A program made the position numbers and the translations under genes. A stretch of DNA of 64,000 bases. It comes from Liolophura sinensis. Taxonomy: Eukaryota; Mollusca; Polyplacophora; Chitonida; Chitonidae. The DNA lies in NCBI RefSeq assembly GCF_032854445.1, contig NC_088297.1:26591915-26655914 (forward strand). The letters run 5' to 3'. Positions 1-64,000 of the stretch are shown one piece after another. The notes under the pieces were generated by a model. It was not told the DNA's origin. It saw nothing but the letters and a program-made list of their open reading frames with translations, and made no database searches. Numbering within the stretch: position 1 is the first letter of the stretch; every line of letters starts with the position of its first letter.

Positions 1-323
1 GGGGAGCTCAACGTGCACCTATAATTTGATCTAGTCATGTATAAATTGAGCTGAACTGAAGTTCAGTTAAAAGAGTTTTTTGTATCTTAATTGGGTTGTT
101 GCATATTAATCGCAGTAACATGTAAAAGTAAAAGCCATTACAGGGGTGATTCACCCAGTTTGCTCTGGGTGGGTCATACCCAATACTAAACATGGTACTT
201 CTTCCTGCCTGACTTGCTACTCAGCACTGACAGGCTAGAGCAACAAACAGAACTGGTAGGCTCAATATTTAGTCAATATAATGTGACTGGATGGGGTGTC
301 ATGTCTGGTTTGTCAGATATTTC
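1..323. other. Unique flank with SINE-like fragment
   Basis: Positions about 200-310 resemble part of the second tRNA-type SINE family seen complete at 14811-15168. Shared pieces are the 'tcagcactga' segment and 'taatgtgactggatgg', followed by a 'gtgtcatg' segment. The copy runs into the minisatellite that follows. No gene is seen. Confidence 0.4.
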
Positions 324-792
324 AGAATGTTTGTCAGAAGATTATCAGAAAATTTGTCCGGGAATTTGTCAGAAAATTTGTCCGGGAATTTTTCCGAAAA
401 TTTGTCCGGGGATGTGTCCGAAGGCCTAAGTTTAGCTAGTTTGTTATGTCATTTTTGTCAGGTTTTTGGGTCAGGTTTAGTCAGAAAGTATGCCCGGAGA
501 TGCGTCAAAGAGTTTTCCTGCGAATTTGTCATAAAGTTTGTCTGGGAACATGTCTCAAAGGTTGTATGGGGATTTGTCATACAGTTTATCCAGGGATTTG
601 TCACAAAGTTTGTCCAGGGATTTGTCACAAAGTTTTTCTGGGGATCGGTCGCAGTTTGTCCAGGGGTTGTCAGGAAGTTTGTCTGGGGATTTGTCACAAA
701 GATTGCCCGGGAATTTACTAGAAAGTTTGCCCGGGATTTGTCAGAAAGTTTGTCCGGGGATTTGTCAGAAAGTTTCCCCGGGGTGTGTTCGT
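324..792. repeat. Minisatellite, ~24-bp unit (array A)
   Basis: Degenerate tandem units with the core 'ggggatttgtcagaaagttt' run for about 470 bp, with the unit length drifting between 21 and 27 bp. The repeat opens several overlapping reading frames on both strands (up to 167 codons). These are period artefacts with low-complexity translations and no start context. Confidence 0.9.
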
Positions 793-3594
793 AGGATTGC
801 TCTCCATCCGTGAAACAACGGTATTAAATAATTGATTTATGATTTGATACAACATATACGCGCAAATCAATAGTTAATTAACTAATACAAACCAATCTCT
901 AGCTGTTACGTCCCTTTTAGCAATGCCGTATTTCAGGAGTCTGTATGATTCCAATTCCAGTTAATCTGTTCCGTCTCCACGTGTCTAGTATAATTTGCAA
1001 AGGAGATCCGATCACTTTCAGTTTTGATGATGTCACATCCGGTTTGTTAAAACGGATTTTAAGACCTAGGTCTATTGGATTTTTCAGTTCATTTCAATGT
1101 GTCAACGAATCTATGAGGAAAGTAAAACACATGCCTATGTTGAACTTGTGGTGAAAGAATAGACTTTCGCCCTACAGATGAAACACATCTGTTGACATGC
1201 TGATGAAGGGCCAGAGGACGGGCTACAGTTTGATAGAGGTCCCATCATTCTAGCCGTTTTAGTTTTCATCCTGTGGGGCAAAATGTGATTTCTTCAAAAT
1301 ACCGAATAGCCCGAAGTAAAATGAACGTGACATGAAATATGTACCATTGAACTTTCAGTTTTCGCTAAAAACCCCAAACTCTTCGACTATTTTCATTTTT
1401 TTTTCAACTTCTGAAATAACATTTTGAAAGTACCGGTAGTGAGAAAGTAGTGATATACGTGGACTCAGCGCCCACAGTTTCGCCTGAAAAGATGAAAGCT
1501 GGCTCATTTTGGGAGAAGACAGAACATAAATGAAAAATTGGTGACCTAAGGCTATAAAACATGGTCACAGTTCCTCGGGGATTCATGTATTTATTTTGTC
1601 CTCAAAACAATTTCACTCGCTCTTAATAATATTCCTGAAACAATTAACCCAAACAAATACTTTAAAACTATCTATGCCTATCTATGAACATGTTGGAGAT
1701 CATTTCGCCGACTAACTTTTCACGATTTCTATAGTTACGTGATTTAACTTAAATTTTCAATAACATTCATTTTTGCAACTGGAGGACTTTTTTTTCCAAA
1801 ATCAAATTTCTTTTAAAATCATACATCAGACAAACTAGCGGCGTGTTGATCTTGAAAGACAAAATGATATTGGCTTTTATTCATAATAAGCTCTTAGCAG
1901 GCATCCCGATCAAACATAGCTGTCATCTATATAAAAAAAAACGATTACGTTTATTTAGACCTCTCTAAATTATACATCCTGGATTTCTTCACAGTTGCAG
2001 TCTTTTCACCATATATAATTAGCATGCCCTCAACTGATGTCTGGGTATATTGATTGTGCGGTTTATATTAGCCTTTATTCATTCAACGAGTACTGCAAAG
2101 CATTGAAACCGTACACTTATCCGCATCTTATATACATTTTATGCAGATATCTTTGTGAATTTACGGGCTTATCATTATTAATATAGACGTGGATGAATTT
2201 GAACTTACGACCTCCTTAACCGTGGCGTGTACTTATGTCGTAATGCCAAAGTTCAATGTCCCTCCAGCCGGCTCGAGATAATCGGGACACAGGCCCTTGT
2301 TGGCAGATGTCAGCTGGCGGAATGGACATTAGCTACCGGAAGTGATATACGCTCATCTCAGAATATACATAAGTGTATCCTTTTATATCCAGGTATAGTG
2401 AAGTTTGCTTATGACGATAACCCTTACACTTTACTTTAACGCAATGTTGAGCTTATCCTCCATATTATTTCTTTACATATTTGATTTGGAATTAATGGCG
2501 TAAAGGTGCTCAATAATGTTGCACTTACTCTACGGCGGAGAGTTGAGTTAAGAGACATAACACACCTGGCGTAAACCAACGGCATTTGGTAAACTACTGA
2601 CAAACTTCCCGCCTCGTGACACAGAGATTTTCACCTGCAAACCAGTTTAGGTTGTTGTAAAAGTGGCGCTGACATTCATTCCCCGTCTTTCTTAAGCCTG
2701 CACGGAAATGTGGGTATTTGCCCCGCGTTGTGTTCTATCGAGCTACAGACATTGCATATCGTTGTTTTACATTCATAACTTACTAGACACTGGAAAGTGA
2801 ACGCCAGTGGAAGACATCGTGAAGCGCTCTCCCTATATTCACAATAATAACCATGTCAGTAGCCAAACTTTATCTTATAGGCAAGAAATGGTCATTCTAG
2901 TGGTATGTATATATCGTTTCTGGGCTGGTCTCGTTGGTTACCTGCTAAGGTGTGTGGCTGTTTGACGCTGACATACAACTTATGCGTGGTTGCCGATCCT
3001 GACGTAGTATGAGTTAGGCCTTTGCTGTTAACAAACAGAATATTGTAGCTTCTGTGGAGGATGAAAGATTTCGCAGCGCAAACGTTACTTTAACCCTCAG
3101 CACATAATTTTAAAGATAATCGTCCTAACGATATTATGGGGTGATTTGTGTGACCACGGAGAGACGACTTTTGGGGATTTCTCTGTTTTTGTGGACGGTT
3201 AATTTAATTTATTTTTTTATTTCGCGAAACTTGCAGGCAATGCTGTTAGTTATAACTGAGAAGAATGTTGCTAAATAGCATGTCGTGTATGCGGGTCAGG
3301 TAAAGGCGATAACCAGTGACTGGTCGAGTGTAGCTGCTGGCTGCTCTGTCAACTGATTTCCATTTATCGTCAACTTTTAATTTTTATGGCCTTGCACAAC
3401 CGAGATATCGCAGTTCCAAGTAAGCAAAAAAGAAAGAAACGCACGTGGAGACCGTGGTAAGCGTCACCATGGTATCAGTTTTATCCAATCAGGCGCGAGT
3501 TACATGTATTTTATAACCCGATAGTCTGTTTTAATTTACTGCATTCAAACCGTATTTTGATCTTAACATGCGTGTGTTGGTTAAGAGTGACGCG
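793..3594. other. No recognisable gene (2.8 kb)
   Basis: AT-rich unique sequence. The open frames are 60-70 codons at most and without recognisable domains. I see no tandem repeat, no SINE core and no splice-flanked exon I could defend. Confidence 0.5.
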
Positions 3595-6500
3595 ACAACG
3601 TGTAACATGTCACTTCCCAAGGTCTTGTGTCTAACATGTCACTTCCCATGGAATTTGTGTCTAACATGTCACTTCCCATGCCATTGTGTGTAACATGTGG
3701 TTTCCCATGGCCTTGTGTGTAACATGTGGCTTCCCATGGCATTGTGTCTAACATGTGACTTCCCATGGCATTTGTGTCTAACATGTCACTTCTCATGGCT
3801 TTGTGTCTAACATGTCACTTCCCATGGCTTTGTGTCTAACATGTGGTTTCCCATGGCCTTGTGTCTAACATGCCGCTTCCCATGGCCTTGTGTTTAACAT
3901 GTGGCTTTCCATGGCCTTTTGTCTAACATGTCACTTCCCATAGCTTTGTGTCTAACATGTGGCTTCCTATGGCTTTGTGTCTAACATGTGGCTTCCCATG
4001 GCCTTGTGTCTAACATGTGGCTTCCCATGGCTTTGTGTCTAACACGTAGCTTCTCATGGCACTGTGTCTGACATGTGGCTTCCCATGGCTTTGTGTCTAA
4101 CATGTGGTTTCCCATGGCTTTGTGTCTAACATGTTGCTTCCCATGGCCTTGTGTCCAGCATGTCACTTCACATGGCATTGTGTCTAACATGTGGCTTCCC
4201 TTGGCCTTGTGTCTAACATGTGGCTTCCCATGGCATTATCTCTAACATGTGATTTCCCATGGCATTTGTGTCTAACATGTCACTTCCCATGGCCTTCTGT
4301 CTAACATGTCACATCCCATGGCTTTGTGTCTAACATGTGGTTTTCCATGGCCTTGTGTCTAACATATGGCTTCCCATGGTTTTGTGTCTAACATGTGGCT
4401 TCCCATGGCTTTGTGTCTAACATGTGGCTTCCCATGGCCTTATGCCTAACATGTGGCTTCCAATGGCCTTGTGTCTATCATGTCATCTCCCATGTCCTTG
4501 TGTCTAACATGTGGCTTCTCGTGGCTTTGTGTCTAAAATGTCACTTCCCATGCCATTGTGTCTAAAATGTGGCTTCCCATGGCCTTTTGTCCAGCATGTC
4601 ACTTCCCCTAGCCTTCTTTCTAACATGTCACTTCCCATGGCATTTTGTCTAACATGTGGCTTCCCATGGTTTTGTGTCTAACATGTGGCTTCCCATTGCA
4701 TTTGTGTCTAACATGCCGCTTCCCATGGCCTTGTGTCTAACATGTGGCTTCCCATGGCCTTTTGTCTAACATGTCACTTCCCATAGCCTTGTGTCTAACA
4801 TGTGGCTTCCCATTGCATTGTGTCTAACATGTCACTTCTCATGGCTTTGTGTCTAACATGTCACTTCCCATGGCTTTGTGTCTAACATGTGGTTTCCCAT
4901 GGCCTTGTGTCTAACATGCCGCTTCCCATGGCCTTGTGTTTAACATGTGGCTTTCCATGGCCTTTTGTCTAACATGTCACTTCCCATAGCTTTGTATCTA
5001 ACATGTGGCTTCCCATGGCATTGTGTCTAACATGTGGTTTCCCATGGCCTTGTGTCTAACATGTGGCTTCCCATGGCTTTGTGTCTAACACGTAGCTTCT
5101 CATGGCACTGTGTCTGACATGTGGCTTCCCATGGCTTTGTGTCTAACATGTGGTTTCCCATGGCTTTGTGTCTAACATGTTGCTTCCCATGGCCTTGTGT
5201 CCAACATGTCACTTCACATGGCATTGTGTCTAACATGTGGCTTCCCTTGGCCTTGAGATTAACATGTGGCTTCCCATGGCATTATCTCTAACATGTGATT
5301 TCCCATGGCATTTGTGTCTAACATGTCACTTCCCATGGCCTTCTGTCTAACATGTCACATCCCATGGCTTTGTGTCTAACGTGGTTTTCCATGGCCTTGT
5401 GTCTAACATATGGCTTCCCATGGTTTTGTGTCTAACATGTGGCTTCCCATGGCTTTGTGTCTAACATGTGGCTTCCCATGGCCTTATGCCTAACATGTGG
5501 CTTCCAATGGCCTTGTGTCTATCATGTCGTCTCCCATGGCCTTGTGTCTAACATGTGGCTTCTCGTGGCTTTGTGTCTAAAATGTCACTTCCCATGCCAT
5601 TGTGTCTAAAATGTGGCTTCCCATGGCCTTTTGTCCAGCATGTCACTTCCCCTAGCCTTCTATCTAACATGTCACTTCCCATGGCATTTTGTCTAACATG
5701 TGGCTTCCCATGGTTTTGTGTCTAACATGTGGCTTCCCATGGCATTTGTGTCTAACATGCCGCTTCCCATGGCCTTGTGTCTAACATGTGGCTTCCCATG
5801 GCCTTTTGTCTAACATGTCACTTCCCATAGCCTTGTGTCTAACATGTGGCTTCCCATTGCATTGTGTCTAACATGTGGTTTCCCATGGCCTTCTGTCTAG
5901 CATGCCGCTTCCCATGACATTTGTGTCTGACATGTAGTTTCCCATGGCCTTGTGTCTAACATGTGGCCTCCCATGGCATTGTGTCTAACATGTCACTTCC
6001 CATGGCATTGTGTCTAACATGTGGCTTCCCATGGCCTTGTGTCTAACATGTCACTTCCCATGGTATTGTGTCTAACATGTGACTTCCCATGGCCTTGTGT
6101 CTAACATGTGGCTTTCCATGGCTTTGTTTTTAACATGCCGCTTCCCATGTCTTTGTGTCCAACATGTGGCTTCCCATGGCATTGTGTCTATCATGCCGTC
6201 TCTTATGGCCTTGTGTTTAACATATGGCTTCCCATGGCTTTGTGTCTAACATGCCGCTTCCCATGGCCTTGTGTCTAACATGTGACTTCCCATGGCCTTG
6301 TGTCTATCATGTCGTCTCCCATGGCTTTGTGTCTAACATGTGGCTTCCCATGACATTTGTGTCTGACATGTAGTTTCCCATGGCTTTGTGTCTAACATGT
6401 CACTTCCCTTGCCTTTTGTCTAACATGTGGCTTCCCATGGCCTTTTGTCTAACATGTGGCTTCCCATGGCTTTGTGTTTAACATGTGGCTTCCCATGGCA

Positions 6501-6705
6501 TTGTGTCTAACATGTGGCTTCCCATGGCATTGCGTCTGACATGTGGCTTCCCATGGCTTTGTGTCTAACATGTGGCTTCCCATGGCTTTGTGTGTAACAT
6601 ATGGCTTCCCATGGCATTGTGTCTAACATATGGCTTCCCATGGCCTTGTGTCTAACATGTGGCTTCCCATGGCTTTGTGTCTAACATGCCGCTTCCCATT
6701 TGATT
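3595..6705. repeat. Large 29-bp minisatellite with higher-order repeat (array B)
   Basis: About 107 units of 29 bp with the core 'acatgtggcttcccatggc' followed by 'tttgtgtcta'. Almost every unit carries an NcoI-type CCATGG palindrome and an ACATGT palindrome. Variant units (cacttccc, ccgcttccc, ggtttccc) occur in the same order in two adjacent blocks of about 1.05 kb, 3786-4832 and 4833-5879. The array therefore grew by a recent block duplication as well as by single-unit slippage. The 69-codon minus-strand frames at 3981-4190 and 5027-5236 are near-identical copies within these blocks and are not genes. Confidence 0.95.
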
Positions 6706-6729
6706 TATAGCGTTACCACGCACGTCGGA

Positions 6730-7215
6730 AATATATTCATTTAATTTTTGTTTTTATCATTTGTTGTTTTCATACCTCTTCGTAAATAATTCAGGTTATA
6801 TTATTTGTTATTTTCATCCCTCTTCGTAAATAACTGAGGTTATATTCTTTTTTGTTTTCACCCCTCAGCCTAAATAATTCGAGTTGTATTATGTGTCGTT
6901 TTCACCCCTCAGCCTAAATAATTCGGGTTGTATTATGTGTCGTTTTCACCCCTCAGCCTAAATAATTCAGGTTATATTATTTGTTGTTTTCACCCCTCAG
7001 CCTAAATAATTCAGGTTATATTATTTGTTGTTTTCACCCCTCAGCTTAAATAATTCAGGTTATATTATTTGTTGTTTTCACCCCTCTTCCTAAATAATTG
7101 AGGTTATATTATTTGTTGTTTTCATCCCTCAGCCTTAATAATTCGTGTTATATTATTTGTTGTTTTCACCCCTCTTCCTAAATGATTTAGGTTATATGGT
7201 TATATTATTTGTTAT
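6730..7215. repeat. Minisatellite, ~45-bp unit (array C)
   Basis: About ten units with the core 'ttttcacccctcagcctaaa' followed by 'taattcaggttatatta', spaced 43-46 bp. It abuts array B after only a few tens of bases. The 'ttttcacccctcag' core looks like a 3' splice site (pyrimidine tract plus CAG), although no exon is evident nearby. Confidence 0.85.
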
Positions 7216-7984
7216 CTTTCGTTTTAAGCTCCACTTGTAAAATAGTCTCTGTAATTCATGCATCCCGCCATTGTCCCTTTGTAAGATAGATGTTTTCCAA
7301 GATGAATCGTTTTCATAAAGTGTAGACTGTTTACTGCGCTTGAATAATTAAGCTAGAGCTCACCCAGGACAGTTGGGTCTTTGTCCGGGAGCAATTCAGT
7401 TTATAGAGAGTAACCTTTTCAATTAGAGAAAGACCTTTAACTGTTTTTAGCTTACATCCTACCCTGAGCGTCGGCGTCAGCGTCCAATAACAGGAGCAAT
7501 GTTAAACAAAATGTTAGGGGTGGTGTCGTAAAAAGTAGAGCACAATAACACTAAGGGGATATTCCATCGTTGATTCGGTGTGTGCATATTAAATACCGTA
7601 CATTGCTGAATCCCTGACTTTGTGTATTGTGTAGTAGAATCAATGTTCAACGAAATGTTAGAGCTGGTATCTCAAAAAGTGCAGCGTATATTGAGTTCAG
7701 GGTTTGCACGTATGTAGAGCACAGTGACCCGAGGGGCATATTCCACCGTTGATCCTGTATTTGCATATTGGTCACCGTAAATTACCAATTTCACGATTTC
7801 AGTACTTTATGTATCGAGCTGATGTTTTGCATTCATGTATTCCCAACAGGCAAGATCAAAAGCTACCAAATTTAAGCTATTTTTTGCAATGATATGAGCT
7901 TCCAACATATCGATGTGCACATGTACATATTGTGGTGCTATGTGTCACTGACGAAAGGTAGTTGTACCACTGACTTTAAGAGCT
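7216..7984. other. Unique sequence with a direct duplication
   Basis: About 7495-7640 and 7640-7815 are diverged direct copies of one segment. Both contain an 'aatgttMaacRaaatgttag' stretch, then 'gtagagcacart', 'ggcatattccaYcgttgat' and 'tttgcatatt'. The second copy has an extra insertion. No coding potential is seen. Confidence 0.5.
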
Positions 7985-8178
7985 TTTATTTATTATTTAT
8001 TTATTTGATTAGTGTTTTACGCCGTACTCAAGAGTATTTCACTTATATGACGGCGGCCAGCATTATGGTGGGAGGAAACCGGGCAGAGCCCGGGGGAAAC
8101 CCACGACCATCCGCATGTTGCTGCGGGACCTTCCCACTTACGGCCGGAGAGGAAGCCAGCATGAGCTGGACTTGAGAG
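7985..8178 (-). mobile_element. SINE (MetaSINE-like), 5'-truncated
   Basis: The minus strand carries the SINE core, read on + as 'tgttttacgccgtactcaag', then 'gacggcggccagcattatgg' and 'aaccgggcagagcccggggg', plus an AT-rich 'tttattta' tail. The tRNA-derived head present in full copies (14521-14793, 42543-42804) is missing after the 'gccagcatgagctggac' segment. The 93-codon plus-strand frame across it is a by-product. Confidence 0.85.
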
Positions 8179-8579
8179 ATTTTATAGATAGCTAAATATA
8201 GTGTACAAACTCAGGTAGGTTCATCTAAATGCTAGTATAGTCATGTCAGGTTATTCTGCTGAAATATTTGATGTGTTTGAGATAACTATTTTTGAGCAAA
8301 ACATTAACTGGCAAGCTTTGTATCATATGATACAGGTTGTGTAAACTCTGGGTGTGTAAAGGTATATAGGAGCAATCTTAGCTCGCGCTTTCTGTTGTCC
8401 GCTTATAAAATTACATTGTTGTAGTCAAAAGCTAGAATGCCTTATTCTATAATCGGAAAGCAGCTCACATTGTGAACTTTGATCTGGGTCTAACGGAATG
8501 TTTACTAACAGTCGAAGATTGTTTCGCTAGGTTTCATAATAGCTGTCAGAGAGATAGCGTGTACTTTAAGTTATACCGG

Positions 8580-8620
8580 ATGCATGCGGTGACCCACTGG
8601 TTAGGGTGCCTGGTATTAAT
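8580..8620 (+). other. tRNA-like head fragment
   Basis: 'cggtgacccactggttaggg' resembles the A-box region of tRNA-derived SINE heads. No B box follows in register, so this is probably a SINE remnant and not a tRNA gene. Confidence 0.25.
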
Positions 8621-8640
8621 CTGTTACTTTTAACAGAAAG

Positions 8641-8820
8641 TCTCTTGTCTGAGTGATGCTAGAATGTCTTCTGTCAGTGCAGCAGAATATTCTGTTAAAT
8701 ATAACACACATATTCTAATAATTCAACACTCAAGATTCTGTTAGACTAATATTATGTTGAATATGACACAGTATTATGTTATAATAGTTGAATACATTCT
8801 AGCATTGCCCAGACAACAGA
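8641..8820. mobile_element. Palindromic MITE-like element
   Basis: A 180-bp AT-rich element is bounded by 27-bp terminal inverted repeats. The left end is 'tctcttgtctgagtgatgct' plus 'agaatgt' and the right end is its near reverse complement (23 of 27 positions match by eye). The interior has further imperfect symmetry and encodes nothing. No clear target-site duplication is seen, partly because the neighbouring array D shares 'aacaga' words. Confidence 0.5.
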
Positions 8821-8839
8821 TTTTGTGTTGAAATTAATT

Positions 8840-9366
8840 TTTGAGAGTACTTCCTCACGTTAACAGATTAACTGTTTGAGTGTACTTCCTCACGTTAACA
8901 GATTAATTTTTGAGCGTACTTCCTCACGTTAACAGATTAGTTTTTGAATGTACTTCCTCGCGTTAACAGATTAACATTTTGAATGTACTTCCTCACGTTA
9001 ACAGATTAGTTTTTGAGCGTACTTCCTCACGTTAACAGATTAACGTTTTGAGTGTACTTCCTCACGTTAACAGATTAACGTTTTTGAGTGTACTTCCTCA
9101 CTTTAACAGATTAATTTTTTGAGAGTACTTCCTCACGTTAACAGATTGACTTTTTGAGTGTACTTCCTCACGTTAACAGATTAGTTTTTGAGCGCACTTC
9201 CTCACGTTAACAGATTAGTTTTTGAGTGTACTTCCTCACGTTAACAGATTAGTTTTTTGAGCGCACTTCCTCACGTTAACAGATTAGTTTTTGAGTGTAC
9301 TTCCTCACCTTAACAGATTAGTTTTTGAGCGTACTTCCTCACGTTAACAGATTAACTTTTTGAGCG
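8840..9366. repeat. Minisatellite, ~35-bp unit (array D)
   Basis: About 15 units with the core 'acttcctcacgttaacagat' plus 'tagtttttgagcgt'. The units differ by 1-2 bp indels in the T tract. Each holds a GTTAAC palindrome. Confidence 0.92.
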
Positions 9367-10789
9367 TACTTCTTCACAAGGTGCTCAGTATAAGAGGAAT
9401 GAATCAAGCAATAGTCGGTCTGGTGCCAGTGTAATGGGACTGGATATGGCCTCGTGTATGATGTCCTCGACTTGGCGTTCCAGTTAGGCAGCACTGTAAA
9501 AAAACTCGCATTTGTTTGACCTGCTACAAGCAGACAATGTTGTGATATGACGGAAATAATGTTTGAAAGCAACGTTCAACACCGATTAAACAAGCAAACC
9601 TCAGTAAATTTTGTTTTTCTCGGGTGTCCTCCGCATTCAAGATCCACCACACTATCCAGGTGTGTATGGTTCACTTCATTTGGAAATTCATAGCGAAGGT
9701 GTCATGACAGTTTTCGCTTTTGTTGCCCGTCATATAAAATACGGTGGGCGGTTAAGTGCATTTAACTGCGGTGTCCGTTCCCTGTGGCTGGTATGATTCA
9801 CCCCTAAAAGGCCGATAATTAGCTCGGGCTGAAGCTGTACGTCCTGAGTTCACGACTAACGCTGTCTGCACATATCATTTGATAAGCGGGTTTGTCACTC
9901 TTATGTTAACAGGACTATTGGATTTTTTTATGTGGGAGTAAATACCCATCTCCATTCTCCGGAATTCCCCACTTATGCGATGGGGATCATTTTTGTGGAT
10001 GAGAGAAACAGGAGTGCTCGGGTTAAATCCCTGATCTTTGGCACGCTACTGACGGACTTTTCAAAAGGTGGCGTACAAGTCGTGCTCAGCGAACGTTAGG
10101 CACGTAATCCAATTCGTGAGAGGTAAAAAATCTGGTGTGTCCCTAACCAGAACCAGATTTGAACCCACACTTCTTGTGTACTAGCGATTGATACGCAAGC
10201 ATTTCAAGCATTTCTAACCATAAGACACGGCGATGTTCTAAGATGCAAATTGTAAAAACCTCTTATAGAAGCTTGGACGAATGTACAAAGCATATCATGT
10301 ATACTGGCTGTGTCGTGTACTTTCAGTCTCGATGCACTGATCATGTGTGGCCATAAACAATGGAAGTTCCGACAATTTCGCTAAGCTCACTGTAACACTT
10401 CTGTTGAAAACTACCAACTAATGCTGTATGGTGTGTCTCGAAGCGGGATTGAAACTCCCGCTTGCCGCTTGCTGGAGCACATCCCTAGACCTAAGTGATT
10501 ATAGGCAGTGATGTATGGCCTTCATCACATGATGGTGTTTTGTTGCGATTCTGACGGGCGGTTGACAGGGTAATGTCACGTGTCTCATCTGGCATACCTG
10601 TAATTCTTTGTAATAATTACAGCGGTATGCATTATTTCCATAATAGGGGCATAAATTCCTTCTATGAGTAATACTCTCACATTTTGTTTGTACGGCGTAA
10701 TTACGCTGAAAAGTGCTATGCGCAGCATTTTCACATAAATCTGTGCGTCAAATTGCTTTCACTTGTTACATAACGTTTACGCATCTGCC
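9367..10789. other. SINE remnant then unique sequence
   Basis: About 9400-9500 resembles the middle of the second SINE family ('gtgccagtgtaatgggactg', then 'gtatgatgtcctcgacttgg'). Short tRNA-like B-box words occur near 10150 and 10450. No gene is supported; the open frames are below 95 codons and lack domains. Confidence 0.35.
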
Positions 10790-11880
10790 CTCCTTGTACT
10801 ATGTAGTATAGTGAACGCACCAGAGCAATCCAGAGCTTTATGATTGTTGAACCGACCAGGACCTTTAGATCTATGAATCTTAAAGCAACCAGGATATCCA
10901 GCCTTATGAATCTTGAACACACGGGAACAGATCCAGATTTATGAAACGTGAACGCATCAGAACTCACCCAAGACATGAACTTTGAACGCAACCAAGGCTC
11001 ATCCGGACTCATGACCCTTCAACGCACCAGGACTAATTCAGACTTACGAACTTTGAACATACCAGAGCGCATGTAGACTTATGAACAATGAACGCATCAG
11101 GACTTATTCAGACATATGGCCCCTTGAATGCACCAGAACTCATCCAGCCATGAATTTTAAACGCACCAGGACTCATCCAGACTAATGAGCCTTTAACGCA
11201 ACCAAAACTCACCCAGACATGAACTTTGGACGCACCAAAACTCACCCAGACATGAACTTTGGACGCACCAAAACTCATCCAGACATGAACTTTGGACGCA
11301 CTAGAATTCATCCACACTCATGAACCTTGAGCGCACCGGGACTCTTCCAGATCCATGAAACTTGAACGCACGAGGAACATATTCAGACTTATGAACCTGG
11401 AACGCACGCGGACATATTCAGCCTTATGAACATTGAACACATACGAACTTATTCAGACATATGACCCTTCAACGCACCAGAACTCATCAAGGACATGAAC
11501 TTTGAACGCACCAGGACTAATTCAGACTTATGAACTTTGAACATACCACGACTCATGCCGACTTATGGACCTTGAACGCATCAGGACTTATTGAGACATA
11601 TGACCCTTGAACACACGAGAATTCACCCAAACATGGACCTTGAACGCGCCAGTACTCATTCAGACTGATAATTCTTGAACGGACTGGTGACCTTAAACGC
11701 ACCAGAACTCATTCAGACTTATTAACCTTGAACGCGCCAGAAATCATTCAGACTTATTAACCTTGAACGCGCCAGAACTCATTCAGACTTATTAACCTTG
11801 AACGCGCCAGAACTAATTCAGACTTATTAACCTTGAACGAGCCAGAACTCTTTGAAAGAATCAGAACTAATCCAGACTAA
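10790..11880. repeat. Degenerate minisatellite, ~36-bp unit (array E)
   Basis: Roughly 30 diverged units with the words 'cagacttatgaac', 'cttgaacgcaccag' and 'aactcattca'. The left part is more diverged than the right (11690-11860), where units are nearly identical. This suggests recent growth at the right end. Confidence 0.85.
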
Positions 11881-12460
11881 TTTTCCGGCATTAGGTACTG
11901 GAGCACGAAATGTATAATATTGTCGCGATAAAGGTCTCACTAAGGCTTTAGTGAAGTACACATGAACCAGTGAGTCAAACACCATATCAAGCACTTGAAG
12001 CTTAGAGTGGATCTCATATTACGCTGTTCACAATCGTACATAATCCCGATCATGAGAACTACAGATATGTAGGGAATAACCACAACAACATTTTTCTCAC
12101 AGCTGATTAAATGTGCAGATATACAGTAGATTTGCTTCTGCCAAGTGTAAATGACATCACATAATCATGAACGGGGTGATGTTCTTCAGCTGCTACCCGG
12201 ACTTTCTTAGGCCTGACCAATGGGAGTGAAAACGGCATAAAATATCTTTAATTATGGCAGAGTTACTCTGATTCGATCATTTCTAGAGGGGACCGTTCAC
12301 ATAAGGAAAGTGTACTGGCTGTCTGAAATGCACTGGGCCGCATTGGTTTCTCGGGGACCCCATGAATTTGTGAACCAGAATAAGCTACCGACAGTAGTTG
12401 TAAATTCCTCGTGACACTGAGCAGTTTAGGCTTCGGGACTGAGGTATAACTTCATAAATG
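11881..12460. other. No recognisable feature
   Basis: Unique AT-rich sequence without repeat structure, SINE core or credible reading frame. Confidence 0.5.
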
Positions 12461-12812
12461 GGAGTGAATGCTTGGAGTTTAACGTCGTGTTCAACAATTT
12501 TTCAGTCATATGACGACGAAGGAATCCTTACGGTGTATGTCATGTGCTTCCTTGTTGCAGGACGGATTTCCACCACTCTTTTATCTAGTGCTGCTTCACT
12601 GAGACGACTTAACGAAGGCAAGTAAGCCGCCCCGCCCCAGCTAATATACTGATATGGGTCAACCAATCGTTGCACTATCCCCTTAATGCTGCACGCCAAG
12701 CGAGGAAGTTGCAACTTCCTCTGTTAAGGTCTTAGGTGTGACTCGACCCAGGATTGACCCTGGCTCTACCGCTCCAGAGGCGAACGCTCTACCAGCTGTG
12801 CTGTCCGGGCTG
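12461..12812 (-). mobile_element. Full-length tRNA-headed SINE, second tail type
   Basis: Read on the minus strand it starts with a tRNA-like head containing an A box ('cagctggtagagcg') and a B-box-like 'gggtcaatcc'. An unrelated body of about 200 bp follows. It ends in a conserved tail, read on + as 'gtttaacgtcgtgttcaaca' then 'cagtcatatgacgacg'. The same tail occurs at 15100-15168 and 23592-23654, so it marks a second SINE group. The tail resembles conserved 3' domains reported for mollusc SINEs; the exact family is not assigned. Confidence 0.75.
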
Positions 12813-12854
12813 GTACGTTACAGGGGAAGATTCCTTTGAAAGGTCAACATGTTT

Positions 12855-13665
12855 CGGTAGTAACCCCATGATTCCAGAGTAATCCCATGATTCCATAGTA
12901 ACCCCATGATTCCATAGTAGCCCCATAATTCAATAGTAACCCCATGATTTCAGAGTAACCCCATGATTTCAGAGTAACCCCATGATTTCAGAGTAACACC
13001 ATGATTCCATAGTAACCTCATAATTCAATAGTAACCCCATGATTCAATGGTAACCCCATGATTCCATAACCCCATGATTCCATAGTAACCCCATAATTCC
13101 AAAGTAATCCCATGATTCAATGGTAACCCCATGATTCAATGGTAACCCCATGATTCCATAGTAACCCCATGATTCCATAGTAACCCCATAACTCAATAGT
13201 AACCCCATGATTTCAGAGCAACTCCATGATTTAATAGTAACCCCATGATTCCAAAGTAACCCCATGATTCCAAAGTAACCCCATGATTCAATGGTAACCC
13301 CATGATTCCATAGTAACCCCATGATTCCATAGTAACCCCATAATTCAATGGTAACCCCATAATTTCAGAGGAACCCCATGATTTAATAGTAACCCCATGA
13401 TTCCATAGTAACCCCATGATTCCATAGTAATCCTATGATTCAATGGTAACCCCATGATTCCAAAGTCATCCCATGACTCAATGGTAACCCCATGATTCAA
13501 TAGTAACCCCATGATTCCACAGTAACCCCATGATTCAATGGTAACCCCATGATTCCAAAGTAACCCCATGATTCCATAGTAACCCCGTAATTCAATAGTA
13601 ACCCATGATTCCTGAGTAACCCCATGATTTAATAGTAACCCCATGATTCCATTTGAAGACTGAGG
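12855..13665. repeat. 19-bp minisatellite (array F)
   Basis: About 42 units of 'ccatgattccatagtaacc', with variants ending 'tcaatggtaacc' or 'ttcagagtaacc'. Three 19-bp units make 57 bp, so minus-strand frames of 74-108 codons stay open with a low-complexity repeat. They are not genes. Confidence 0.95.
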
Positions 13666-14520
13666 ACCCATGATTGCAGAGGGTTAAAACTGACATGCAC
13701 AGAAAAAGGGACGTTTACTCTTCTAATCCAATTAAAACACCGTGTTAATAAATGACAATGGCTCTCCCATTCCTCAGGGGATGATATATCCAAATCGTGG
13801 CCAGGTCATTTATTAGCTGTAAGAGGTGTGAACAATATTTTGAACCAATCCACTGCGTTGCTTGAATTTTCCGCCTTTCAGTAAGTACTCTCTAACTCAA
13901 AATGCTATTACAGTGTAATAAGATTGCAGCTCATATTTCACTTGGTGCGCATATATCATCCATAATAATAATAAAGCAGTGTCCTAATTGACGCAGTTAT
14001 GTCCAGAAACATTTCAGATTTTCAAATAAGACAACCCTATGTACTTAGAGAGTTTTACTGGGGAAAAAATCATGGCCATCCCCTGTAGGATGTAATTATA
14101 GCATCGCACCTTCTACACAAGTTAGGGTAAAGAGTACACAGAGATTGAGTCCGAAAACCAGCTAAGCAGGCAGGTAGCAAGTTCTCCTAAACTTGTAATT
14201 AAAAATTAGCTCTGAATTAAACGCCAGAAAATGTAAATTATCTACATAATAATCAGTCTATTACAACAACAACACCATGTGTACAGTTACATGTGTTCGA
14301 TACTTAACACACGATATATTGACATTACCATGTCCTGTTTACTCACAACAATATACTAGTCTGTTTTTTAATCTAGGGGTAAATAAATTTGTCTGAATAT
14401 TGCCATTACTGAGATTGTGGGATGAAGATTTACTATACACTTCTATACTTTAATTTTGTGTTCACTTAAAATGTTCGAGTTCCGTCTATGTATGAAAGAT
14501 TCAAGACATCTAACTATTTC
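13666..14520. other. No recognisable feature
   Basis: AT-rich unique sequence with only scattered stops and no exon, repeat or RNA signature. Confidence 0.5.
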
Positions 14521-14793
14521 TTTATTTTTTTATTTATTTGATTGGTGTTTTACGCCGTACTCAAGAATATTTTACTTCTACGACGGCCGCCGGCATTAAG
14601 GTGGGAGGAAACCGGTCAGAGCCCGGGGGAAACCCATCGGCCGATTGATTGATGGTAGACCTTCACACGTACGGCCGGAAAGAAAGGCAGCTTGAGTTGG
14701 ACTTGAACTTGAACTGACAGCTACCGCATTTTGAGAGGCTTCTGGGTCATTACGCTGCGCTAGCGCGTTAACCAACTGAGCCACGGAGGCCCC
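14521..14793 (-). mobile_element. SINE (MetaSINE-like), near full length
   Basis: The minus strand begins with the tRNA-like head 'ggggcctccgtggctcagtt', followed by 'ggttaacgcgctagcg' (A box). The core follows ('cggccggcgtcgtagaagta'-like) and the element ends in the 'aaataaataaa' tail at 14521. The 62-codon minus frame inside it is the SINE itself. Confidence 0.9.
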
Positions 14794-14810
14794 GACTTGT
14801 TACTACATAA

Positions 14811-15168
14811 ATTCGACCGCTTTAGTGGCCTAATTGTTAGAGCGTCTCGGGACCCCGGGATCAAACCTGTGTCGGGTCTACTTTTTCGACTTTAAAAATA
14901 ATACTTGCTGCTGCCTCAATTGACGTTCAGCACTGAGAGATTAGAGGAAGGAAACAAGACTGGTTGGCCCGGTGTCAGTATAATGTGACTGGATGGTGTG
15001 TCATGCCTGTTGTTTTCGGCATGACACTTCAGTGGCGGCAGCACTTTGGCGGCATGAACTCGCCCTATACGTATACAGTATTAGTATACGCACCTAATGA
15101 CTCCTCGTCGCCATATGATTGCAAAATTTTTAAGTACGACGTTAAACCCCAGACATTCATTCCTTAGT
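14811..15168 (+). mobile_element. Second-family SINE, near full length
   Basis: A tRNA-like head ('tttagtggcctaattgttag', then 'gggatcaaacctgtgtcggg') is followed by a body with 'cagtataatgtgactggatg' and 'ggcatgacacttcagt'. It closes with the tail 'aagtacgacgttaaacccca'. Related partial copies lie near 200-310, 9400-9500 and 17660-17862. Confidence 0.75.
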
Positions 15169-16480
15169 TTGCTTCATAAATTATACGGATAATGAATGTG
15201 TACTGGTAACCTGTATACAAATGTAGAGCATATGATTTGAAACGGTTCTGAACAGCGAATAGGCCTGAGTCCAAAATAAATTAATTAACAGTTAAAAAAA
15301 AATAAACAAAAAAAAAAAAAAAAACAAAGTGCCTATTGATATACCCGGTGCCGATGTAGGTCGCTGAACTTTGATTTTACCGTTGGTCTGGAACATCAGT
15401 GGCGCAAGTAAATCTAGGCGGGTGTTGCAAGCCACGCCTATATCAGCTGTTAGCTGTTGTACATACTGGTACATTAGTTGAAAGACGCAGAACATAATGT
15501 TATCATGTGAGCCACTAATCGCAGTACTCGTCCATATAATAACTACTAATTATAACTTGATAAAGAGGATCGTAGATGAACCGGCTGGCGGATTGGCTGG
15601 TGCATGGTGTGACATTCCTGTCGGGCCGATGTGGGAACCGCTTAATATCTTTCACATCCCCCTCCCTATCACAAGTCCCATGCAATCCCCCCGCCTCCAT
15701 TTCAATACCCCCCCCCCCCACGCCACCCTCACCCCCACGCTCCAACCCAACCCATCCACCCAAACCCAACAAACTTCAAATCCCCTTCCGCAGTGGTAAA
15801 ATAGGTTAGCCTCGTACACCACACTGTATTACTTGTGGGTTACGTGGAGAACGGGTTTGGAAGGAAACGAAATTTAGGGCAGGTAATAACTGATAACGAT
15901 GTGGCTAGGCAAGTTTTCCACTGTACACAACACTGTGCTGTGATGGTTTAATCGACTGATTCACCTTTTATAATGTATTCACCATGCATCTGATCTGAAG
16001 TGCGATGGAGAGCGTCACTAACTCAGAACGATGGCTAATGGATTCGCGTCATAGTGGTCGTAATCGTGCAGTAGTGTGTCATTCGGACCATGTACTCTAG
16101 CCGGCCGTGATCATACAATACCAGTCACTGTCTCTACCAACGCGACATCCGCATGAACAAACTTCGACAAGCCCTACCAGGTAGTATCATTGACGCAGAC
16201 CATCATTATTGTGGACATTGGGTTAACCCTTGCAACATTAATTTGGACAGCTACAATAACGACTGGGTTCTGTCAGCAGATATCACTGATAACTCCACCA
16301 CGATTGCTTTTATTTTGCATGCATTGGCGTTGCTATAATGCTCACTTTTGCATCTTCTAAATGGCATCTACCAGTCTGATATGTTCATGCAGCCAAGACT
16401 GAGAGCTCCGTGGTTTCTGATTATCACAGGAGTTCATGTATGTTCATCATGAAGAAGGCGACCTGTTGGTGAAATGATTT
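15169..16480. other. Unique sequence with poly-A and C-rich tract
   Basis: An A-rich run lies at 15294-15325. A strongly strand-biased C-rich tract lies at about 15655-15790 and includes an uninterrupted run of C near 15709-15719. Its complement could form a G-quadruplex. Open frames across it are composition artefacts. Confidence 0.45.
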
Positions 16481-16560
16481 AAACGGCGGACAGATATACA
16501 TGGCCATAAAATCCTAGACCCTGAGGTCGCTGGTTCGAAGCCCGGAATGGTCTCTTTTTA
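16481..16560 (+). other. tRNA-like sequence, probable SINE head relic
   Basis: A good B-box match ('ggtcgctggttcgaagcccg') is preceded about 45 bp upstream by a poor A box. No convincing cloverleaf can be drawn by eye, so I do not call a tRNA gene. Confidence 0.3.
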
Positions 16561-16784
16561 TTATTAGAATCTGTGCTATGTCCCTAAAGGATGATACGTG
16601 AGAACAATAATATTGCTGCCCACAGCTAATTATACCACCTGCATCACATTGCCCTGTGTGGCATTTTAAGGCGCAATGATATAAACGCTACTTTGGACTA
16701 ATATATGTTTAAAGATAAGTGCTTTAAACAAAAAAGAGTTTTATTTACAAAAAAGAGTTTTACTTAGAGTGCTAGCGTTGGTTC

Positions 16785-16860
16785 CCCCCACCCCCCGGGC
16801 TCTGTCCGGTTTCCTCACACCTTAACGCTGACCTGTTTTCGTATGAGATGTTCTTGATTA
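16785..16860 (+). mobile_element. MetaSINE-like core fragment
   Basis: 'cccccgggctctgtccggtt' followed by 'tcctcacaccttaacgctga' matches the plus-strand core of the SINE copy at 42543-42804. Only about 75 bp remain, just upstream of the acetyltransferase exon. Confidence 0.55.
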
Positions 16861-16936
16861 ATGCGTAAATCTCCAATCATATAATCGGCTGGCATGTTTT
16901 CCAGGCGTATTTCATTGAATGACTGTTCTCTTACAG

Positions 16937-17543
16937 GCCTCATCTGTTTGGCTCAGGCGTGGGAATGGCGGAGATCGATCTCCAATTCCGACTGGATATG
17001 CTCCCAATGCTGACGTCACTTCCTGGCGGGCGGAAAGTGGTCGTTGATCACATGACTGACCGACAGATCACGGAAACTTACGCCATGGTGGAGAAGGACG
17101 CCAGTAACGGACTGGGCTTCGCCGTTGACGAGTACGTTACCGAGGAGGACTTCAGAGACGAGGTTTGCGAGGGTTTCGGTTTTGTTGTTTTGAGCGAAGA
17201 CAAGTCTGAACTTATATCAGCGTTCTTCATCATCAGGAGCCGGTTTTGTCGGGACGGCCGAGCGGCCGATCCAATAGTGATTGTGCGAGAAGACCAGCGA
17301 GGACAGAAAATTGGGGAATTCTGCTCAAAACTCGTTATGCAGTTCGCCCCTAAATTAGGCTTTGTGTGCATATATTTCGACATTTTCACTAATAACAAAG
17401 CCATGCTGCACATCGTCCACAAACTGGAGGGACTCACACGAATTGGCCATCTACCTTACTCCGGCAGATTAGGAGACACCGGCAAGGCCATCGGCTCCGA
17501 TGTCTTCTTTTACTCTTTTTCAAACCAATCAAATAATATTTAG
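16937..17543 (+). CDS. GNAT-type N-acetyltransferase, last exon
   Basis: Seen: an open frame of 192 codons from the ATG at 16965, ending at TAA 17541-17543. It stays open upstream to a 3' splice site (ttctcttacag, ending 16936). The start may therefore lie in an earlier exon not found here; the in-frame GTG at 16959 is not a likely start. The protein has the GNAT acetyl-CoA loop R-G-Q-K-I-G (about residue 110), preceded by the beta-strand DPIVIVREDQ and followed by FVCIYFDIFTNNKAMLHIVH, the usual strand-helix pair at the cofactor site. The length fits a stand-alone GNAT domain. GNAT enzymes transfer an acetyl group from acetyl-CoA to an amine; the substrate cannot be told from sequence. Base composition is clearly more GC-rich than the flanks, as expected for coding sequence. 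No signal peptide or membrane segment is visible. Confidence 0.8.
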
Positions 17544-17659
17544 GTAAATAATTTTTGAACAGTGTTTACTTTAAAGGGAAATATAATAAATATATATATA
17601 TATATATATGTATGTGTATATATGTTGATATAAATCGTCTCGTAATTGTTCTGTATATT

Positions 17660-17862
17660 GTTAGAAGGCGGGGTATGATGTGACTAGGTCAGATGTCATA
17701 TCTGGTGTTATCGGCATGATACTTCAGTCTCGGAAGGACTTTAGCGGCATGGACTCGCCCTCCCACGAGAAGATAGAGTACACGTATACACGTTTAATGA
17801 CTCCTCGAGATCATGACTGAAAATTGTTCGACATTAAACCATAAGCATTCATTCTTTCATTA
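17660..17862 (+). mobile_element. Second-family SINE, 5'-truncated
   Basis: Matches the body and tail of the SINE at 14811-15168. Shared pieces are 'atgatgtgacta', 'ggcatgatacttcagt', 'ggcatggactcgccct', 'taatgactcctcg' and 'gacattaaaccataagcatt'. It lies about 120 bp after the acetyltransferase stop codon, so it could be in that gene's 3' UTR. A (TA)n run at 17588-17610 precedes it. Confidence 0.65.
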
Positions 17863-17872
17863 TATTGTTGAT

Positions 17873-18016
17873 TGTCTGCCAGCAAAATGTGGATGGTTGT
17901 GGTTTTTCGCGAGCCCAGTTCCCTCCCACCATAATGCTGGACGCCGTCGAGTAAGTGAAATATTTTTAAGTACGGTGTAAAACACCAAATAAATGCATAA
18001 ATAAATGAATAAATTT
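17873..18016 (+). mobile_element. MetaSINE-like 3' half
   Basis: 'gtctgccagcaaaatgtgga' through 'ccctcccaccataatgctgg', 'cgccgtcgagtaagtgaaat' and 'taaaacaccaaataaatg' is the 3' half of the family on the plus strand, with an AT-rich tail. The 5' head is absent. Confidence 0.75.
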
Positions 18017-18034
18017 ATTTATCATAGTGCATGA

Positions 18035-18965
18035 ATAATGGTGAATCTAACCTTAGATGTACACTCATGATGCATGAGTAATGACGACTCTAGCCTTAGA
18101 TGTACACTCATGATGCATGAGTAATGGTGACTAGCCTTGGCTGTAGACTCATGATGCATGAGGAAGGGTGACTCTAGCCTTAGATGTACACTCATGATGC
18201 ATGAATAATGGTGAATCTAACCTTAGATGTACACTCATGATGCATGAGTAATGACGAATCTAACCTTAGATGTACACTCATGATGCATGAGTAATGACGA
18301 ATCTAACCTTAGATGTACACTCATGATGCATGAGTAATGACGAATCTAACCTTAGATGTACACTCATGATGCATGAGTAATGACGACTCTAGCCTTAGAT
18401 GTACACTCATGATGCATGAGTAATGACGACTCTAGCCTTAGATGTACACTCATGATGCATGAGTAATGGTGACTAGCCTTGGCTGTAGACTCATGATGCA
18501 TGAGTAAGGGTGACTCTAGCCTTAGTTGTACACTCATGATGCATGAGTAATGACGAATCTAACCTTAGATGTACACTCATGATGCATGAGTAATGGTGAC
18601 TAGCCTTGGCTGTAGACTCATGATGCATGAGTAATGACGACTCTAGCCTTAGATGTACACTCATGATGCATGAGTAATGACGAATCTAACCTTAGATGTA
18701 CACTCATGATGCATGAGTAATGGTGACTAGCCTTGGCTGTAGACTCATGATGCATGAGTAATGACGACTCTAGCCTTAGATGTACACTCATGATGCATGA
18801 GTAATGACGAATCTAACCTTAGATGTACACTCATGATGCATGAGTAATGGTGACTAGCCTTGGCTGTAGACTCATGATGCATGAGTAATGGTGACTAGCC
18901 TTGGCTGTAGACTCATGATGCATGAGTAAGGGTGACTCTAGCCTTAGTTGTACACCCATGATGCC
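18035..18965. repeat. Minisatellite, ~43-bp unit (array G)
   Basis: About 21 units with the core 'actcatgatgcatgagtaat' plus 'gacgaatctaaccttagatgtac'. Two unit types (…cttagatgtac and …cttggctgtag) alternate in repeated short blocks, which indicates higher-order duplication. The core is near-palindromic around ATGCAT. Confidence 0.93.
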
Positions 18966-19159
18966 TGAGCAATACCTTACCAGTTTGTCCACAAAGGCAG
19001 TATGTAGGGCGGGGATGAACTAATATAACACGGCTCAGACCTAAATACATTATGCGGTAAATGTGTTCTACTGAATAATTCAACTGAATGGGATTGGATT
19101 GGATCGACTAAGGTAGTGGTAAACAGTTCGCCGGACAACATTTGTTTATTTGTTAAGTT

Positions 19160-19300
19160 TTCTATTGACATATTAGATTGGAGTTTTACGACATACTGAA
19201 GAATATTGCGCTTGAAGGCGGCCACCACTTTGCCATGTACAAGGAATACCTCCCGACGTGAAGCCGCAGCCAATCAGCGAAGGTGGATTCGAGACTGACG
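19160..19300 (-). mobile_element. Decayed MetaSINE-like copy
   Basis: 'gattggagttttacgacata' then 'ctgaagaatattgcgcttga' and 'aggcggccaccact' match the SINE core at reduced identity. The rest is too eroded to align by eye. Confidence 0.45.
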
Positions 19301-19384
19301 TCATTGGTCTGTGGCAACTGTTTTACACCCTCCCATAAACTTGACGTGGATTTTCTGAATGTAATTTCGTTCAAAACACAGGTT

Positions 19385-21225
19385 AACACCCTACAGCCAA
19401 TGCACAATCATACCGTAACTCCCTACAGTCAGTGCACAACCATACCATAACTCCCTACAGCCAGTGTGCAATCATATCATAACTCCCTACAGTCAGTGCA
19501 CAATCATACCGTAACCCCCTACAGTCAGTGCACAATCATACCGTAACTCCTTACAGCCAGTGCACAATCATACCGTAACTCCCTACAGCCAGTGCACAAT
19601 CATACCATAACTCCCTACAGTCAGTGCACAACCATACCATAACTCCCTACAGCCAGTGCACAATCATACCATAACTCCTTACAGCCAGTGCACAATCATA
19701 CCGTAACTCCCTACAGCCAGTGCACAATCATACCGTAACTCCCTACAGCCAGTGCACAATCATACCGTAACCCCCTACAGTCAGTGCACAATCATACCGT
19801 AACTGCCTACAGCCAGAGCACAATCATACCGTAACTCCCTACAGTCAGTGCACAATCATACCGTAACTCCCTACAATCAGTGCACAATCATACCGTGACT
19901 CCCTACAGTCAGTGCACAATCATACCGTAACTCACTACAGTCAGTGCACAATCATACCGTAACTCCCTACAGTCAGTGCACAATCATACCGTAACTGCCT
20001 ACAGCCAGTGCACAATCATACCGTAACTCCCTACAGTCAGTGCACAATCATACCGTAACTCCCTACAGCCAGTGCACAATCATACCGTAACTCCCTACAG
20101 TCAGTGCACAATCATACCGTAACCTCCTACATCCAGCTCACAACCATACAGTAACAACATACAACCAGTCCGTCACCATACAGTAACTCCCTACAACCAA
20201 TACACAACCAAATCGTAACACTCTGTGGCCAGTACACTACCATATCGTAACTCCCTACAGTCAGTGCACAATCATACCGTAACTCCCTACAGCCAGTGCA
20301 CAACCATAGCGTAAACCCCTACAGCCAGCCCACAATTATACAGTAATTGCCTACAACCAGTCAACAACCATACAGCAACTCTCTACAACCAGTCCGAAAC
20401 CATACTGAAATTCCCTGCAACCAGTCCAGAACCATATCATAACCCTCTATAAATAGTACACTATCACATCGTAACTCCCTACAGCCAGTGCACAATCATA
20501 CCGTAACCCTCTACAGCCAGCCCACAACCATACAGTAACAACCATACAGCAACTCTTAACAACCAGTCAACAAACATACAGTAACTACCTACAACCAGTC
20601 CACAACCACACTGTAACTCCCTACAACCAGTCCGGAGCCATATCGTAACTCTCTTTAACCAGCACGCTACCATATCGGTCAGAGCACAATCATAACGTAA
20701 CTACCTACAGCCAGGCCGCAACCATACCGTAACTACCTACAACCAGTCCACAGCCATACAACAACTCTCTACAACCAGTCCAAAACCATACTGTAACTCC
20801 CTACAACCAATCCAGAGCCATATCGCAACTCTCTACAACCAGTACACTACCATATCCCAACTCTCTACAGTCAATGTACAATCATATCATAACTACCTAC
20901 CAACAGTCCACAATCATAGCGTTACACCCTACAACCAGTCCACAATCATACAACTCTCTATAACCAAACCACAACCTTACAGTAACTCTACACAACCAAT
21001 TCACATTCATACAGCAACTCCCTACAAGTCCACAACCATACAGCAACTCCCTACAAGTCCACAACCATACAGCAACTCCCTACAACCAGTCCACAACATA
21101 CAGTAACTCTCTACAACCAACCACAACCATACAGTAATTCTCTACAACCAAACCAAAACCATACAGTAACTCTCTACAACCATACCGCAACTCCTTACAA
21201 CCAGTCCACAACCAGTCCACATCCA
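19385..21225. repeat. 32-bp minisatellite with degenerate right half (array H)
   Basis: About 55 units with the core 'taactccctacagtcagtgc' plus 'acaatcataccg'. The left part (19385-20130) is regular. The right part mixes in a diverged unit type ('ctacaaccagtccacaacca') with irregular spacing. 'ctccctacag' resembles a 3' splice site. Minus-strand frames here are repeat artefacts. Confidence 0.92.
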
Positions 21226-21509
21226 GCCTAGGCTCCACTCCTGAAACCGTTCCAAAAAAGATTAAGACCCGTAGGCCTCCAGTTGGCTATACGTACTGCT
21301 CTAGGTACGTATACTTACATATTTTGACGAACCCCCCGAGCCTATATCCATTATATATACATACATGTGGTAATATTGTGATATCAGAAACCAATTCTAT
21401 ACGTTTTCGCCGACACACCAGGGCCCGGAGGTTTATGCCGGCCCATATTGATCTGTGCTCTCTCTGCATACTCTCTGTGTACCGGTAATGGGCGTTTGTC
21501 CAAATTATA

Positions 21510-21770
21510 TTTATTTATTCATGTGATTGGTGTTTCACGCCGTACTCAAGAATATTTCACTTATACGGCGGCGGCCAGCATTATGGTGGGTGGAAACCAT
21601 GCAGAGCCCAGGGGAAACCCACGACCATCCGCAGGTTGCTACAAAAACCTTTCCACGTAAGGCCGGAAAGGAAGCCAGCATCAGCTGGACTTGAACTCAC
21701 AGTGACCGCATTGGTGAGAGGCTACTGGGTCATTGCGCTGCGCTAGCCAACTTAGCCACGGATGCCCCCC
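21510..21770 (-). mobile_element. SINE (MetaSINE-like) with target-site duplication
   Basis: A near-complete copy read on the minus strand, with head relic 'gccacggatgcccccc' at the right end. It is flanked by an 11-bp duplication with one mismatch: 'tccaaattata' at 21499-21509 and 'tccaagttata' at 21771-21781. Confidence 0.85.
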
Positions 21771-21784
21771 TCCAAGTTATAAGA

Positions 21785-22465
21785 GGAAATCTTAGTTTGA
21801 GGTTTAATAAAAAACAAAATCACTTAATGTGAGTGGTTTGTATTGAGTGAGTGCGGGTGTTGAATTGGAGAATGCTGATCAAGCCTTGTCTTCCGTGAGT
21901 AAAAAGTAATTGTCATATACAGGTAACAGAAAAAAATTATCTGGTAACGACATCTACTCACAACGAGCCTCGTTGTAACGAAACCTGTAGATGTATTTCG
22001 CACAAGCCAATCGTTCGTTCACAAATATTTGTACCTACATGCTTGCTGATAAATAGAGAAATGTTTCAAAATCTCAACAGAATATATGCCTGCTGTCGAT
22101 TTCCCACCAACTTTTATCTGAAGTGAAAAGTAATATTTTGATCCTGCTTTTCTTTTTTGTGCACCTCCCCAGTTTTCACTGAGGCGATGTTGTACAATTG
22201 CATTCACCAATTCAACACACGCAATTAATGTTTTTCTGTATCAAAAGAGTGCAAATGTGATTGGTTGTAAATCTCGTGACTCTTTGGCTAATGAAAAACG
22301 ACAAAATGATCGAAATCCATGTGTTTCAATGATAACATACCTGTATTCCTATCATCAATGGTTTTGATGTGAAACAAGGGCTTTACAAGTATGGTCTTGG
22401 AGTAAGCAGTGTTGATGCAGTGAATGAAAGTACTCAATAAAAGCGCCATTTGGTATCTCGTAAAG
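21785..22465. other. No recognisable feature
   Basis: AT-rich unique sequence. The open frames are under 65 codons and show no domain or splice context. Confidence 0.5.
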
Positions 22466-22469
22466 CGCT

Positions 22470-23309
22470 TTATGTCAATATCGGGTGTATAGACTGTGTG
22501 CCTGGATGACAGCCTGAACCCTTCTCCTCATACCACCTGTCCGCCTCTTGATACTCTGAAGGGGGAAATCGTTGCCATTCCTCGTGTAGGCAGTTCCAGT
22601 TGAGCCAGATCATGTACGGGTAAATCCCTTGCTTGCGCACGACGACCAGTCATGTCTCTGACATCCTCCAGAGGGTTGCAATAGGATCTCATTTCACACC
22701 ATGGAAGTGTCACAATCGCCTCATTCCGGAGAAAGTCGGTCACAGCTCGAGCACGATGTGGTCTGGCGTTGTCATCCATACGGGGTGAGTACCCAATGGG
22801 TGGTTGTCGAAATCAGGTACAACAGGATTCAGAATGTCCCGAATGTGCAGTTGACCATTAAGATTCCCTTGTACTGTCACTAAAGGCTACTTGCAGTCAT
22901 GTTAAACAGTCATGTATCTCCAGACCATACCTGAACCTCCACCGTATGGTACAATAGGGTACCTCTCTGCCTCCAGACTCTCTGACGACCACCCGTGACA
23001 TAAAGAAGGGGCCTGCTCTCATCGCTCCAATGGATTCGCCTTCGGGTTCAGACGTCGTCTTCCATGGAAATCTGAAGGGGCAAGATGTTTAATGATCCTT
23101 TTGGAGCAGGGCTCTGTCTTCTCTGGGAGTTGTCTTCCTTGGTTGTCCTGACCGTCTATCCTTCACTTCACCCATAGCTTGATGTTTGGGCTACTAATGA
23201 CTGAGTGGTTGTAGCCCAGTTGTCGTCCAATGGCCTTAAATGATATCCCTGACTCACGCGCACCAAGGATTTATCACCTCAATGCCTCCGACAGTCTACG
23301 CCTTGCCAT
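22470..23309 (-). mobile_element. Decayed Tc1/mariner-type DNA transposon
   Basis: On the minus strand, conserved pieces of a Tc1-like transposase follow in order. The N-terminal helix-turn-helix start MARRRLSEALRW is at about 23309, then GISFKAIGRQLGYNHS, then GRSGQPRKTTPRED. The middle block RWSDESRPLLYVTGGRQRVW follows, and then MDDNARPHRARAVTDFL with the second catalytic Asp. The segment after LPW, where the family has SPDLNP before the third acidic residue, is altered to EMRSYCNPLED, apparently by a local duplication. Pieces lie in different frames with stops and deletions, so it is inactive. Terminal inverted repeats were not located. Confidence 0.85.
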
Positions 23310-23591
23310 TTCAGGCAGGTACTGGCCAAAATATCTCCAAATATACTTGCTTTACGTCCCAATATCAGATTATAAGAAAACGCTTTTCATGAAGTTAACG
23401 ATTAGCATGTTACATATACGCTGCGTTTCTGTGGATAATAAACTGAAAGTTTCTTATGCTGACCGACATGAAATGTGTTTTTCTACATGGATATTATCAT
23501 CGTAGTACTCAAATTAACAACTGCCTCACAATCGTGAAACATTCCAAGGGGTGCTTAATTAAATTCTGTTTATACATCAATACACAAGTGA

Positions 23592-23654
23592 GTGAGTGAG
23601 TGAGTGCTTGGGGTTTAACGTCGTACTCAACAATTTTTCAGTCATATGACGACG
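23592..23654 (-). mobile_element. SINE tail, 5'-truncated, with 16-bp target duplication
   Basis: A 63-bp insertion consists only of the second SINE tail ('gggtttaacgtcgtactcaa', 'cagtcatatgacgacg') and a (GTGA)n end. It is flanked by perfect copies of 'atcaatacacaagtga' at 23576-23591 and 23655-23670, which proves insertion by target-primed reverse transcription. Confidence 0.9.
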
Positions 23655-23670
23655 ATCAATACACAAGTGA

Positions 23671-24979
23671 ATTTGGCGGTTCATCGCTTGTAGTTTTTTT
23701 CACAGAAGTCCTGAGACACGACACGTGCGGTGCTGTATCAGCTAATAGGGCATAACTTTAAAGTGTCTCCTTATATCTAGTTGTTTTATGAAGCCCCCAC
23801 GTCACCACCCCTCCTTTGACAATGAACTGTTCGATAGATATCACTCTTCAGTCGGAGTAGACATGTAAAGGGAAGTCTGTCTCCAAGTCGGACACACGTT
23901 TTACCCGCCAGGTGTTCGGGGTAAACTTTACTCACAAACATTATCCAGTGATGAAACTTGTCTTTCGGCATGTCTTGGCCATGTGTTTTTCTCAATGTCA
24001 GAAGGGTGACACGGATTTGCATGATCAATCGGATCATGCCTGCGTTCATACGTTAGCTCAAGAAAATTTTGAATATTCTTGTCCTTATTTGTTAAAGAAA
24101 AAAAACACGAATCAAACTGGAGGCATACTCTTGTCCACCCTAATTCTGTAGTCAAGATTACCGCATTGGCCAGGCGTCGATCAGCATAATTGTATGTATA
24201 AGCGAGCACTCCCAACACCACCAGGTCAAAGACACGGAGCAGGAACCGTCTTACGCAACTTTCGGCTGCACGTCTCTCCATGCTCACAAGCCAGAACAAC
24301 AGACAAGGCAAACGAGGAAAACTTTTCTTTTAACCTTTTTTTTCAAAATGAACAATCAAAATGAACAATCAAATGACAATCTTGCGATCCTGGATGAATA
24401 TGACTGGAGCGAAATATGGACATGTACTTGTAAACAGAGCTTGTATTTACTTGTAAATGGCCCGGAGAATGACATGTAGAAATGAGACAAGAACAACAAC
24501 ATACTACAAAAGAAACTCTTATTAGTAACCTATCATTGCTAATGCCGTTCCTCAGGCGGAATACTCATCATAACTGTCAGTCCAGAGACACTATTACAGA
24601 ACCTTGTGAATCAATTCTTAACCTGCATCAGAATTGACGAATTGAGGTCAAATGTCACTTCAGATCACTCATATGATTTACCACAGAAGTTATGAAAGAT
24701 ATCTTTACCAAGTTTCGTGTCAACTGAATGATGTCTGAGAATACTGGGGTCTGACGGATGTACATCTACACTTGAATTTGTACAGCAGCCAGGAGTACAC
24801 TATCAAAATTCTAAAATTTATTTGTATATTTTTTCTTTTTAATATTGAAAAATCTTAAAAATAAACAGCTTAAGTATCGATATAAGCATTTATCAGCATA
24901 TAAAAAGAGGTTCTTTGGTATTAAATTTGTACAAAGAATGAAATATAAATAATTCAGATAAAGAATTAGATCAAATCTG
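23671..24979. other. No recognisable gene
   Basis: Unique sequence. The longest open frame (127 codons, minus) is hydrophobic in patches but has no motif, homologue or splice context that I recognise. A tiny tandem 'aatgaacaatcaa' duplication sits near 24345. Confidence 0.45.
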
Positions 24980-25202
24980 TTTTATTTATTTCACTGGTGT
25001 TTTAGGACGTACTCAAGAATTTTTTACTTATACAACGGCGGCCAGCATTATTGTGGGAGGCAACCGGGTAGAGCCTGGGAAAAACCCATGACCATCCACA
25101 GGTTGCTGACAGACCTTCCCACATACAGCTGGAGAGGAGAGACAGCATTAGCTGTGAACTCACAGCGACCACATTGCTGAGAGGCTAGCATGCTAACCAT
25201 GT
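24980..25202 (-). mobile_element. SINE (MetaSINE-like), diverged
   Basis: The tail and core are recognisable ('tttatttatttcactggtgt', 'acggcggccagcattattgt'), the head is shortened ('gctagcatgctaaccatgtc'), and there are many substitutions. This is an older insertion. Confidence 0.75.
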
Positions 25203-25534
25203 CCAAAATCTGTTGAAGTCTCTTGGGTATTTTAGGGTTTGAAAAGTGTCATCCCATACCTTAGTCATATAATGCACTACAGCCTTAAAATTAATATTTG
25301 TGGATGAATGAACGAATGAATGTGGCTTTCAGAATATCAGCATTATTTTATCTGTATCTGTCAGCAAAATTAATGAAATTTCTGTTCATTATTAGGCTAA
25401 CACAACGCAGAACTTTGTGTTTTTTTATCAATCATTGTTTCCAGATGACTGGATGTAGAAATGTCAGAGTAAGCAGAAAAACACTGTTTCGTTTAAGAAA
25501 CAATACATCTAATAAGATGTTACATATCTTCAAC

Positions 25535-25760
25535 AAAGATCTGTGCAAAATAGTGTCACTACAGTCAAGACAGCAGATCTGTGCAAAATACATGTAGCAT
25601 CACTACAGTCAAGACAGCAGATCTGTGCAAAATACATGTAGCATCACTAGTCAAGACAGCAGATCTGTGCAAAATAGTGTCACTACAGTCAAGACAGTAG
25701 ACCTGTGCAAAATACATGCAGCATCGCTTCAGTAAACACAGCAGATCAGTGCAAATATAG
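25535..25760. repeat. Short tandem array, ~43-bp unit (array I)
   Basis: About five units with the core 'cactacagtcaagacagcag' plus 'atctgtgcaaaatacatgtagcat'. It lies 0.5 kb downstream of the USPL1 stop codon. Confidence 0.85.
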
Positions 25761-25961
25761 TCCTTTTTATCCTACAATCATTTACATATCCAGATTACTT
25801 GATACATTCATAGATTAACAACTGATTTAGCATACAATTGAACATGTGCATACGTATACAAAGCGATGCACATAGCTTTGAAATTAGTGAAATGGCTTTA
25901 ATGGTACAGTGCAACACTAAAGTAGAACACATATTTGGCTATGTATTATGTCGGTAATTAA

Positions 25962-26050
25962 CGGGCATAGCCTGGGGGGAAACCCATGACCATCAGCAGG
26001 TTTCTGACAGACATTCCCAGGTATGACCCAAGAGGTAACCAACATGAGCT
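25962..26050 (-). mobile_element. MetaSINE-like core fragment
   Basis: 'gggcatagcctggggggaaa' then 'cccatgaccatcagcaggtt' and 'accaacatgagct' match the middle of the SINE on the minus strand. Both ends are lost. Confidence 0.55.
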
Positions 26051-26091
26051 CTTATGAAAATGTACTTCTGCACCTTGTCAGCATTACAGCA

Positions 26092-26097
26092 TTTATT
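26092..26097 (-). terminator. Putative USPL1 polyadenylation signal
   Basis: AATAAA on the minus strand, about 180 bp downstream of the USPL1 stop codon. It is the nearest canonical hexamer that I see. Cleavage-site evidence is lacking. Confidence 0.4.
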
Positions 26098-26273
26098 ATG
26101 CTGGAGAGAAAATGCTGAAGCGGCAATAATTTTACTACTAAACCATAGTGTAGACATTAACACCTCATACAAGAGTACATCCAGTACACGAGTACAAGAT
26201 GTTTGCTAGCACAACACTCTGTATCCAACAGACTGATCCAGAGCACGGCCAATACTCTGACAAAACACAACCT

Positions 26274-27682
26274 TTAATGAGACAGTAAGGCATCAATGGA
26301 ATTGCATTCGTCTGGCAGGTTAAGGGTGGGTCTCAACAGCTCTGTGAGATCACCAGAGTCAACGCTGCATTCATCTGGCAGGCTGTAGGTGGATTCAAAG
26401 GGCTGTGTCATATCACTGGAGTTAGCACTGACGTTTAAGTCCAAGGCCTTGTACAGGTTTTGGAGAATCTCAGTCTGTGCTGTGCTACTGGAGTTATCCC
26501 CCTTGTAATCCTCTGACAGGAACTCTGACAGTTCTGGCAGAGCATTGGACAGTAAATCAGACAGATCCGGTTTGGACTGGTCCTCGGTCACATCCACCCA
26601 CTCTGGTAAAACAAGGTCTTCAACAGACAGTTCCCCATTTGGATCAGAAATAATATTGTTTTGCACAAACTCTGTATTTTGCTCCATCACTGCCGGATTC
26701 TCCACATGTATAGTGTTTGGAGAAGAGAGAGCCAAGGCTGCTATAGGGCCGGCACTAGGACCGTGAACAGACCTCTGAGTGAAACTGTCCAAGTTTGCAG
26801 GATCAGCCAAATGGCATGAAGAGCGTAATTTCTTTCGTGGCAGAACAGGGACAGAGCCTTTCCGTTTTAACATAGGATTCTGGGAGACTGTAACAGCACT
26901 TGTCTGGGATGGAGGAATAGCTGCCTTGGTAGACAGCAGTTTTTGTTTACTAACGTGGATATTTGAGCCACAAGTTCTGCTAGTGATGAATTCTTCTTCA
27001 CCATTTTCCTTCTGCTTCTGTGTGCAGGAGACTGCCTTAGATTTGTAGCCTTCAAACACCTGAGTATTTGCTTTTGACTTCACTTGAGTTTTCGGTGAAC
27101 TGGAGGCTGACGATGCTGTTAAAGATAGGTTTCCCTGAGATAAGACTAGCGCAGCATTGGGCCGCCTAGGCTCAGCCCCTCTAGGCTCTCTTACACAAGG
27201 CCTGATCCCAACTCCAGCTGTGCCAATCGTTCGGCTGCGTGACCTGGAGACATCAGTGGATGATGTGGTGCATGTCTTGCTGGATTTCATCTGCTTCAGC
27301 AAGGCAAACGTTTTCCTCACCGCCACAGGAGGGATGGCTTTTGCTGCAGTTGTACTCTGATTGTCTTGCCGGAAGTTACGCTCACCGAGGTCTGTGGGGA
27401 CAGGTTTCTTTGTAGCACTGCCTTCCACATCCGGCTCCTTCGTCCCTGAAATGTCCTCTGAGGACTCGAGGACTGCTGCCTTCTTCCTAGATCTTAGGTT
27501 CAGTGATTTCAAGGGTTGTTTCTGTCTCGAACCAAATGGCTGCTTGTCAATTTCTGGCTGGACATCAGCAGAGGTCCTTTCCCAGAATACAACATGGATT
27601 TGACCAGCCGGGAGATTTGGGGTTTGACCTTCAAACTTACTCAATGGCCCTTCAAGGTCATCACACTCCATCCAAAAATCCC
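26274..27682 (-). CDS. USPL1: USPL1 coding exon 5 (last)
   Basis: The acceptor is ctgttttgtag, ending 27683. The exon starts with GDFWMECDDLEGP, which supplies the catalytic Asp, then PAGQIHVVFWER, the end of the protease domain. About 430 residues of Ser/Thr/Lys-rich, probably disordered tail follow, with basic stretches (KRKGSVPVLPRKKLR) that could serve as nuclear localisation signals. The C-terminal acidic-hydrophobic repeats resemble the conserved end of vertebrate USPL1, but their function is not known to me. Confidence 0.93.
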
Positions 27683-30600
27683 CTACAAAACAGAACCGAG
27701 AAACTAACTTAACTTACGTACACATATATTTGCATTCATTTTACAAATATTTTGAATAGTAAAATATTTTGAATAGTATATAGGTAGCCAGTATAGGTGT
27801 AAGGAAAACCCTGCTCAAACTCAACACAAGTCATACAATCTGAAAGAGTTACTGACATGAGTTTGTAGCTTATCAACTGATTACTTACTGCTTTAGTTTG
27901 TGCACGAGAATAATCCCGACATAAGATGACCTGGGAAATTCTCAAAACCACCGCGACAATCGGATTCATACACATCATTGTCTAATGCTTGTCAAAATGT
28001 TAAAATTTTTGATGTTTTTCAAAGAAAAAATATGTGTTGATCAAAATGTACCAAACTCAAAGCTGTAGATGTTGAAACCTGCAAATAGTATACTTACCTG
28101 ATGGGTGTTTAATCCAAATAACGAAGTGGGACGGGTCACTTTTATACTGCACCACACTGGACACCTGGTAGGACTGGCCGCTAAGGCTGAAATGAAGGGC
28201 CGTCAGGTCAGAGCTGGGCAGACCCTCCACAAAGTGGATCATTACACACTGTGAGAGCCTGAAAAAAGAGAGTAACAAGGGCTATTAGCAAAACCAGCCT
28301 TACTTCCAAGCTTGTGAACTCTCCTTGCCACCCCCTCCCCCCAACCTTCCCACAAACACAAACCAAAAAAACCCTGCATTTCTCACATGCGAACTCCCAC
28401 CCACCCTTAATTAAAGAGATTCCATTTCATCTCTGAGTGAAACGTACAAGCCAAATGAGCATCTATGAAATTCCATGGAAAGTGACCCAAATTTTCGGGT
28501 CTCACAAGAATGGAAAACATCCATGAACAATAGGAAAACATCCATTAACAATCTTGCTGAAGCCAACTTAAAGACACATACACAAACACATCAGTGTTTG
28601 TTAAGTTATACACAAACACAATTTACATACATGTAGGATTTTGAACAAAGAAAAAAAAAATTTATATATGTGCAGTTAGAAATATACCTATATATAAACA
28701 CATATGTACCTCACTATCTCTATCTAGAGTTTAAGCTGATAGCAGTTTTGTGGGCGGAGGAAACCCGTCCCTGTGGTAAACCACTGACCTACAGCAAATT
28801 AGTGTCAAACATGAACCACGTGTATCCTAGTGACTGGAAGTCAAGAATCTTTATCATCTAGCCATGACTCGCTTACCACCTGTCAATCCATGGAGGAAAT
28901 ATTCAGTCACAGGGGCATGAGTCTGCAAAGCATTTCATGATAATGTTGATTATCAACAGGCTTCCTACTCCAGAACACAATTCAGAAACATACGTGAATC
29001 TATTCTTAGTCGTTTTTAGTAAGTGACAGGAGTCCATCAACAACACACTAGGACGAGGTAAAAATAAAAAATTTTTCAATTAGACTCTGGCAAAAGCACT
29101 TCTACTTAAAGTTACTGGCGACTTACTTTTCAAAGTGAAGCTGTCTCTTCTGGTTTGGTGCTGAGCAGAAGAAGCAGTCCCTCCAGTGTGAGACGTTGTA
29201 CATGGAGAAATCCTCCACAACTTTGGGGAGAGTTGGCAGGACTTTGGTATACCTGGGGGAAGACAAACACAACCCGTTAACTACACACTGTACATGGAGA
29301 AATCCTCCACAACTTTGGGGACAGTTGGCAGGACTTTGGTATACCTGGGGGAAGACAAACACAACCCGTTAACTACACACTGTACATGGAGAAATCCTCC
29401 ACAACTTTGGGGAGAGTTGGCAGGGTTTTGGTATACCTGGGGGAAGACAAACACAACCCGTTAACTACACACTGTACATGAAGAAATCCTCCACAACTTT
29501 GGGGAGAGTTGGCAGGACTTTGGTATACCTGGGGGAAGACAAACACAACCCGTTAACTACACACTGTACATGAAGAAATCCTCCACAACTTTGGGGAGAG
29601 TTGGCAGGACTTTGGTATACCTGGGGGAAGACAAACACAACCCGTTAACTACACACTGTACATGGAGAAATCCTCCACAACTTTGGGGACAGTTGGCAGG
29701 ACTTTGGTATACCTGGGGGAAGACAAACACAACCCGTTAACTACACACTGTACATGGAGAAATCCTCCACAACTTTGGGGACAGTTGGCAGGACTTTGGT
29801 CTACCTGGGGGAAGACAAACACGACCCGTTAACTACACACTGTACATGAAGAAATCCTCCACAACTTTGGGGACAGTTGGCAGGACTGGTATACTTGGGG
29901 GAAGACAAACACAACCCATTAACTACACACTGTACATGGAGAAATCCTCCACAACTTTGGGGACAGTTGGCAGGACTTTGGTATACCTGGGGGAAGACAA
30001 ACACAACCCGTTAACTACACACTGTACATGAAGAAACCCTCCACAACTTTGGGGACAGTTGGCAGGACTGGTATACCTGGGGGAAGACAAACACAACCCG
30101 TTAACTACACACTGTACATGAAGAAATCCTCCACAACTTTGGGGGACAGTTGGCAGGACTTTGGTATACCTGGGGGAAGACAAACACAACCCATTAACTA
30201 CACACTGTACATGAAGAAATCCTCCACAACTTTGGGGAGAGTTGGCAGGACTGGTATACCTGGGGGAAGACAAACACAACCCATTAACTACACACTGTAC
30301 ATGAAGAAATCCTCCACAACTTTGGGGAGAGTTGGCAGGACTGGTATACCTGGGGGAAGACAAACACAACCCATTAACTACACACTGTACATGAAGAAAT
30401 CCTCCACAACTTTGGGGACAGTTGGCAGGACTGGTATACCTGGAGGAAGACTAGCACAACTGGTTAACCAGACACTGTACATGGAGAAATCCTCCACAAC
30501 TTTGGGAAGAGTTGGCAGGGTTTTGGTATACCTGGGGGAAGACAAACACAACCAGTTAACTACACACTGTACATGGAGAAATCCTCCACAACTTTGGGGA

Positions 30601-32820
30601 GAGTTGGCAGGACTTTGGTATACCTGGGGGGAAGACAAACACAACCCATTAACTACACACTGTACATGGAAAAATCCTCCACAACTTTGGGGAGAGTTGG
30701 CAGGACTTTGGTATGCCTGGGGGAAGACAAACACAACCCATTAACTACACACTGTACATGGAGAAATCCTCCACAACTTTGGGGACAGTTGGCAGGACTT
30801 TGGTATACCTGGGGGAAGACAAACACAACTGGTTAACCAGACACTGTACATGGAGAAATCCTCCAAAATTCTGGGGAGTGTCGGCAGGGCTAGTAAAGAT
30901 CCACATAATCGGCATAATCTTTACCTTTTCATTTACAAAGGTTCAATGTGGAACTTGGATAGAATATGAAAGTCATTATTAGACATGAAAATTAGACAAG
31001 AAAATTAGAAGGATGTATCACTGCTCCAATATCAGTACTTACCTTTCAATCTTTGTGTCACCACACTCAGAGCATTTCGTCTCAAACTTGTACGTGGTCT
31101 CAAACAGGTGGCAGATATCAGAGTCTGAGTGCAACAACAATGGAATGGCAAAAACAGGGCTGTCTTTGCGTCCTTTCTCACACTGTAACTTGGGCTGTAA
31201 AACCTGCCAGACCTGCTCCCGAACACAGTTAAGTATGGAGCGGGCCTTCCGGAAGCCAGGGTCCCGAACCATTATCTCTGCCCAGGATGCCAGGTTGGGG
31301 CTGTGAATTTGCCCTGCACCCATTTTGAGGGGAACGCCGCCATTTGAAATTGATTGAATAGGTCTTGACAAATGGAAGACTTGTTTCTTTGATTCCTTCT
31401 CTGCATGTGATTCCCAAGACATGCCTTTATCTTTAATCTTGGTGTCTTTGGCAGGTTTTATCTCCTGCTGTTGAGCAAATCTATCTTGAGTCCACACTCC
31501 ACTGCTAACACTTCTAGTCAATGTTTCTCCTCCTTCTGACTTTGGCACAATCTTTAGTTTTTCTCTCTCGGTGCAAAGCGACTTGCTTAGTGCCATGGCC
31601 TGATCATAAGCCGCTAACAAGGTGCGGACTATGTATGTCTTTCCTGTCTCTGGCTCTGTGCCTGAGGAAGTTTTCAAAGAAAGGTCAACTGCCGTTTTAA
31701 CCGACCGGCTCTGCACTAGCAGACAGAGGACAACGTCTAACCAACACAGGGCATCCCGATTTTCCCACTGTATATACCACTTACTGAGAACATCTACATC
31801 TTCTCCCTTCACATCATTTTGCTGGGCATTACAATAGTCTCGTACCGGCAGTTTTCCACCTCTGCCAGAGTTTGCCCTCCGATTACATCGTCCATCATTA
31901 CTCCGGCTTCCCCTGGTCTCAGCTGAACTCTGAACATCAAAACCATTCAGTTTAACAGAATGGATTGAGGATTTCTTCACACTGGTGGTCATAACATAGT
32001 TTGCCTTCATTTGGGTGCCATTTCCTGAGGGGAGGTTTCCAGCTGCAGGTGTTGCATTGTGAACACTAGCTGCTGTTTTATAGGTTCCTGCTGGAATTGT
32101 ACCGGACTCATGAGCATCACAAGTCCTGATCTGGCCTTGGTTTGGAGTACGTCTATCTTCCAATTCAACCTCTGCCAACGTGACAGGGACAATGTTTTTC
32201 TGGAACAGTCCAGGAGTGTAACCACCACACACTTTGTGTCTTGAAATGTGAGGACCTGTTTTTCCACGCCATGGAGAGAGATTCTTTGTGACAGTGTTTC
32301 CAATCCCTGAGGAATTGTGAATCTTGTCTGCATTGGATACTGCTCTCTTTCCATTGGATACCTCTCTCTTCAGGCTTTCAGGCTTTCTGATGAGATCATC
32401 TGTCTTAACAAGGCCTAATGGGTATGTACACTGCCAACATAAAATGTACCATTAATTTATTAGACTGATCATTTTAAGGTTAGGACGAGAAAAACTGTGA
32501 CGGAGAAGAATTGCTGAAATGCTAGTAACCAAAAATGTTATTATTTACCCACCAATTCTTTTTGTATAAAAGGAAATTCATGCACACTGATACATTGTAG
32601 CAGATAAAACAGATTACTCTTCACTCGTCAATTTTTATAACAGGATTAAGAGGAGTGTCATTCATTCTAATAAGTGTCACAAATCAAAATTCTCTGAATC
32701 ATTTCTTACCTTTTTATTGGCACACAGAGTAATGGACTCCTCAAAATTGATATGAAAGCGTTGTAGTTTCCCCTGAAGCCCATTTTGTCGGCATACAGGA
32801 CAGTCTGGGTTCAAAGCCAT
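26274..32820 (-). CDS. USPL1: USPL1 homologue, SUMO isopeptidase (5 coding exons)
   Basis: Known role: USPL1 is a cysteine protease of the ubiquitin-specific protease fold that removes SUMO, not ubiquitin. In vertebrates it works in Cajal bodies and supports snRNA gene expression. Seen: five exons (32820-32710, 32430-31043, 29252-29127, 28258-28098, 27682-26274) with GT-AG borders and matching phases give 1064 residues; human USPL1 has about 1090. The N-terminus carries CPVCRQNG and then CTYPLG, as in vertebrate USPL1. The catalytic Cys lies in ENRDALCWLD (residue 266), His586 in SHFVIW and Asp603 in MECDDLEGP. A zinc-type pair CSEC…CFFC spans exons 2 and 3. The 465-codon last exon is a low-complexity tail ending in two similar acidic motifs (LPDECSVDSGDLTELL and LPDECNSIDALL). 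The ATG sits directly at a splice acceptor, so a 5' exon must exist upstream. Identification is firm; the tail is poorly conserved, as in other species. Confidence 0.93.
28098..28258 (-). CDS. USPL1: USPL1 coding exon 4
   Basis: 161 nt between a ctcttttttcag acceptor and a gtaagta donor. It encodes MIHFVEGLPSSDL, SYQVSSVVQYKSD and SHFVIWIKHPSG, including the catalytic His. The reading phase joins exon 3 (AA|G) and exon 5 (G|GG) without a shift. Confidence 0.93.
29127..29252 (-). CDS. USPL1: USPL1 coding exon 3
   Basis: 126 nt encoding YTKVLPTLPKVVEDFSMYNV then SHWRDCFFCSAPNQKRQLHF-EK. It holds the second CxxC pair of the finger region and has a gtaagt donor. The acceptor (gtcttcccccag) and the first ~60 nt of this exon are copied about 18 times in the upstream intron; only this copy continues into the full exon with a donor. 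Confidence 0.9.
29190..30890. repeat. Exon-derived minisatellite in USPL1 intron 2 (array J)
   Basis: Nineteen units of 90-92 bp, counting the real exon as the first. On the minus strand each unit holds 'gtttgtcttcccccag' (a full 3' splice site), then 'gtataccaaagtcctgccaa' and on to 'gatttctccatgtaca', which are the first ~60 nt of exon 3. Then comes 'gtgtgtagttaacgggttgt' leading to the next acceptor. The copies diverge from exon 3 exactly after ATGTACA. Units of 92 bp put a TAG stop three codons after the break. The 90-bp variants lose two bases and stay open across neighbouring units. The long plus-strand frames here are by-products. Confidence 0.95.
31043..32430 (-). CDS. USPL1: USPL1 coding exon 2 (catalytic Cys)
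   Basis: 1388 nt. The acceptor is tttatgttggcag and the donor gtaagtactg. It begins CTYPLGLVKTDDLIRKPES, aligned with the vertebrate N-terminal zinc-binding region. A disordered stretch of about 190 residues follows, then SKWYIQWENRDALCWLDVVL with the catalytic Cys, and VLQPKLQCEKGRKDSPVFAI of the protease domain. Compared with human, the protease core carries an extra Lys/Ser-rich insert of about 100 residues between these two blocks. Confidence 0.93.
32710..32820 (-). CDS. USPL1: USPL1 first coding exon
   Basis: 37 codons, MALNPDCPVCRQNGLQGKLQ then RFHINFEESITLCANKK, matching the CPAC…SFQESIFLC region of vertebrate USPL1. The ATG follows immediately after a gtgattcag acceptor, and there is no in-frame ATG in the intron. 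Translation may start here, or in an earlier exon if the N-terminus is longer, as it is in vertebrates. Confidence 0.88.
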
Positions 32821-35800
32821 CTGAATCACAAAAACATAAATTCATTATACATGTATATAGAAATTAATGTTACAGCAGCTCACTTTTTTGTGGCTTCTCT
32901 ATGGAATCATTACCTGAAAACTACATAAGTTAGTTTAAGTTTGGTTTTTTATGAAATACTGATGTTTATTCTCACAACAAAGATCTTTTGGATTAGATAG
33001 GTAATGATCTCAGCAGCTGTGTCACTACACGTACCTCAGTCATCTGATCCAATGGTGTCAAAGGCGAACTTTTCAACTTTATTTTAACTTTAAAGAATCT
33101 GGATAAATGCCTTTCACCCTTTGCCATTCACAAGTCAATACAGGCTTTTGTTTTCCAAAATTGTGTGAGAACAATCAGGCGTTCGCGCGAGTTTTATCAA
33201 CTGTAATCCTTCACTGTAATCTGAAAGATGTTCACACGACCCACCATTCGCAGTAAAAGTTATATATCGTACAAATTACTGTTCTTGTATACCTTGTAAA
33301 CTGATGGCTATTTCTGTCGGTAACCTAATTACATTGTTGATGAAAGAAAGTCTTTCACTTTAAACAGTGCTCCAGATAAGGGGCATATCAGGGTAGTTTA
33401 GGCCTTTAAATATGCCCAATATGCACATAAGTGAAAAAATAGGAGTAACAAATACGCTTAGAAAAATTAAGATACACATGAGTTTCTTAAAGCGTACATA
33501 GATGTTATTTCCTGTTGATAGGTAGAATCACTTGTGGGTTGAATATGGGGGATAAATCTATTGGTTAAACTGTGCTAAGTCGCATTACTTTCTGCTGACT
33601 CACAGATTGTCTGGAAAGTTGCATTGATCATAAATGCCTGGCAAGGTACAACTCAAGCACATTGTCACGTGAAAGGATGCCAAATTTCTGAGATTTTCCA
33701 AGAAGTTATGGTGCCCAAATACAGCAACAACCAACCAAAGACAAGCTGGATGTGTATGGAAATTCCAGATCTTTGTAAACCTTCATGAATTCTTGCACAG
33801 AGCATGTTGTTGCTGAACACTGCTAGATATCCTAACTCTCATACTTACCATCCCTAAGGTTTTTAGGTGCATTGTTGGTAAACTTTATTTTTAGAAACAC
33901 AAGACTGTTTTCTATAAATATTGCGAATTGCAACAAGTGCATAATAGTAATTTGAGCTCATTGATGTGTTAGCAAGCTGGGTTGGAATTAAGCTCTGGTC
34001 ATGGTAACCTGTTTGTGGGTTGCCACTTTTTCATGTATGGTAACCCATTATAAAAATGGGTTACCGTCATTCAATATATGTTATTGATTAGTCTGATCTA
34101 ACAGAACATTGCTCTGCGAAAGTCCATACTGCTGTTGACTGTGCCTTCCCAGTCAAAAACGTTTTCCACAATGAATAGACCTCAATGTAAAATAAATAAT
34201 TTGTTTTGTTGAGTAAAGTACACATTAGTCCTGTTTTTACTTGTTTTATGTCTTCGTTTAACTTAGCAATAGGTTACAATGGCCAATTCTTGAAAACAAT
34301 GTACACTCCTTCCTAATATCTAGACATACACGAAGTCATCAAAAAATGCTGTCAAAGACCGGTGTTCGAACGTCAAACAACATTGACAACAGCAACAGTG
34401 ACAACAACAACAAAAACACTCGGAACATCTTTACTTTCGGCGGTCCTCCCATTCAGTTTCATATTTTCCAAAATATTGGATGTTGCTGTTGTTGCCGATG
34501 TTTCTCGTTGCGCAAGTGAACAGAATTTTCGCTTTGCTCAGTCATGCAAAGACCCGGACTTGACGTGTCTTGTAAGTTATGCTGACCACACAGTTTACGA
34601 GAGACTGCAGTGACTGTCCACTGATGCCTCGAATCTTTGTCTCGCCCCGAATCTTGGAAATATGTTCTGAACATACTTTGCATTGGAGCCTAGTCAATCG
34701 TTTGTCCTCACTCATTTCATATGTAAAGTCGCCGCGAAAGTTCAGCGAAAGAAACGTTTTTTCCGTGACAGACTCAGAAGTTATCTCCTAACTTTTTGTT
34801 ATTTTCAAGAGAGATAAACTGACTATTTTAGCCAACTTTCAGCGTGCGTGGTTACGTGAAAGCTTTTAGTGTGGAGGCGCGCTTAATACCTGAAATGCTA
34901 CACAGACTGCTATCAGTACGGGCCGTTTGTCGTACAAAATGCTAACAGCATTTAAGTGCCGGAGTAAATCGACTTAAACACATCTTGTGGTTCAGATTTT
35001 AAAGGCCTTTTCCCGGTGAACTTAAAATATTTGAATCTCAGCCTTGGCTCGTGGCAAACCTTCCCCATAATTAGATGGACGGCGACCCATGCGCAACCCT
35101 AACGAGCGTTCGCCGCTTAATCCCAACTATGAACAGGCATCTGATAATATGTTCCATGAGACCTAAGTTTTCATTTTTTGCCACCAAAAAAGTCCTTTTC
35201 TGTATTATAAATGCAGTGATAAAAACCAAAAAAGATTATAAATTTACTTTATAATTTCATGAAAAAAATTCAGTGTGAAGCATGTGAACTGAAATAGTTT
35301 TGATGTTGCCAGTAGTAATATGAAGATTTATTCAGTACCGGTACCAGTAGCAGTACTTTACAGTTGCAAGCAGAACATAAATGTTTTTTTTTTTCTAGAT
35401 ATGGCCTCGGAAGGTCACCAATACCTGATTCTAAGAGCATCTCTCAGGAGAGAGATTGCGTCTTCATAATTTGAAATGTTACACATCCAAATGTTAATCA
35501 ACATGTAACACAAGTTTTAGCAATTTGCAGTACTCCTAAGACATAAGCCAGTACACCTCTGCTAATATTTAGGAGTACTTTACTGCCATAAAAACATATC
35601 GATCTGAAGCACTGTTTAAGGCAGATAATCACCAGTCACTTCCAGCAGGGGAATGTTTTCATGGCGATATCCAACACCAAAAATGTCATCCTGGCGGCTG
35701 CATTTCGGACTACCCATCCTCTGTCTATACCTTTCTACAAGTGAAAGTACATGTACAACAAACATAGCCTAACCATAGAACTGTGCACAGAGGCTACTTC

Positions 35801-36110
35801 TCACCATGACACCATGACACCACTCATCGACTGACATCCGAATTAAAACACTGTCACTTACGTTCTGTCTATTAAGGGAGCACTCAGCTGAATACAGTCA
35901 CTGCATGTGTGTTGTAAAATAAACGTAGCGGCTTCGTCGTGAACAACGTAATGCAGACGTTCATGGGTGTCGTAAATAAAGCGTCAGTACTACCGGCGAG
36001 GGCTAACCTGAAACAGATCGCCCCAAAGTTTGTACGAGATCAAATCGTACACCTAAACAAATAGCATTGTACAAAATTCCTAAAGTTTACAAGCTACTCA
36101 GCAGTCTTAC
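32821..36110. other. USPL1 5' intron/flank, no confident features
   Basis: Unique AT-rich sequence. Small open frames around 34360-34790 have no domain and no matching splice borders. It probably is the first intron of USPL1 if the exon at 36111-36190 belongs to that gene. Confidence 0.4.
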
Positions 36111-36190
36111 ATTTGTGAGAAATTCTCCAAGGACGACGTCTTCAGAATCGAAATTTGGTTATCGAAGCGCACATGTTCCATTGCCGCCAT
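36111..36190 (-). other. Candidate first exon (minus strand)
   Basis: On the minus strand ATGGCGGCAATGG has good start context, is moderately GC-rich and is followed by 26 open codons (MAAMEHVRFDNQISILKTSS…) to a strong donor (CAAAT|gtaagact). Spliced to the USPL1 exon at 32820 this frame would end three codons later. The ATG would then act as a short upstream frame and the exon as 5' UTR of USPL1. Alternatively it starts another minus-strand transcript. Confidence 0.4.
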
Positions 36191-36969
36191 CATCAACGTT
36201 CGGCGTGCGATGTCGCGTGATTTCTCGGTTACATGTGATGTTCTAAAATATTCACTTTGCGATCTTTTTTGTAAGGTAACAGTGTTTATGGGAATTATAT
36301 ATGTTTTTCTCACACCGCATCACATTGAAATATTAGATTAAAGAGTTTTTATTTCACCAAAACAAAAGACTTCCGCAGCGCTCGGCGTGCAGAAAAAACT
36401 TTAACCTGTAATTTATACGGAAGACTTTGCTCAAACTTTCGATTTTAAACTTATGCTAATCAACGACCTATGGTCATAAATACAGGAAATGGATAATGAA
36501 CAAATTAACATAGGCTATTCTCTAAATTAAATAACAATTTCACGGTAGCCCTGAAAATATCTGGGACTAATATATGTTATGTATTAGTCCCCGTATATAT
36601 ATATATAAAACTGATAAGGCATACGTGCCGGAAAGGTTACTAGGCTTAGCTGTCTTTCAATCGCTCAGGATGACTCAGGGCCATAAAATCTGATTTTACG
36701 TTGACCAGTACGTGTATGCACATTTAAGCTCGCGTAATGATTTAACTTGATTGTCTATTTAAAGATTTGTTGATTAATTATTGAATTTGAAAACATATTT
36801 TCTTTCTTGGAAACCCAGTCTTTTTGGACTCCCACGAATACATTGGTTAGCTCAATAATAAATCAATGCAAGGTAAAAAGCGAGCTTAATCGTGTTTCAA
36901 CTTGCACCACCGCAAATGATAAAATAATCGGATTTTCGGTTTTAGATGATATTTTACCTTTTCTGCTTT

Positions 36970-37330
36970 CCGATCACCATCCCAACAGTACTCGTCAGCC
37001 TACATCCACGAGGGGAACGGAAGTACATCCACCAGGAGAACGGACATCCATCAGGAGGACGGTGTAGTGCGCATGACCACACATATGGCGCGAAATGTAA
37101 AGTAGTGGGATATAGTTACACATTTGTGTTCACTAAAAAGACATACGGATTATATCACTGTATATCTCATACTATTAACTTAAATTTTATTTACTACAGG
37201 GCTTCTCCAAAATAATCGAACTATAGACAACAGATGATGAATAAGACAAGGTATCTTATAAATTATCGGTATAAATTATCGAACTATCGAAGACAGATGA
37301 TGAATAAGACAAGGTATTCTATATCATAAG
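36970..37330. repeat. Outlying repeat relics and small tandem duplication
   Basis: Positions 36998-37066 carry three loose copies of the 'acatccacgaggaggacgg' core of the neighbouring array K. At 37200-37325 a 60-bp segment ('gacagatgatgaataagaca' plus 'aggtat') is duplicated in tandem. Confidence 0.6.
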
Positions 37331-37477
37331 GACCCAACAGCCCACGGCCTCTCCAGACCCGTTGTCCCGACATGGGGTTCATAGGCCTGTAGGACTGTAC
37401 AGTATACAGGTACTTGGCAAGACGGTGGTTTTCCCCCGGCATCTATATAAATTGTGCCTAATTTACCTTCATATAGG

Positions 37478-39722
37478 TATAAAGTACAACATCCACGAGG
37501 AGGACGGTGGCTAATTTAACTTCCTGCAGGTATAGAGTACAACATCCATGAGGAGGACAGTGGCTAATTTACCTTCCTGAAGGTATCAGATACAACATCC
37601 ACCAGGTGGACGGTGGCTAATTTACCTTCCTACTGTTATAAGGTACAACATCCACGAGGAGGACGGTGACTAATTTACCTTTCTGCAGGTGTAAAGTACA
37701 ACATCCACGAGGAGGACGGTGGCTAATTTACCTTCCTGCAGGTATCATGTACAACATCCACGAGGAGGACGGTGGCTAATTTACCTTTCTGCAGGTGTAA
37801 AGTACAACATCCATGAGGAGGACGGTGGCTAATTTACCTTTCTCCAGGTGTGAAGTACAACATCCATGAGGAGGACGGTGACTAATTTACCTTTCTGCAG
37901 GTATCAGGTACAACATCCACAAAAAGGACAGTGGCTAATTTACCTTTCTGCAGGTGTCAAGTACAACATCCATGAGGAGGACGGTGGCTAATTCATGTTC
38001 CTGCAGGTGTAAAGTACAACATCCACGAGGAGGACGGTGACTAATTTACCTTTCTCCAGGTGTAGAGTACAACATCCATGAGGAGGACGGTGGCTAATTT
38101 ACCATTCTGCAGGTGTGAAGTACAACATCCATGAGGAGGACGGTGGCTAATTTACCTTTCTGCAGGTGTGAAGTACAACATCCATGCGGAGGACGGTGGC
38201 TAATTTACCTTTCTGCAGGTGTAAAGTACAACATCCACGAGGAGGACGGTGGATGCTTTACCTTCATATAGTTATAAAGTACAACATCCACGAAGAGGAC
38301 GGTGGGTAATTTACCTGCCTATAGGTATAAAGTACAACATCCACAAGGAGGACGGTGGCTAATTTTCATCCCTATATGTGTAAAGTACAACATCCACGAG
38401 GAGGACGGTGGCTAATTTACCTTCCTACAGGTATCAGGAACAACATCCACGAGAAGGACGGTGGGTAATTTACCTTCCTGCAGGTATAAAGTACAACATC
38501 CACGAGGAGGACGGTGGCTAATTTACCTTCCTCCAGGTATCAGGAACAACATCCACGAGGAGGACGGTGGATGCTTTACCGTCATATAGTTATAAAGTAC
38601 AACTTCCACGAGGAGGACGGTGGCTAATTTACCTGCCTTTAGGTATAAAGTACAACATCCACAAGGAGGACGGTGGCTAATTTACATCCCTATATGTATA
38701 AAGTACAACATCCACGAGGAGGACGGTGGCTAATTTACTTTCCTGCAGGTATAAAGTACAAAATCCATGAGGAGGTCGTTGGCTAGTTTACTTTCTTATA
38801 GGTATAAGGTACAACATCCACGAGGAGGACGGTGGGTAATTTACCTTTCTGCAGGTGTGAAGTACAACATCCATGAGGAGGACGGTGGGTAATTTACCTT
38901 CCTGCAGGAGTAAAGTACAACATCCACGAGGAGGACGGTGACTTATTTACCTTTCTGCAGGTGTAAAGTACAACATCCACGACAAGGACGGTGATTAATT
39001 TACCTTTCTGCAGGTGTAAAGTACAACATCCATGAGGAGGACGTTGGCTAGTTTACTTTCCTATAGGTATAAGGTACAACTTCCACGAGGAGGACGGTGG
39101 CTAATGTACCTGCCTATAGGTATAAAGTACAACATCCACAAAGAGGACGGTGGCTAATTTACATCCCTATATGTATAAAGTACAACATCCACGAGGAGGA
39201 CGGTGGCTAATTTACCTTCCTGCAGGTATAAAGTACAAAATCGACGAGGAGGACGGTGGCTAATTTATGTTCCTGCAGGTATAAAGTACAACATCCACGA
39301 GGCTATAGCTATAAAGTACAACATCCACGAGGAGGACAGTGGCTAATTTATCTTCCTATAGGTATAAAGTACAACATCCACGAGGAGGACGGTGGCTAAT
39401 TTACATCCATATAGGTATAAGGTACCACATCTACGAGGAGGACGTTGGCTAATTTACATCCCTATAGGTTTAAAGTACAACATCCATGAGGAGGACGGTG
39501 GCTGATTTACCTCCCCGTAGGTATAAGGTACAACATCCACGAGGAGGACGGTGGCTAATTTACATCCCTATAGGTTTAAAGTACAAAATCCATGAGGAGG
39601 ACGGTGGCTAATTTACATTCCTGCAGGTATAAAGTACAACATCCATACGGAGGACGGTGGTTAATTGACGTTCCTATAGGTATCAGGTACAAAATCCACG
39701 AGGAGGACGGTGACTAATTTAC
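37478..39722 (+). repeat. ~54-bp minisatellite, forward orientation (array K)
   Basis: About 41 units with the core 'gtacaacatccacgaggagg' plus 'acggtggctaatttaccttc' and 'ctgcaggtataaa'. Each unit contains 'accttcctgcag|gtataa', which reads as a 3' splice site joined to a donor-like word, and often a PstI site. The same unit in reverse orientation forms array L at 46385-47735. Confidence 0.95.
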
Positions 39723-39739
39723 CATCCTTTTTCTCCGCA

Positions 39740-39826
39740 GATGGGAAAAGCCCAACACGAACGAGGACAAACCGAGTTTGCCTTTCTCTACATGTACGTA
39801 GATGAGAAAGTTTTCACAGAGCCTTA
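39740..39826 (+). CDS. Putative terminal exon beside array K
   Basis: Directly after the last repeat unit is a strong acceptor, 'accatcctttttctccgcag' (ending 39739). An open frame of 28 codons follows (MGKAQHERGQTEFAFLYMYV, then DEKVFTEP) with a TAG at 39824-39826. Other frames close earlier. No homologue is recognised and no upstream exon was found, so this may be the last exon of a plus-strand gene or a chance combination. Confidence 0.3.
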
Positions 39827-41656
39827 GAATATAATCCTCGAATCATCCAATATGAGAAATCCAGTGGCCACCAATTCCGGACAGTTGAATAAAAAAGTCA
39901 ACAACCACATTCTAGTTTAAATATATGTATTTTAAGGAGCCCTGTCGTAGTGCCATAACCCACCGCCCATGGAGAGTTTGCCAACAGAAACTCTAATTCA
40001 ACAAGTTCCTTTCCCTAAAAATGGTTACAGCATTGTATTCATCCGGTTTGCAAAAACCTTTACAGAAAAACTATTATAAACTGAAGAACGCTTTACCGAG
40101 ATGTACGGATAAAAGTTGTGTTTCATTACATATGCTGCAGTACCCTAGGCAAGTTTATTAGTGTATTAACTCTCTTGTACATTCTAAGATTCTATACATG
40201 TGTAAGTGAAGCAATGAATGGTTTGGAGGTGGAATGGAAGATACATCATAGGTGTAGGCTATATGTACAAGGCATATAGCCATGATACAATGATAACAAT
40301 GATATAAAATACACATTGTCAACTCATCAGTCATCTATTATTTACACACACGGCATTCCATTTACGACTCGGTACTGCTGATTAAGCGGTGTGCTCTTAA
40401 TTGTTCACTTTTTTTAAGTGCCGTGTGTAACGATGAATGTTCAGTTTGACAGCATCTTCGTCTTGCTTCTGGTAAAGATATGTGCAGTTTGTTGGATACA
40501 AGCAGTGCGACTACATCCCGAACCAAAGCTTCCTTACATCTCCTATTCCTGACTGTCCCTTCGTACCTACAAAGACAAAAATGTGAACAGAATGCAATCC
40601 TGTTAAAGGCTTCCTATTTCATTTGTAAAAGACTGAAATCTGGAAATGTATATATATTGCTACTAATGTATATATATTGCTATATGCCTGCACACTTTTT
40701 AGCAAGTCATGCGCGGAACAAAATTATGAAATTATAATGATAAATAATTAAACACACATCTACATGTAAATGACTACTTGATGACTGCAATATTCTTCGT
40801 TACTTTCCTCCTTTTTATGGCTTTAGCAAAAATCATTCCGATACTACTCCATTCATAACTGGAGCCAAAATAGCCATATCTAATTATACCAAAAAATAAA
40901 AACAGACAGATAAAACACAAGGTAAATACAAACCCATCCACATTTAAAATCTTCTGAATTCGCTCGGTTCCTGGTAGCTGGACTAGCTTGTGTACAAATC
41001 CAGATGTGGCGGGGCGCCTGAAGCAATGTTTCACACAAGAAAATAATCACACAGTGAAAGATAATCATGGCCTATTTCCAATGCACATATACAGACAAGG
41101 TATACAAAAGCATATGCAGATTGTTTCGCATAATTTAATCACGCTCTATGTAAGCAGCAATGAATCCGTCACTTTCTTCTTCACTCTTGGACCAAAATAA
41201 GTTGTGACAACAAACAAACAGAACATCCCAGATCTGTACTGTAACAAAAAACCCTTATAGGCATGATTATTTGAAACGTGCATGGAGAAGACCGGGATTA
41301 CTGGCAACCACCCTACCTACATGTACCTATACGTACCGTTTGTCCCTAAGCTTCAATTTGAAGAACTTTTTTTCCACATAGGCTTCGAGATATGTATAAG
41401 CCTAAAAGAGAAAATCTTATTAAGTACCATACGCATACCCATTCGAAATAACACCCAGAATGGCCATAATTTACTCACAAAACATTTACAAAATTCCAGT
41501 CTCGCAGCGTTGTTTTTGGTACGAAAACATATATAAATATAGTAACACGGCTTTTTCCATACAAAGGGTATTTTCAGTACATATACATCAAGCTAAGCGA
41601 TAAAGTCAATATCAATTTATAAACAATTTATACACCGAAATCACACTTTTACGTAC
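39827..41656. other. Mostly unassigned; possible further exon at 41017
   Basis: AT-rich. On the minus strand an acceptor at 41018 (acattgcttcag) opens a frame with RPATSGFVHKLVQLPGTERI, then QKILNVDG. It might extend the gene at 41657-44346, but the phase does not fit the preceding exon without an extra exon. Confidence 0.35.
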
Positions 41657-44346
41657 CAAGTCCAAGACATAACCGAAACCAAAGCCCTTTAGAAATTCCC
41701 TTCTCGGATTTGTCAAGAAAATCTCCAGCTCAGAGCTCTCGGACCTAGATAAACACATAATCATGTATACAGTTGTACGAGGAAGGGGTTAGGAGAAGCT
41801 ATCAATATAACACAGTGAAACACTCTAAAACACTCGTTTTAGATGCATAATAATATATCCCGGGCGATGAAGTGCATGAGGATCTTTATGAAATCACATG
41901 CTACCATCAAGTGTGGCTGTATGATGTGAAACAATACATTAAACTATATGTCATGTAACAAATTAATTATTTGTATCGCAGCAACTATTCTTCAAATAGC
42001 AGCGAAATCTTTCGAGTTTGTGTGATATGAATGTACAATGGTGCTGCACGCCACTATAGAAGAATAGGGAAAGACAGAAATGTGTTTAAAACTACTGTAT
42101 ATAGTCAAATACAAGGGTCAATTAAATACACTGTGTCTGTAAATTATAATTGCGCAGAAAAATGTGTAGGTATTCCTAAGCTAATTGTTGTTCACACCAG
42201 TCACTGTGCGAAACTCCAGAATGCGCCTACACATATGAGGAAATATAGAAAAATATGTAAAAGACAAAGAAAATAAATGAAGTGTACAGATTTAAGCTAT
42301 ACATACCACTTTGAACCTCTGTCTGTCAACAAGCCTTCCACATACTGGTCGATCACATCAACCTGAAATATCAACATTATGCGGCATATATATATACAAT
42401 CCAAACATTGTGTTTAAGTTGGTTAAAAATCCAAAAATTGTCAGACACAGTTTAATGGTATTTTTCTACTGATGCTGAATACTTGAGGCTCAGACCCACC
42501 TGTTATTTCTAAACATTTTGAGTATATGCCTCAATGTCACCTGGGGCCTTCATGGCTCAGTCGGTTAGCGCGCTAGCGCAGCGTAATGACCTAGGAGTCT
42601 CTCACCAATGCGGTCGCTGTGAGTTGAAGTCCAGCTCATGCTGGCTTCCTCTCCGGCCGTACGTGGGAAGGTCTGCCAGCAACCTGCGGATGGTCGTGGG
42701 TTTCTCCCGGGCTCTGCCCGGTTTCCTCCCACCATAATGCTGGCCGCCGTCGTATAAGTGAAATATTCTTGGGTACGGCGTAAAACACCAATCAAATAAA
42801 CAAATCAATGTCACCTGCATGACAACTGCTCCCTTATCCATACCTGTGAAATGACATCAGATACACAAATAAACATGTTGGAATCCTGCTCCTCATTGTT
42901 GAGTTCCTCGTCCGCAAATGGAATAATCCTGGACACTTGTAAGTCTTCTGACGAAAACCTACAGAAATCAAGACATCACAAAAGTTGTATCTTTCTTGAA
43001 AACATACGAGAAATGACTGCAACACTTATCAAAATCGACGCCCACATCGTTACACATTCTAAAGCAAAACGTATCGGAAAGAATGTGTTCAAGACAAAGA
43101 CCTTAACCCTAAGACATGCAACAATGTTCAGTCATGCCCAGCATTTGTCGCCCCAAGCACCACAATGCAGATATACACGAGTATAATATTCAATTCAGAT
43201 TTGAAATGCATTTCCTTAATTAGTGTTCTCTTTGCGAATAATTATCCTTCAACATGACGTGCAATGGAAATGCCGTGAAGAACTGTGTTCAGTTAGATAG
43301 CAAAGAACGGCACTTTTACCTACAAAAATAAACACGTCTTTTGAACATTGTGATAATTTAGTTATTTATTTCAATGGTGTTTTACGCCTCAAAAACAGCT
43401 CAATTTACAGCCCATGTGATGGCGGTCAATTTTATGGACATATGTGCATGGACTGTAATATATAGCGCAGACTTAAAGCCTAATTAGATTGCTCGCACAG
43501 TGAAGGCTTTGGAAAGAAGTTTAAACCCGTGCAGAGCTGATCCAATTTCTTGTGTGAATATATACAGTGTAATTTGACAAATAGATTATGAATCTGGCTT
43601 TGCTTTTGTTCTAGCTTTGTTCTAGCTTAAAAAGTTTGACCACAATTTACCTACTGTTCATGCATTAGGCATAAATAGCTAACCACGAATGTGGCTTTGT
43701 TTTGGTTCTAAAGAAGTTTTCGCTTTTAGGCACACTTTATTCTGATTTTTGAGACACGATGCGAAAAGCAGTAATGGTGCAATGCTGAAAGTTGGTCAGC
43801 AGGACAAATTGTGCTCTTCTGTCGTATCAAATTATTACAGATGAATAGTTTTCCAGTGATTGGCATTAAAATTTTTGCCAAATTTTTAAAATTTTGGCGT
43901 CACCTACAGAGCCGATAAATCTGCATATACGTCTGGATGACCACTAGGAGTATACACTTCGAAAAAAGATGTAGAAAAATAGTTCAAGAACATATCATCT
44001 CATTGACAGGGAATGAATCTATTTTTTTAACATGAAAAGTTAATCAAAAAGCTCGCCTATCATATAAAGCCGCAGACGATAACTATATATGTACACAGTA
44101 TTTTAGATGAATGAAACGTATTGATGCTTAATTTTACGTACCATTTTGTCCCTCAACGCGTGCTTTCCAGTGTACAGCTCTCAAATGGTTCTCTACTTTC
44201 TTCTTCCTTGTTGGCTTGAACTTTGACGGTGGACATAACGGACAATGGAATGAAATATAGTCTCCTTTACAACAATCCTTGCAACTTTTTACACAACTTA
44301 AAAATTCATCCACAGACTGAATCACGACAGGTTGGTGTGCTGTCAT
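41657..44346 (-). CDS. Unidentified gene, C2H2-like first exon (partial model)
   Basis: Not recognised. Four minus-strand exons are proposed. Exon 44346-44142 has a good start context and begins MTAHQPVVIQSVDEFLSCVK. It carries a C2H2-like finger (HCPLCPPSKFK, then VENHLRAVHW) and ends at a gtacgt donor. Exon 42958-42844 encodes FSSEDLQVSRIIPFADEELN, then FICVSDVISQ. Exon 42362-42307 encodes VDVIDQYVEGLLTDRGSK. Exon 41744-41657 encodes SESSELEIFLTNPRREFLKG, then FGFGYVLDL. The last three join in phase with consensus borders. The first exon ends in a phase that does not fit the second in its coding frame (the alternative frame hits a stop in the third exon), so at least one exon between 42.96 and 44.14 kb is missing from this model. 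The gene sits between the inverted arrays K and L. A zinc-finger protein is an inference from one finger. Confidence 0.45.
42543..42804 (+). mobile_element. Full-length MetaSINE-like SINE with 12-bp target duplication
   Basis: The best copy in the window. The tRNA-like head is 'ggggccttcatggctcagtc' with 'ggttagcgcgctagcg', the B-box region is 'gagttgaagtccagctcatg', and the core is 'gcccggtttcctcccaccat' with 'aatgctggccgccgtcgtat'. The tail is 'aaaacaccaatcaaataaac'. It is flanked by perfect 'tcaatgtcacct' repeats at 42531-42542 and 42805-42816. It lies in an intron of the unidentified minus-strand gene, about 40 bp from its exon at 42844. Confidence 0.93.
43362..43445 (-). mobile_element. 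MetaSINE-like tail fragment
   Basis: 'ttatttatttcaatggtgtt' then 'ttacgcc' and 'atgtgatggcggtcaatttt' match the tail and part of the core on the minus strand, with a rearranged middle. Confidence 0.5.
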
Positions 44347-46328
44347 TGTTACATTGAGGCGTCCAGAAATAAACTCGTCGGAAAAGTGGAAAGCTTTTAT
44401 AAAAGCTATGTACTACATTAGCCAAACTGCAAAGCTAACAAGTCACCCTGAGATAGTATTACTTCAGCAGACATGCGATGGGAAACTGTGTTTACAAACA
44501 CACCGCCACCTCGGCTTTCCAAGGTCCAGACACACGAAAGTTACCCATAAATTTGTTTTGTTTAGACATTGTGGCAAGTGATGCACGGAGGTATAAAAGT
44601 GTAGAAAGAGCAGGCCTATACACTGAATGTTCTTAGAAACTCCACATTTTTAACTTTAACTGAAAATGTTTTATCTTATAATCGAATTAGAAAATCATTT
44701 ATACCTCTATCAACATCGAGTTTTTCCAAATATTGTATTGTTTTGGCGTCCGAAAAACATAAACAAACTCGTACATGATAGAACTCGTTAATTTTTCTGG
44801 AAATAACTCTCCACCGTCGAATTCCAAGTAAATTGGGATTAGGAGACATGAAGATCATTCATGTGAGACAACATGTCCATATGAACAAAATAAAATAGTC
44901 CTACTTAATTTCTAAGATGAAGATATTGGTCCGAAGTACATTTTAAATTCTTCAACCATAACAAAAGTTATCACGACACTGCAGATATGACTTTCAAGCA
45001 CTATAGTAGGCCCAATGTGCTAGGTAGTACAAATGAAATGGTATTTGCTTGACATACTTCCTTTTCAGCCATTTCATGAGGATTTCATTCATTGTATGAA
45101 TAAAATCAAAGCGCTATTCAAAAAGCCCGACCCCAATTCATATTGTATTATACATGGATCTTCTGCTGCTTGGTTGTCGGGCAGGGAAAGGCAAATTTTA
45201 ATGCGAATTGAGTTACATAATTACATTGACGGTATATTTACATACACCTGTATTGTTGCATTCTTTTGCCTGTACACATATTTGTTAAGAAATATTTTGT
45301 GATGTGTGGATTTTTATGATTCTGATCATTTTTATTTTTTAAAACTTAATAATAGTAGTAATAAATGCATCTTGCTTAGGTCAAAGAAAACAATTCTGGG
45401 TATGAGAAAGTTATAGCTGACAGATTTCCTTGACAAGGAGATAAGTCTGAATTAAGTTTTCACTTAGAGAATTCAGGAGCAATAAAGCGGGCGATCACTT
45501 GTCCACCAGTGAAATCTGATATATGTGGATGTAAGCTTCTGCGGTATAACAAAATAAACTGGGTCATGCATGAAAGTCAGAGGTCAGACTTGAACCTTTC
45601 TCTGCCATAAGAGGAAGTAATGTGTGGGGTGTGTTAAGAAGCAAACTCTGAAAAACTTACTTGATATCTTTGGCAAAATAAGCTTTCTTAAATATTCAAT
45701 GTTTTTCGCACTTTACAAATTATGGTCTCAAGCTACATATGTGTATTTTTGGGGTTATAAATAAGGCTATACAACAGCAGCAAACACCTTGTTTGTCCTT
45801 ATCAAGGAACTGAGCGTAACAATTCGCCAGGCTTTATATCTCTGCAAGTTTTTACATACTAATTAAATGGCTATTGAACGTTAATTGACAACAAGAGCGC
45901 TGTGAACAGCTATGCACAGGCAGAGATCAAAAGGGATTACAACATTAAGCGTCAGAAGTTTACTGTACACAGAATAAAGCAATAATAATAATCATGTACA
46001 TAAAACATATAACATTTCTAAGTAACAATAAACAACCTATGGTTAATTACCACACAAGTGTGATCAGGCTGGCGAAGAGCTATTGTATAACTTATAGGAC
46101 TTCCATTCAAATCGGGCTAATACTTAGTTTTAAAAAAGTTTCTTAAACATGTAACAAACCCTGGTATCCATCACCTTACATACATACTTATACATTATAT
46201 GTTATATATATTTCTCTGAAATAAACAAGGCAACAGTCATCCGCATATAGATTTTAGCTGTACCAAAACGACATATAACTTATCTATTGTCCTCATAAGT
46301 GTGTGTCAATCAATCAGTTAAATCTTTA
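44347..46328. other. No recognisable gene
   Basis: AT-rich unique DNA between the putative first exon at 44346 and array L. Open frames up to 89 codons have no domain or splice context. Confidence 0.45.
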
Positions 46329-46369
46329 TTAGAAGTTAATTTGGTAATCATCAATGTTGTACTGCATAC
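46329..46369 (-). CDS. Putative terminal micro-exon beside array L
   Basis: Minus strand: an acceptor 'ttttccatccttcag' (ending 46370) is followed by a frame MQYNIDDYQINF and a stop. An overlapping AATAAA lies at 46325-46330. The exon start GTATGCAGTACAACAT matches the repeat unit of array L (GTATAAAGTACAACAT) right after the same kind of acceptor. It could be the seed of the array or merely its last eroded unit. Confidence 0.3.
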
Positions 46370-46384
46370 CTGAAGGATGGAAAA

Positions 46385-47735
46385 CTTTATACCTATAAAG
46401 GTTGAACTTTATACATATAGGAAGGTAAATCAGCCACCGTCCTTCTCATGGATGTTGTACTCTATAGCTATAGGAAGGTAAACTGGTCACCATCCTCCTC
46501 GTGGATGTTGAATTTTATACATGTAGAAAGGTTAATTAGCCACTCTCCTTCTCGTGGATGTTGTACTTTATAACTATAGGAAGATAAATTTTCCACCGTC
46601 CTCCTCGTGGATGTGGTACCTTATTCGTACGGGAAAGCAACTTAACCACCGTCTTCCTCATGGATGTTGTACTTTATACCATTAGCAATGGTGTAAATTA
46701 GCCACCGTCCTCCTCATGGATGTTGTACCTCATGCTTACATGGAGGTAAGTTAGCCACCGTCCTCCTCCTGGATGTTGTACCTTATACCTACATGGAGGT
46801 AAATTAGCAACCGCCCTCCTTATGGATGTTGTACTTTATACCAGTAGGAAGGTAAATCAGGCACCGTCCTCCTCGTGGATGTTGTACCTGACACCTCCAG
46901 AAAGGTAAACTAGCCACCGTCCTCCTCGTGGATGTTGTACTTTATACCAGTAGGAAGGTAAACTAGTCACCGTCCTCCTCGTGGATGTTGAACTTTATAC
47001 CTATAGAAAGGTAAACTAGTCACCGTCCTCCTCGTGGATGTTGAATTTTATACATGTAGGAAGGTAAATTAGCCACCGTCCTCCTCGTGGATGTTGTACT
47101 TTATACCAGTAGGAAGGTAAACTAGCCACCGTCCTCCTCGTGGATGTTGAACTTTATACCTATAGAAAGGTAAACTAGTCACCGTCCTCCTCGTGGATGT
47201 TGTACTTTATACCTATAGGAAGGTAAATCAGCCACCGTCCTCCTCGTGGATGTTGTACTTTATACCTATATGAAGGTAAATTAGCCACCGTCCTCCTCGT
47301 GGATGTTGTACCTCATGCTTACATGGAGGTAAGTTAGCCACCGTCCTCCTCGTGGATGTTGTACCTTATACCTACATGGAGGTAAATTAGCCACCGTCCT
47401 CCTTATGGATGTTGTACTTTATACCTATATGAAGGTAAATTAGCCACCGTCCTCCTCGTGGAGGTTCTACCTGATACCTATAGGAAGGTAAATTAGCTAC
47501 CGTCCTCCTCGTGGATGTTGTACTTTATACCTAAAGGCAGGTAAATTAGCCACCGTCCTCCTCGTGGATGTTGTACCTTTTACCTGGAGGAAGGTAAATT
47601 AGCCACTGTCCTTCTCGTCGATGTTGTATCTTATGCCAGTAGGAAGGTAAATTAGCCACCGTCCTCCTCGTGGATGTTATACTTTATACCTATGGGGAGG
47701 TGAACTAGGCAAGGTCCTCCTCGTGGATCTTTAAT
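46385..47735 (-). repeat. ~54-bp minisatellite, reverse orientation (array L)
   Basis: About 25 units that are the reverse complement of array K; on + they read 'ttagccaccgtcctcctcgt' plus 'ggatgttgtactttatacct' and 'ataggaaggtaaa'. Further loose units of the same type lie at 47950-48005, mirroring those at 36998-37066 outside array K. Confidence 0.95.
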
Positions 47736-48544
47736 ATTTTTTCTTCAAGTTAGTGATGGAGGACTGTTAGGTTACTAATTAACAATGACACATTAGAGAA
47801 GGTCTTCAGGGTTACAGTAATGTCTGTGTTTTCGGATAATAAGGGGTTTAAAGTGTTGAGAATTTATCTGCTCGGCTATAGGCCTATATAAATATACAGG
47901 CCTATAGTCTCGTACCTTGCCCAATTATTCGTAAACGAACAAGTTACTTGTTCCGTTCTGCTCATGGATGTCCGTTCTCCTCGTGGACGTTCTCCTCATG
48001 GATGGCGGCTGCCCAGTGCTACTCCACCATCCGTTTGGCTTGACTCGTACATTTAGTGAAATGTCTGGGTAAGCGTCCTTTCGTTGTTTGTTGTTATGGG
48101 TGAAAAACAAGTGCGTTGATGTTCATTTGCTGTTTTGTTTGATTGTATTCACTTGATACAAGCTGTGAAAATCGAAAACACTCATTTACGGTGATGAAAG
48201 CTTTTTTCGTTAAAGTTTTTTCTTTTTACCTATGTAGATTTGGGCATTTGGATGATCTGTGTTAAAAAATGGTAGACTTATATCATTTTCATGGACGCAC
48301 ACATTCAGCATGAGTTTTCACTATTCTCTGTTGGTTTCTGGTAGTCGTTAGTGTTTACGGTCTAACAGTTTGCACTCTGAGCAAAACTGTGTGTGAAGGA
48401 ATGCAATAGCCAAAAACAGCATAAAGCTTTTTGGCAATTCTAACGTGGCATTAAACTGCGAGCTATTAAATTGCGAAGACGGCAGCTAACTTTTTGTGGT
48501 CTGACTGACAAATTTCAAAATCTATTCAAAGCAGCTAATGGATT
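47736..48544. other. Flank of array L, no supported gene
   Basis: Contains three relic repeat cores at 47950-48005. The plus-strand ATGGCGGCTGCC near 48003 lies in such a relic and closes after 13 codons. A minus-strand 61-codon frame here also runs through the relics. Confidence 0.45.
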
Positions 48545-49206
48545 AGATGCCTGACAATGTGCTTGTTAGGAGCCTGACAATGTCCTAGTTAGGTGCCTGA
48601 CAATGTCCAAGTTAGTGCCTGACAACATCCTTGTTAGGTGCCTGACAATGACCTAGTTAGGTGCCTGACAATGTCCTTGTTAGTTGCCTGACAATGACGT
48701 AGTTAGGTGCCTGACAATGTCCTTGTTAGGTGCCTGACAATGTCCTTGTTAGGTGCCAGACAATGACCTAGTTAGGTGCCTGACAATGTCCTAGTTACGT
48801 GCCTGACTATGTCCTTGTTAGGTCCCTGACAATGTCCTAGTTAGGTGCCTGACATTGTCCTAGTTAGGTGCCTGACAATGTCCTAGATAGGTGCCTGACA
48901 ATGTCCTAGTTAGTGCCTGACAACATCCTTGTTAGGTGCCTGACAATGACCTAGTTAGGTGCCTGACAGTGTCCTTGTTAGGTGCATGACAATGTCCTAG
49001 TTAGGTACCTGACAATGTGTTTGTTAGGTGCCTGACAATGTTCTAGTTAGGTGCCTGACAACATCCTTGTTAGGTGCATGACAATGTCCTTGTTAGGTGC
49101 CTGACATTGTCCTTGTTAGGTGCATGACAATGTCCTAGTTAGGTGCCTGACAATGTTCTACTTAGATGCCCGACAGTGTCCTTGTTAGATACCTGACAAT
49201 GTCCTA
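48545..49206. repeat. 23-bp minisatellite (array M)
   Basis: About 29 units with the core 'gttaggtgcctgacaatgtc' plus 'ctt', ending about 380 bp before the RITA1 start codon. The unit carries TTAG|GTGCCT. Since an acceptor-like 'tttttgttcattgcag' follows at 49262-49277, the array may lie in the RITA1 5' intron. Confidence 0.93.
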
Positions 49207-49585
49207 GTCAGGCTACTCATTTGCAGACTTGGCGAAGTGATGAAAGCTGTCTGATTTTGCATTTTTGTTCATTGCAGTGAAGAAGAAGAAGAACTGACTG
49301 AAAACAATCCTGCTGCCATTGGATGGAGATGTTTTAAGTAGGGCATACCTTTACCAATTCTGGTTGCTGCAGTGATCTGTGTAAATGAGCGTTTGATTAC
49401 AAAGACACATACAACAATGGCTGGTGCAGATAATATCAACAGTTCTATGATAGACACTGGAGTTTTCGTCAAAGTGACATGATTTGGGAGAACTGATCTG
49501 GCCCAGACCTGGTGGTCATTGTTGTTCAACTGTAACAATTGTTAGCTATATTGTTTTTCAAGATAAGCAGCAATAACAACTAGAA

Positions 49586-50239
49586 ATGAGATTAAGTCGT
49601 AGCGAACAAGATTTGACCTTGACAGGCACTCGTCCACCATCGGCATGTTCTTCGAATGGACCGAATTCAGGCAGAAACTCTCGAAAAGGCTATGTGAAAG
49701 TTGCCAATACATCAGTGGCAGATGAACTCTTGTTTTCCTCCTCAGTGTCCAGAATGAAACTGGAGGATGCGTCCTTTGATGCTCCATGGGTGACAAAGAA
49801 GGACCAGCGACAAATTCTGCTGTGGTCACCTGCTCCATCAAGTATGCGAACAACAAGGTCAACACCAGCAGGTGATCAAAGGACAGAATCCAGCCCAGTA
49901 GACAAGCCAGCAACGGGACTGGTTGTCACCAAGAAAACACCCAAAATCAAAGACACAATGTTAAAGACACGACACCCATATAGACTTGTCAAGAACACGC
50001 CTACCTTTGTTGATGAATGCTTGTTTGGCCCTCGCCTGGAGGAGCCATCTTTTACGGCTCCATGGAATGTGAAAGTGAAACCAGTAGGTGCTCAAAGACC
50101 TGGGACGCCCAGCAGGGGCCCCAGGGGAGTAGTGGCTGGAAACGGCGTCACAAAATTGGACTTTAGGTACAGACCAAGGTCTGCCATGAGGTCCGCATCT
50201 GATAGTGACACTGGTGCTAAGCCAATCTGGAAGCCTTGA
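49586..50239 (+). CDS. RITA1: RITA1 homologue (RBPJ-interacting and tubulin-associated)
   Basis: Known role: RITA1 is a small Notch-pathway modulator that binds the transcription factor RBPJ/CSL, shuttles it out of the nucleus and associates with tubulin. Seen: a single 217-codon frame (human 269). Three family blocks occur in the usual order. The first is KGYVKVANTSVADELLFSSS, followed by DASFDAPWV. The second is ILLWSPAPS. The third is YRLVKNTPTFVDECLFGPRL, followed by EPSFTAPWNVK. The C-terminus KPIWKP corresponds to the vertebrate KPPWK end. The two (V/F)DE-LF…APW blocks are an internal duplication typical of the family. The start at 49586 has an A at -3 and an in-frame TAA 12 nt upstream, so it is the first codon of this frame. 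Pro/Ser-rich linkers suggest disorder. I could not confirm the RBPJ-binding motif residue by residue. The coding region is unspliced; an untranslated exon upstream is possible. Confidence 0.88.
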   Translation: MRLSRSEQDLTLTGTRPPSACSSNGPNSGRNSRKGYVKVANTSVADELLFSSSVSRMKLEDASFDAPWVTKKDQRQILLWSPAPSSMRTTRSTPAGDQRTESSPVDKPATGLVVTKKTPKIKDTMLKTRHPYRLVKNTPTFVDECLFGPRLEEPSFTAPWNVKVKPVGAQRPGTPSRGPRGVVAGNGVTKLDFRYRPRSAMRSASDSDTGAKPIWKP

Positions 50240-50399
50240 CCATCCATTCATCCACGTTTTAGGGTTAGGAACCAGCATTTGCCTGAACCAGCTTGTTTCA
50301 CAAGACATATAGTGTTAGGTTCACTTAGTTACCATGGTAAGCCAATTACTCTAGGTTTACTCTACCCATAAACCTGATTAACCTTAACCAGTAGAGACA

Positions 50400-50970
50400 G
50401 GACGAGTTGTACCAATCTGTACATTGTTATTGATATGAGCTTTTGATGAGTTGTACCAATCTGTACATTGTGTTATTGATATGACCTTTTGATGAGTTGT
50501 ACCAATCTATACATGGTGCTATTGATATGAGCTTTTGATGAGTTGTACCAATCTATACATGGTGTTATTGATATAAGCTTTTGATGAGTTGTACCAATCA
50601 TCGTATACATCGTATTATTGATATTAGTTTTCGAGAGCAACTGCTCTCATCAGTTATTATGTGTATCTGATGATGGGAACAGTTGCTCTAGAAAGCTCAT
50701 ATTAGTAAAACCGTGTATAGATTGGTACAACTCATCAAAAGCTCATATCAATAGCACCATGTATAGATTGGTACAACTCATCAAAAGCTCAGATCAATAG
50801 CACCATGTATAGATTGGTACAACTCATCAAAAGCTCAGATCAATAGCACCATGTATAGATTGGTACAACTCATCAAAAGCTCAGATCAATAGCACCATGT
50901 ATAGATTGGTACAACTCATCAAAAGCTCATATCAATAGCACCATGTATAGATTGGTACAACTCGTCTTGT
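50400..50970. repeat. Long inverted repeat of a ~45-bp unit in the RITA1 3' region (array N)
   Basis: Forward units ('gatgagttgtaccaatctat' plus 'acatggtgttattgatatga') occupy 50400-50600. The reverse complement ('agattggtacaactcatcaa' plus 'aagctcatatcaatagcacc') occupies 50715-50966. The ~110-bp centre is itself partly palindromic (gagcaactgctctcatcag / ctgatgatgggaacagttgctc). The outermost arms also pair (aggacgagttgtacc with ggtacaactcgtct). A transcript through it would fold into a hairpin with a stem of about 200 bp. Confidence 0.92.
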
Positions 50971-51385
50971 GTTTACGGTTTTAGTAAACCCTCTACATTA
51001 CCAAATATACTGATTAACTTTGTATAAGAGAAAAGCTCAGACTGAGTACCAGTATAAGAAAGAGTGACATGCTGCTAGCCTCAATAGTTATGTGCACTCA
51101 CTGAAGCCTATACACTTTGTGAGATATGCGCCATGTGTCATATACCACTGTTGGAGAGTTTGGTGGTGTGAAAATTGGGTAATGTGAAGTATTGTAGAGA
51201 GAGAAATCTCAGAGGGTGTTAACTATAAAAATGGTGTGTTTATGCACATGTGATAGTTAGTGTCAGAAGTGACAGTAAGCCCATGATTTATTATAGGTTT
51301 CTTATGTTAATGCATGATATCAATAATGCATGTCCAGCTTGTACGATTGAAAGTTTTACAGAATTGAGGGATAGGTGCACTTACT
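50971..51385. other. No recognisable feature
   Basis: Unique sequence between the hairpin tract and array O. Confidence 0.5.
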
Positions 51386-51830
51386 GTGCTATGCATCTGT
51401 GGTACATGCTGTATTTACTGTACACTATACATTTGTGGTTCTGGTACATGTTATATGTACTGTACACTATACAGGTGTGGTAAATATACATGTAATATTT
51501 ACTGTACACTATACAGTTGTGGTTCAGGTACATGCTATATTTACTGTACACTATACAGGTGTGGTACTTATACATGTTATACTTACTGTGCTATACAGTT
51601 ATGGTACTTGTACATGTTATATTTATTGTGCTATACGGTTGTGGTACAGGCACATGCTATATTTACTGTGCACTATGCAGGTGTGGTACACTCACATGTT
51701 ATACGTACTGTACACTATACAGTTGTGGTACAGGTACATACTATATTTACTGTACACTATGCAGTTGTGGTTCAGGCACATGATATATTTACTGTACACT
51801 ATACAGTTATGGTACAGGTACATGTTTTGC
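51386..51830. repeat. ~42-bp minisatellite (array O)
   Basis: About 11 units with the core 'acatgctatatttactgtac' plus 'actatacagttgtggttcaggt'. Since 42 is a multiple of three, all three plus-strand frames stay open for 88-194 codons with Cys/Tyr- or Val/His-rich translations. These look like proteins but are repeat artefacts. Units carry CAG|GTACAT or CAG|GTGTGG words. Confidence 0.92.
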
Positions 51831-51904
51831 TGTTTATTATTGGGATTATATATTTTAGTGCGGAACTTTTCCTTTTTGGATGATGAAAAGTTGTGTAGGT
51901 ATGA

Positions 51905-52205
51905 ACGGTCTGGAGTAGGGAAAGGTAGAATGGTTAGTAGTTTATGTGCTTCACATTGATTTGCTCATGTGTACAATGTGTACTGGAGTGGGGAAAGGTA
52001 GAATAGTTGGTAGTTTATGTGCTTCACATTGATTTGCTCATGTGTACAATGTGTACTGGAGTGGGGAAAGGTAGAATAGTTGGTAGTTTATGTGCTTCAC
52101 ATTGATTTGCTCATGTGTACAGTGTGTACTGGAGTGGGGAAAGGTAGAATAGTTAGTAGTTTATGTGCTTCACATTGATTTGCTCATGTGTACAATGTGT
52201 ACAGT
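51905..52205. repeat. Four tandem copies, ~73-bp unit (array P)
   Basis: Nearly identical units with the words 'ggagtggggaaaggtagaat', 'agtttatgtgcttcacattg' and 'atttgctcatgtgtacaatg'. The low divergence points to recent origin. Confidence 0.93.
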
Positions 52206-53310
52206 CGCGTTACAGTTTTAATTCAGCTTTAGTTATGGTGATCTGAAGTGGCGTTAAATCCTGAAATTTTGTATAGATGAGAAAGACAGAGCAATATGTA
52301 CAAGAGAAGCATGTTTCCTTTTAATACAGATATTTTAATTCACACATAATATAATGATCAACATTTACCGCTCACATGTCACAGTTTGTCAACACATATA
52401 GTATACAACAACAACAAACTTAGGCTTAACAAAAGTTTGAGGGTGTAGAGTATATTTTATATCTGGTATGACATTTTCATCCCTTTAAAACCACATTTAT
52501 TTAAGTGATAACGTGAGGATGTTCTTCTTTTTTAGTTGATAAAAGATTCATTTCAGTTTTGATTACATGTTGATTGTTTTTAGAAAGTTTGTCTTCTTGC
52601 CATAATGTACGTAGTACCAGTATTGAACTTGGATAAATACAGCAGTAAAAGATGTTGAAACTTTAAAATGGATTTCACTCTTGCTTTTGTGTGGTCTATT
52701 TATTTGCTTGGGGTTTGACATCACTTTCAACATTCTTTCCCCAGCCTTTCCTGTTCTGGGGGTATTGGTGGAAAAACTGGTGGACAGAGCATATAGGGAC
52801 ATTTAGCATGTCTATCATGAAGTTTAGTGTGGAGAAACTAATACTCTCTAATATGACACATTGCTGCTCTGCAGTATATTTGATACCAGACATGACTCCC
52901 CACCTTCTCACATTTTACTGACACCAGACCTGATGCTCTTACCCAGTCAGAATGTACCGACACCTGACCTGACACTCAACCCTGTCACCGTGTAGTCACC
53001 AGACTTGATGTCCCACCCAATTACATTGTACTGACACCAGTCAGTGTCTTTATATTGTTGGGACCATTTCCACTGTCAGTATTCAGCGGGTGTTGGCAAC
53101 TGGACAGATACCTGAAGACCCACCACACTTTACAAGATTACTTTCCAAAGTAAAGCCACAACTGGATTTGAACCTGCGACCTCATAGGTCGAGGGCCTCT
53201 TATCTGCAGCAACAACGGAGCAGTAAATCAATGAGTCCTACAAGAAAACTTTATGTACATAACAGTTTCAATCAGATGTTTAAACGGCTGATTAAATTTG
53301 AGCAGGGGCC
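52206..53310. other. Unassigned; tRNA-like remnant near 53160
   Basis: Unique sequence. On the minus strand 53140-53205 has 'gaggtcgcaggttcaaatcc', a B-box-like word, probably part of a decayed SINE head. No gene is supported. Confidence 0.4.
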
Positions 53311-53474
53311 TAGTGGTTGACCCACTATGACCCACTCATGTGGTCGGTGCGAGTTCAAATCCAGCGTTTGCTGCCGTTCTCTCTGGTCGTATGTGGGGAG
53401 GTTTAGGTTTCCCTCACCCAGTTTCCTTACATCATAATGCTGACCACTATCAGATTAAGTGAAATATTTCGATC
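53311..53474 (+). mobile_element. MetaSINE-like copy, diverged
   Basis: 'ggtgcgagttcaaatccagc' then 'ctctctggtcgtatgtgggg', 'cccagtttccttacatcata' and 'atgctgaccactatcagatt' match the SINE on the plus strand at lower identity. The head 'ggggcctagtggttgaccca' is altered and the tail is short. Confidence 0.65.
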
Positions 53475-54045
53475 AAATAGATTTGAACAGTTCATGGAAG
53501 GGAATTCTATAGAAGACAAGAGTCAAGATGAGCATTGATTTAATGTGAGATAATGGTATTTTATTAAAACAAAATGAATGCTCTGTTAACAATACATAAT
53601 GTTCATGTCGGCTAACATGAAGCCTTTTATTTTACGCATAAGGTACATGTGTATACTTCTACAGCATATCTTCATGTATTCTCCAAACATATCTTATTTT
53701 TTACAAGTGCCTTAATGACGAGTGCCCCTAACAACTCTGGCATTGCAGTTATCTTGACGTGACTAATTCTACGTGTAGATCTACTGGACTAGGGTGAATG
53801 TATTGCAGTGTATATAAGGGTACATCTCTCCTGTTCAAAACCTTACCATTATTTCCACCTGGCACATCTTCATGAAACAACATGGCATTAATATGGAAGT
53901 ATACACAAAAGCTGTCGTCTGTGCATGCACAATGCCATTGTTATACCTAACCTGGCTTTAATATGAAGTCAGCCCACAGAACATCAACCTGCGACCTACA
54001 GGAACCACTAGAGTCTGTTACACTCTGAGTCTCTAACTTAATGCT
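53475..54045. other. No recognisable feature
   Basis: AT-rich unique DNA without a repeat or a credible reading frame. Confidence 0.45.
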
Positions 54046-54970
54046 ACAAAGACATTCAGGGTGACACATGTAGGCTTGAGACAGAGGGATTTACCTGGGT
54101 GACACATGTAGGCTAGAGGCAGAGGGATTTACCTGGGTGACACATGTAGCCTAGAGGCAGAGGGATTTACCTGGGTGACACATGTAGGCTAGAGGCAGAG
54201 AGATTTACCTGGCTGACAGATGTGGGCTTGAGGCAGAGAAATTTACCTGGGTGACACACGTAGGCTTGAGGCAGAAGGATTTACCTTGGTGACGCATGTA
54301 GCCTAGAGGCAGAGGGATTTACCTGGGTGACACACGTAGCCTAGAGGCAGAGGGATTTACCTGGGTGACACACGTAGGCTAGAGGCAGAGGGATTTACCT
54401 GGGTGACACACGTAGCCTAGAGGCAGAGGGACTTACCTGGGTGACACATGTAGGCTAGAGGCAGAGGGATTTACCTGGGTGACACATGTAGCCTAGAGGC
54501 AGAGGGATTTACCTGGGTGACACATGTAGGCTCGAGGCAGAGGGATTTACCTGGGTGACACACGTAGCCTAGAGGCAGAGGGATTTACCTGGGTGACACA
54601 CGTAGCCTAGAGGCAGAGGGACTTACCTGGGTGACACATGTAGGCTAGAGGCAGAGGGATTTACCTGGGTGACACATGTAGCCTAGAGGCAGAGGGATTT
54701 ACCTGGGTGACACATGTAGGCTCGAGGCAGAGGGATTTACCTGGGTGACACACGTAGCCTAGAGGCAGAGGGATTTACCTGGGTGACACATGTAGGCTAG
54801 AGGCAGAGGGATTAACCGTGGTGACGCATGTAGCCTAGAGGCAGAGGGATTTACCTGGGTGACACATGTAGGCTAGAGGCAGAGGGATTTACCTGGGTGT
54901 CACATGTAGCCTAGAGGCAGAGGGATTTACCTGGGTGACACATGTAGGCTCGAGGCAGAGGGATTTACCT
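54046..54970. repeat. 38-bp minisatellite with 190-bp higher-order period (array Q)
   Basis: About 24 units with the core 'gggtgacacatgtaggctag' plus 'aggcagagggatttacct'. Variant units recur in the same order at an offset of five units (compare 54428 onward with 54618 onward). On the minus strand each unit reads 'gtgtcacccag|gtaaatccc', which looks like an exon end plus 5' splice site. Confidence 0.95.
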
Positions 54971-55029
54971 GATCCATTCATAAAACACAGGAAGAGAACA
55001 CAACGTACATGGTTGGTAAATCCATGTAT

Positions 55030-55090
55030 AAAACTGCTCCATTTATAGAACAGATGTATATAACACGTACTGCTCCATTTAGAGAACATG
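55030..55090. repeat. Detached units of array R
   Basis: Two or three copies of 'tgctccatttagagaaca' lie 300 bp before the main array R, separated by unique sequence. Confidence 0.6.
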
Positions 55091-55334
55091 GTCCGACTCC
55101 AAGAACCCATTTCAGACTTCAGTCAAATTTTGAAATCCGATCTTAAAGTGTATTTTTGGGCATTGAAAATTGAAATTTTGACTCCCTCACCAATGTTATG
55201 TACATGCCAATGTCTAAGTTTCAACTTCCAGTATCCAAAACTGAGGATTGTAAAGAGTTACAAAGAGCATAATTTGGACTTATGTCAGAAACAGATTTGT
55301 GGAATCAGTTCCTGATGTACATGATGTCTACGTA

Positions 55335-55690
55335 CTGCCCCATTTAGAGAAATTATGGAACGTGTAGTACTTGATTTCAAGAACAGATGTATACTACAAT
55401 TAGTAATCCATTACAGAGAGGACAGATGTACAGAACATGTGGTGCTCCATTTAGAGAACCAATGTCTAGATCATGTACTGCTCCATTTAGGGAACAGGTG
55501 CACAGAACATGTCCTGCTACATTTAGAGAACAAATGTACAGAACATGTGGTGCTTCATTTACAGAACAAACGTACAGAACATGTGGTGCTCCATTTAGAG
55601 AACAAATGCACATAACATGTACTGCTCCATTTAGAGAACAGATGTACCAGACAGAACATGTGCTGCTCCATTTAGAGAACTGTACAGCAC
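55335..55690. repeat. ~37-bp minisatellite (array R)
   Basis: About nine units with the core 'agaacatgtggtgctccatt' plus 'tagagaacagatgtac', spaced 36-39 bp. Frames of 86-133 codons on both strands are artefacts of the near-triplet period. Confidence 0.88.
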
Positions 55691-56385
55691 CAAGCAAATA
55701 ATGTAGCAATGAGATAAACCAAACCAGTCCTTCACAGTTATCAGCAAAACAGGAAATGTAATGAACAGTCGTTGTCATGTTTATTGCAATGAACTACATT
55801 TGGGTGCAAAAAATTTTATAAATAAATAAAAGAAAGAGAATGGAATGTATGTACACATGAAATGTTTAAAACAGCCAATTTCACTTGGCATAAGTACAGA
55901 GTTAGCACCTAGCATGCACCAGAAATACTCAAGTTTGGTTTAAAAACAAATAATGAAACTTGCACAAACTAATTATAAGCACTTCTTGAGACTCAAGCCT
56001 AAATTCCTAACAAATGATAGAGAATAACAGAAATAATATTAGAATCAAAGCAGTATACAGGAGAAAGGAAACTAGCACCCCGCAAACAACGCCATGATTA
56101 TATTTACAGCACCTTCTAACATCTATTACAAAGGTATATATACACACAGTTTTGCAGTCACCCTGTCAAAATGTCCCTCATAAATATCACTATGTATCTT
56201 CTCTTCTAAAAGATCTTCTTCATCGATGAAGCTCTGGTGGGTGTCAAAACACTCAACTAGCCATGTAAGTAGCTACATGCAGCAATACAAACAAAAATTC
56301 GGACTGATCAGGGGAAATAACACAGTAAACTACTCAGCATGGTCACTTCACAATTGCCGTTTTACAGCTACATGTGAATATACTG
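55691..56385. other. No recognisable feature
   Basis: AT-rich unique sequence between arrays R and S. Confidence 0.45.
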
Positions 56386-57245
56386 CATGCCACGGGTATC
56401 ACAGGGCGTTAGTGTACATGTAGACACCTGTTAGAATGAGCTCAAATACCACTGGTATCACAGGGCGCTACTGTACATGTAGACACCTGTTAGAATGAGC
56501 TCAAATACCACTGGTATCACAGGGCGCTACTGTACATGTAGACACCTGTTAGAATGAGCTCAAATACCACTGGTATCACAGGGCGCTACTGTACATGTAG
56601 ACACCTGTTAGAATGAGCTCAAATACCACTGGTTTCACAGGGCGCTACTGTATATACATGTAGACACCTGTTAGAATGAGCTCAAATACCACTGGTGTCA
56701 CAGGGCGCAACTGTACATGTAGACACGTGTTAGAATGAGCTCAAATGCCACTGGTGTCACAGGGCACTACTGTACATGTAGACACCTGTTAGAATGAGCT
56801 CAAATGCCACTGGTATCACAGGGCACTACTGTACATGTAGACACCTGTTAGAATGAGCTCAAATACCACTGGTATCACAGGGCGCTACTGTACATGTAGA
56901 CACCTGTTAGAATGAGCTCAAATGCCACTGGTATCACAGGGCGCTACTGTACATGTAGACACCTGTTAGAATGAGCTCAAATGCCACTGGTGTCACAGGG
57001 CACTACTGTACATGTAGACACCTGTTAGAATGAGCTCAAATGCCACTGGTATCACAGGGCGCTACTGTACATGTAGACACCTGTTAGAATGAGCTCAAAT
57101 ACCACTGGTATCACAGGGCGCTACTGTACATGTAGACACCTGTTAGAATGAGCTCAAATACCACTGGTATCACAGGGCGCTACTGTACATGTAGACACCT
57201 GTTAGAATGAGCTCAAATACCACTGGTACCACAGAGCGCTACTGT
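56386..57245. repeat. 60-bp minisatellite, highly homogeneous (array S)
   Basis: About 14 units with the words 'aaataccactggtatcacag', 'ggcgctactgtacatgtaga' and 'cacctgttagaatgagctc'. Very few differences between units indicate recent expansion or homogenisation. Confidence 0.95.
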
Positions 57246-57349
57246 TCATGCATATATGAGAGACTGCCACTGTAGACTTGTAGACAATGCCATGGATTTC
57301 ATATCATGCTATGATACATTAACAAACAAAGAATGAACAACAAAGTGTG

Positions 57350-57750
57350 AATACACACTGTCATCAAGAGGACTGCTTCAAGTCACAGGTATGCACATAA
57401 TACACACAGTCATCAAGAGGACTGCTTCAAGTCACAGGTATGCACATAATACACACTGTCATCAAGAGGACTGCTTCTAGTCACAGGTATGCACATAATA
57501 CACACAGTCATCAAGAGGACTGCTTCAAGTCACAGGTATGCACATAATACACACAGTCATCAAGAGGACTGCTTCAAGTCACAGGTATGCACATAATACA
57601 CACTGTCATCAAGAGGACTGCTTCAAGTCACAGGTATGCACATAATACACACAGTCATCAAGAGGACTGCTTCAAGTCACAGGTATGCACATAATATACA
57701 CAGTCATCAAGAGGACTGCTTCAAGTCACAGGTATGCACATAATATATAC
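57350..57750. repeat. ~47-bp minisatellite, highly homogeneous (array T)
   Basis: About eight units with the words 'acacagtcatcaagaggact' and 'gcttcaagtcacaggtatgc' plus 'acataat'. Each contains CACAG|GTATGC, a donor-like junction. Confidence 0.95.
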
Positions 57751-59794
57751 ACACAAATCAAACGTGTGGAAAAACTTACACTATGACACAATAACCAAAA
57801 CAAAGTTACAATTGTAATGTGATAGCATAGGCACTATTTGAATAGAAACTAGAACATGAAAACATACATACTGGCATGTGGTAACAATCCACAAAACAAT
57901 TAATCCTTCTAACCACAGTCACAGTCTTCGCCCTGCTGTTCGTTGTTTACAAACAGATATGGTATAAGTGGAACAACTTGTCATTTCAGGACTGTCATTT
58001 CCATGGACCATCCTGGTTTATAGGAGCAGATAAATAATGGGCAATAACTCTTGTTAAAACTCCAAAAACAACAACATTTATACCTGTAGATTTGTATACC
58101 AGTCAACTGATGCCGAAGCCTTTCCTGACAAACTGATAACTGGAAGATTCAGCATTAGGGGAAACACTGACTAATTATAAATGGTTAAGATGTGAGACAT
58201 AATGACACAACAGGAATGTGACATAATAGATATTTTGGCCCAAATTTATTCTATCTACATATTGCTTAATATACAAATTAGATCACACTTTATGTGGAAT
58301 CATATAAAAACAAATGTAGCCACTATAAGCCTTATGTATTTTAAGGACTGAACTTGGTGAAAGTTTCACGGAAGTCTCAAATAACCCCAGTAAGGTGCTG
58401 CATGTACTTCTGAGACAGTTTATACAGAGATCACAAGGGAGAGCACAACTAGGCTCTGTTTAACTCCCCCCAACAGGAGACCTTGTCAACAGGCAGGAAA
58501 GACTCTATAATCATCACAGTTACATGCCTTTATGTATGTTATGTCCTACTTTTTCTTCTATTCTGACAAAATACAAGAAAAAAAAACTGCCACTATATGA
58601 AGCAGGCAAGGAACAGTGTGCTTTCTAGGTCTGCATACAAAGGCTATCCTGACATATTTAGAGTAAACATGCATGTCTGTTTTAACTTGTTCCTCTTCTG
58701 CAGACGTCATAAATACTGCATTCTAGATAACAAGACTACGCCAGGGATAAATGTTGCATATATTTAAGTTCAAACCAACATCCTTACACATATTTCGAGA
58801 ATAAAATGCTGTGGCAATCTAAATACAAGCACGCTATGCTTATTGCAATAGTTTGGCCTAATGTGGCTGCTCTAAGATAAACCTGACTATACTGCTAGTG
58901 TGATAATCTCCCCTGTTTTTTAATCCGGATTGGGGGGGGGGGCAAAGGGGGGACTGTACTGTACATATAAATACAACATATGGCGCCAAAATAAACCATG
59001 TTTCTGTTGGCTTTGTGTAAACGCTCAATGATAAAATATCGTTTTTCATAGTTAATACAGGAGAACAAGCAGATGTCAAACATTGCTATGAATGGTATAT
59101 TGCGTTTCATAGATACCAACAAAATACAAAACTTAGACCAATATATCCAACTTCCTTCCAAAATTGCTCTTCATAGATGTGTACGTGTACATATATATAC
59201 ACAGCTGAGCTAAAGATAGAAAGCTTCTGAAATGTATCTCAGCAGTTTCATTTTATGAAAAGTAGAAATTTGATAATTCTAGAAAACTCAACTGATGTCA
59301 GAAAATTCCTTGATTGTCTGAATAGTTAAAACATCCTAACCTCCAATACTTTCCAGGATTTCCATGATCCATAATCCACCGTGGAATAATTCCAGTTGTG
59401 TCCATTAATTCCCCACCATGTCAGGTTCATGTTTATGACTGCTTCCATAACCATGGTGATAGCAGCAGAGCCAGAGTAGCTAACACACATTTACATGTCT
59501 GCTTCGTAATAAAGAGACTGCTTCAGATTACATCTTCAGGCTAAGATAACATCTGCACACAGCCATGTGTGAACGAATGTAGTTTGCATGCCCTTTATTG
59601 TCTATATTAAATACAACTTTATAGCAACTTCATCCTGAAGTCCAAGGTATTCAATTAATCATGTTTTTGACGGCAAAGGGTGTGCATACATGTACAAGTA
59701 CGTCATCATGGCAGGAAGTTTAAGATTTCTCTGTGTCTGGTGGAAATTAACTGTTACAATCAAGTTCTGAACATTGTTTGTTCGCATTACGTAC
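57751..59794. other. Probable distal 3' region of ASAP, unassigned
   Basis: No coding exon is recognised. A G-rich run (58932-58945 followed by ggggggа-type tracts to about 58953) on the plus strand could form a quadruplex. Several AATAAA-like hexamers occur on the minus strand, so the 3' end of the ASAP transcript cannot be fixed. Confidence 0.35.
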
Positions 59795-60085
59795 AGGCAG
59801 AAACATAACCTGCGCAGGCAGACACATAGCCTGTACAGGCAGACACATAACCTGTGCAGGCTGAAACATAACCTGTGCAGGCAGAAACATAACCTGTGCA
59901 GGCAGAAACATAATCTAACCTGTGCAGGCAGAAACATAACCTGTGCAGGCAGAAACATAATCTAACCTGTGCAGGCAGAAACATAACCTGTGCAGGCAGA
60001 AACATAATCTAACCTGTGCAGGCAGAAACATAACCTGTGCAGGCAGAAACATAATCTAACCTGTGCAGGCAGAAACATAACCTGC
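59795..60085. repeat. 21-bp minisatellite with ~47-bp higher-order unit (array U)
   Basis: Units 'cctgtgcaggcagaaacata' plus 'a'. In the right part they pair with a 5-bp spacer (tctaa) to form a ~47-bp composite repeated four times. It lies about 400 bp beyond the ASAP stop codon and so may be in the 3' UTR. Confidence 0.93.
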
Positions 60086-60458
60086 ACATTCATTTTGTGC
60101 CTTCAAACATTAATTGCTTTAGTTCATAGTTTATACATGGTTACAACTGTGATAAAAGTTAACACATACTCTACTGTCAAAAGTTAACCACATGAAAAAT
60201 GTGCTTTTTGGCAAAAACATAAAAAATATCAGATTTCTCCAGAAGGATGTTGTAAAACACTTACACATGTAAAAAGGTTTACAGTATAATGCACTAAATT
60301 AATATTCTCTGCCTGCAAAAGAAGCCAGCCAATCATCTATCACAAAAACATCACATGCTTTTGGTATAAAATCTCCATAGCCAATGGGAAACAAGCTAAC
60401 AAATTTAAACTATCCAATGAACGAACATACAACAATTTGTAGCTAAAGACCACTGAGG

Positions 60459-60533
60459 TCAGTCATTGAGAATGTGCACAAAGCTAACAGGAAACAGGCC
60501 ACGGCGGTTGGGGTCTCCTTCAATCTCGCCCTC
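60459..60533 (-). CDS. ASAP last coding exon
   Basis: 75 nt after a cctatttgtag acceptor. It encodes [20 protein letters not shown] then ILND and TGA, the last strands of the SH3 domain and the conserved C-terminus of the family. Confidence 0.9.
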   Translation of the reverse strand, partial: EGEIEGDPNRRGLFPVSFVHILND

Positions 60534-62523
60534 CTACAAATAGGAAAACAACAGAAGAATTAGCACAAGTTTACATGTTGATGGTAATAGTTGTACAGTG
60601 ATCACTTTCTAGCTACTGACTGTTTCCATACCAATATCATGTTAGACACATTTCAAATCACCACTGGATGTAAATGTTAACACTTCTCACAACTTACCCA
60701 CCAATCCTCCTCTTCTTCACGAATAATCACAATTATCTCCCCTTCTTGAAACGACAGCTCATCTTCATTGTCTGCTGTGCAGTGGTACAACGCTCTGCAT
60801 CTTCTGCGCCCAGGTTTTTTCTACAGGTATATACAATGTAACAACATTGCAATGGACAAACAGAGGTAGTTTTCATACATCAAGAAATACTAGTGTCTAT
60901 GTTCAAGAATGATTTTGTTTGAACGAGTTCAACCTTGCCTACAACATCTGATGATCACAGGTGTTTTCTTGTGGAAGGCTAGGGGCAATGACAACAGATT
61001 TATAACGCTGCCTCACTAGAATACCATGCCTAAGACACTATACCTGAAAGCCCACCTAATCACAGTACATGGACACCAGACACAGACACAAGCCATAATA
61101 GCCCAGCAAGTCAGGGTAGTAGCCTGTACTAACTGCAGTTTTTAAATCTTTTTTATTATTTTCAAAAATGATGAAAGTGTACACTTGTTAAACTTATGAA
61201 TCAATCTGCACCCTACATAAGCTGGCCTACCTTAGCCCTGAGAGACATAGGTGAGAAGCCACCCTCTAGGGGAGAGCCTTCACACACACTAGCTGTATAA
61301 AGGAACTGGCCTCCTTAGCCCTGAGAGACACAGGTGAGAAGTGACCCTCTAGGGGAGAGCCTTGGGGAGACAGGTGGACTAGCACACTAGCTGTATTAAG
61401 GAGCTGGTCTACCTTAGCCTTGGGTTACAGTTGACTCTCTAGGGGAGAGCCTTCACACACACTGGCTGTAGTAAGGATCCAGACAGCCTTAGCACTGAGT
61501 GACACAGGTGGGAAGGAACTCTCTGGAGGAGAGCACACACACACTAGCTGTATTAAGGAGCTGGCTTATCTTAGCCCTGAGATGGGATACAGGGGAGAAG
61601 CGACTCTCAAGGAGAGCCTTGACGCACATTAGCTGTATTAAGGAGCTGGACTACCTTATTTCAGGGCTGGGGAACAGGTGGGAAGTGACTTTCTTGAGCG
61701 CTGACCTAAGTAAGCCCTGGGCTGGAGGAGAGGGGGAAGGAGCTGGCCTACGTTAGTCTTGTGGTACAGGTGGGAAGTGACTCTGTGTGGGAGATCCTTC
61801 ACACAAACTAGCTGTATTAAGGAGCTGACCTTCCTTGGCTGTGGGCTGGGGGACAGGTGGGAAACAACTGTGTGGGGAAGAACCTTCATATACACTAGCT
61901 GTATTAAGGAGCTGGCTTACCCTAGCCCTGAGAGACACAGTGGGAAGGGACTCTCTTGGGGAAAGCCTTCATGCACAGTAGCTGTATTATGGAGCTGGCC
62001 TACCTTAGCCCTGGGCTGGGGTACAGGTGGGAAGTGACTCTCCGGGGGAGAACCTTCACTGGAACTCTGTGAGTCTCGTAATATCGGCCGTCGTATACAT
62101 GTAGCATCTGAAAGAACAACGACATATTGTCCATCACAGCACTCCCAGACGACTACTGTTGTGGAATTCTGTGTGAATTGTGGAGTCAATTCTGGGATTT
62201 GAACTTCAGGAAATCCATCTGGAATGCTGTTGTTGTTCCCTAGGCTATTAGTGTTTAAGATATTTGCTGAGAGATATGCTATAATTTCAGTCTTAGTTCA
62301 TCCAATTTTAAAACTGTTCAAGACACTAGCTTCATCATCCCAATATTTGTCACCTTGCCACTTCCCCAATGGTAAGACAAGAGCAAGTTTTAGGCAAAAT
62401 AGCAACAATGACTGTGAGTATGAGGTAATTAAAGACCGTCCACAGCTCCCTGCTCACTCACCTTTTTCCCCCATGGACTGCGTCCTCTGATATCGCGGGG
62501 CTATGCTGGGCTTTCCACTTCCA
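60459..62523 (-). CDS. ASAP-family Arf-GAP, last four exons (C-terminal SH3)
   Basis: Known role: ASAP1/2/3 proteins (BAR-PH-ArfGAP-ankyrin-Pro-rich-SH3) stimulate GTP hydrolysis on Arf GTPases and link membrane traffic to focal adhesions; the SH3 binds partners such as FAK-type kinases. Seen: exons 62523-62462, 62107-62004, 60820-60698 and 60533-60459 join in phase. The first two encode the Ser/Pro-rich linker ([15 protein letters not shown], then [18 protein letters not shown]). The last two encode a complete SH3: [35 protein letters not shown], then [20 protein letters not shown] and ILND-stop. The FPVSFVHI ending and the DNEDELSF block match ASAP1/2 rather than other SH3 proteins. The aromatic and acidic ligand-site residues (ALY, DELSF, DWW, P/F near the end) are all present. 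BAR, PH, GAP and ankyrin regions must lie to the right of the window. Which paralogue it is cannot be told. Confidence 0.9.
60698..60820 (-). CDS. ASAP SH3 exon
   Basis: 123 nt (41 codons, phase 0 at both ends) between a tatacctgtag acceptor and a gtaagttg donor. It encodes [20 protein letters not shown], then [21 protein letters not shown], the first half of the SH3 with the RT loop. Confidence 0.9.
61215..62045. repeat. Exon-end minisatellite in ASAP intron (array V)
   Basis: About ten units of 80-100 bp, diverged. On the minus strand each resembles the last ~60 nt of the exon at 62107-62004 ('gaaggttctcccccggagag', 'tcacttcccacctgtacccc', 'agcccagggctaag'). Then follow the donor 'gtaggccagctcc' and some 20 bp of intron ('ttaatacagctagtgtg'). 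Several units keep a perfect AAG|GTAGGCC donor (for example near 61231). Translated, they give shuffled versions of [18 protein letters not shown]. Confidence 0.88.
62004..62107 (-). CDS. ASAP Pro-rich linker exon
   Basis: 104 nt. The acceptor is gttctttcag and the donor gtaggcc. It encodes [20 protein letters not shown] then [14 protein letters not shown] and ends in phase 0, fitting the SH3 exon. Its 3' end and donor are the seed of array V. Confidence 0.8.
62108..62461. other. ASAP intron without repeat
   Basis: About 350 bp of unique intron between the two linker exons, with a clean gtgagtg donor and a tttcag acceptor. Confidence 0.7.
62462..62523 (-). CDS. ASAP linker exon
   Basis: 62 nt. 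The acceptor is ctttgtccgtag and the donor gtgagtgag. It encodes [20 protein letters not shown], a Ser/basic linker with a possible phosphorylation motif (RTQS). The frame with phase 1 at both ends is the only one that joins the next exon without a stop. Confidence 0.78.
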
Positions 62524-64000
62524 CTACGGACAAAGTAAACATCAACATCAGTGAGGAATAAGAATGAAACCGCCATTACTGACAAGGTAAACATCAACAT
62601 CAGTGAGGAATAAGAATGAAACCGCCATTACTGACAAGGTAAACATCAACATCAGTGAGGAATAAGAATGAAACCGCCATTACTGACAAGGTAAACATCA
62701 ACATCAGTGAGGAATAAGAAAGAAACCTCCACTACTGACGAGGTAAACATCAACATCAGTGAGGAATAAGAAAGAAACCGCCATTACTGACAAGGTAAAC
62801 ATTACCATCAATGAGGAATAAGAACGAAACCTCCACTACTGACAAGGTAAACATTACCATCAGTGAGGAATAAGATTTATTTATTTATTTATTTGATTGG
62901 TGTTTTACGCCGTACCCAAGAATATTTCACTTATATGACGGCGGCCAGCATCATGGTGGGGGGAACCTGGGAAGAGCCCAGGGGAAACCCACGACCACCT
63001 GCAGGTTGCTAGAAGAGCTTCCCATGTACGGCCTTAGAGAAAGCCAGCATGAGCTGGACTTGAACTCACAGCAACCGCATTTGTAAGAGACTCCTGGGTC
63101 ATTACGCTCTTGCGCGCTAACTGACTGAGCCACGGAGGCCCCGTAAGGAATAAGAACAAAACCGCCACTACTGACAAGGTAAACATCAACATCAGTGAGG
63201 AATACGAACAAAACCTCCACTACTGAAAAGGTAAACATAAACATTACTGAGGAATAAGACCAAAATGTCCACTACTGACAAGGTAAACATAAATATCAGT
63301 GAGGAATAAGAATAAAACCACCACTACTGAAAAGGTAAACATCAACATCAGTGAGGAATACGAACAAAACCTCCACGACTGACACGGTAAACATCAACAT
63401 CAGTGAGGAATACGAACAAAACCTCCACGACTGACACGGTAAACATAAACATCAGTGAGGAATAAGAACAAAACCTCCACTACTGACAAGGTACACATAA
63501 ACATCAGTGAGGAATAAGAAAGAAACCTCCACTATTGACAAGGTAAACATAAATATCAGTGAGGAATAAGAACAAAACCTCCACTACTGAAAAGGTACAC
63601 ATAAACATCAGTGAGGAATAAGACCAAAATGTCCACTACTGACAAGGTAAACATAAATATCAGTGAGGAATAAGAATAAAACCACCACTACTGAAAAGGT
63701 AAACATCAACATCAGTGAGGAATACGAACAAAACCTCCACGACTGACACGGTAAACATCAACATCAGTGAGGAATAAGAACGAAACCTCCACGACTGACA
63801 CGGTAAACATAAACATCAGTGAGGAATAAGAACAAAACCTCCACGACTGACACGGTAAACATAAACATCAGTGAGGAATAAGAAAGAAACCTCCACGACT
63901 GACACGGTAAACATAAACATCAGTGAGGAATAAGAACAAAACCTCCACTACTGACAAGGTACACATAAACATCAGTGAGGAATAAGAAAGAAACCTCCAC
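62524..64000. repeat. Splice-acceptor minisatellite in ASAP intron (array W)
   Basis: About 23 units of ~52 bp run to the window end. On + each reads 'cagtgaggaataagaacaaa', 'acctccactactgacaaggt', 'aaacatcaacat'. The first unit merges into the acceptor of the exon at 62523: 'ttccactacggacaaagtaaacatcaacat' in the gene aligns with 'ctccactactgacaaggtaaacatcaacat' in the array. Read on the minus strand each unit therefore carries 'cttgtcagtag|tggagg', a copy of the 3' splice site with about six exonic bases. A SINE interrupts it at 62876-63145. Confidence 0.92.
62876..63145 (-). mobile_element. SINE (MetaSINE-like) inserted in array W
   Basis: A near full-length minus-strand copy (tail at 62876, head 'gagccacggaggccccg' at about 63142). 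It is flanked by a 10-bp duplication 'aggaataaga' (62866-62875 and 63146-63155) taken from the repeat unit. The insertion post-dates the array, which continues on both sides in the same register. Confidence 0.92.

Follow-up and report, generated by a model that had tools for sequence, protein, structure and literature searches.

The genome of the chiton Liolophura sinensis contains recurrent minisatellites that run across exon-intron junctions, repeating an exon edge and its splice site in rows within the adjoining intron, and a small sample suggests that about one in twenty junctions carry such arrays. Arrays of this kind are known from lancelets as mirages. They are probably by-products of minisatellite birth that is indiscriminate as to position, in which a founder tandem duplication happened to span a junction. 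The first-pass annotation of the region had described introns lined with decoy copies of their own exon edges as a recurrent feature, and that description has held up, with further cases in ASAP, the myosins and the kinesins.

The window, that is, the whole stretch of 64,000 nucleotides analysed here, lies on scaffold C3 (26.59-26.66 Mb) and ends about 0.83 Mb short of the scaffold end, in a genome of 609 Mb with 632 contigs and 13 large scaffolds. The genome was first published under the name Liolophura japonica (PMC11068029), since corrected to L. sinensis (PMC12441733). TRF finds tandem arrays over 33% of the window, and in the ten 10-kb pieces directly beyond it the cover is 13-71% per piece; in nine 10-kb pieces elsewhere in the genome it is 0-27%, with a mean of about 5%.

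Arrays at junctions of USPL1 and ASAP

On the intron side of a USPL1-like exon (Table 1), a 92-bp unit is repeated 18.5 times with 94% match (TRF), and each unit joins about 56 nt of exon to about 36 nt of intron that includes the acceptor. The acceptor reads CCCCCAG/GTATACC (the slash marks the splice site), and the donor of the same exon is a GTAAGT at 29126-29121. Pfam Peptidase_C98 matches three exons of this gene, one of them below the curated cut-off, and two halves of the profile join at the acceptor 29253/29252, which is the exon-proximal copy of the array. Counting this real site there are 18 acceptor copies, in agreement with the array of acceptor plus exon edge that had been noted from the letters; 17 of them retain CAG/G at the splice position, and the remaining one has CAAG. 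Within the units, the exon-derived part varies at least as much as the intron part (mean minor frequency 0.046 vs 0.033 in the unit alignment, where the column split lies one base out and ragged ends inflate the exon figure), and five of the 18 units carry a 2-nt frame-shifting deletion within it; thus, the decoys appear to behave as intron. Since most units have an in-frame TAG directly beyond the exon-derived part, splicing to a decoy would yield a truncated protein. This intron is estimated to have measured about 250 nt before expansion.

Four junction arrays occur in an ASAP gene on the minus strand, which extends from about 60.4 kb to beyond 123 kb (window numbering continued, L006-L015) and was identified by an SH3 exon and an ArfGAP exon (E 2e-15). 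Its exons were located with a human ASAP1 query, and small exons may for that reason have been missed. At the proline-rich exon, the repeated part is the 3' edge with its donor AAG/GTAGGC, and a unit of about 87 bp recurs as 7 or 8 diverged donor copies with exon edge, bearing out the earlier description of this array. TRF detects just 61766-62059 of it because the copies have diverged; eight decoys were scored, one of them doubtful, and two of the eight are as strong as the real donor. The neighbouring 52-bp array, described at first as acceptor plus about 6 nt of exon, is a weak case, since its overlap with the exon is just 3 nt according to TRF and about 8 nt as judged by eye, and a dispersed element breaks it up at about 62875-63143.

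The other two ASAP arrays lie outside the window. An 80-bp array within L008:2805-3945 adjoins the donor of the ArfGAP exon, a junction fixed by a weak match to positions 4-21 of the ArfGap profile followed by positions 23-66 in the next exon. Its units comprise about 55-60 nt of exon together with CCAG/GTAAGTCTG, an unrelated insert is present, and 8 of the 12 recognised decoys match the real donor in score; before expansion, the intron is estimated to have been about 140 nt long. At the acceptor of the BAR exon, a 46-bp unit repeated 3.9 times reaches about 25 nt into the exon.

Table 1. Coordinates of exons and tandem arrays in the window.
Feature	Position	Strand	Basis and remarks
USPL1-like exon, 5' edge repeated	29127..29252	-	Peptidase_C98 positions 141-186; sequence
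USPL1 acceptor-side array (mirage)	29197..30888	-	TRF, unit listing, unit alignment
Upstream USPL1-like exon, spliced to 29252	31043..32432	-	Peptidase_C98 positions 74-144
53-bp array, left arm of inverted pair	37454..39728	+	TRF, inverted match; not a mirage
53-bp array, right arm of inverted pair	46401..47728	-	TRF, inverted match
23-bp array	48543..49212	+	TRF; ordinary intronic comparison array, no exon contact
RITA1-like gene, matched part	49577-50239		RITA Pfam match; 23-bp array sits in presumed first intron
ASAP SH3 exon	60697..60820	-	Pfam SH3_1 E 6.3e-10
ASAP donor-side array (mirage)	61220..62060	-	TRF, copy listing, decoy scores; outer limit by eye
ASAP proline-rich exon	62004..62107	-	Translation ends PPVPQPRAK, then SH3 exon
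ASAP exon, acceptor GTAG/TGGAAG	62462..62523	-	Sequence and translation; adjoins 52-bp array
52-bp array	62521..64000 in window	-	TRF, sequence; merged arrays run to 65139

Frequency of junction arrays and tests against chance

The share of junctions that lie in arrays was estimated from myosin and kinesin exons. There were at least 81 exon matches to PF00063, of which 76 were taken and five left out, with splice sites called by a weight matrix. TRF arrays run into the exon at 7 of 71 myosin donors and 2 of 72 acceptors, and a TRF-free 30-mer test gives 6 of 71 and 2 of 72, or 8 of 143 junctions. Five of these eight cases come from the five first-chosen stretches (25 exons), which were selected for dense exons and long open frames, and three from the other 51 exons. 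For the kinesins, 20 of the first 21 stop-free matches among 132 were taken (the C6 0.63 Mb match was left out), and TRF arrays reach none of the 19 called donors and one of the 20 acceptors (1/39). The myosins (30-mer test) and kinesins (TRF) together have 9 of 182 called junctions (5%) in arrays. Both types of site are affected, donors in 6 of 90 and acceptors in 3 of 92 cases, with no significant difference between these rates (P 0.33).

The nine sampled arrays are spread over C1, C2, C3, C8 and C12, near scaffold ends as well as in interiors. Firm cases have unit lengths of 31-140 bp, a multiple of three in 2 of 13. An array that reaches only 5 nt into its exon (L035), two that stop at the exon border with none inside (L055, L044), and one at a Ku80-like exon that has no Pfam match of its own (L014) were not counted as firm. 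Tandem arrays are error-prone, and these are known here from one assembly, yet an assembly artefact is barely credible as their source: the HiFi reads are reported to average 8.3 kb at 14x (PMC11068029), which is longer than the junction arrays (0.2-2.6 kb), and the copies differ by patterned substitutions.

The first-pass annotation had also supposed a process that specifically amplifies splice junctions, and the evidence does not bear this out. The arrays do exceed chance as tandem repeats. Of the 32 intronic arrays in USPL1, RITA1 and ASAP, three extend across a border where 2.42 would be expected (P 0.45), and there is thus no excess of junction overlaps. The expectation places founder units randomly in introns of pre-expansion length; a rule of more than 3 nt drops the array at 62521, the limits of two arrays were fixed manually, and the table behind the test omits the intron before the BAR exon. 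The introns concerned are estimated to have been short before they expanded, which is why the overlap fits chance, and the argument that junctions must be targeted since three of the few arrays in the window touch a border is therefore unproven. In addition, the 30-mer test finds duplicated sequence at 11 of 71 positions 120 nt into myosin introns on the donor side and at 8 of 71 on the acceptor side, and at 3 of 71 and 0 of 72 positions 45 nt inside the exons. Duplicated sequence at myosin junctions is rarer than in introns and lies between the exon and intron levels, giving a gradient of frequency from introns through donors down to acceptors and exons.

A weaker form of the idea survives in the myosin donors and in motif counts. 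Perhaps 5' splice sites themselves provoke tandem duplication, for instance via R-loops or by pausing where an exon ends, making donors hot spots; we think this rather unlikely, but there are observations that it would explain. Of the 16 arrays at myosin donors, seven reach into the exon vs 1.37 expected (conditional P 0.003), five of the seven being in the five first-chosen stretches with their dense exons and long open frames, and four of the donor arrays start 5-16 nt inside the exon, three of them at 15-16 nt. Acceptors, however, show no excess (2 arrays vs 1.42 expected; donors and acceptors jointly, P 0.007), nor do the arrays of USPL1, RITA1 and ASAP; the kinesin donors and the lack of a significant difference between donor and acceptor rates likewise speak against seeding at junctions.

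Donor 9-mers in tandem are also more frequent than their reversed controls. The motif CAGGTAAGT placed twice within 15-60 nt has 713 matches genome-wide vs 292 for the reversed motif, and tandem CAGGTGAGT has 1496 vs 136, in both cases with no single-site baseline. Clusters of CAGGTAAGT on C1, counted by hand, number at least 21 among the forward matches listed, which reach to 93.4 Mb, vs 9 for the reversed motif; the first 100 of the 1496 CAGGTGAGT matches form 11 clusters within 6.7 Mb. Because matches are counted per copy and the baseline is wanting, these counts are no more than suggestive. Across 180 kb of unmasked sequence, six donor 7-mers have single-copy ratios of 0.55 to 3.4, and single 9-mers number 8 to 1 and 0 to 2, too few to decide. 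An acceptor motif count of 93 to 13 was discarded as unusable, its reversed control including CpG. Together with the myosin donors, the tandem counts point to a possible preference for donors in the birth of arrays. A bolder reading, though rather unlikely, is that minisatellites arise time and again at 5' splice sites in this chiton, so that rows of full-strength decoy donors line thousands of introns and the spliceosome has to choose among them by position and not by sequence.

Splice-site choice and origin of the arrays

When donors were scored with a weight matrix, 25 of the 52 decoys recognised in eight donor arrays equalled or exceeded the real donor, and thus sequence strength alone cannot separate them. 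One 31-bp myosin array has 15 of 16 decoys weaker than the real donor. At USPL1 and the ArfGAP exon, the protein profiles require the splice copy nearest the exon body, and we take the working splice site to be the copy in that position, a choice that may reflect exon definition. Junction arrays would be tolerated because splicing would use this exon-proximal copy.

An indiscriminate origin could be pictured as follows. The genome generates many short tandem duplications, as shown by the density of arrays near the window and in gene introns, and some founder units would straddle a junction, most easily at short introns such as those estimated here. The unit might then expand and homogenise via slippage or unequal exchange. 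The exon-adjacent copy would stay functional if exon definition selects for the shortest exon, with all remaining copies turning into intron. Selection may remove those arrays that disturb splicing or coding, which would leave them most frequent in introns, less so at donors, and least so at acceptors and in exons.

It is tempting to ask whether the rows of decoys serve a purpose, buffering or regulating splicing or usefully lengthening introns. The many decoys that keep strong donors would fit such a role, but the USPL1 decoys vary like unconstrained copies, the 31-bp myosin array has mostly weaker decoys, and few units are multiples of three in length. A selected function is thus very improbable.

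Rogers reportedly proposed in 1989 that introns can be gained by tandem duplication of AGGT. On that model, duplication of an AGGT-bearing exon would have made each intron, and the array would be its expanded body. The units do hold an exon edge with its splice site, as the model needs, and such an origin has been proposed for amphioxus globins (PMC3087553). In the introns of USPL1 and of the ASAP ArfGAP exon, however, inspection by eye shows repeats of just one border and a seemingly unrelated opposite end, and we consider it improbable that the chiton arrays are remnants of intron gain. A case of gain by AGGT tandem duplication is reported for a potato RdRp (PMC4974935). In intron gain of this kind, as in the chiton, an exon edge and splice signals are duplicated, whereas none of the chiton introns is identified as new.

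Parallels in other genomes and a dispersed inverted family

The first-pass annotation knew of no description of exon-edge minisatellites as a class, but such a class is in print: the mirages of amphioxus are tandem repeats across exon-intron boundaries, at donors and acceptors, with units of 10-160 bp, reported in Adh3, the globins BflGb6 and BflGb9, troponin C and PGBD5 (PMC3087553, PMC3902484). Many copies keep AG/GT, regular splicing is reportedly undisturbed, and a route to new introns was proposed in these reports (PMC3087553, PMC3902484). The chiton arrays likewise have units of minisatellite size that span a boundary with its splice site, at donors and acceptors. They comprise USPL1, the proline-rich, ArfGAP and BAR exons of ASAP, eight myosin junctions and one kinesin junction, and the ASAP array at 62521 spans its boundary by 3-8 nt only. 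The host is a mollusc rather than a lancelet, a difference that we do not treat as defining, and USPL1 has 18 copies, compared with the 3-6 reported for BflGb6. Evidence for regular splicing and length instability comes from the amphioxus reports, whereas the chiton arrays are known from the sequence of one assembly.

A looser parallel is provided by human segmental duplications, in which internal tandem repeats are reported at exon-intron boundaries, some tied to new introns (PMC2812944); these vary between recent paralogs, whereas the chiton arrays lie in introns of conserved genes. They were the one case outside lancelets that a full-text literature search for exon-border minisatellites returned, within the text it reached. 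Arrays in earthworm metallothionein introns are described with no stated junction overlap in the portion of the report seen (PMC12783039), and the minisatellites reported near alternative exons of C. elegans are a different matter (PMC4039745). Of the two chiton genome papers, word searches found neither 'tandem' nor 'intron' in one (PMC11068029) and a single unrelated use of each in the other (PMC12005716). As far as these searches go, mirages in a mollusc, and thus in a new phylum, their recurrence, and an estimate of their frequency are new here. In the lancelet reports cited here mirages were described gene by gene, and in the chiton they occupy about 5% of a small sample of conserved junctions. 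Their presence in a mollusc raises the possibility that they are a general feature of minisatellite-rich genomes. Mirages could serve as natural tests of how the spliceosome settles on one site when many copies are equal. They could likewise test whether tandem duplication at exon edges feeds intron gain.

A separate kind of array was first taken for a further junction case. The array beside the putative micro-exon at 46369 had been listed as a likely fourth example, and it proved instead to be one arm of an inverted 53-bp family dispersed through the genome, in which a 147-base query has 678 matches. Among the matches listed, the family occurs on 12 scaffolds and includes three inverted pairs about 12-26 kb apart (C7, 28.370/28.386 Mb; C13, 12.806/12.818 Mb; C3, 12.246/12.273 Mb). 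It presumably resembles a Foldback-like mobile element, with which it shares dispersed copies and inverted tandem arrays at both ends. Near the two arms in the window there is also a 76-bp inverted match, between 36987-37062 and 47953-48020.

Tandem array density along scaffold C3

Tandem arrays occupy 33% of the window, which lies in the last megabase of scaffold C3, and 13-71% of each 10 kb in the stretches that continue it (L006-L015), compared with a mean of ~5% in nine comparison pieces from elsewhere in the genome. Minisatellite density may increase near scaffold ends. The longest entry in the window's TRF table is an array with a 29-bp unit.

Tandem arrays and dispersed element copies in the window
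Feature	Position	Strand	Source
29-bp-unit array, ~107 copies, 3.1 kb	3603-6699		TRF
CFTPYPRIFHLYDGGQHYGG-like motif element, copy	21489-21746		
CFTPYPRIFHLYDGGQHYGG-like motif element, copy	24962-25180		
53-bp array, one arm of inverted pair	37454-39728	+	TRF, inverted match
CFTPYPRIFHLYDGGQHYGG-like motif element, copy	42602-42856		
53-bp array, other arm of inverted pair	46401-47728	-	TRF, inverted match
46-bp minisatellite, first of two oppositely oriented	50404-50631		TRF
46-bp minisatellite, second of two oppositely oriented	50692-50963		TRF
CFTPYPRIFHLYDGGQHYGG-like motif element, copy	62874-63086		

Inverted arrays and dispersed families

The two inverted 53-bp arrays are separated by ~6.7 kb. 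Both are members of a dispersed family: a genome-wide search gave at least 678 matches, and three more inverted pairs can be seen among the matches listed. We take the array pair and its dispersed family to be a Foldback-like mobile element in which the arrays form the arms. Two oppositely oriented 46-bp minisatellites, ~60 nt apart, lie downstream of the RITA1-like coding frame, and RNA transcribed across the pair could form a very long hairpin. A second dispersed element, marked by a translated motif like CFTPYPRIFHLYDGGQHYGG, also recurs in the window, and one copy is contained within the minus-strand 52-bp array that adjoins an ASAP exon.

Long open frames and the far end of the window's continuation

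Open frames of 1339-1870 residues, greatly exceeding exon length, surround myosin exons on scaffolds C3 (10.78 Mb), C8 (10.57 Mb), and C11 (2.68 Mb). No large intronic array was found in L025 or L026, the two stretches fetched among these long-frame myosin matches. In L015, where the continuation of the window ends, ~158.3-162.4 kb from the window start, are reading frames similar to the polymerase of a self-replicating element, preceded at some distance by a Ku80-like gene (Ku_N Pfam match in L013).
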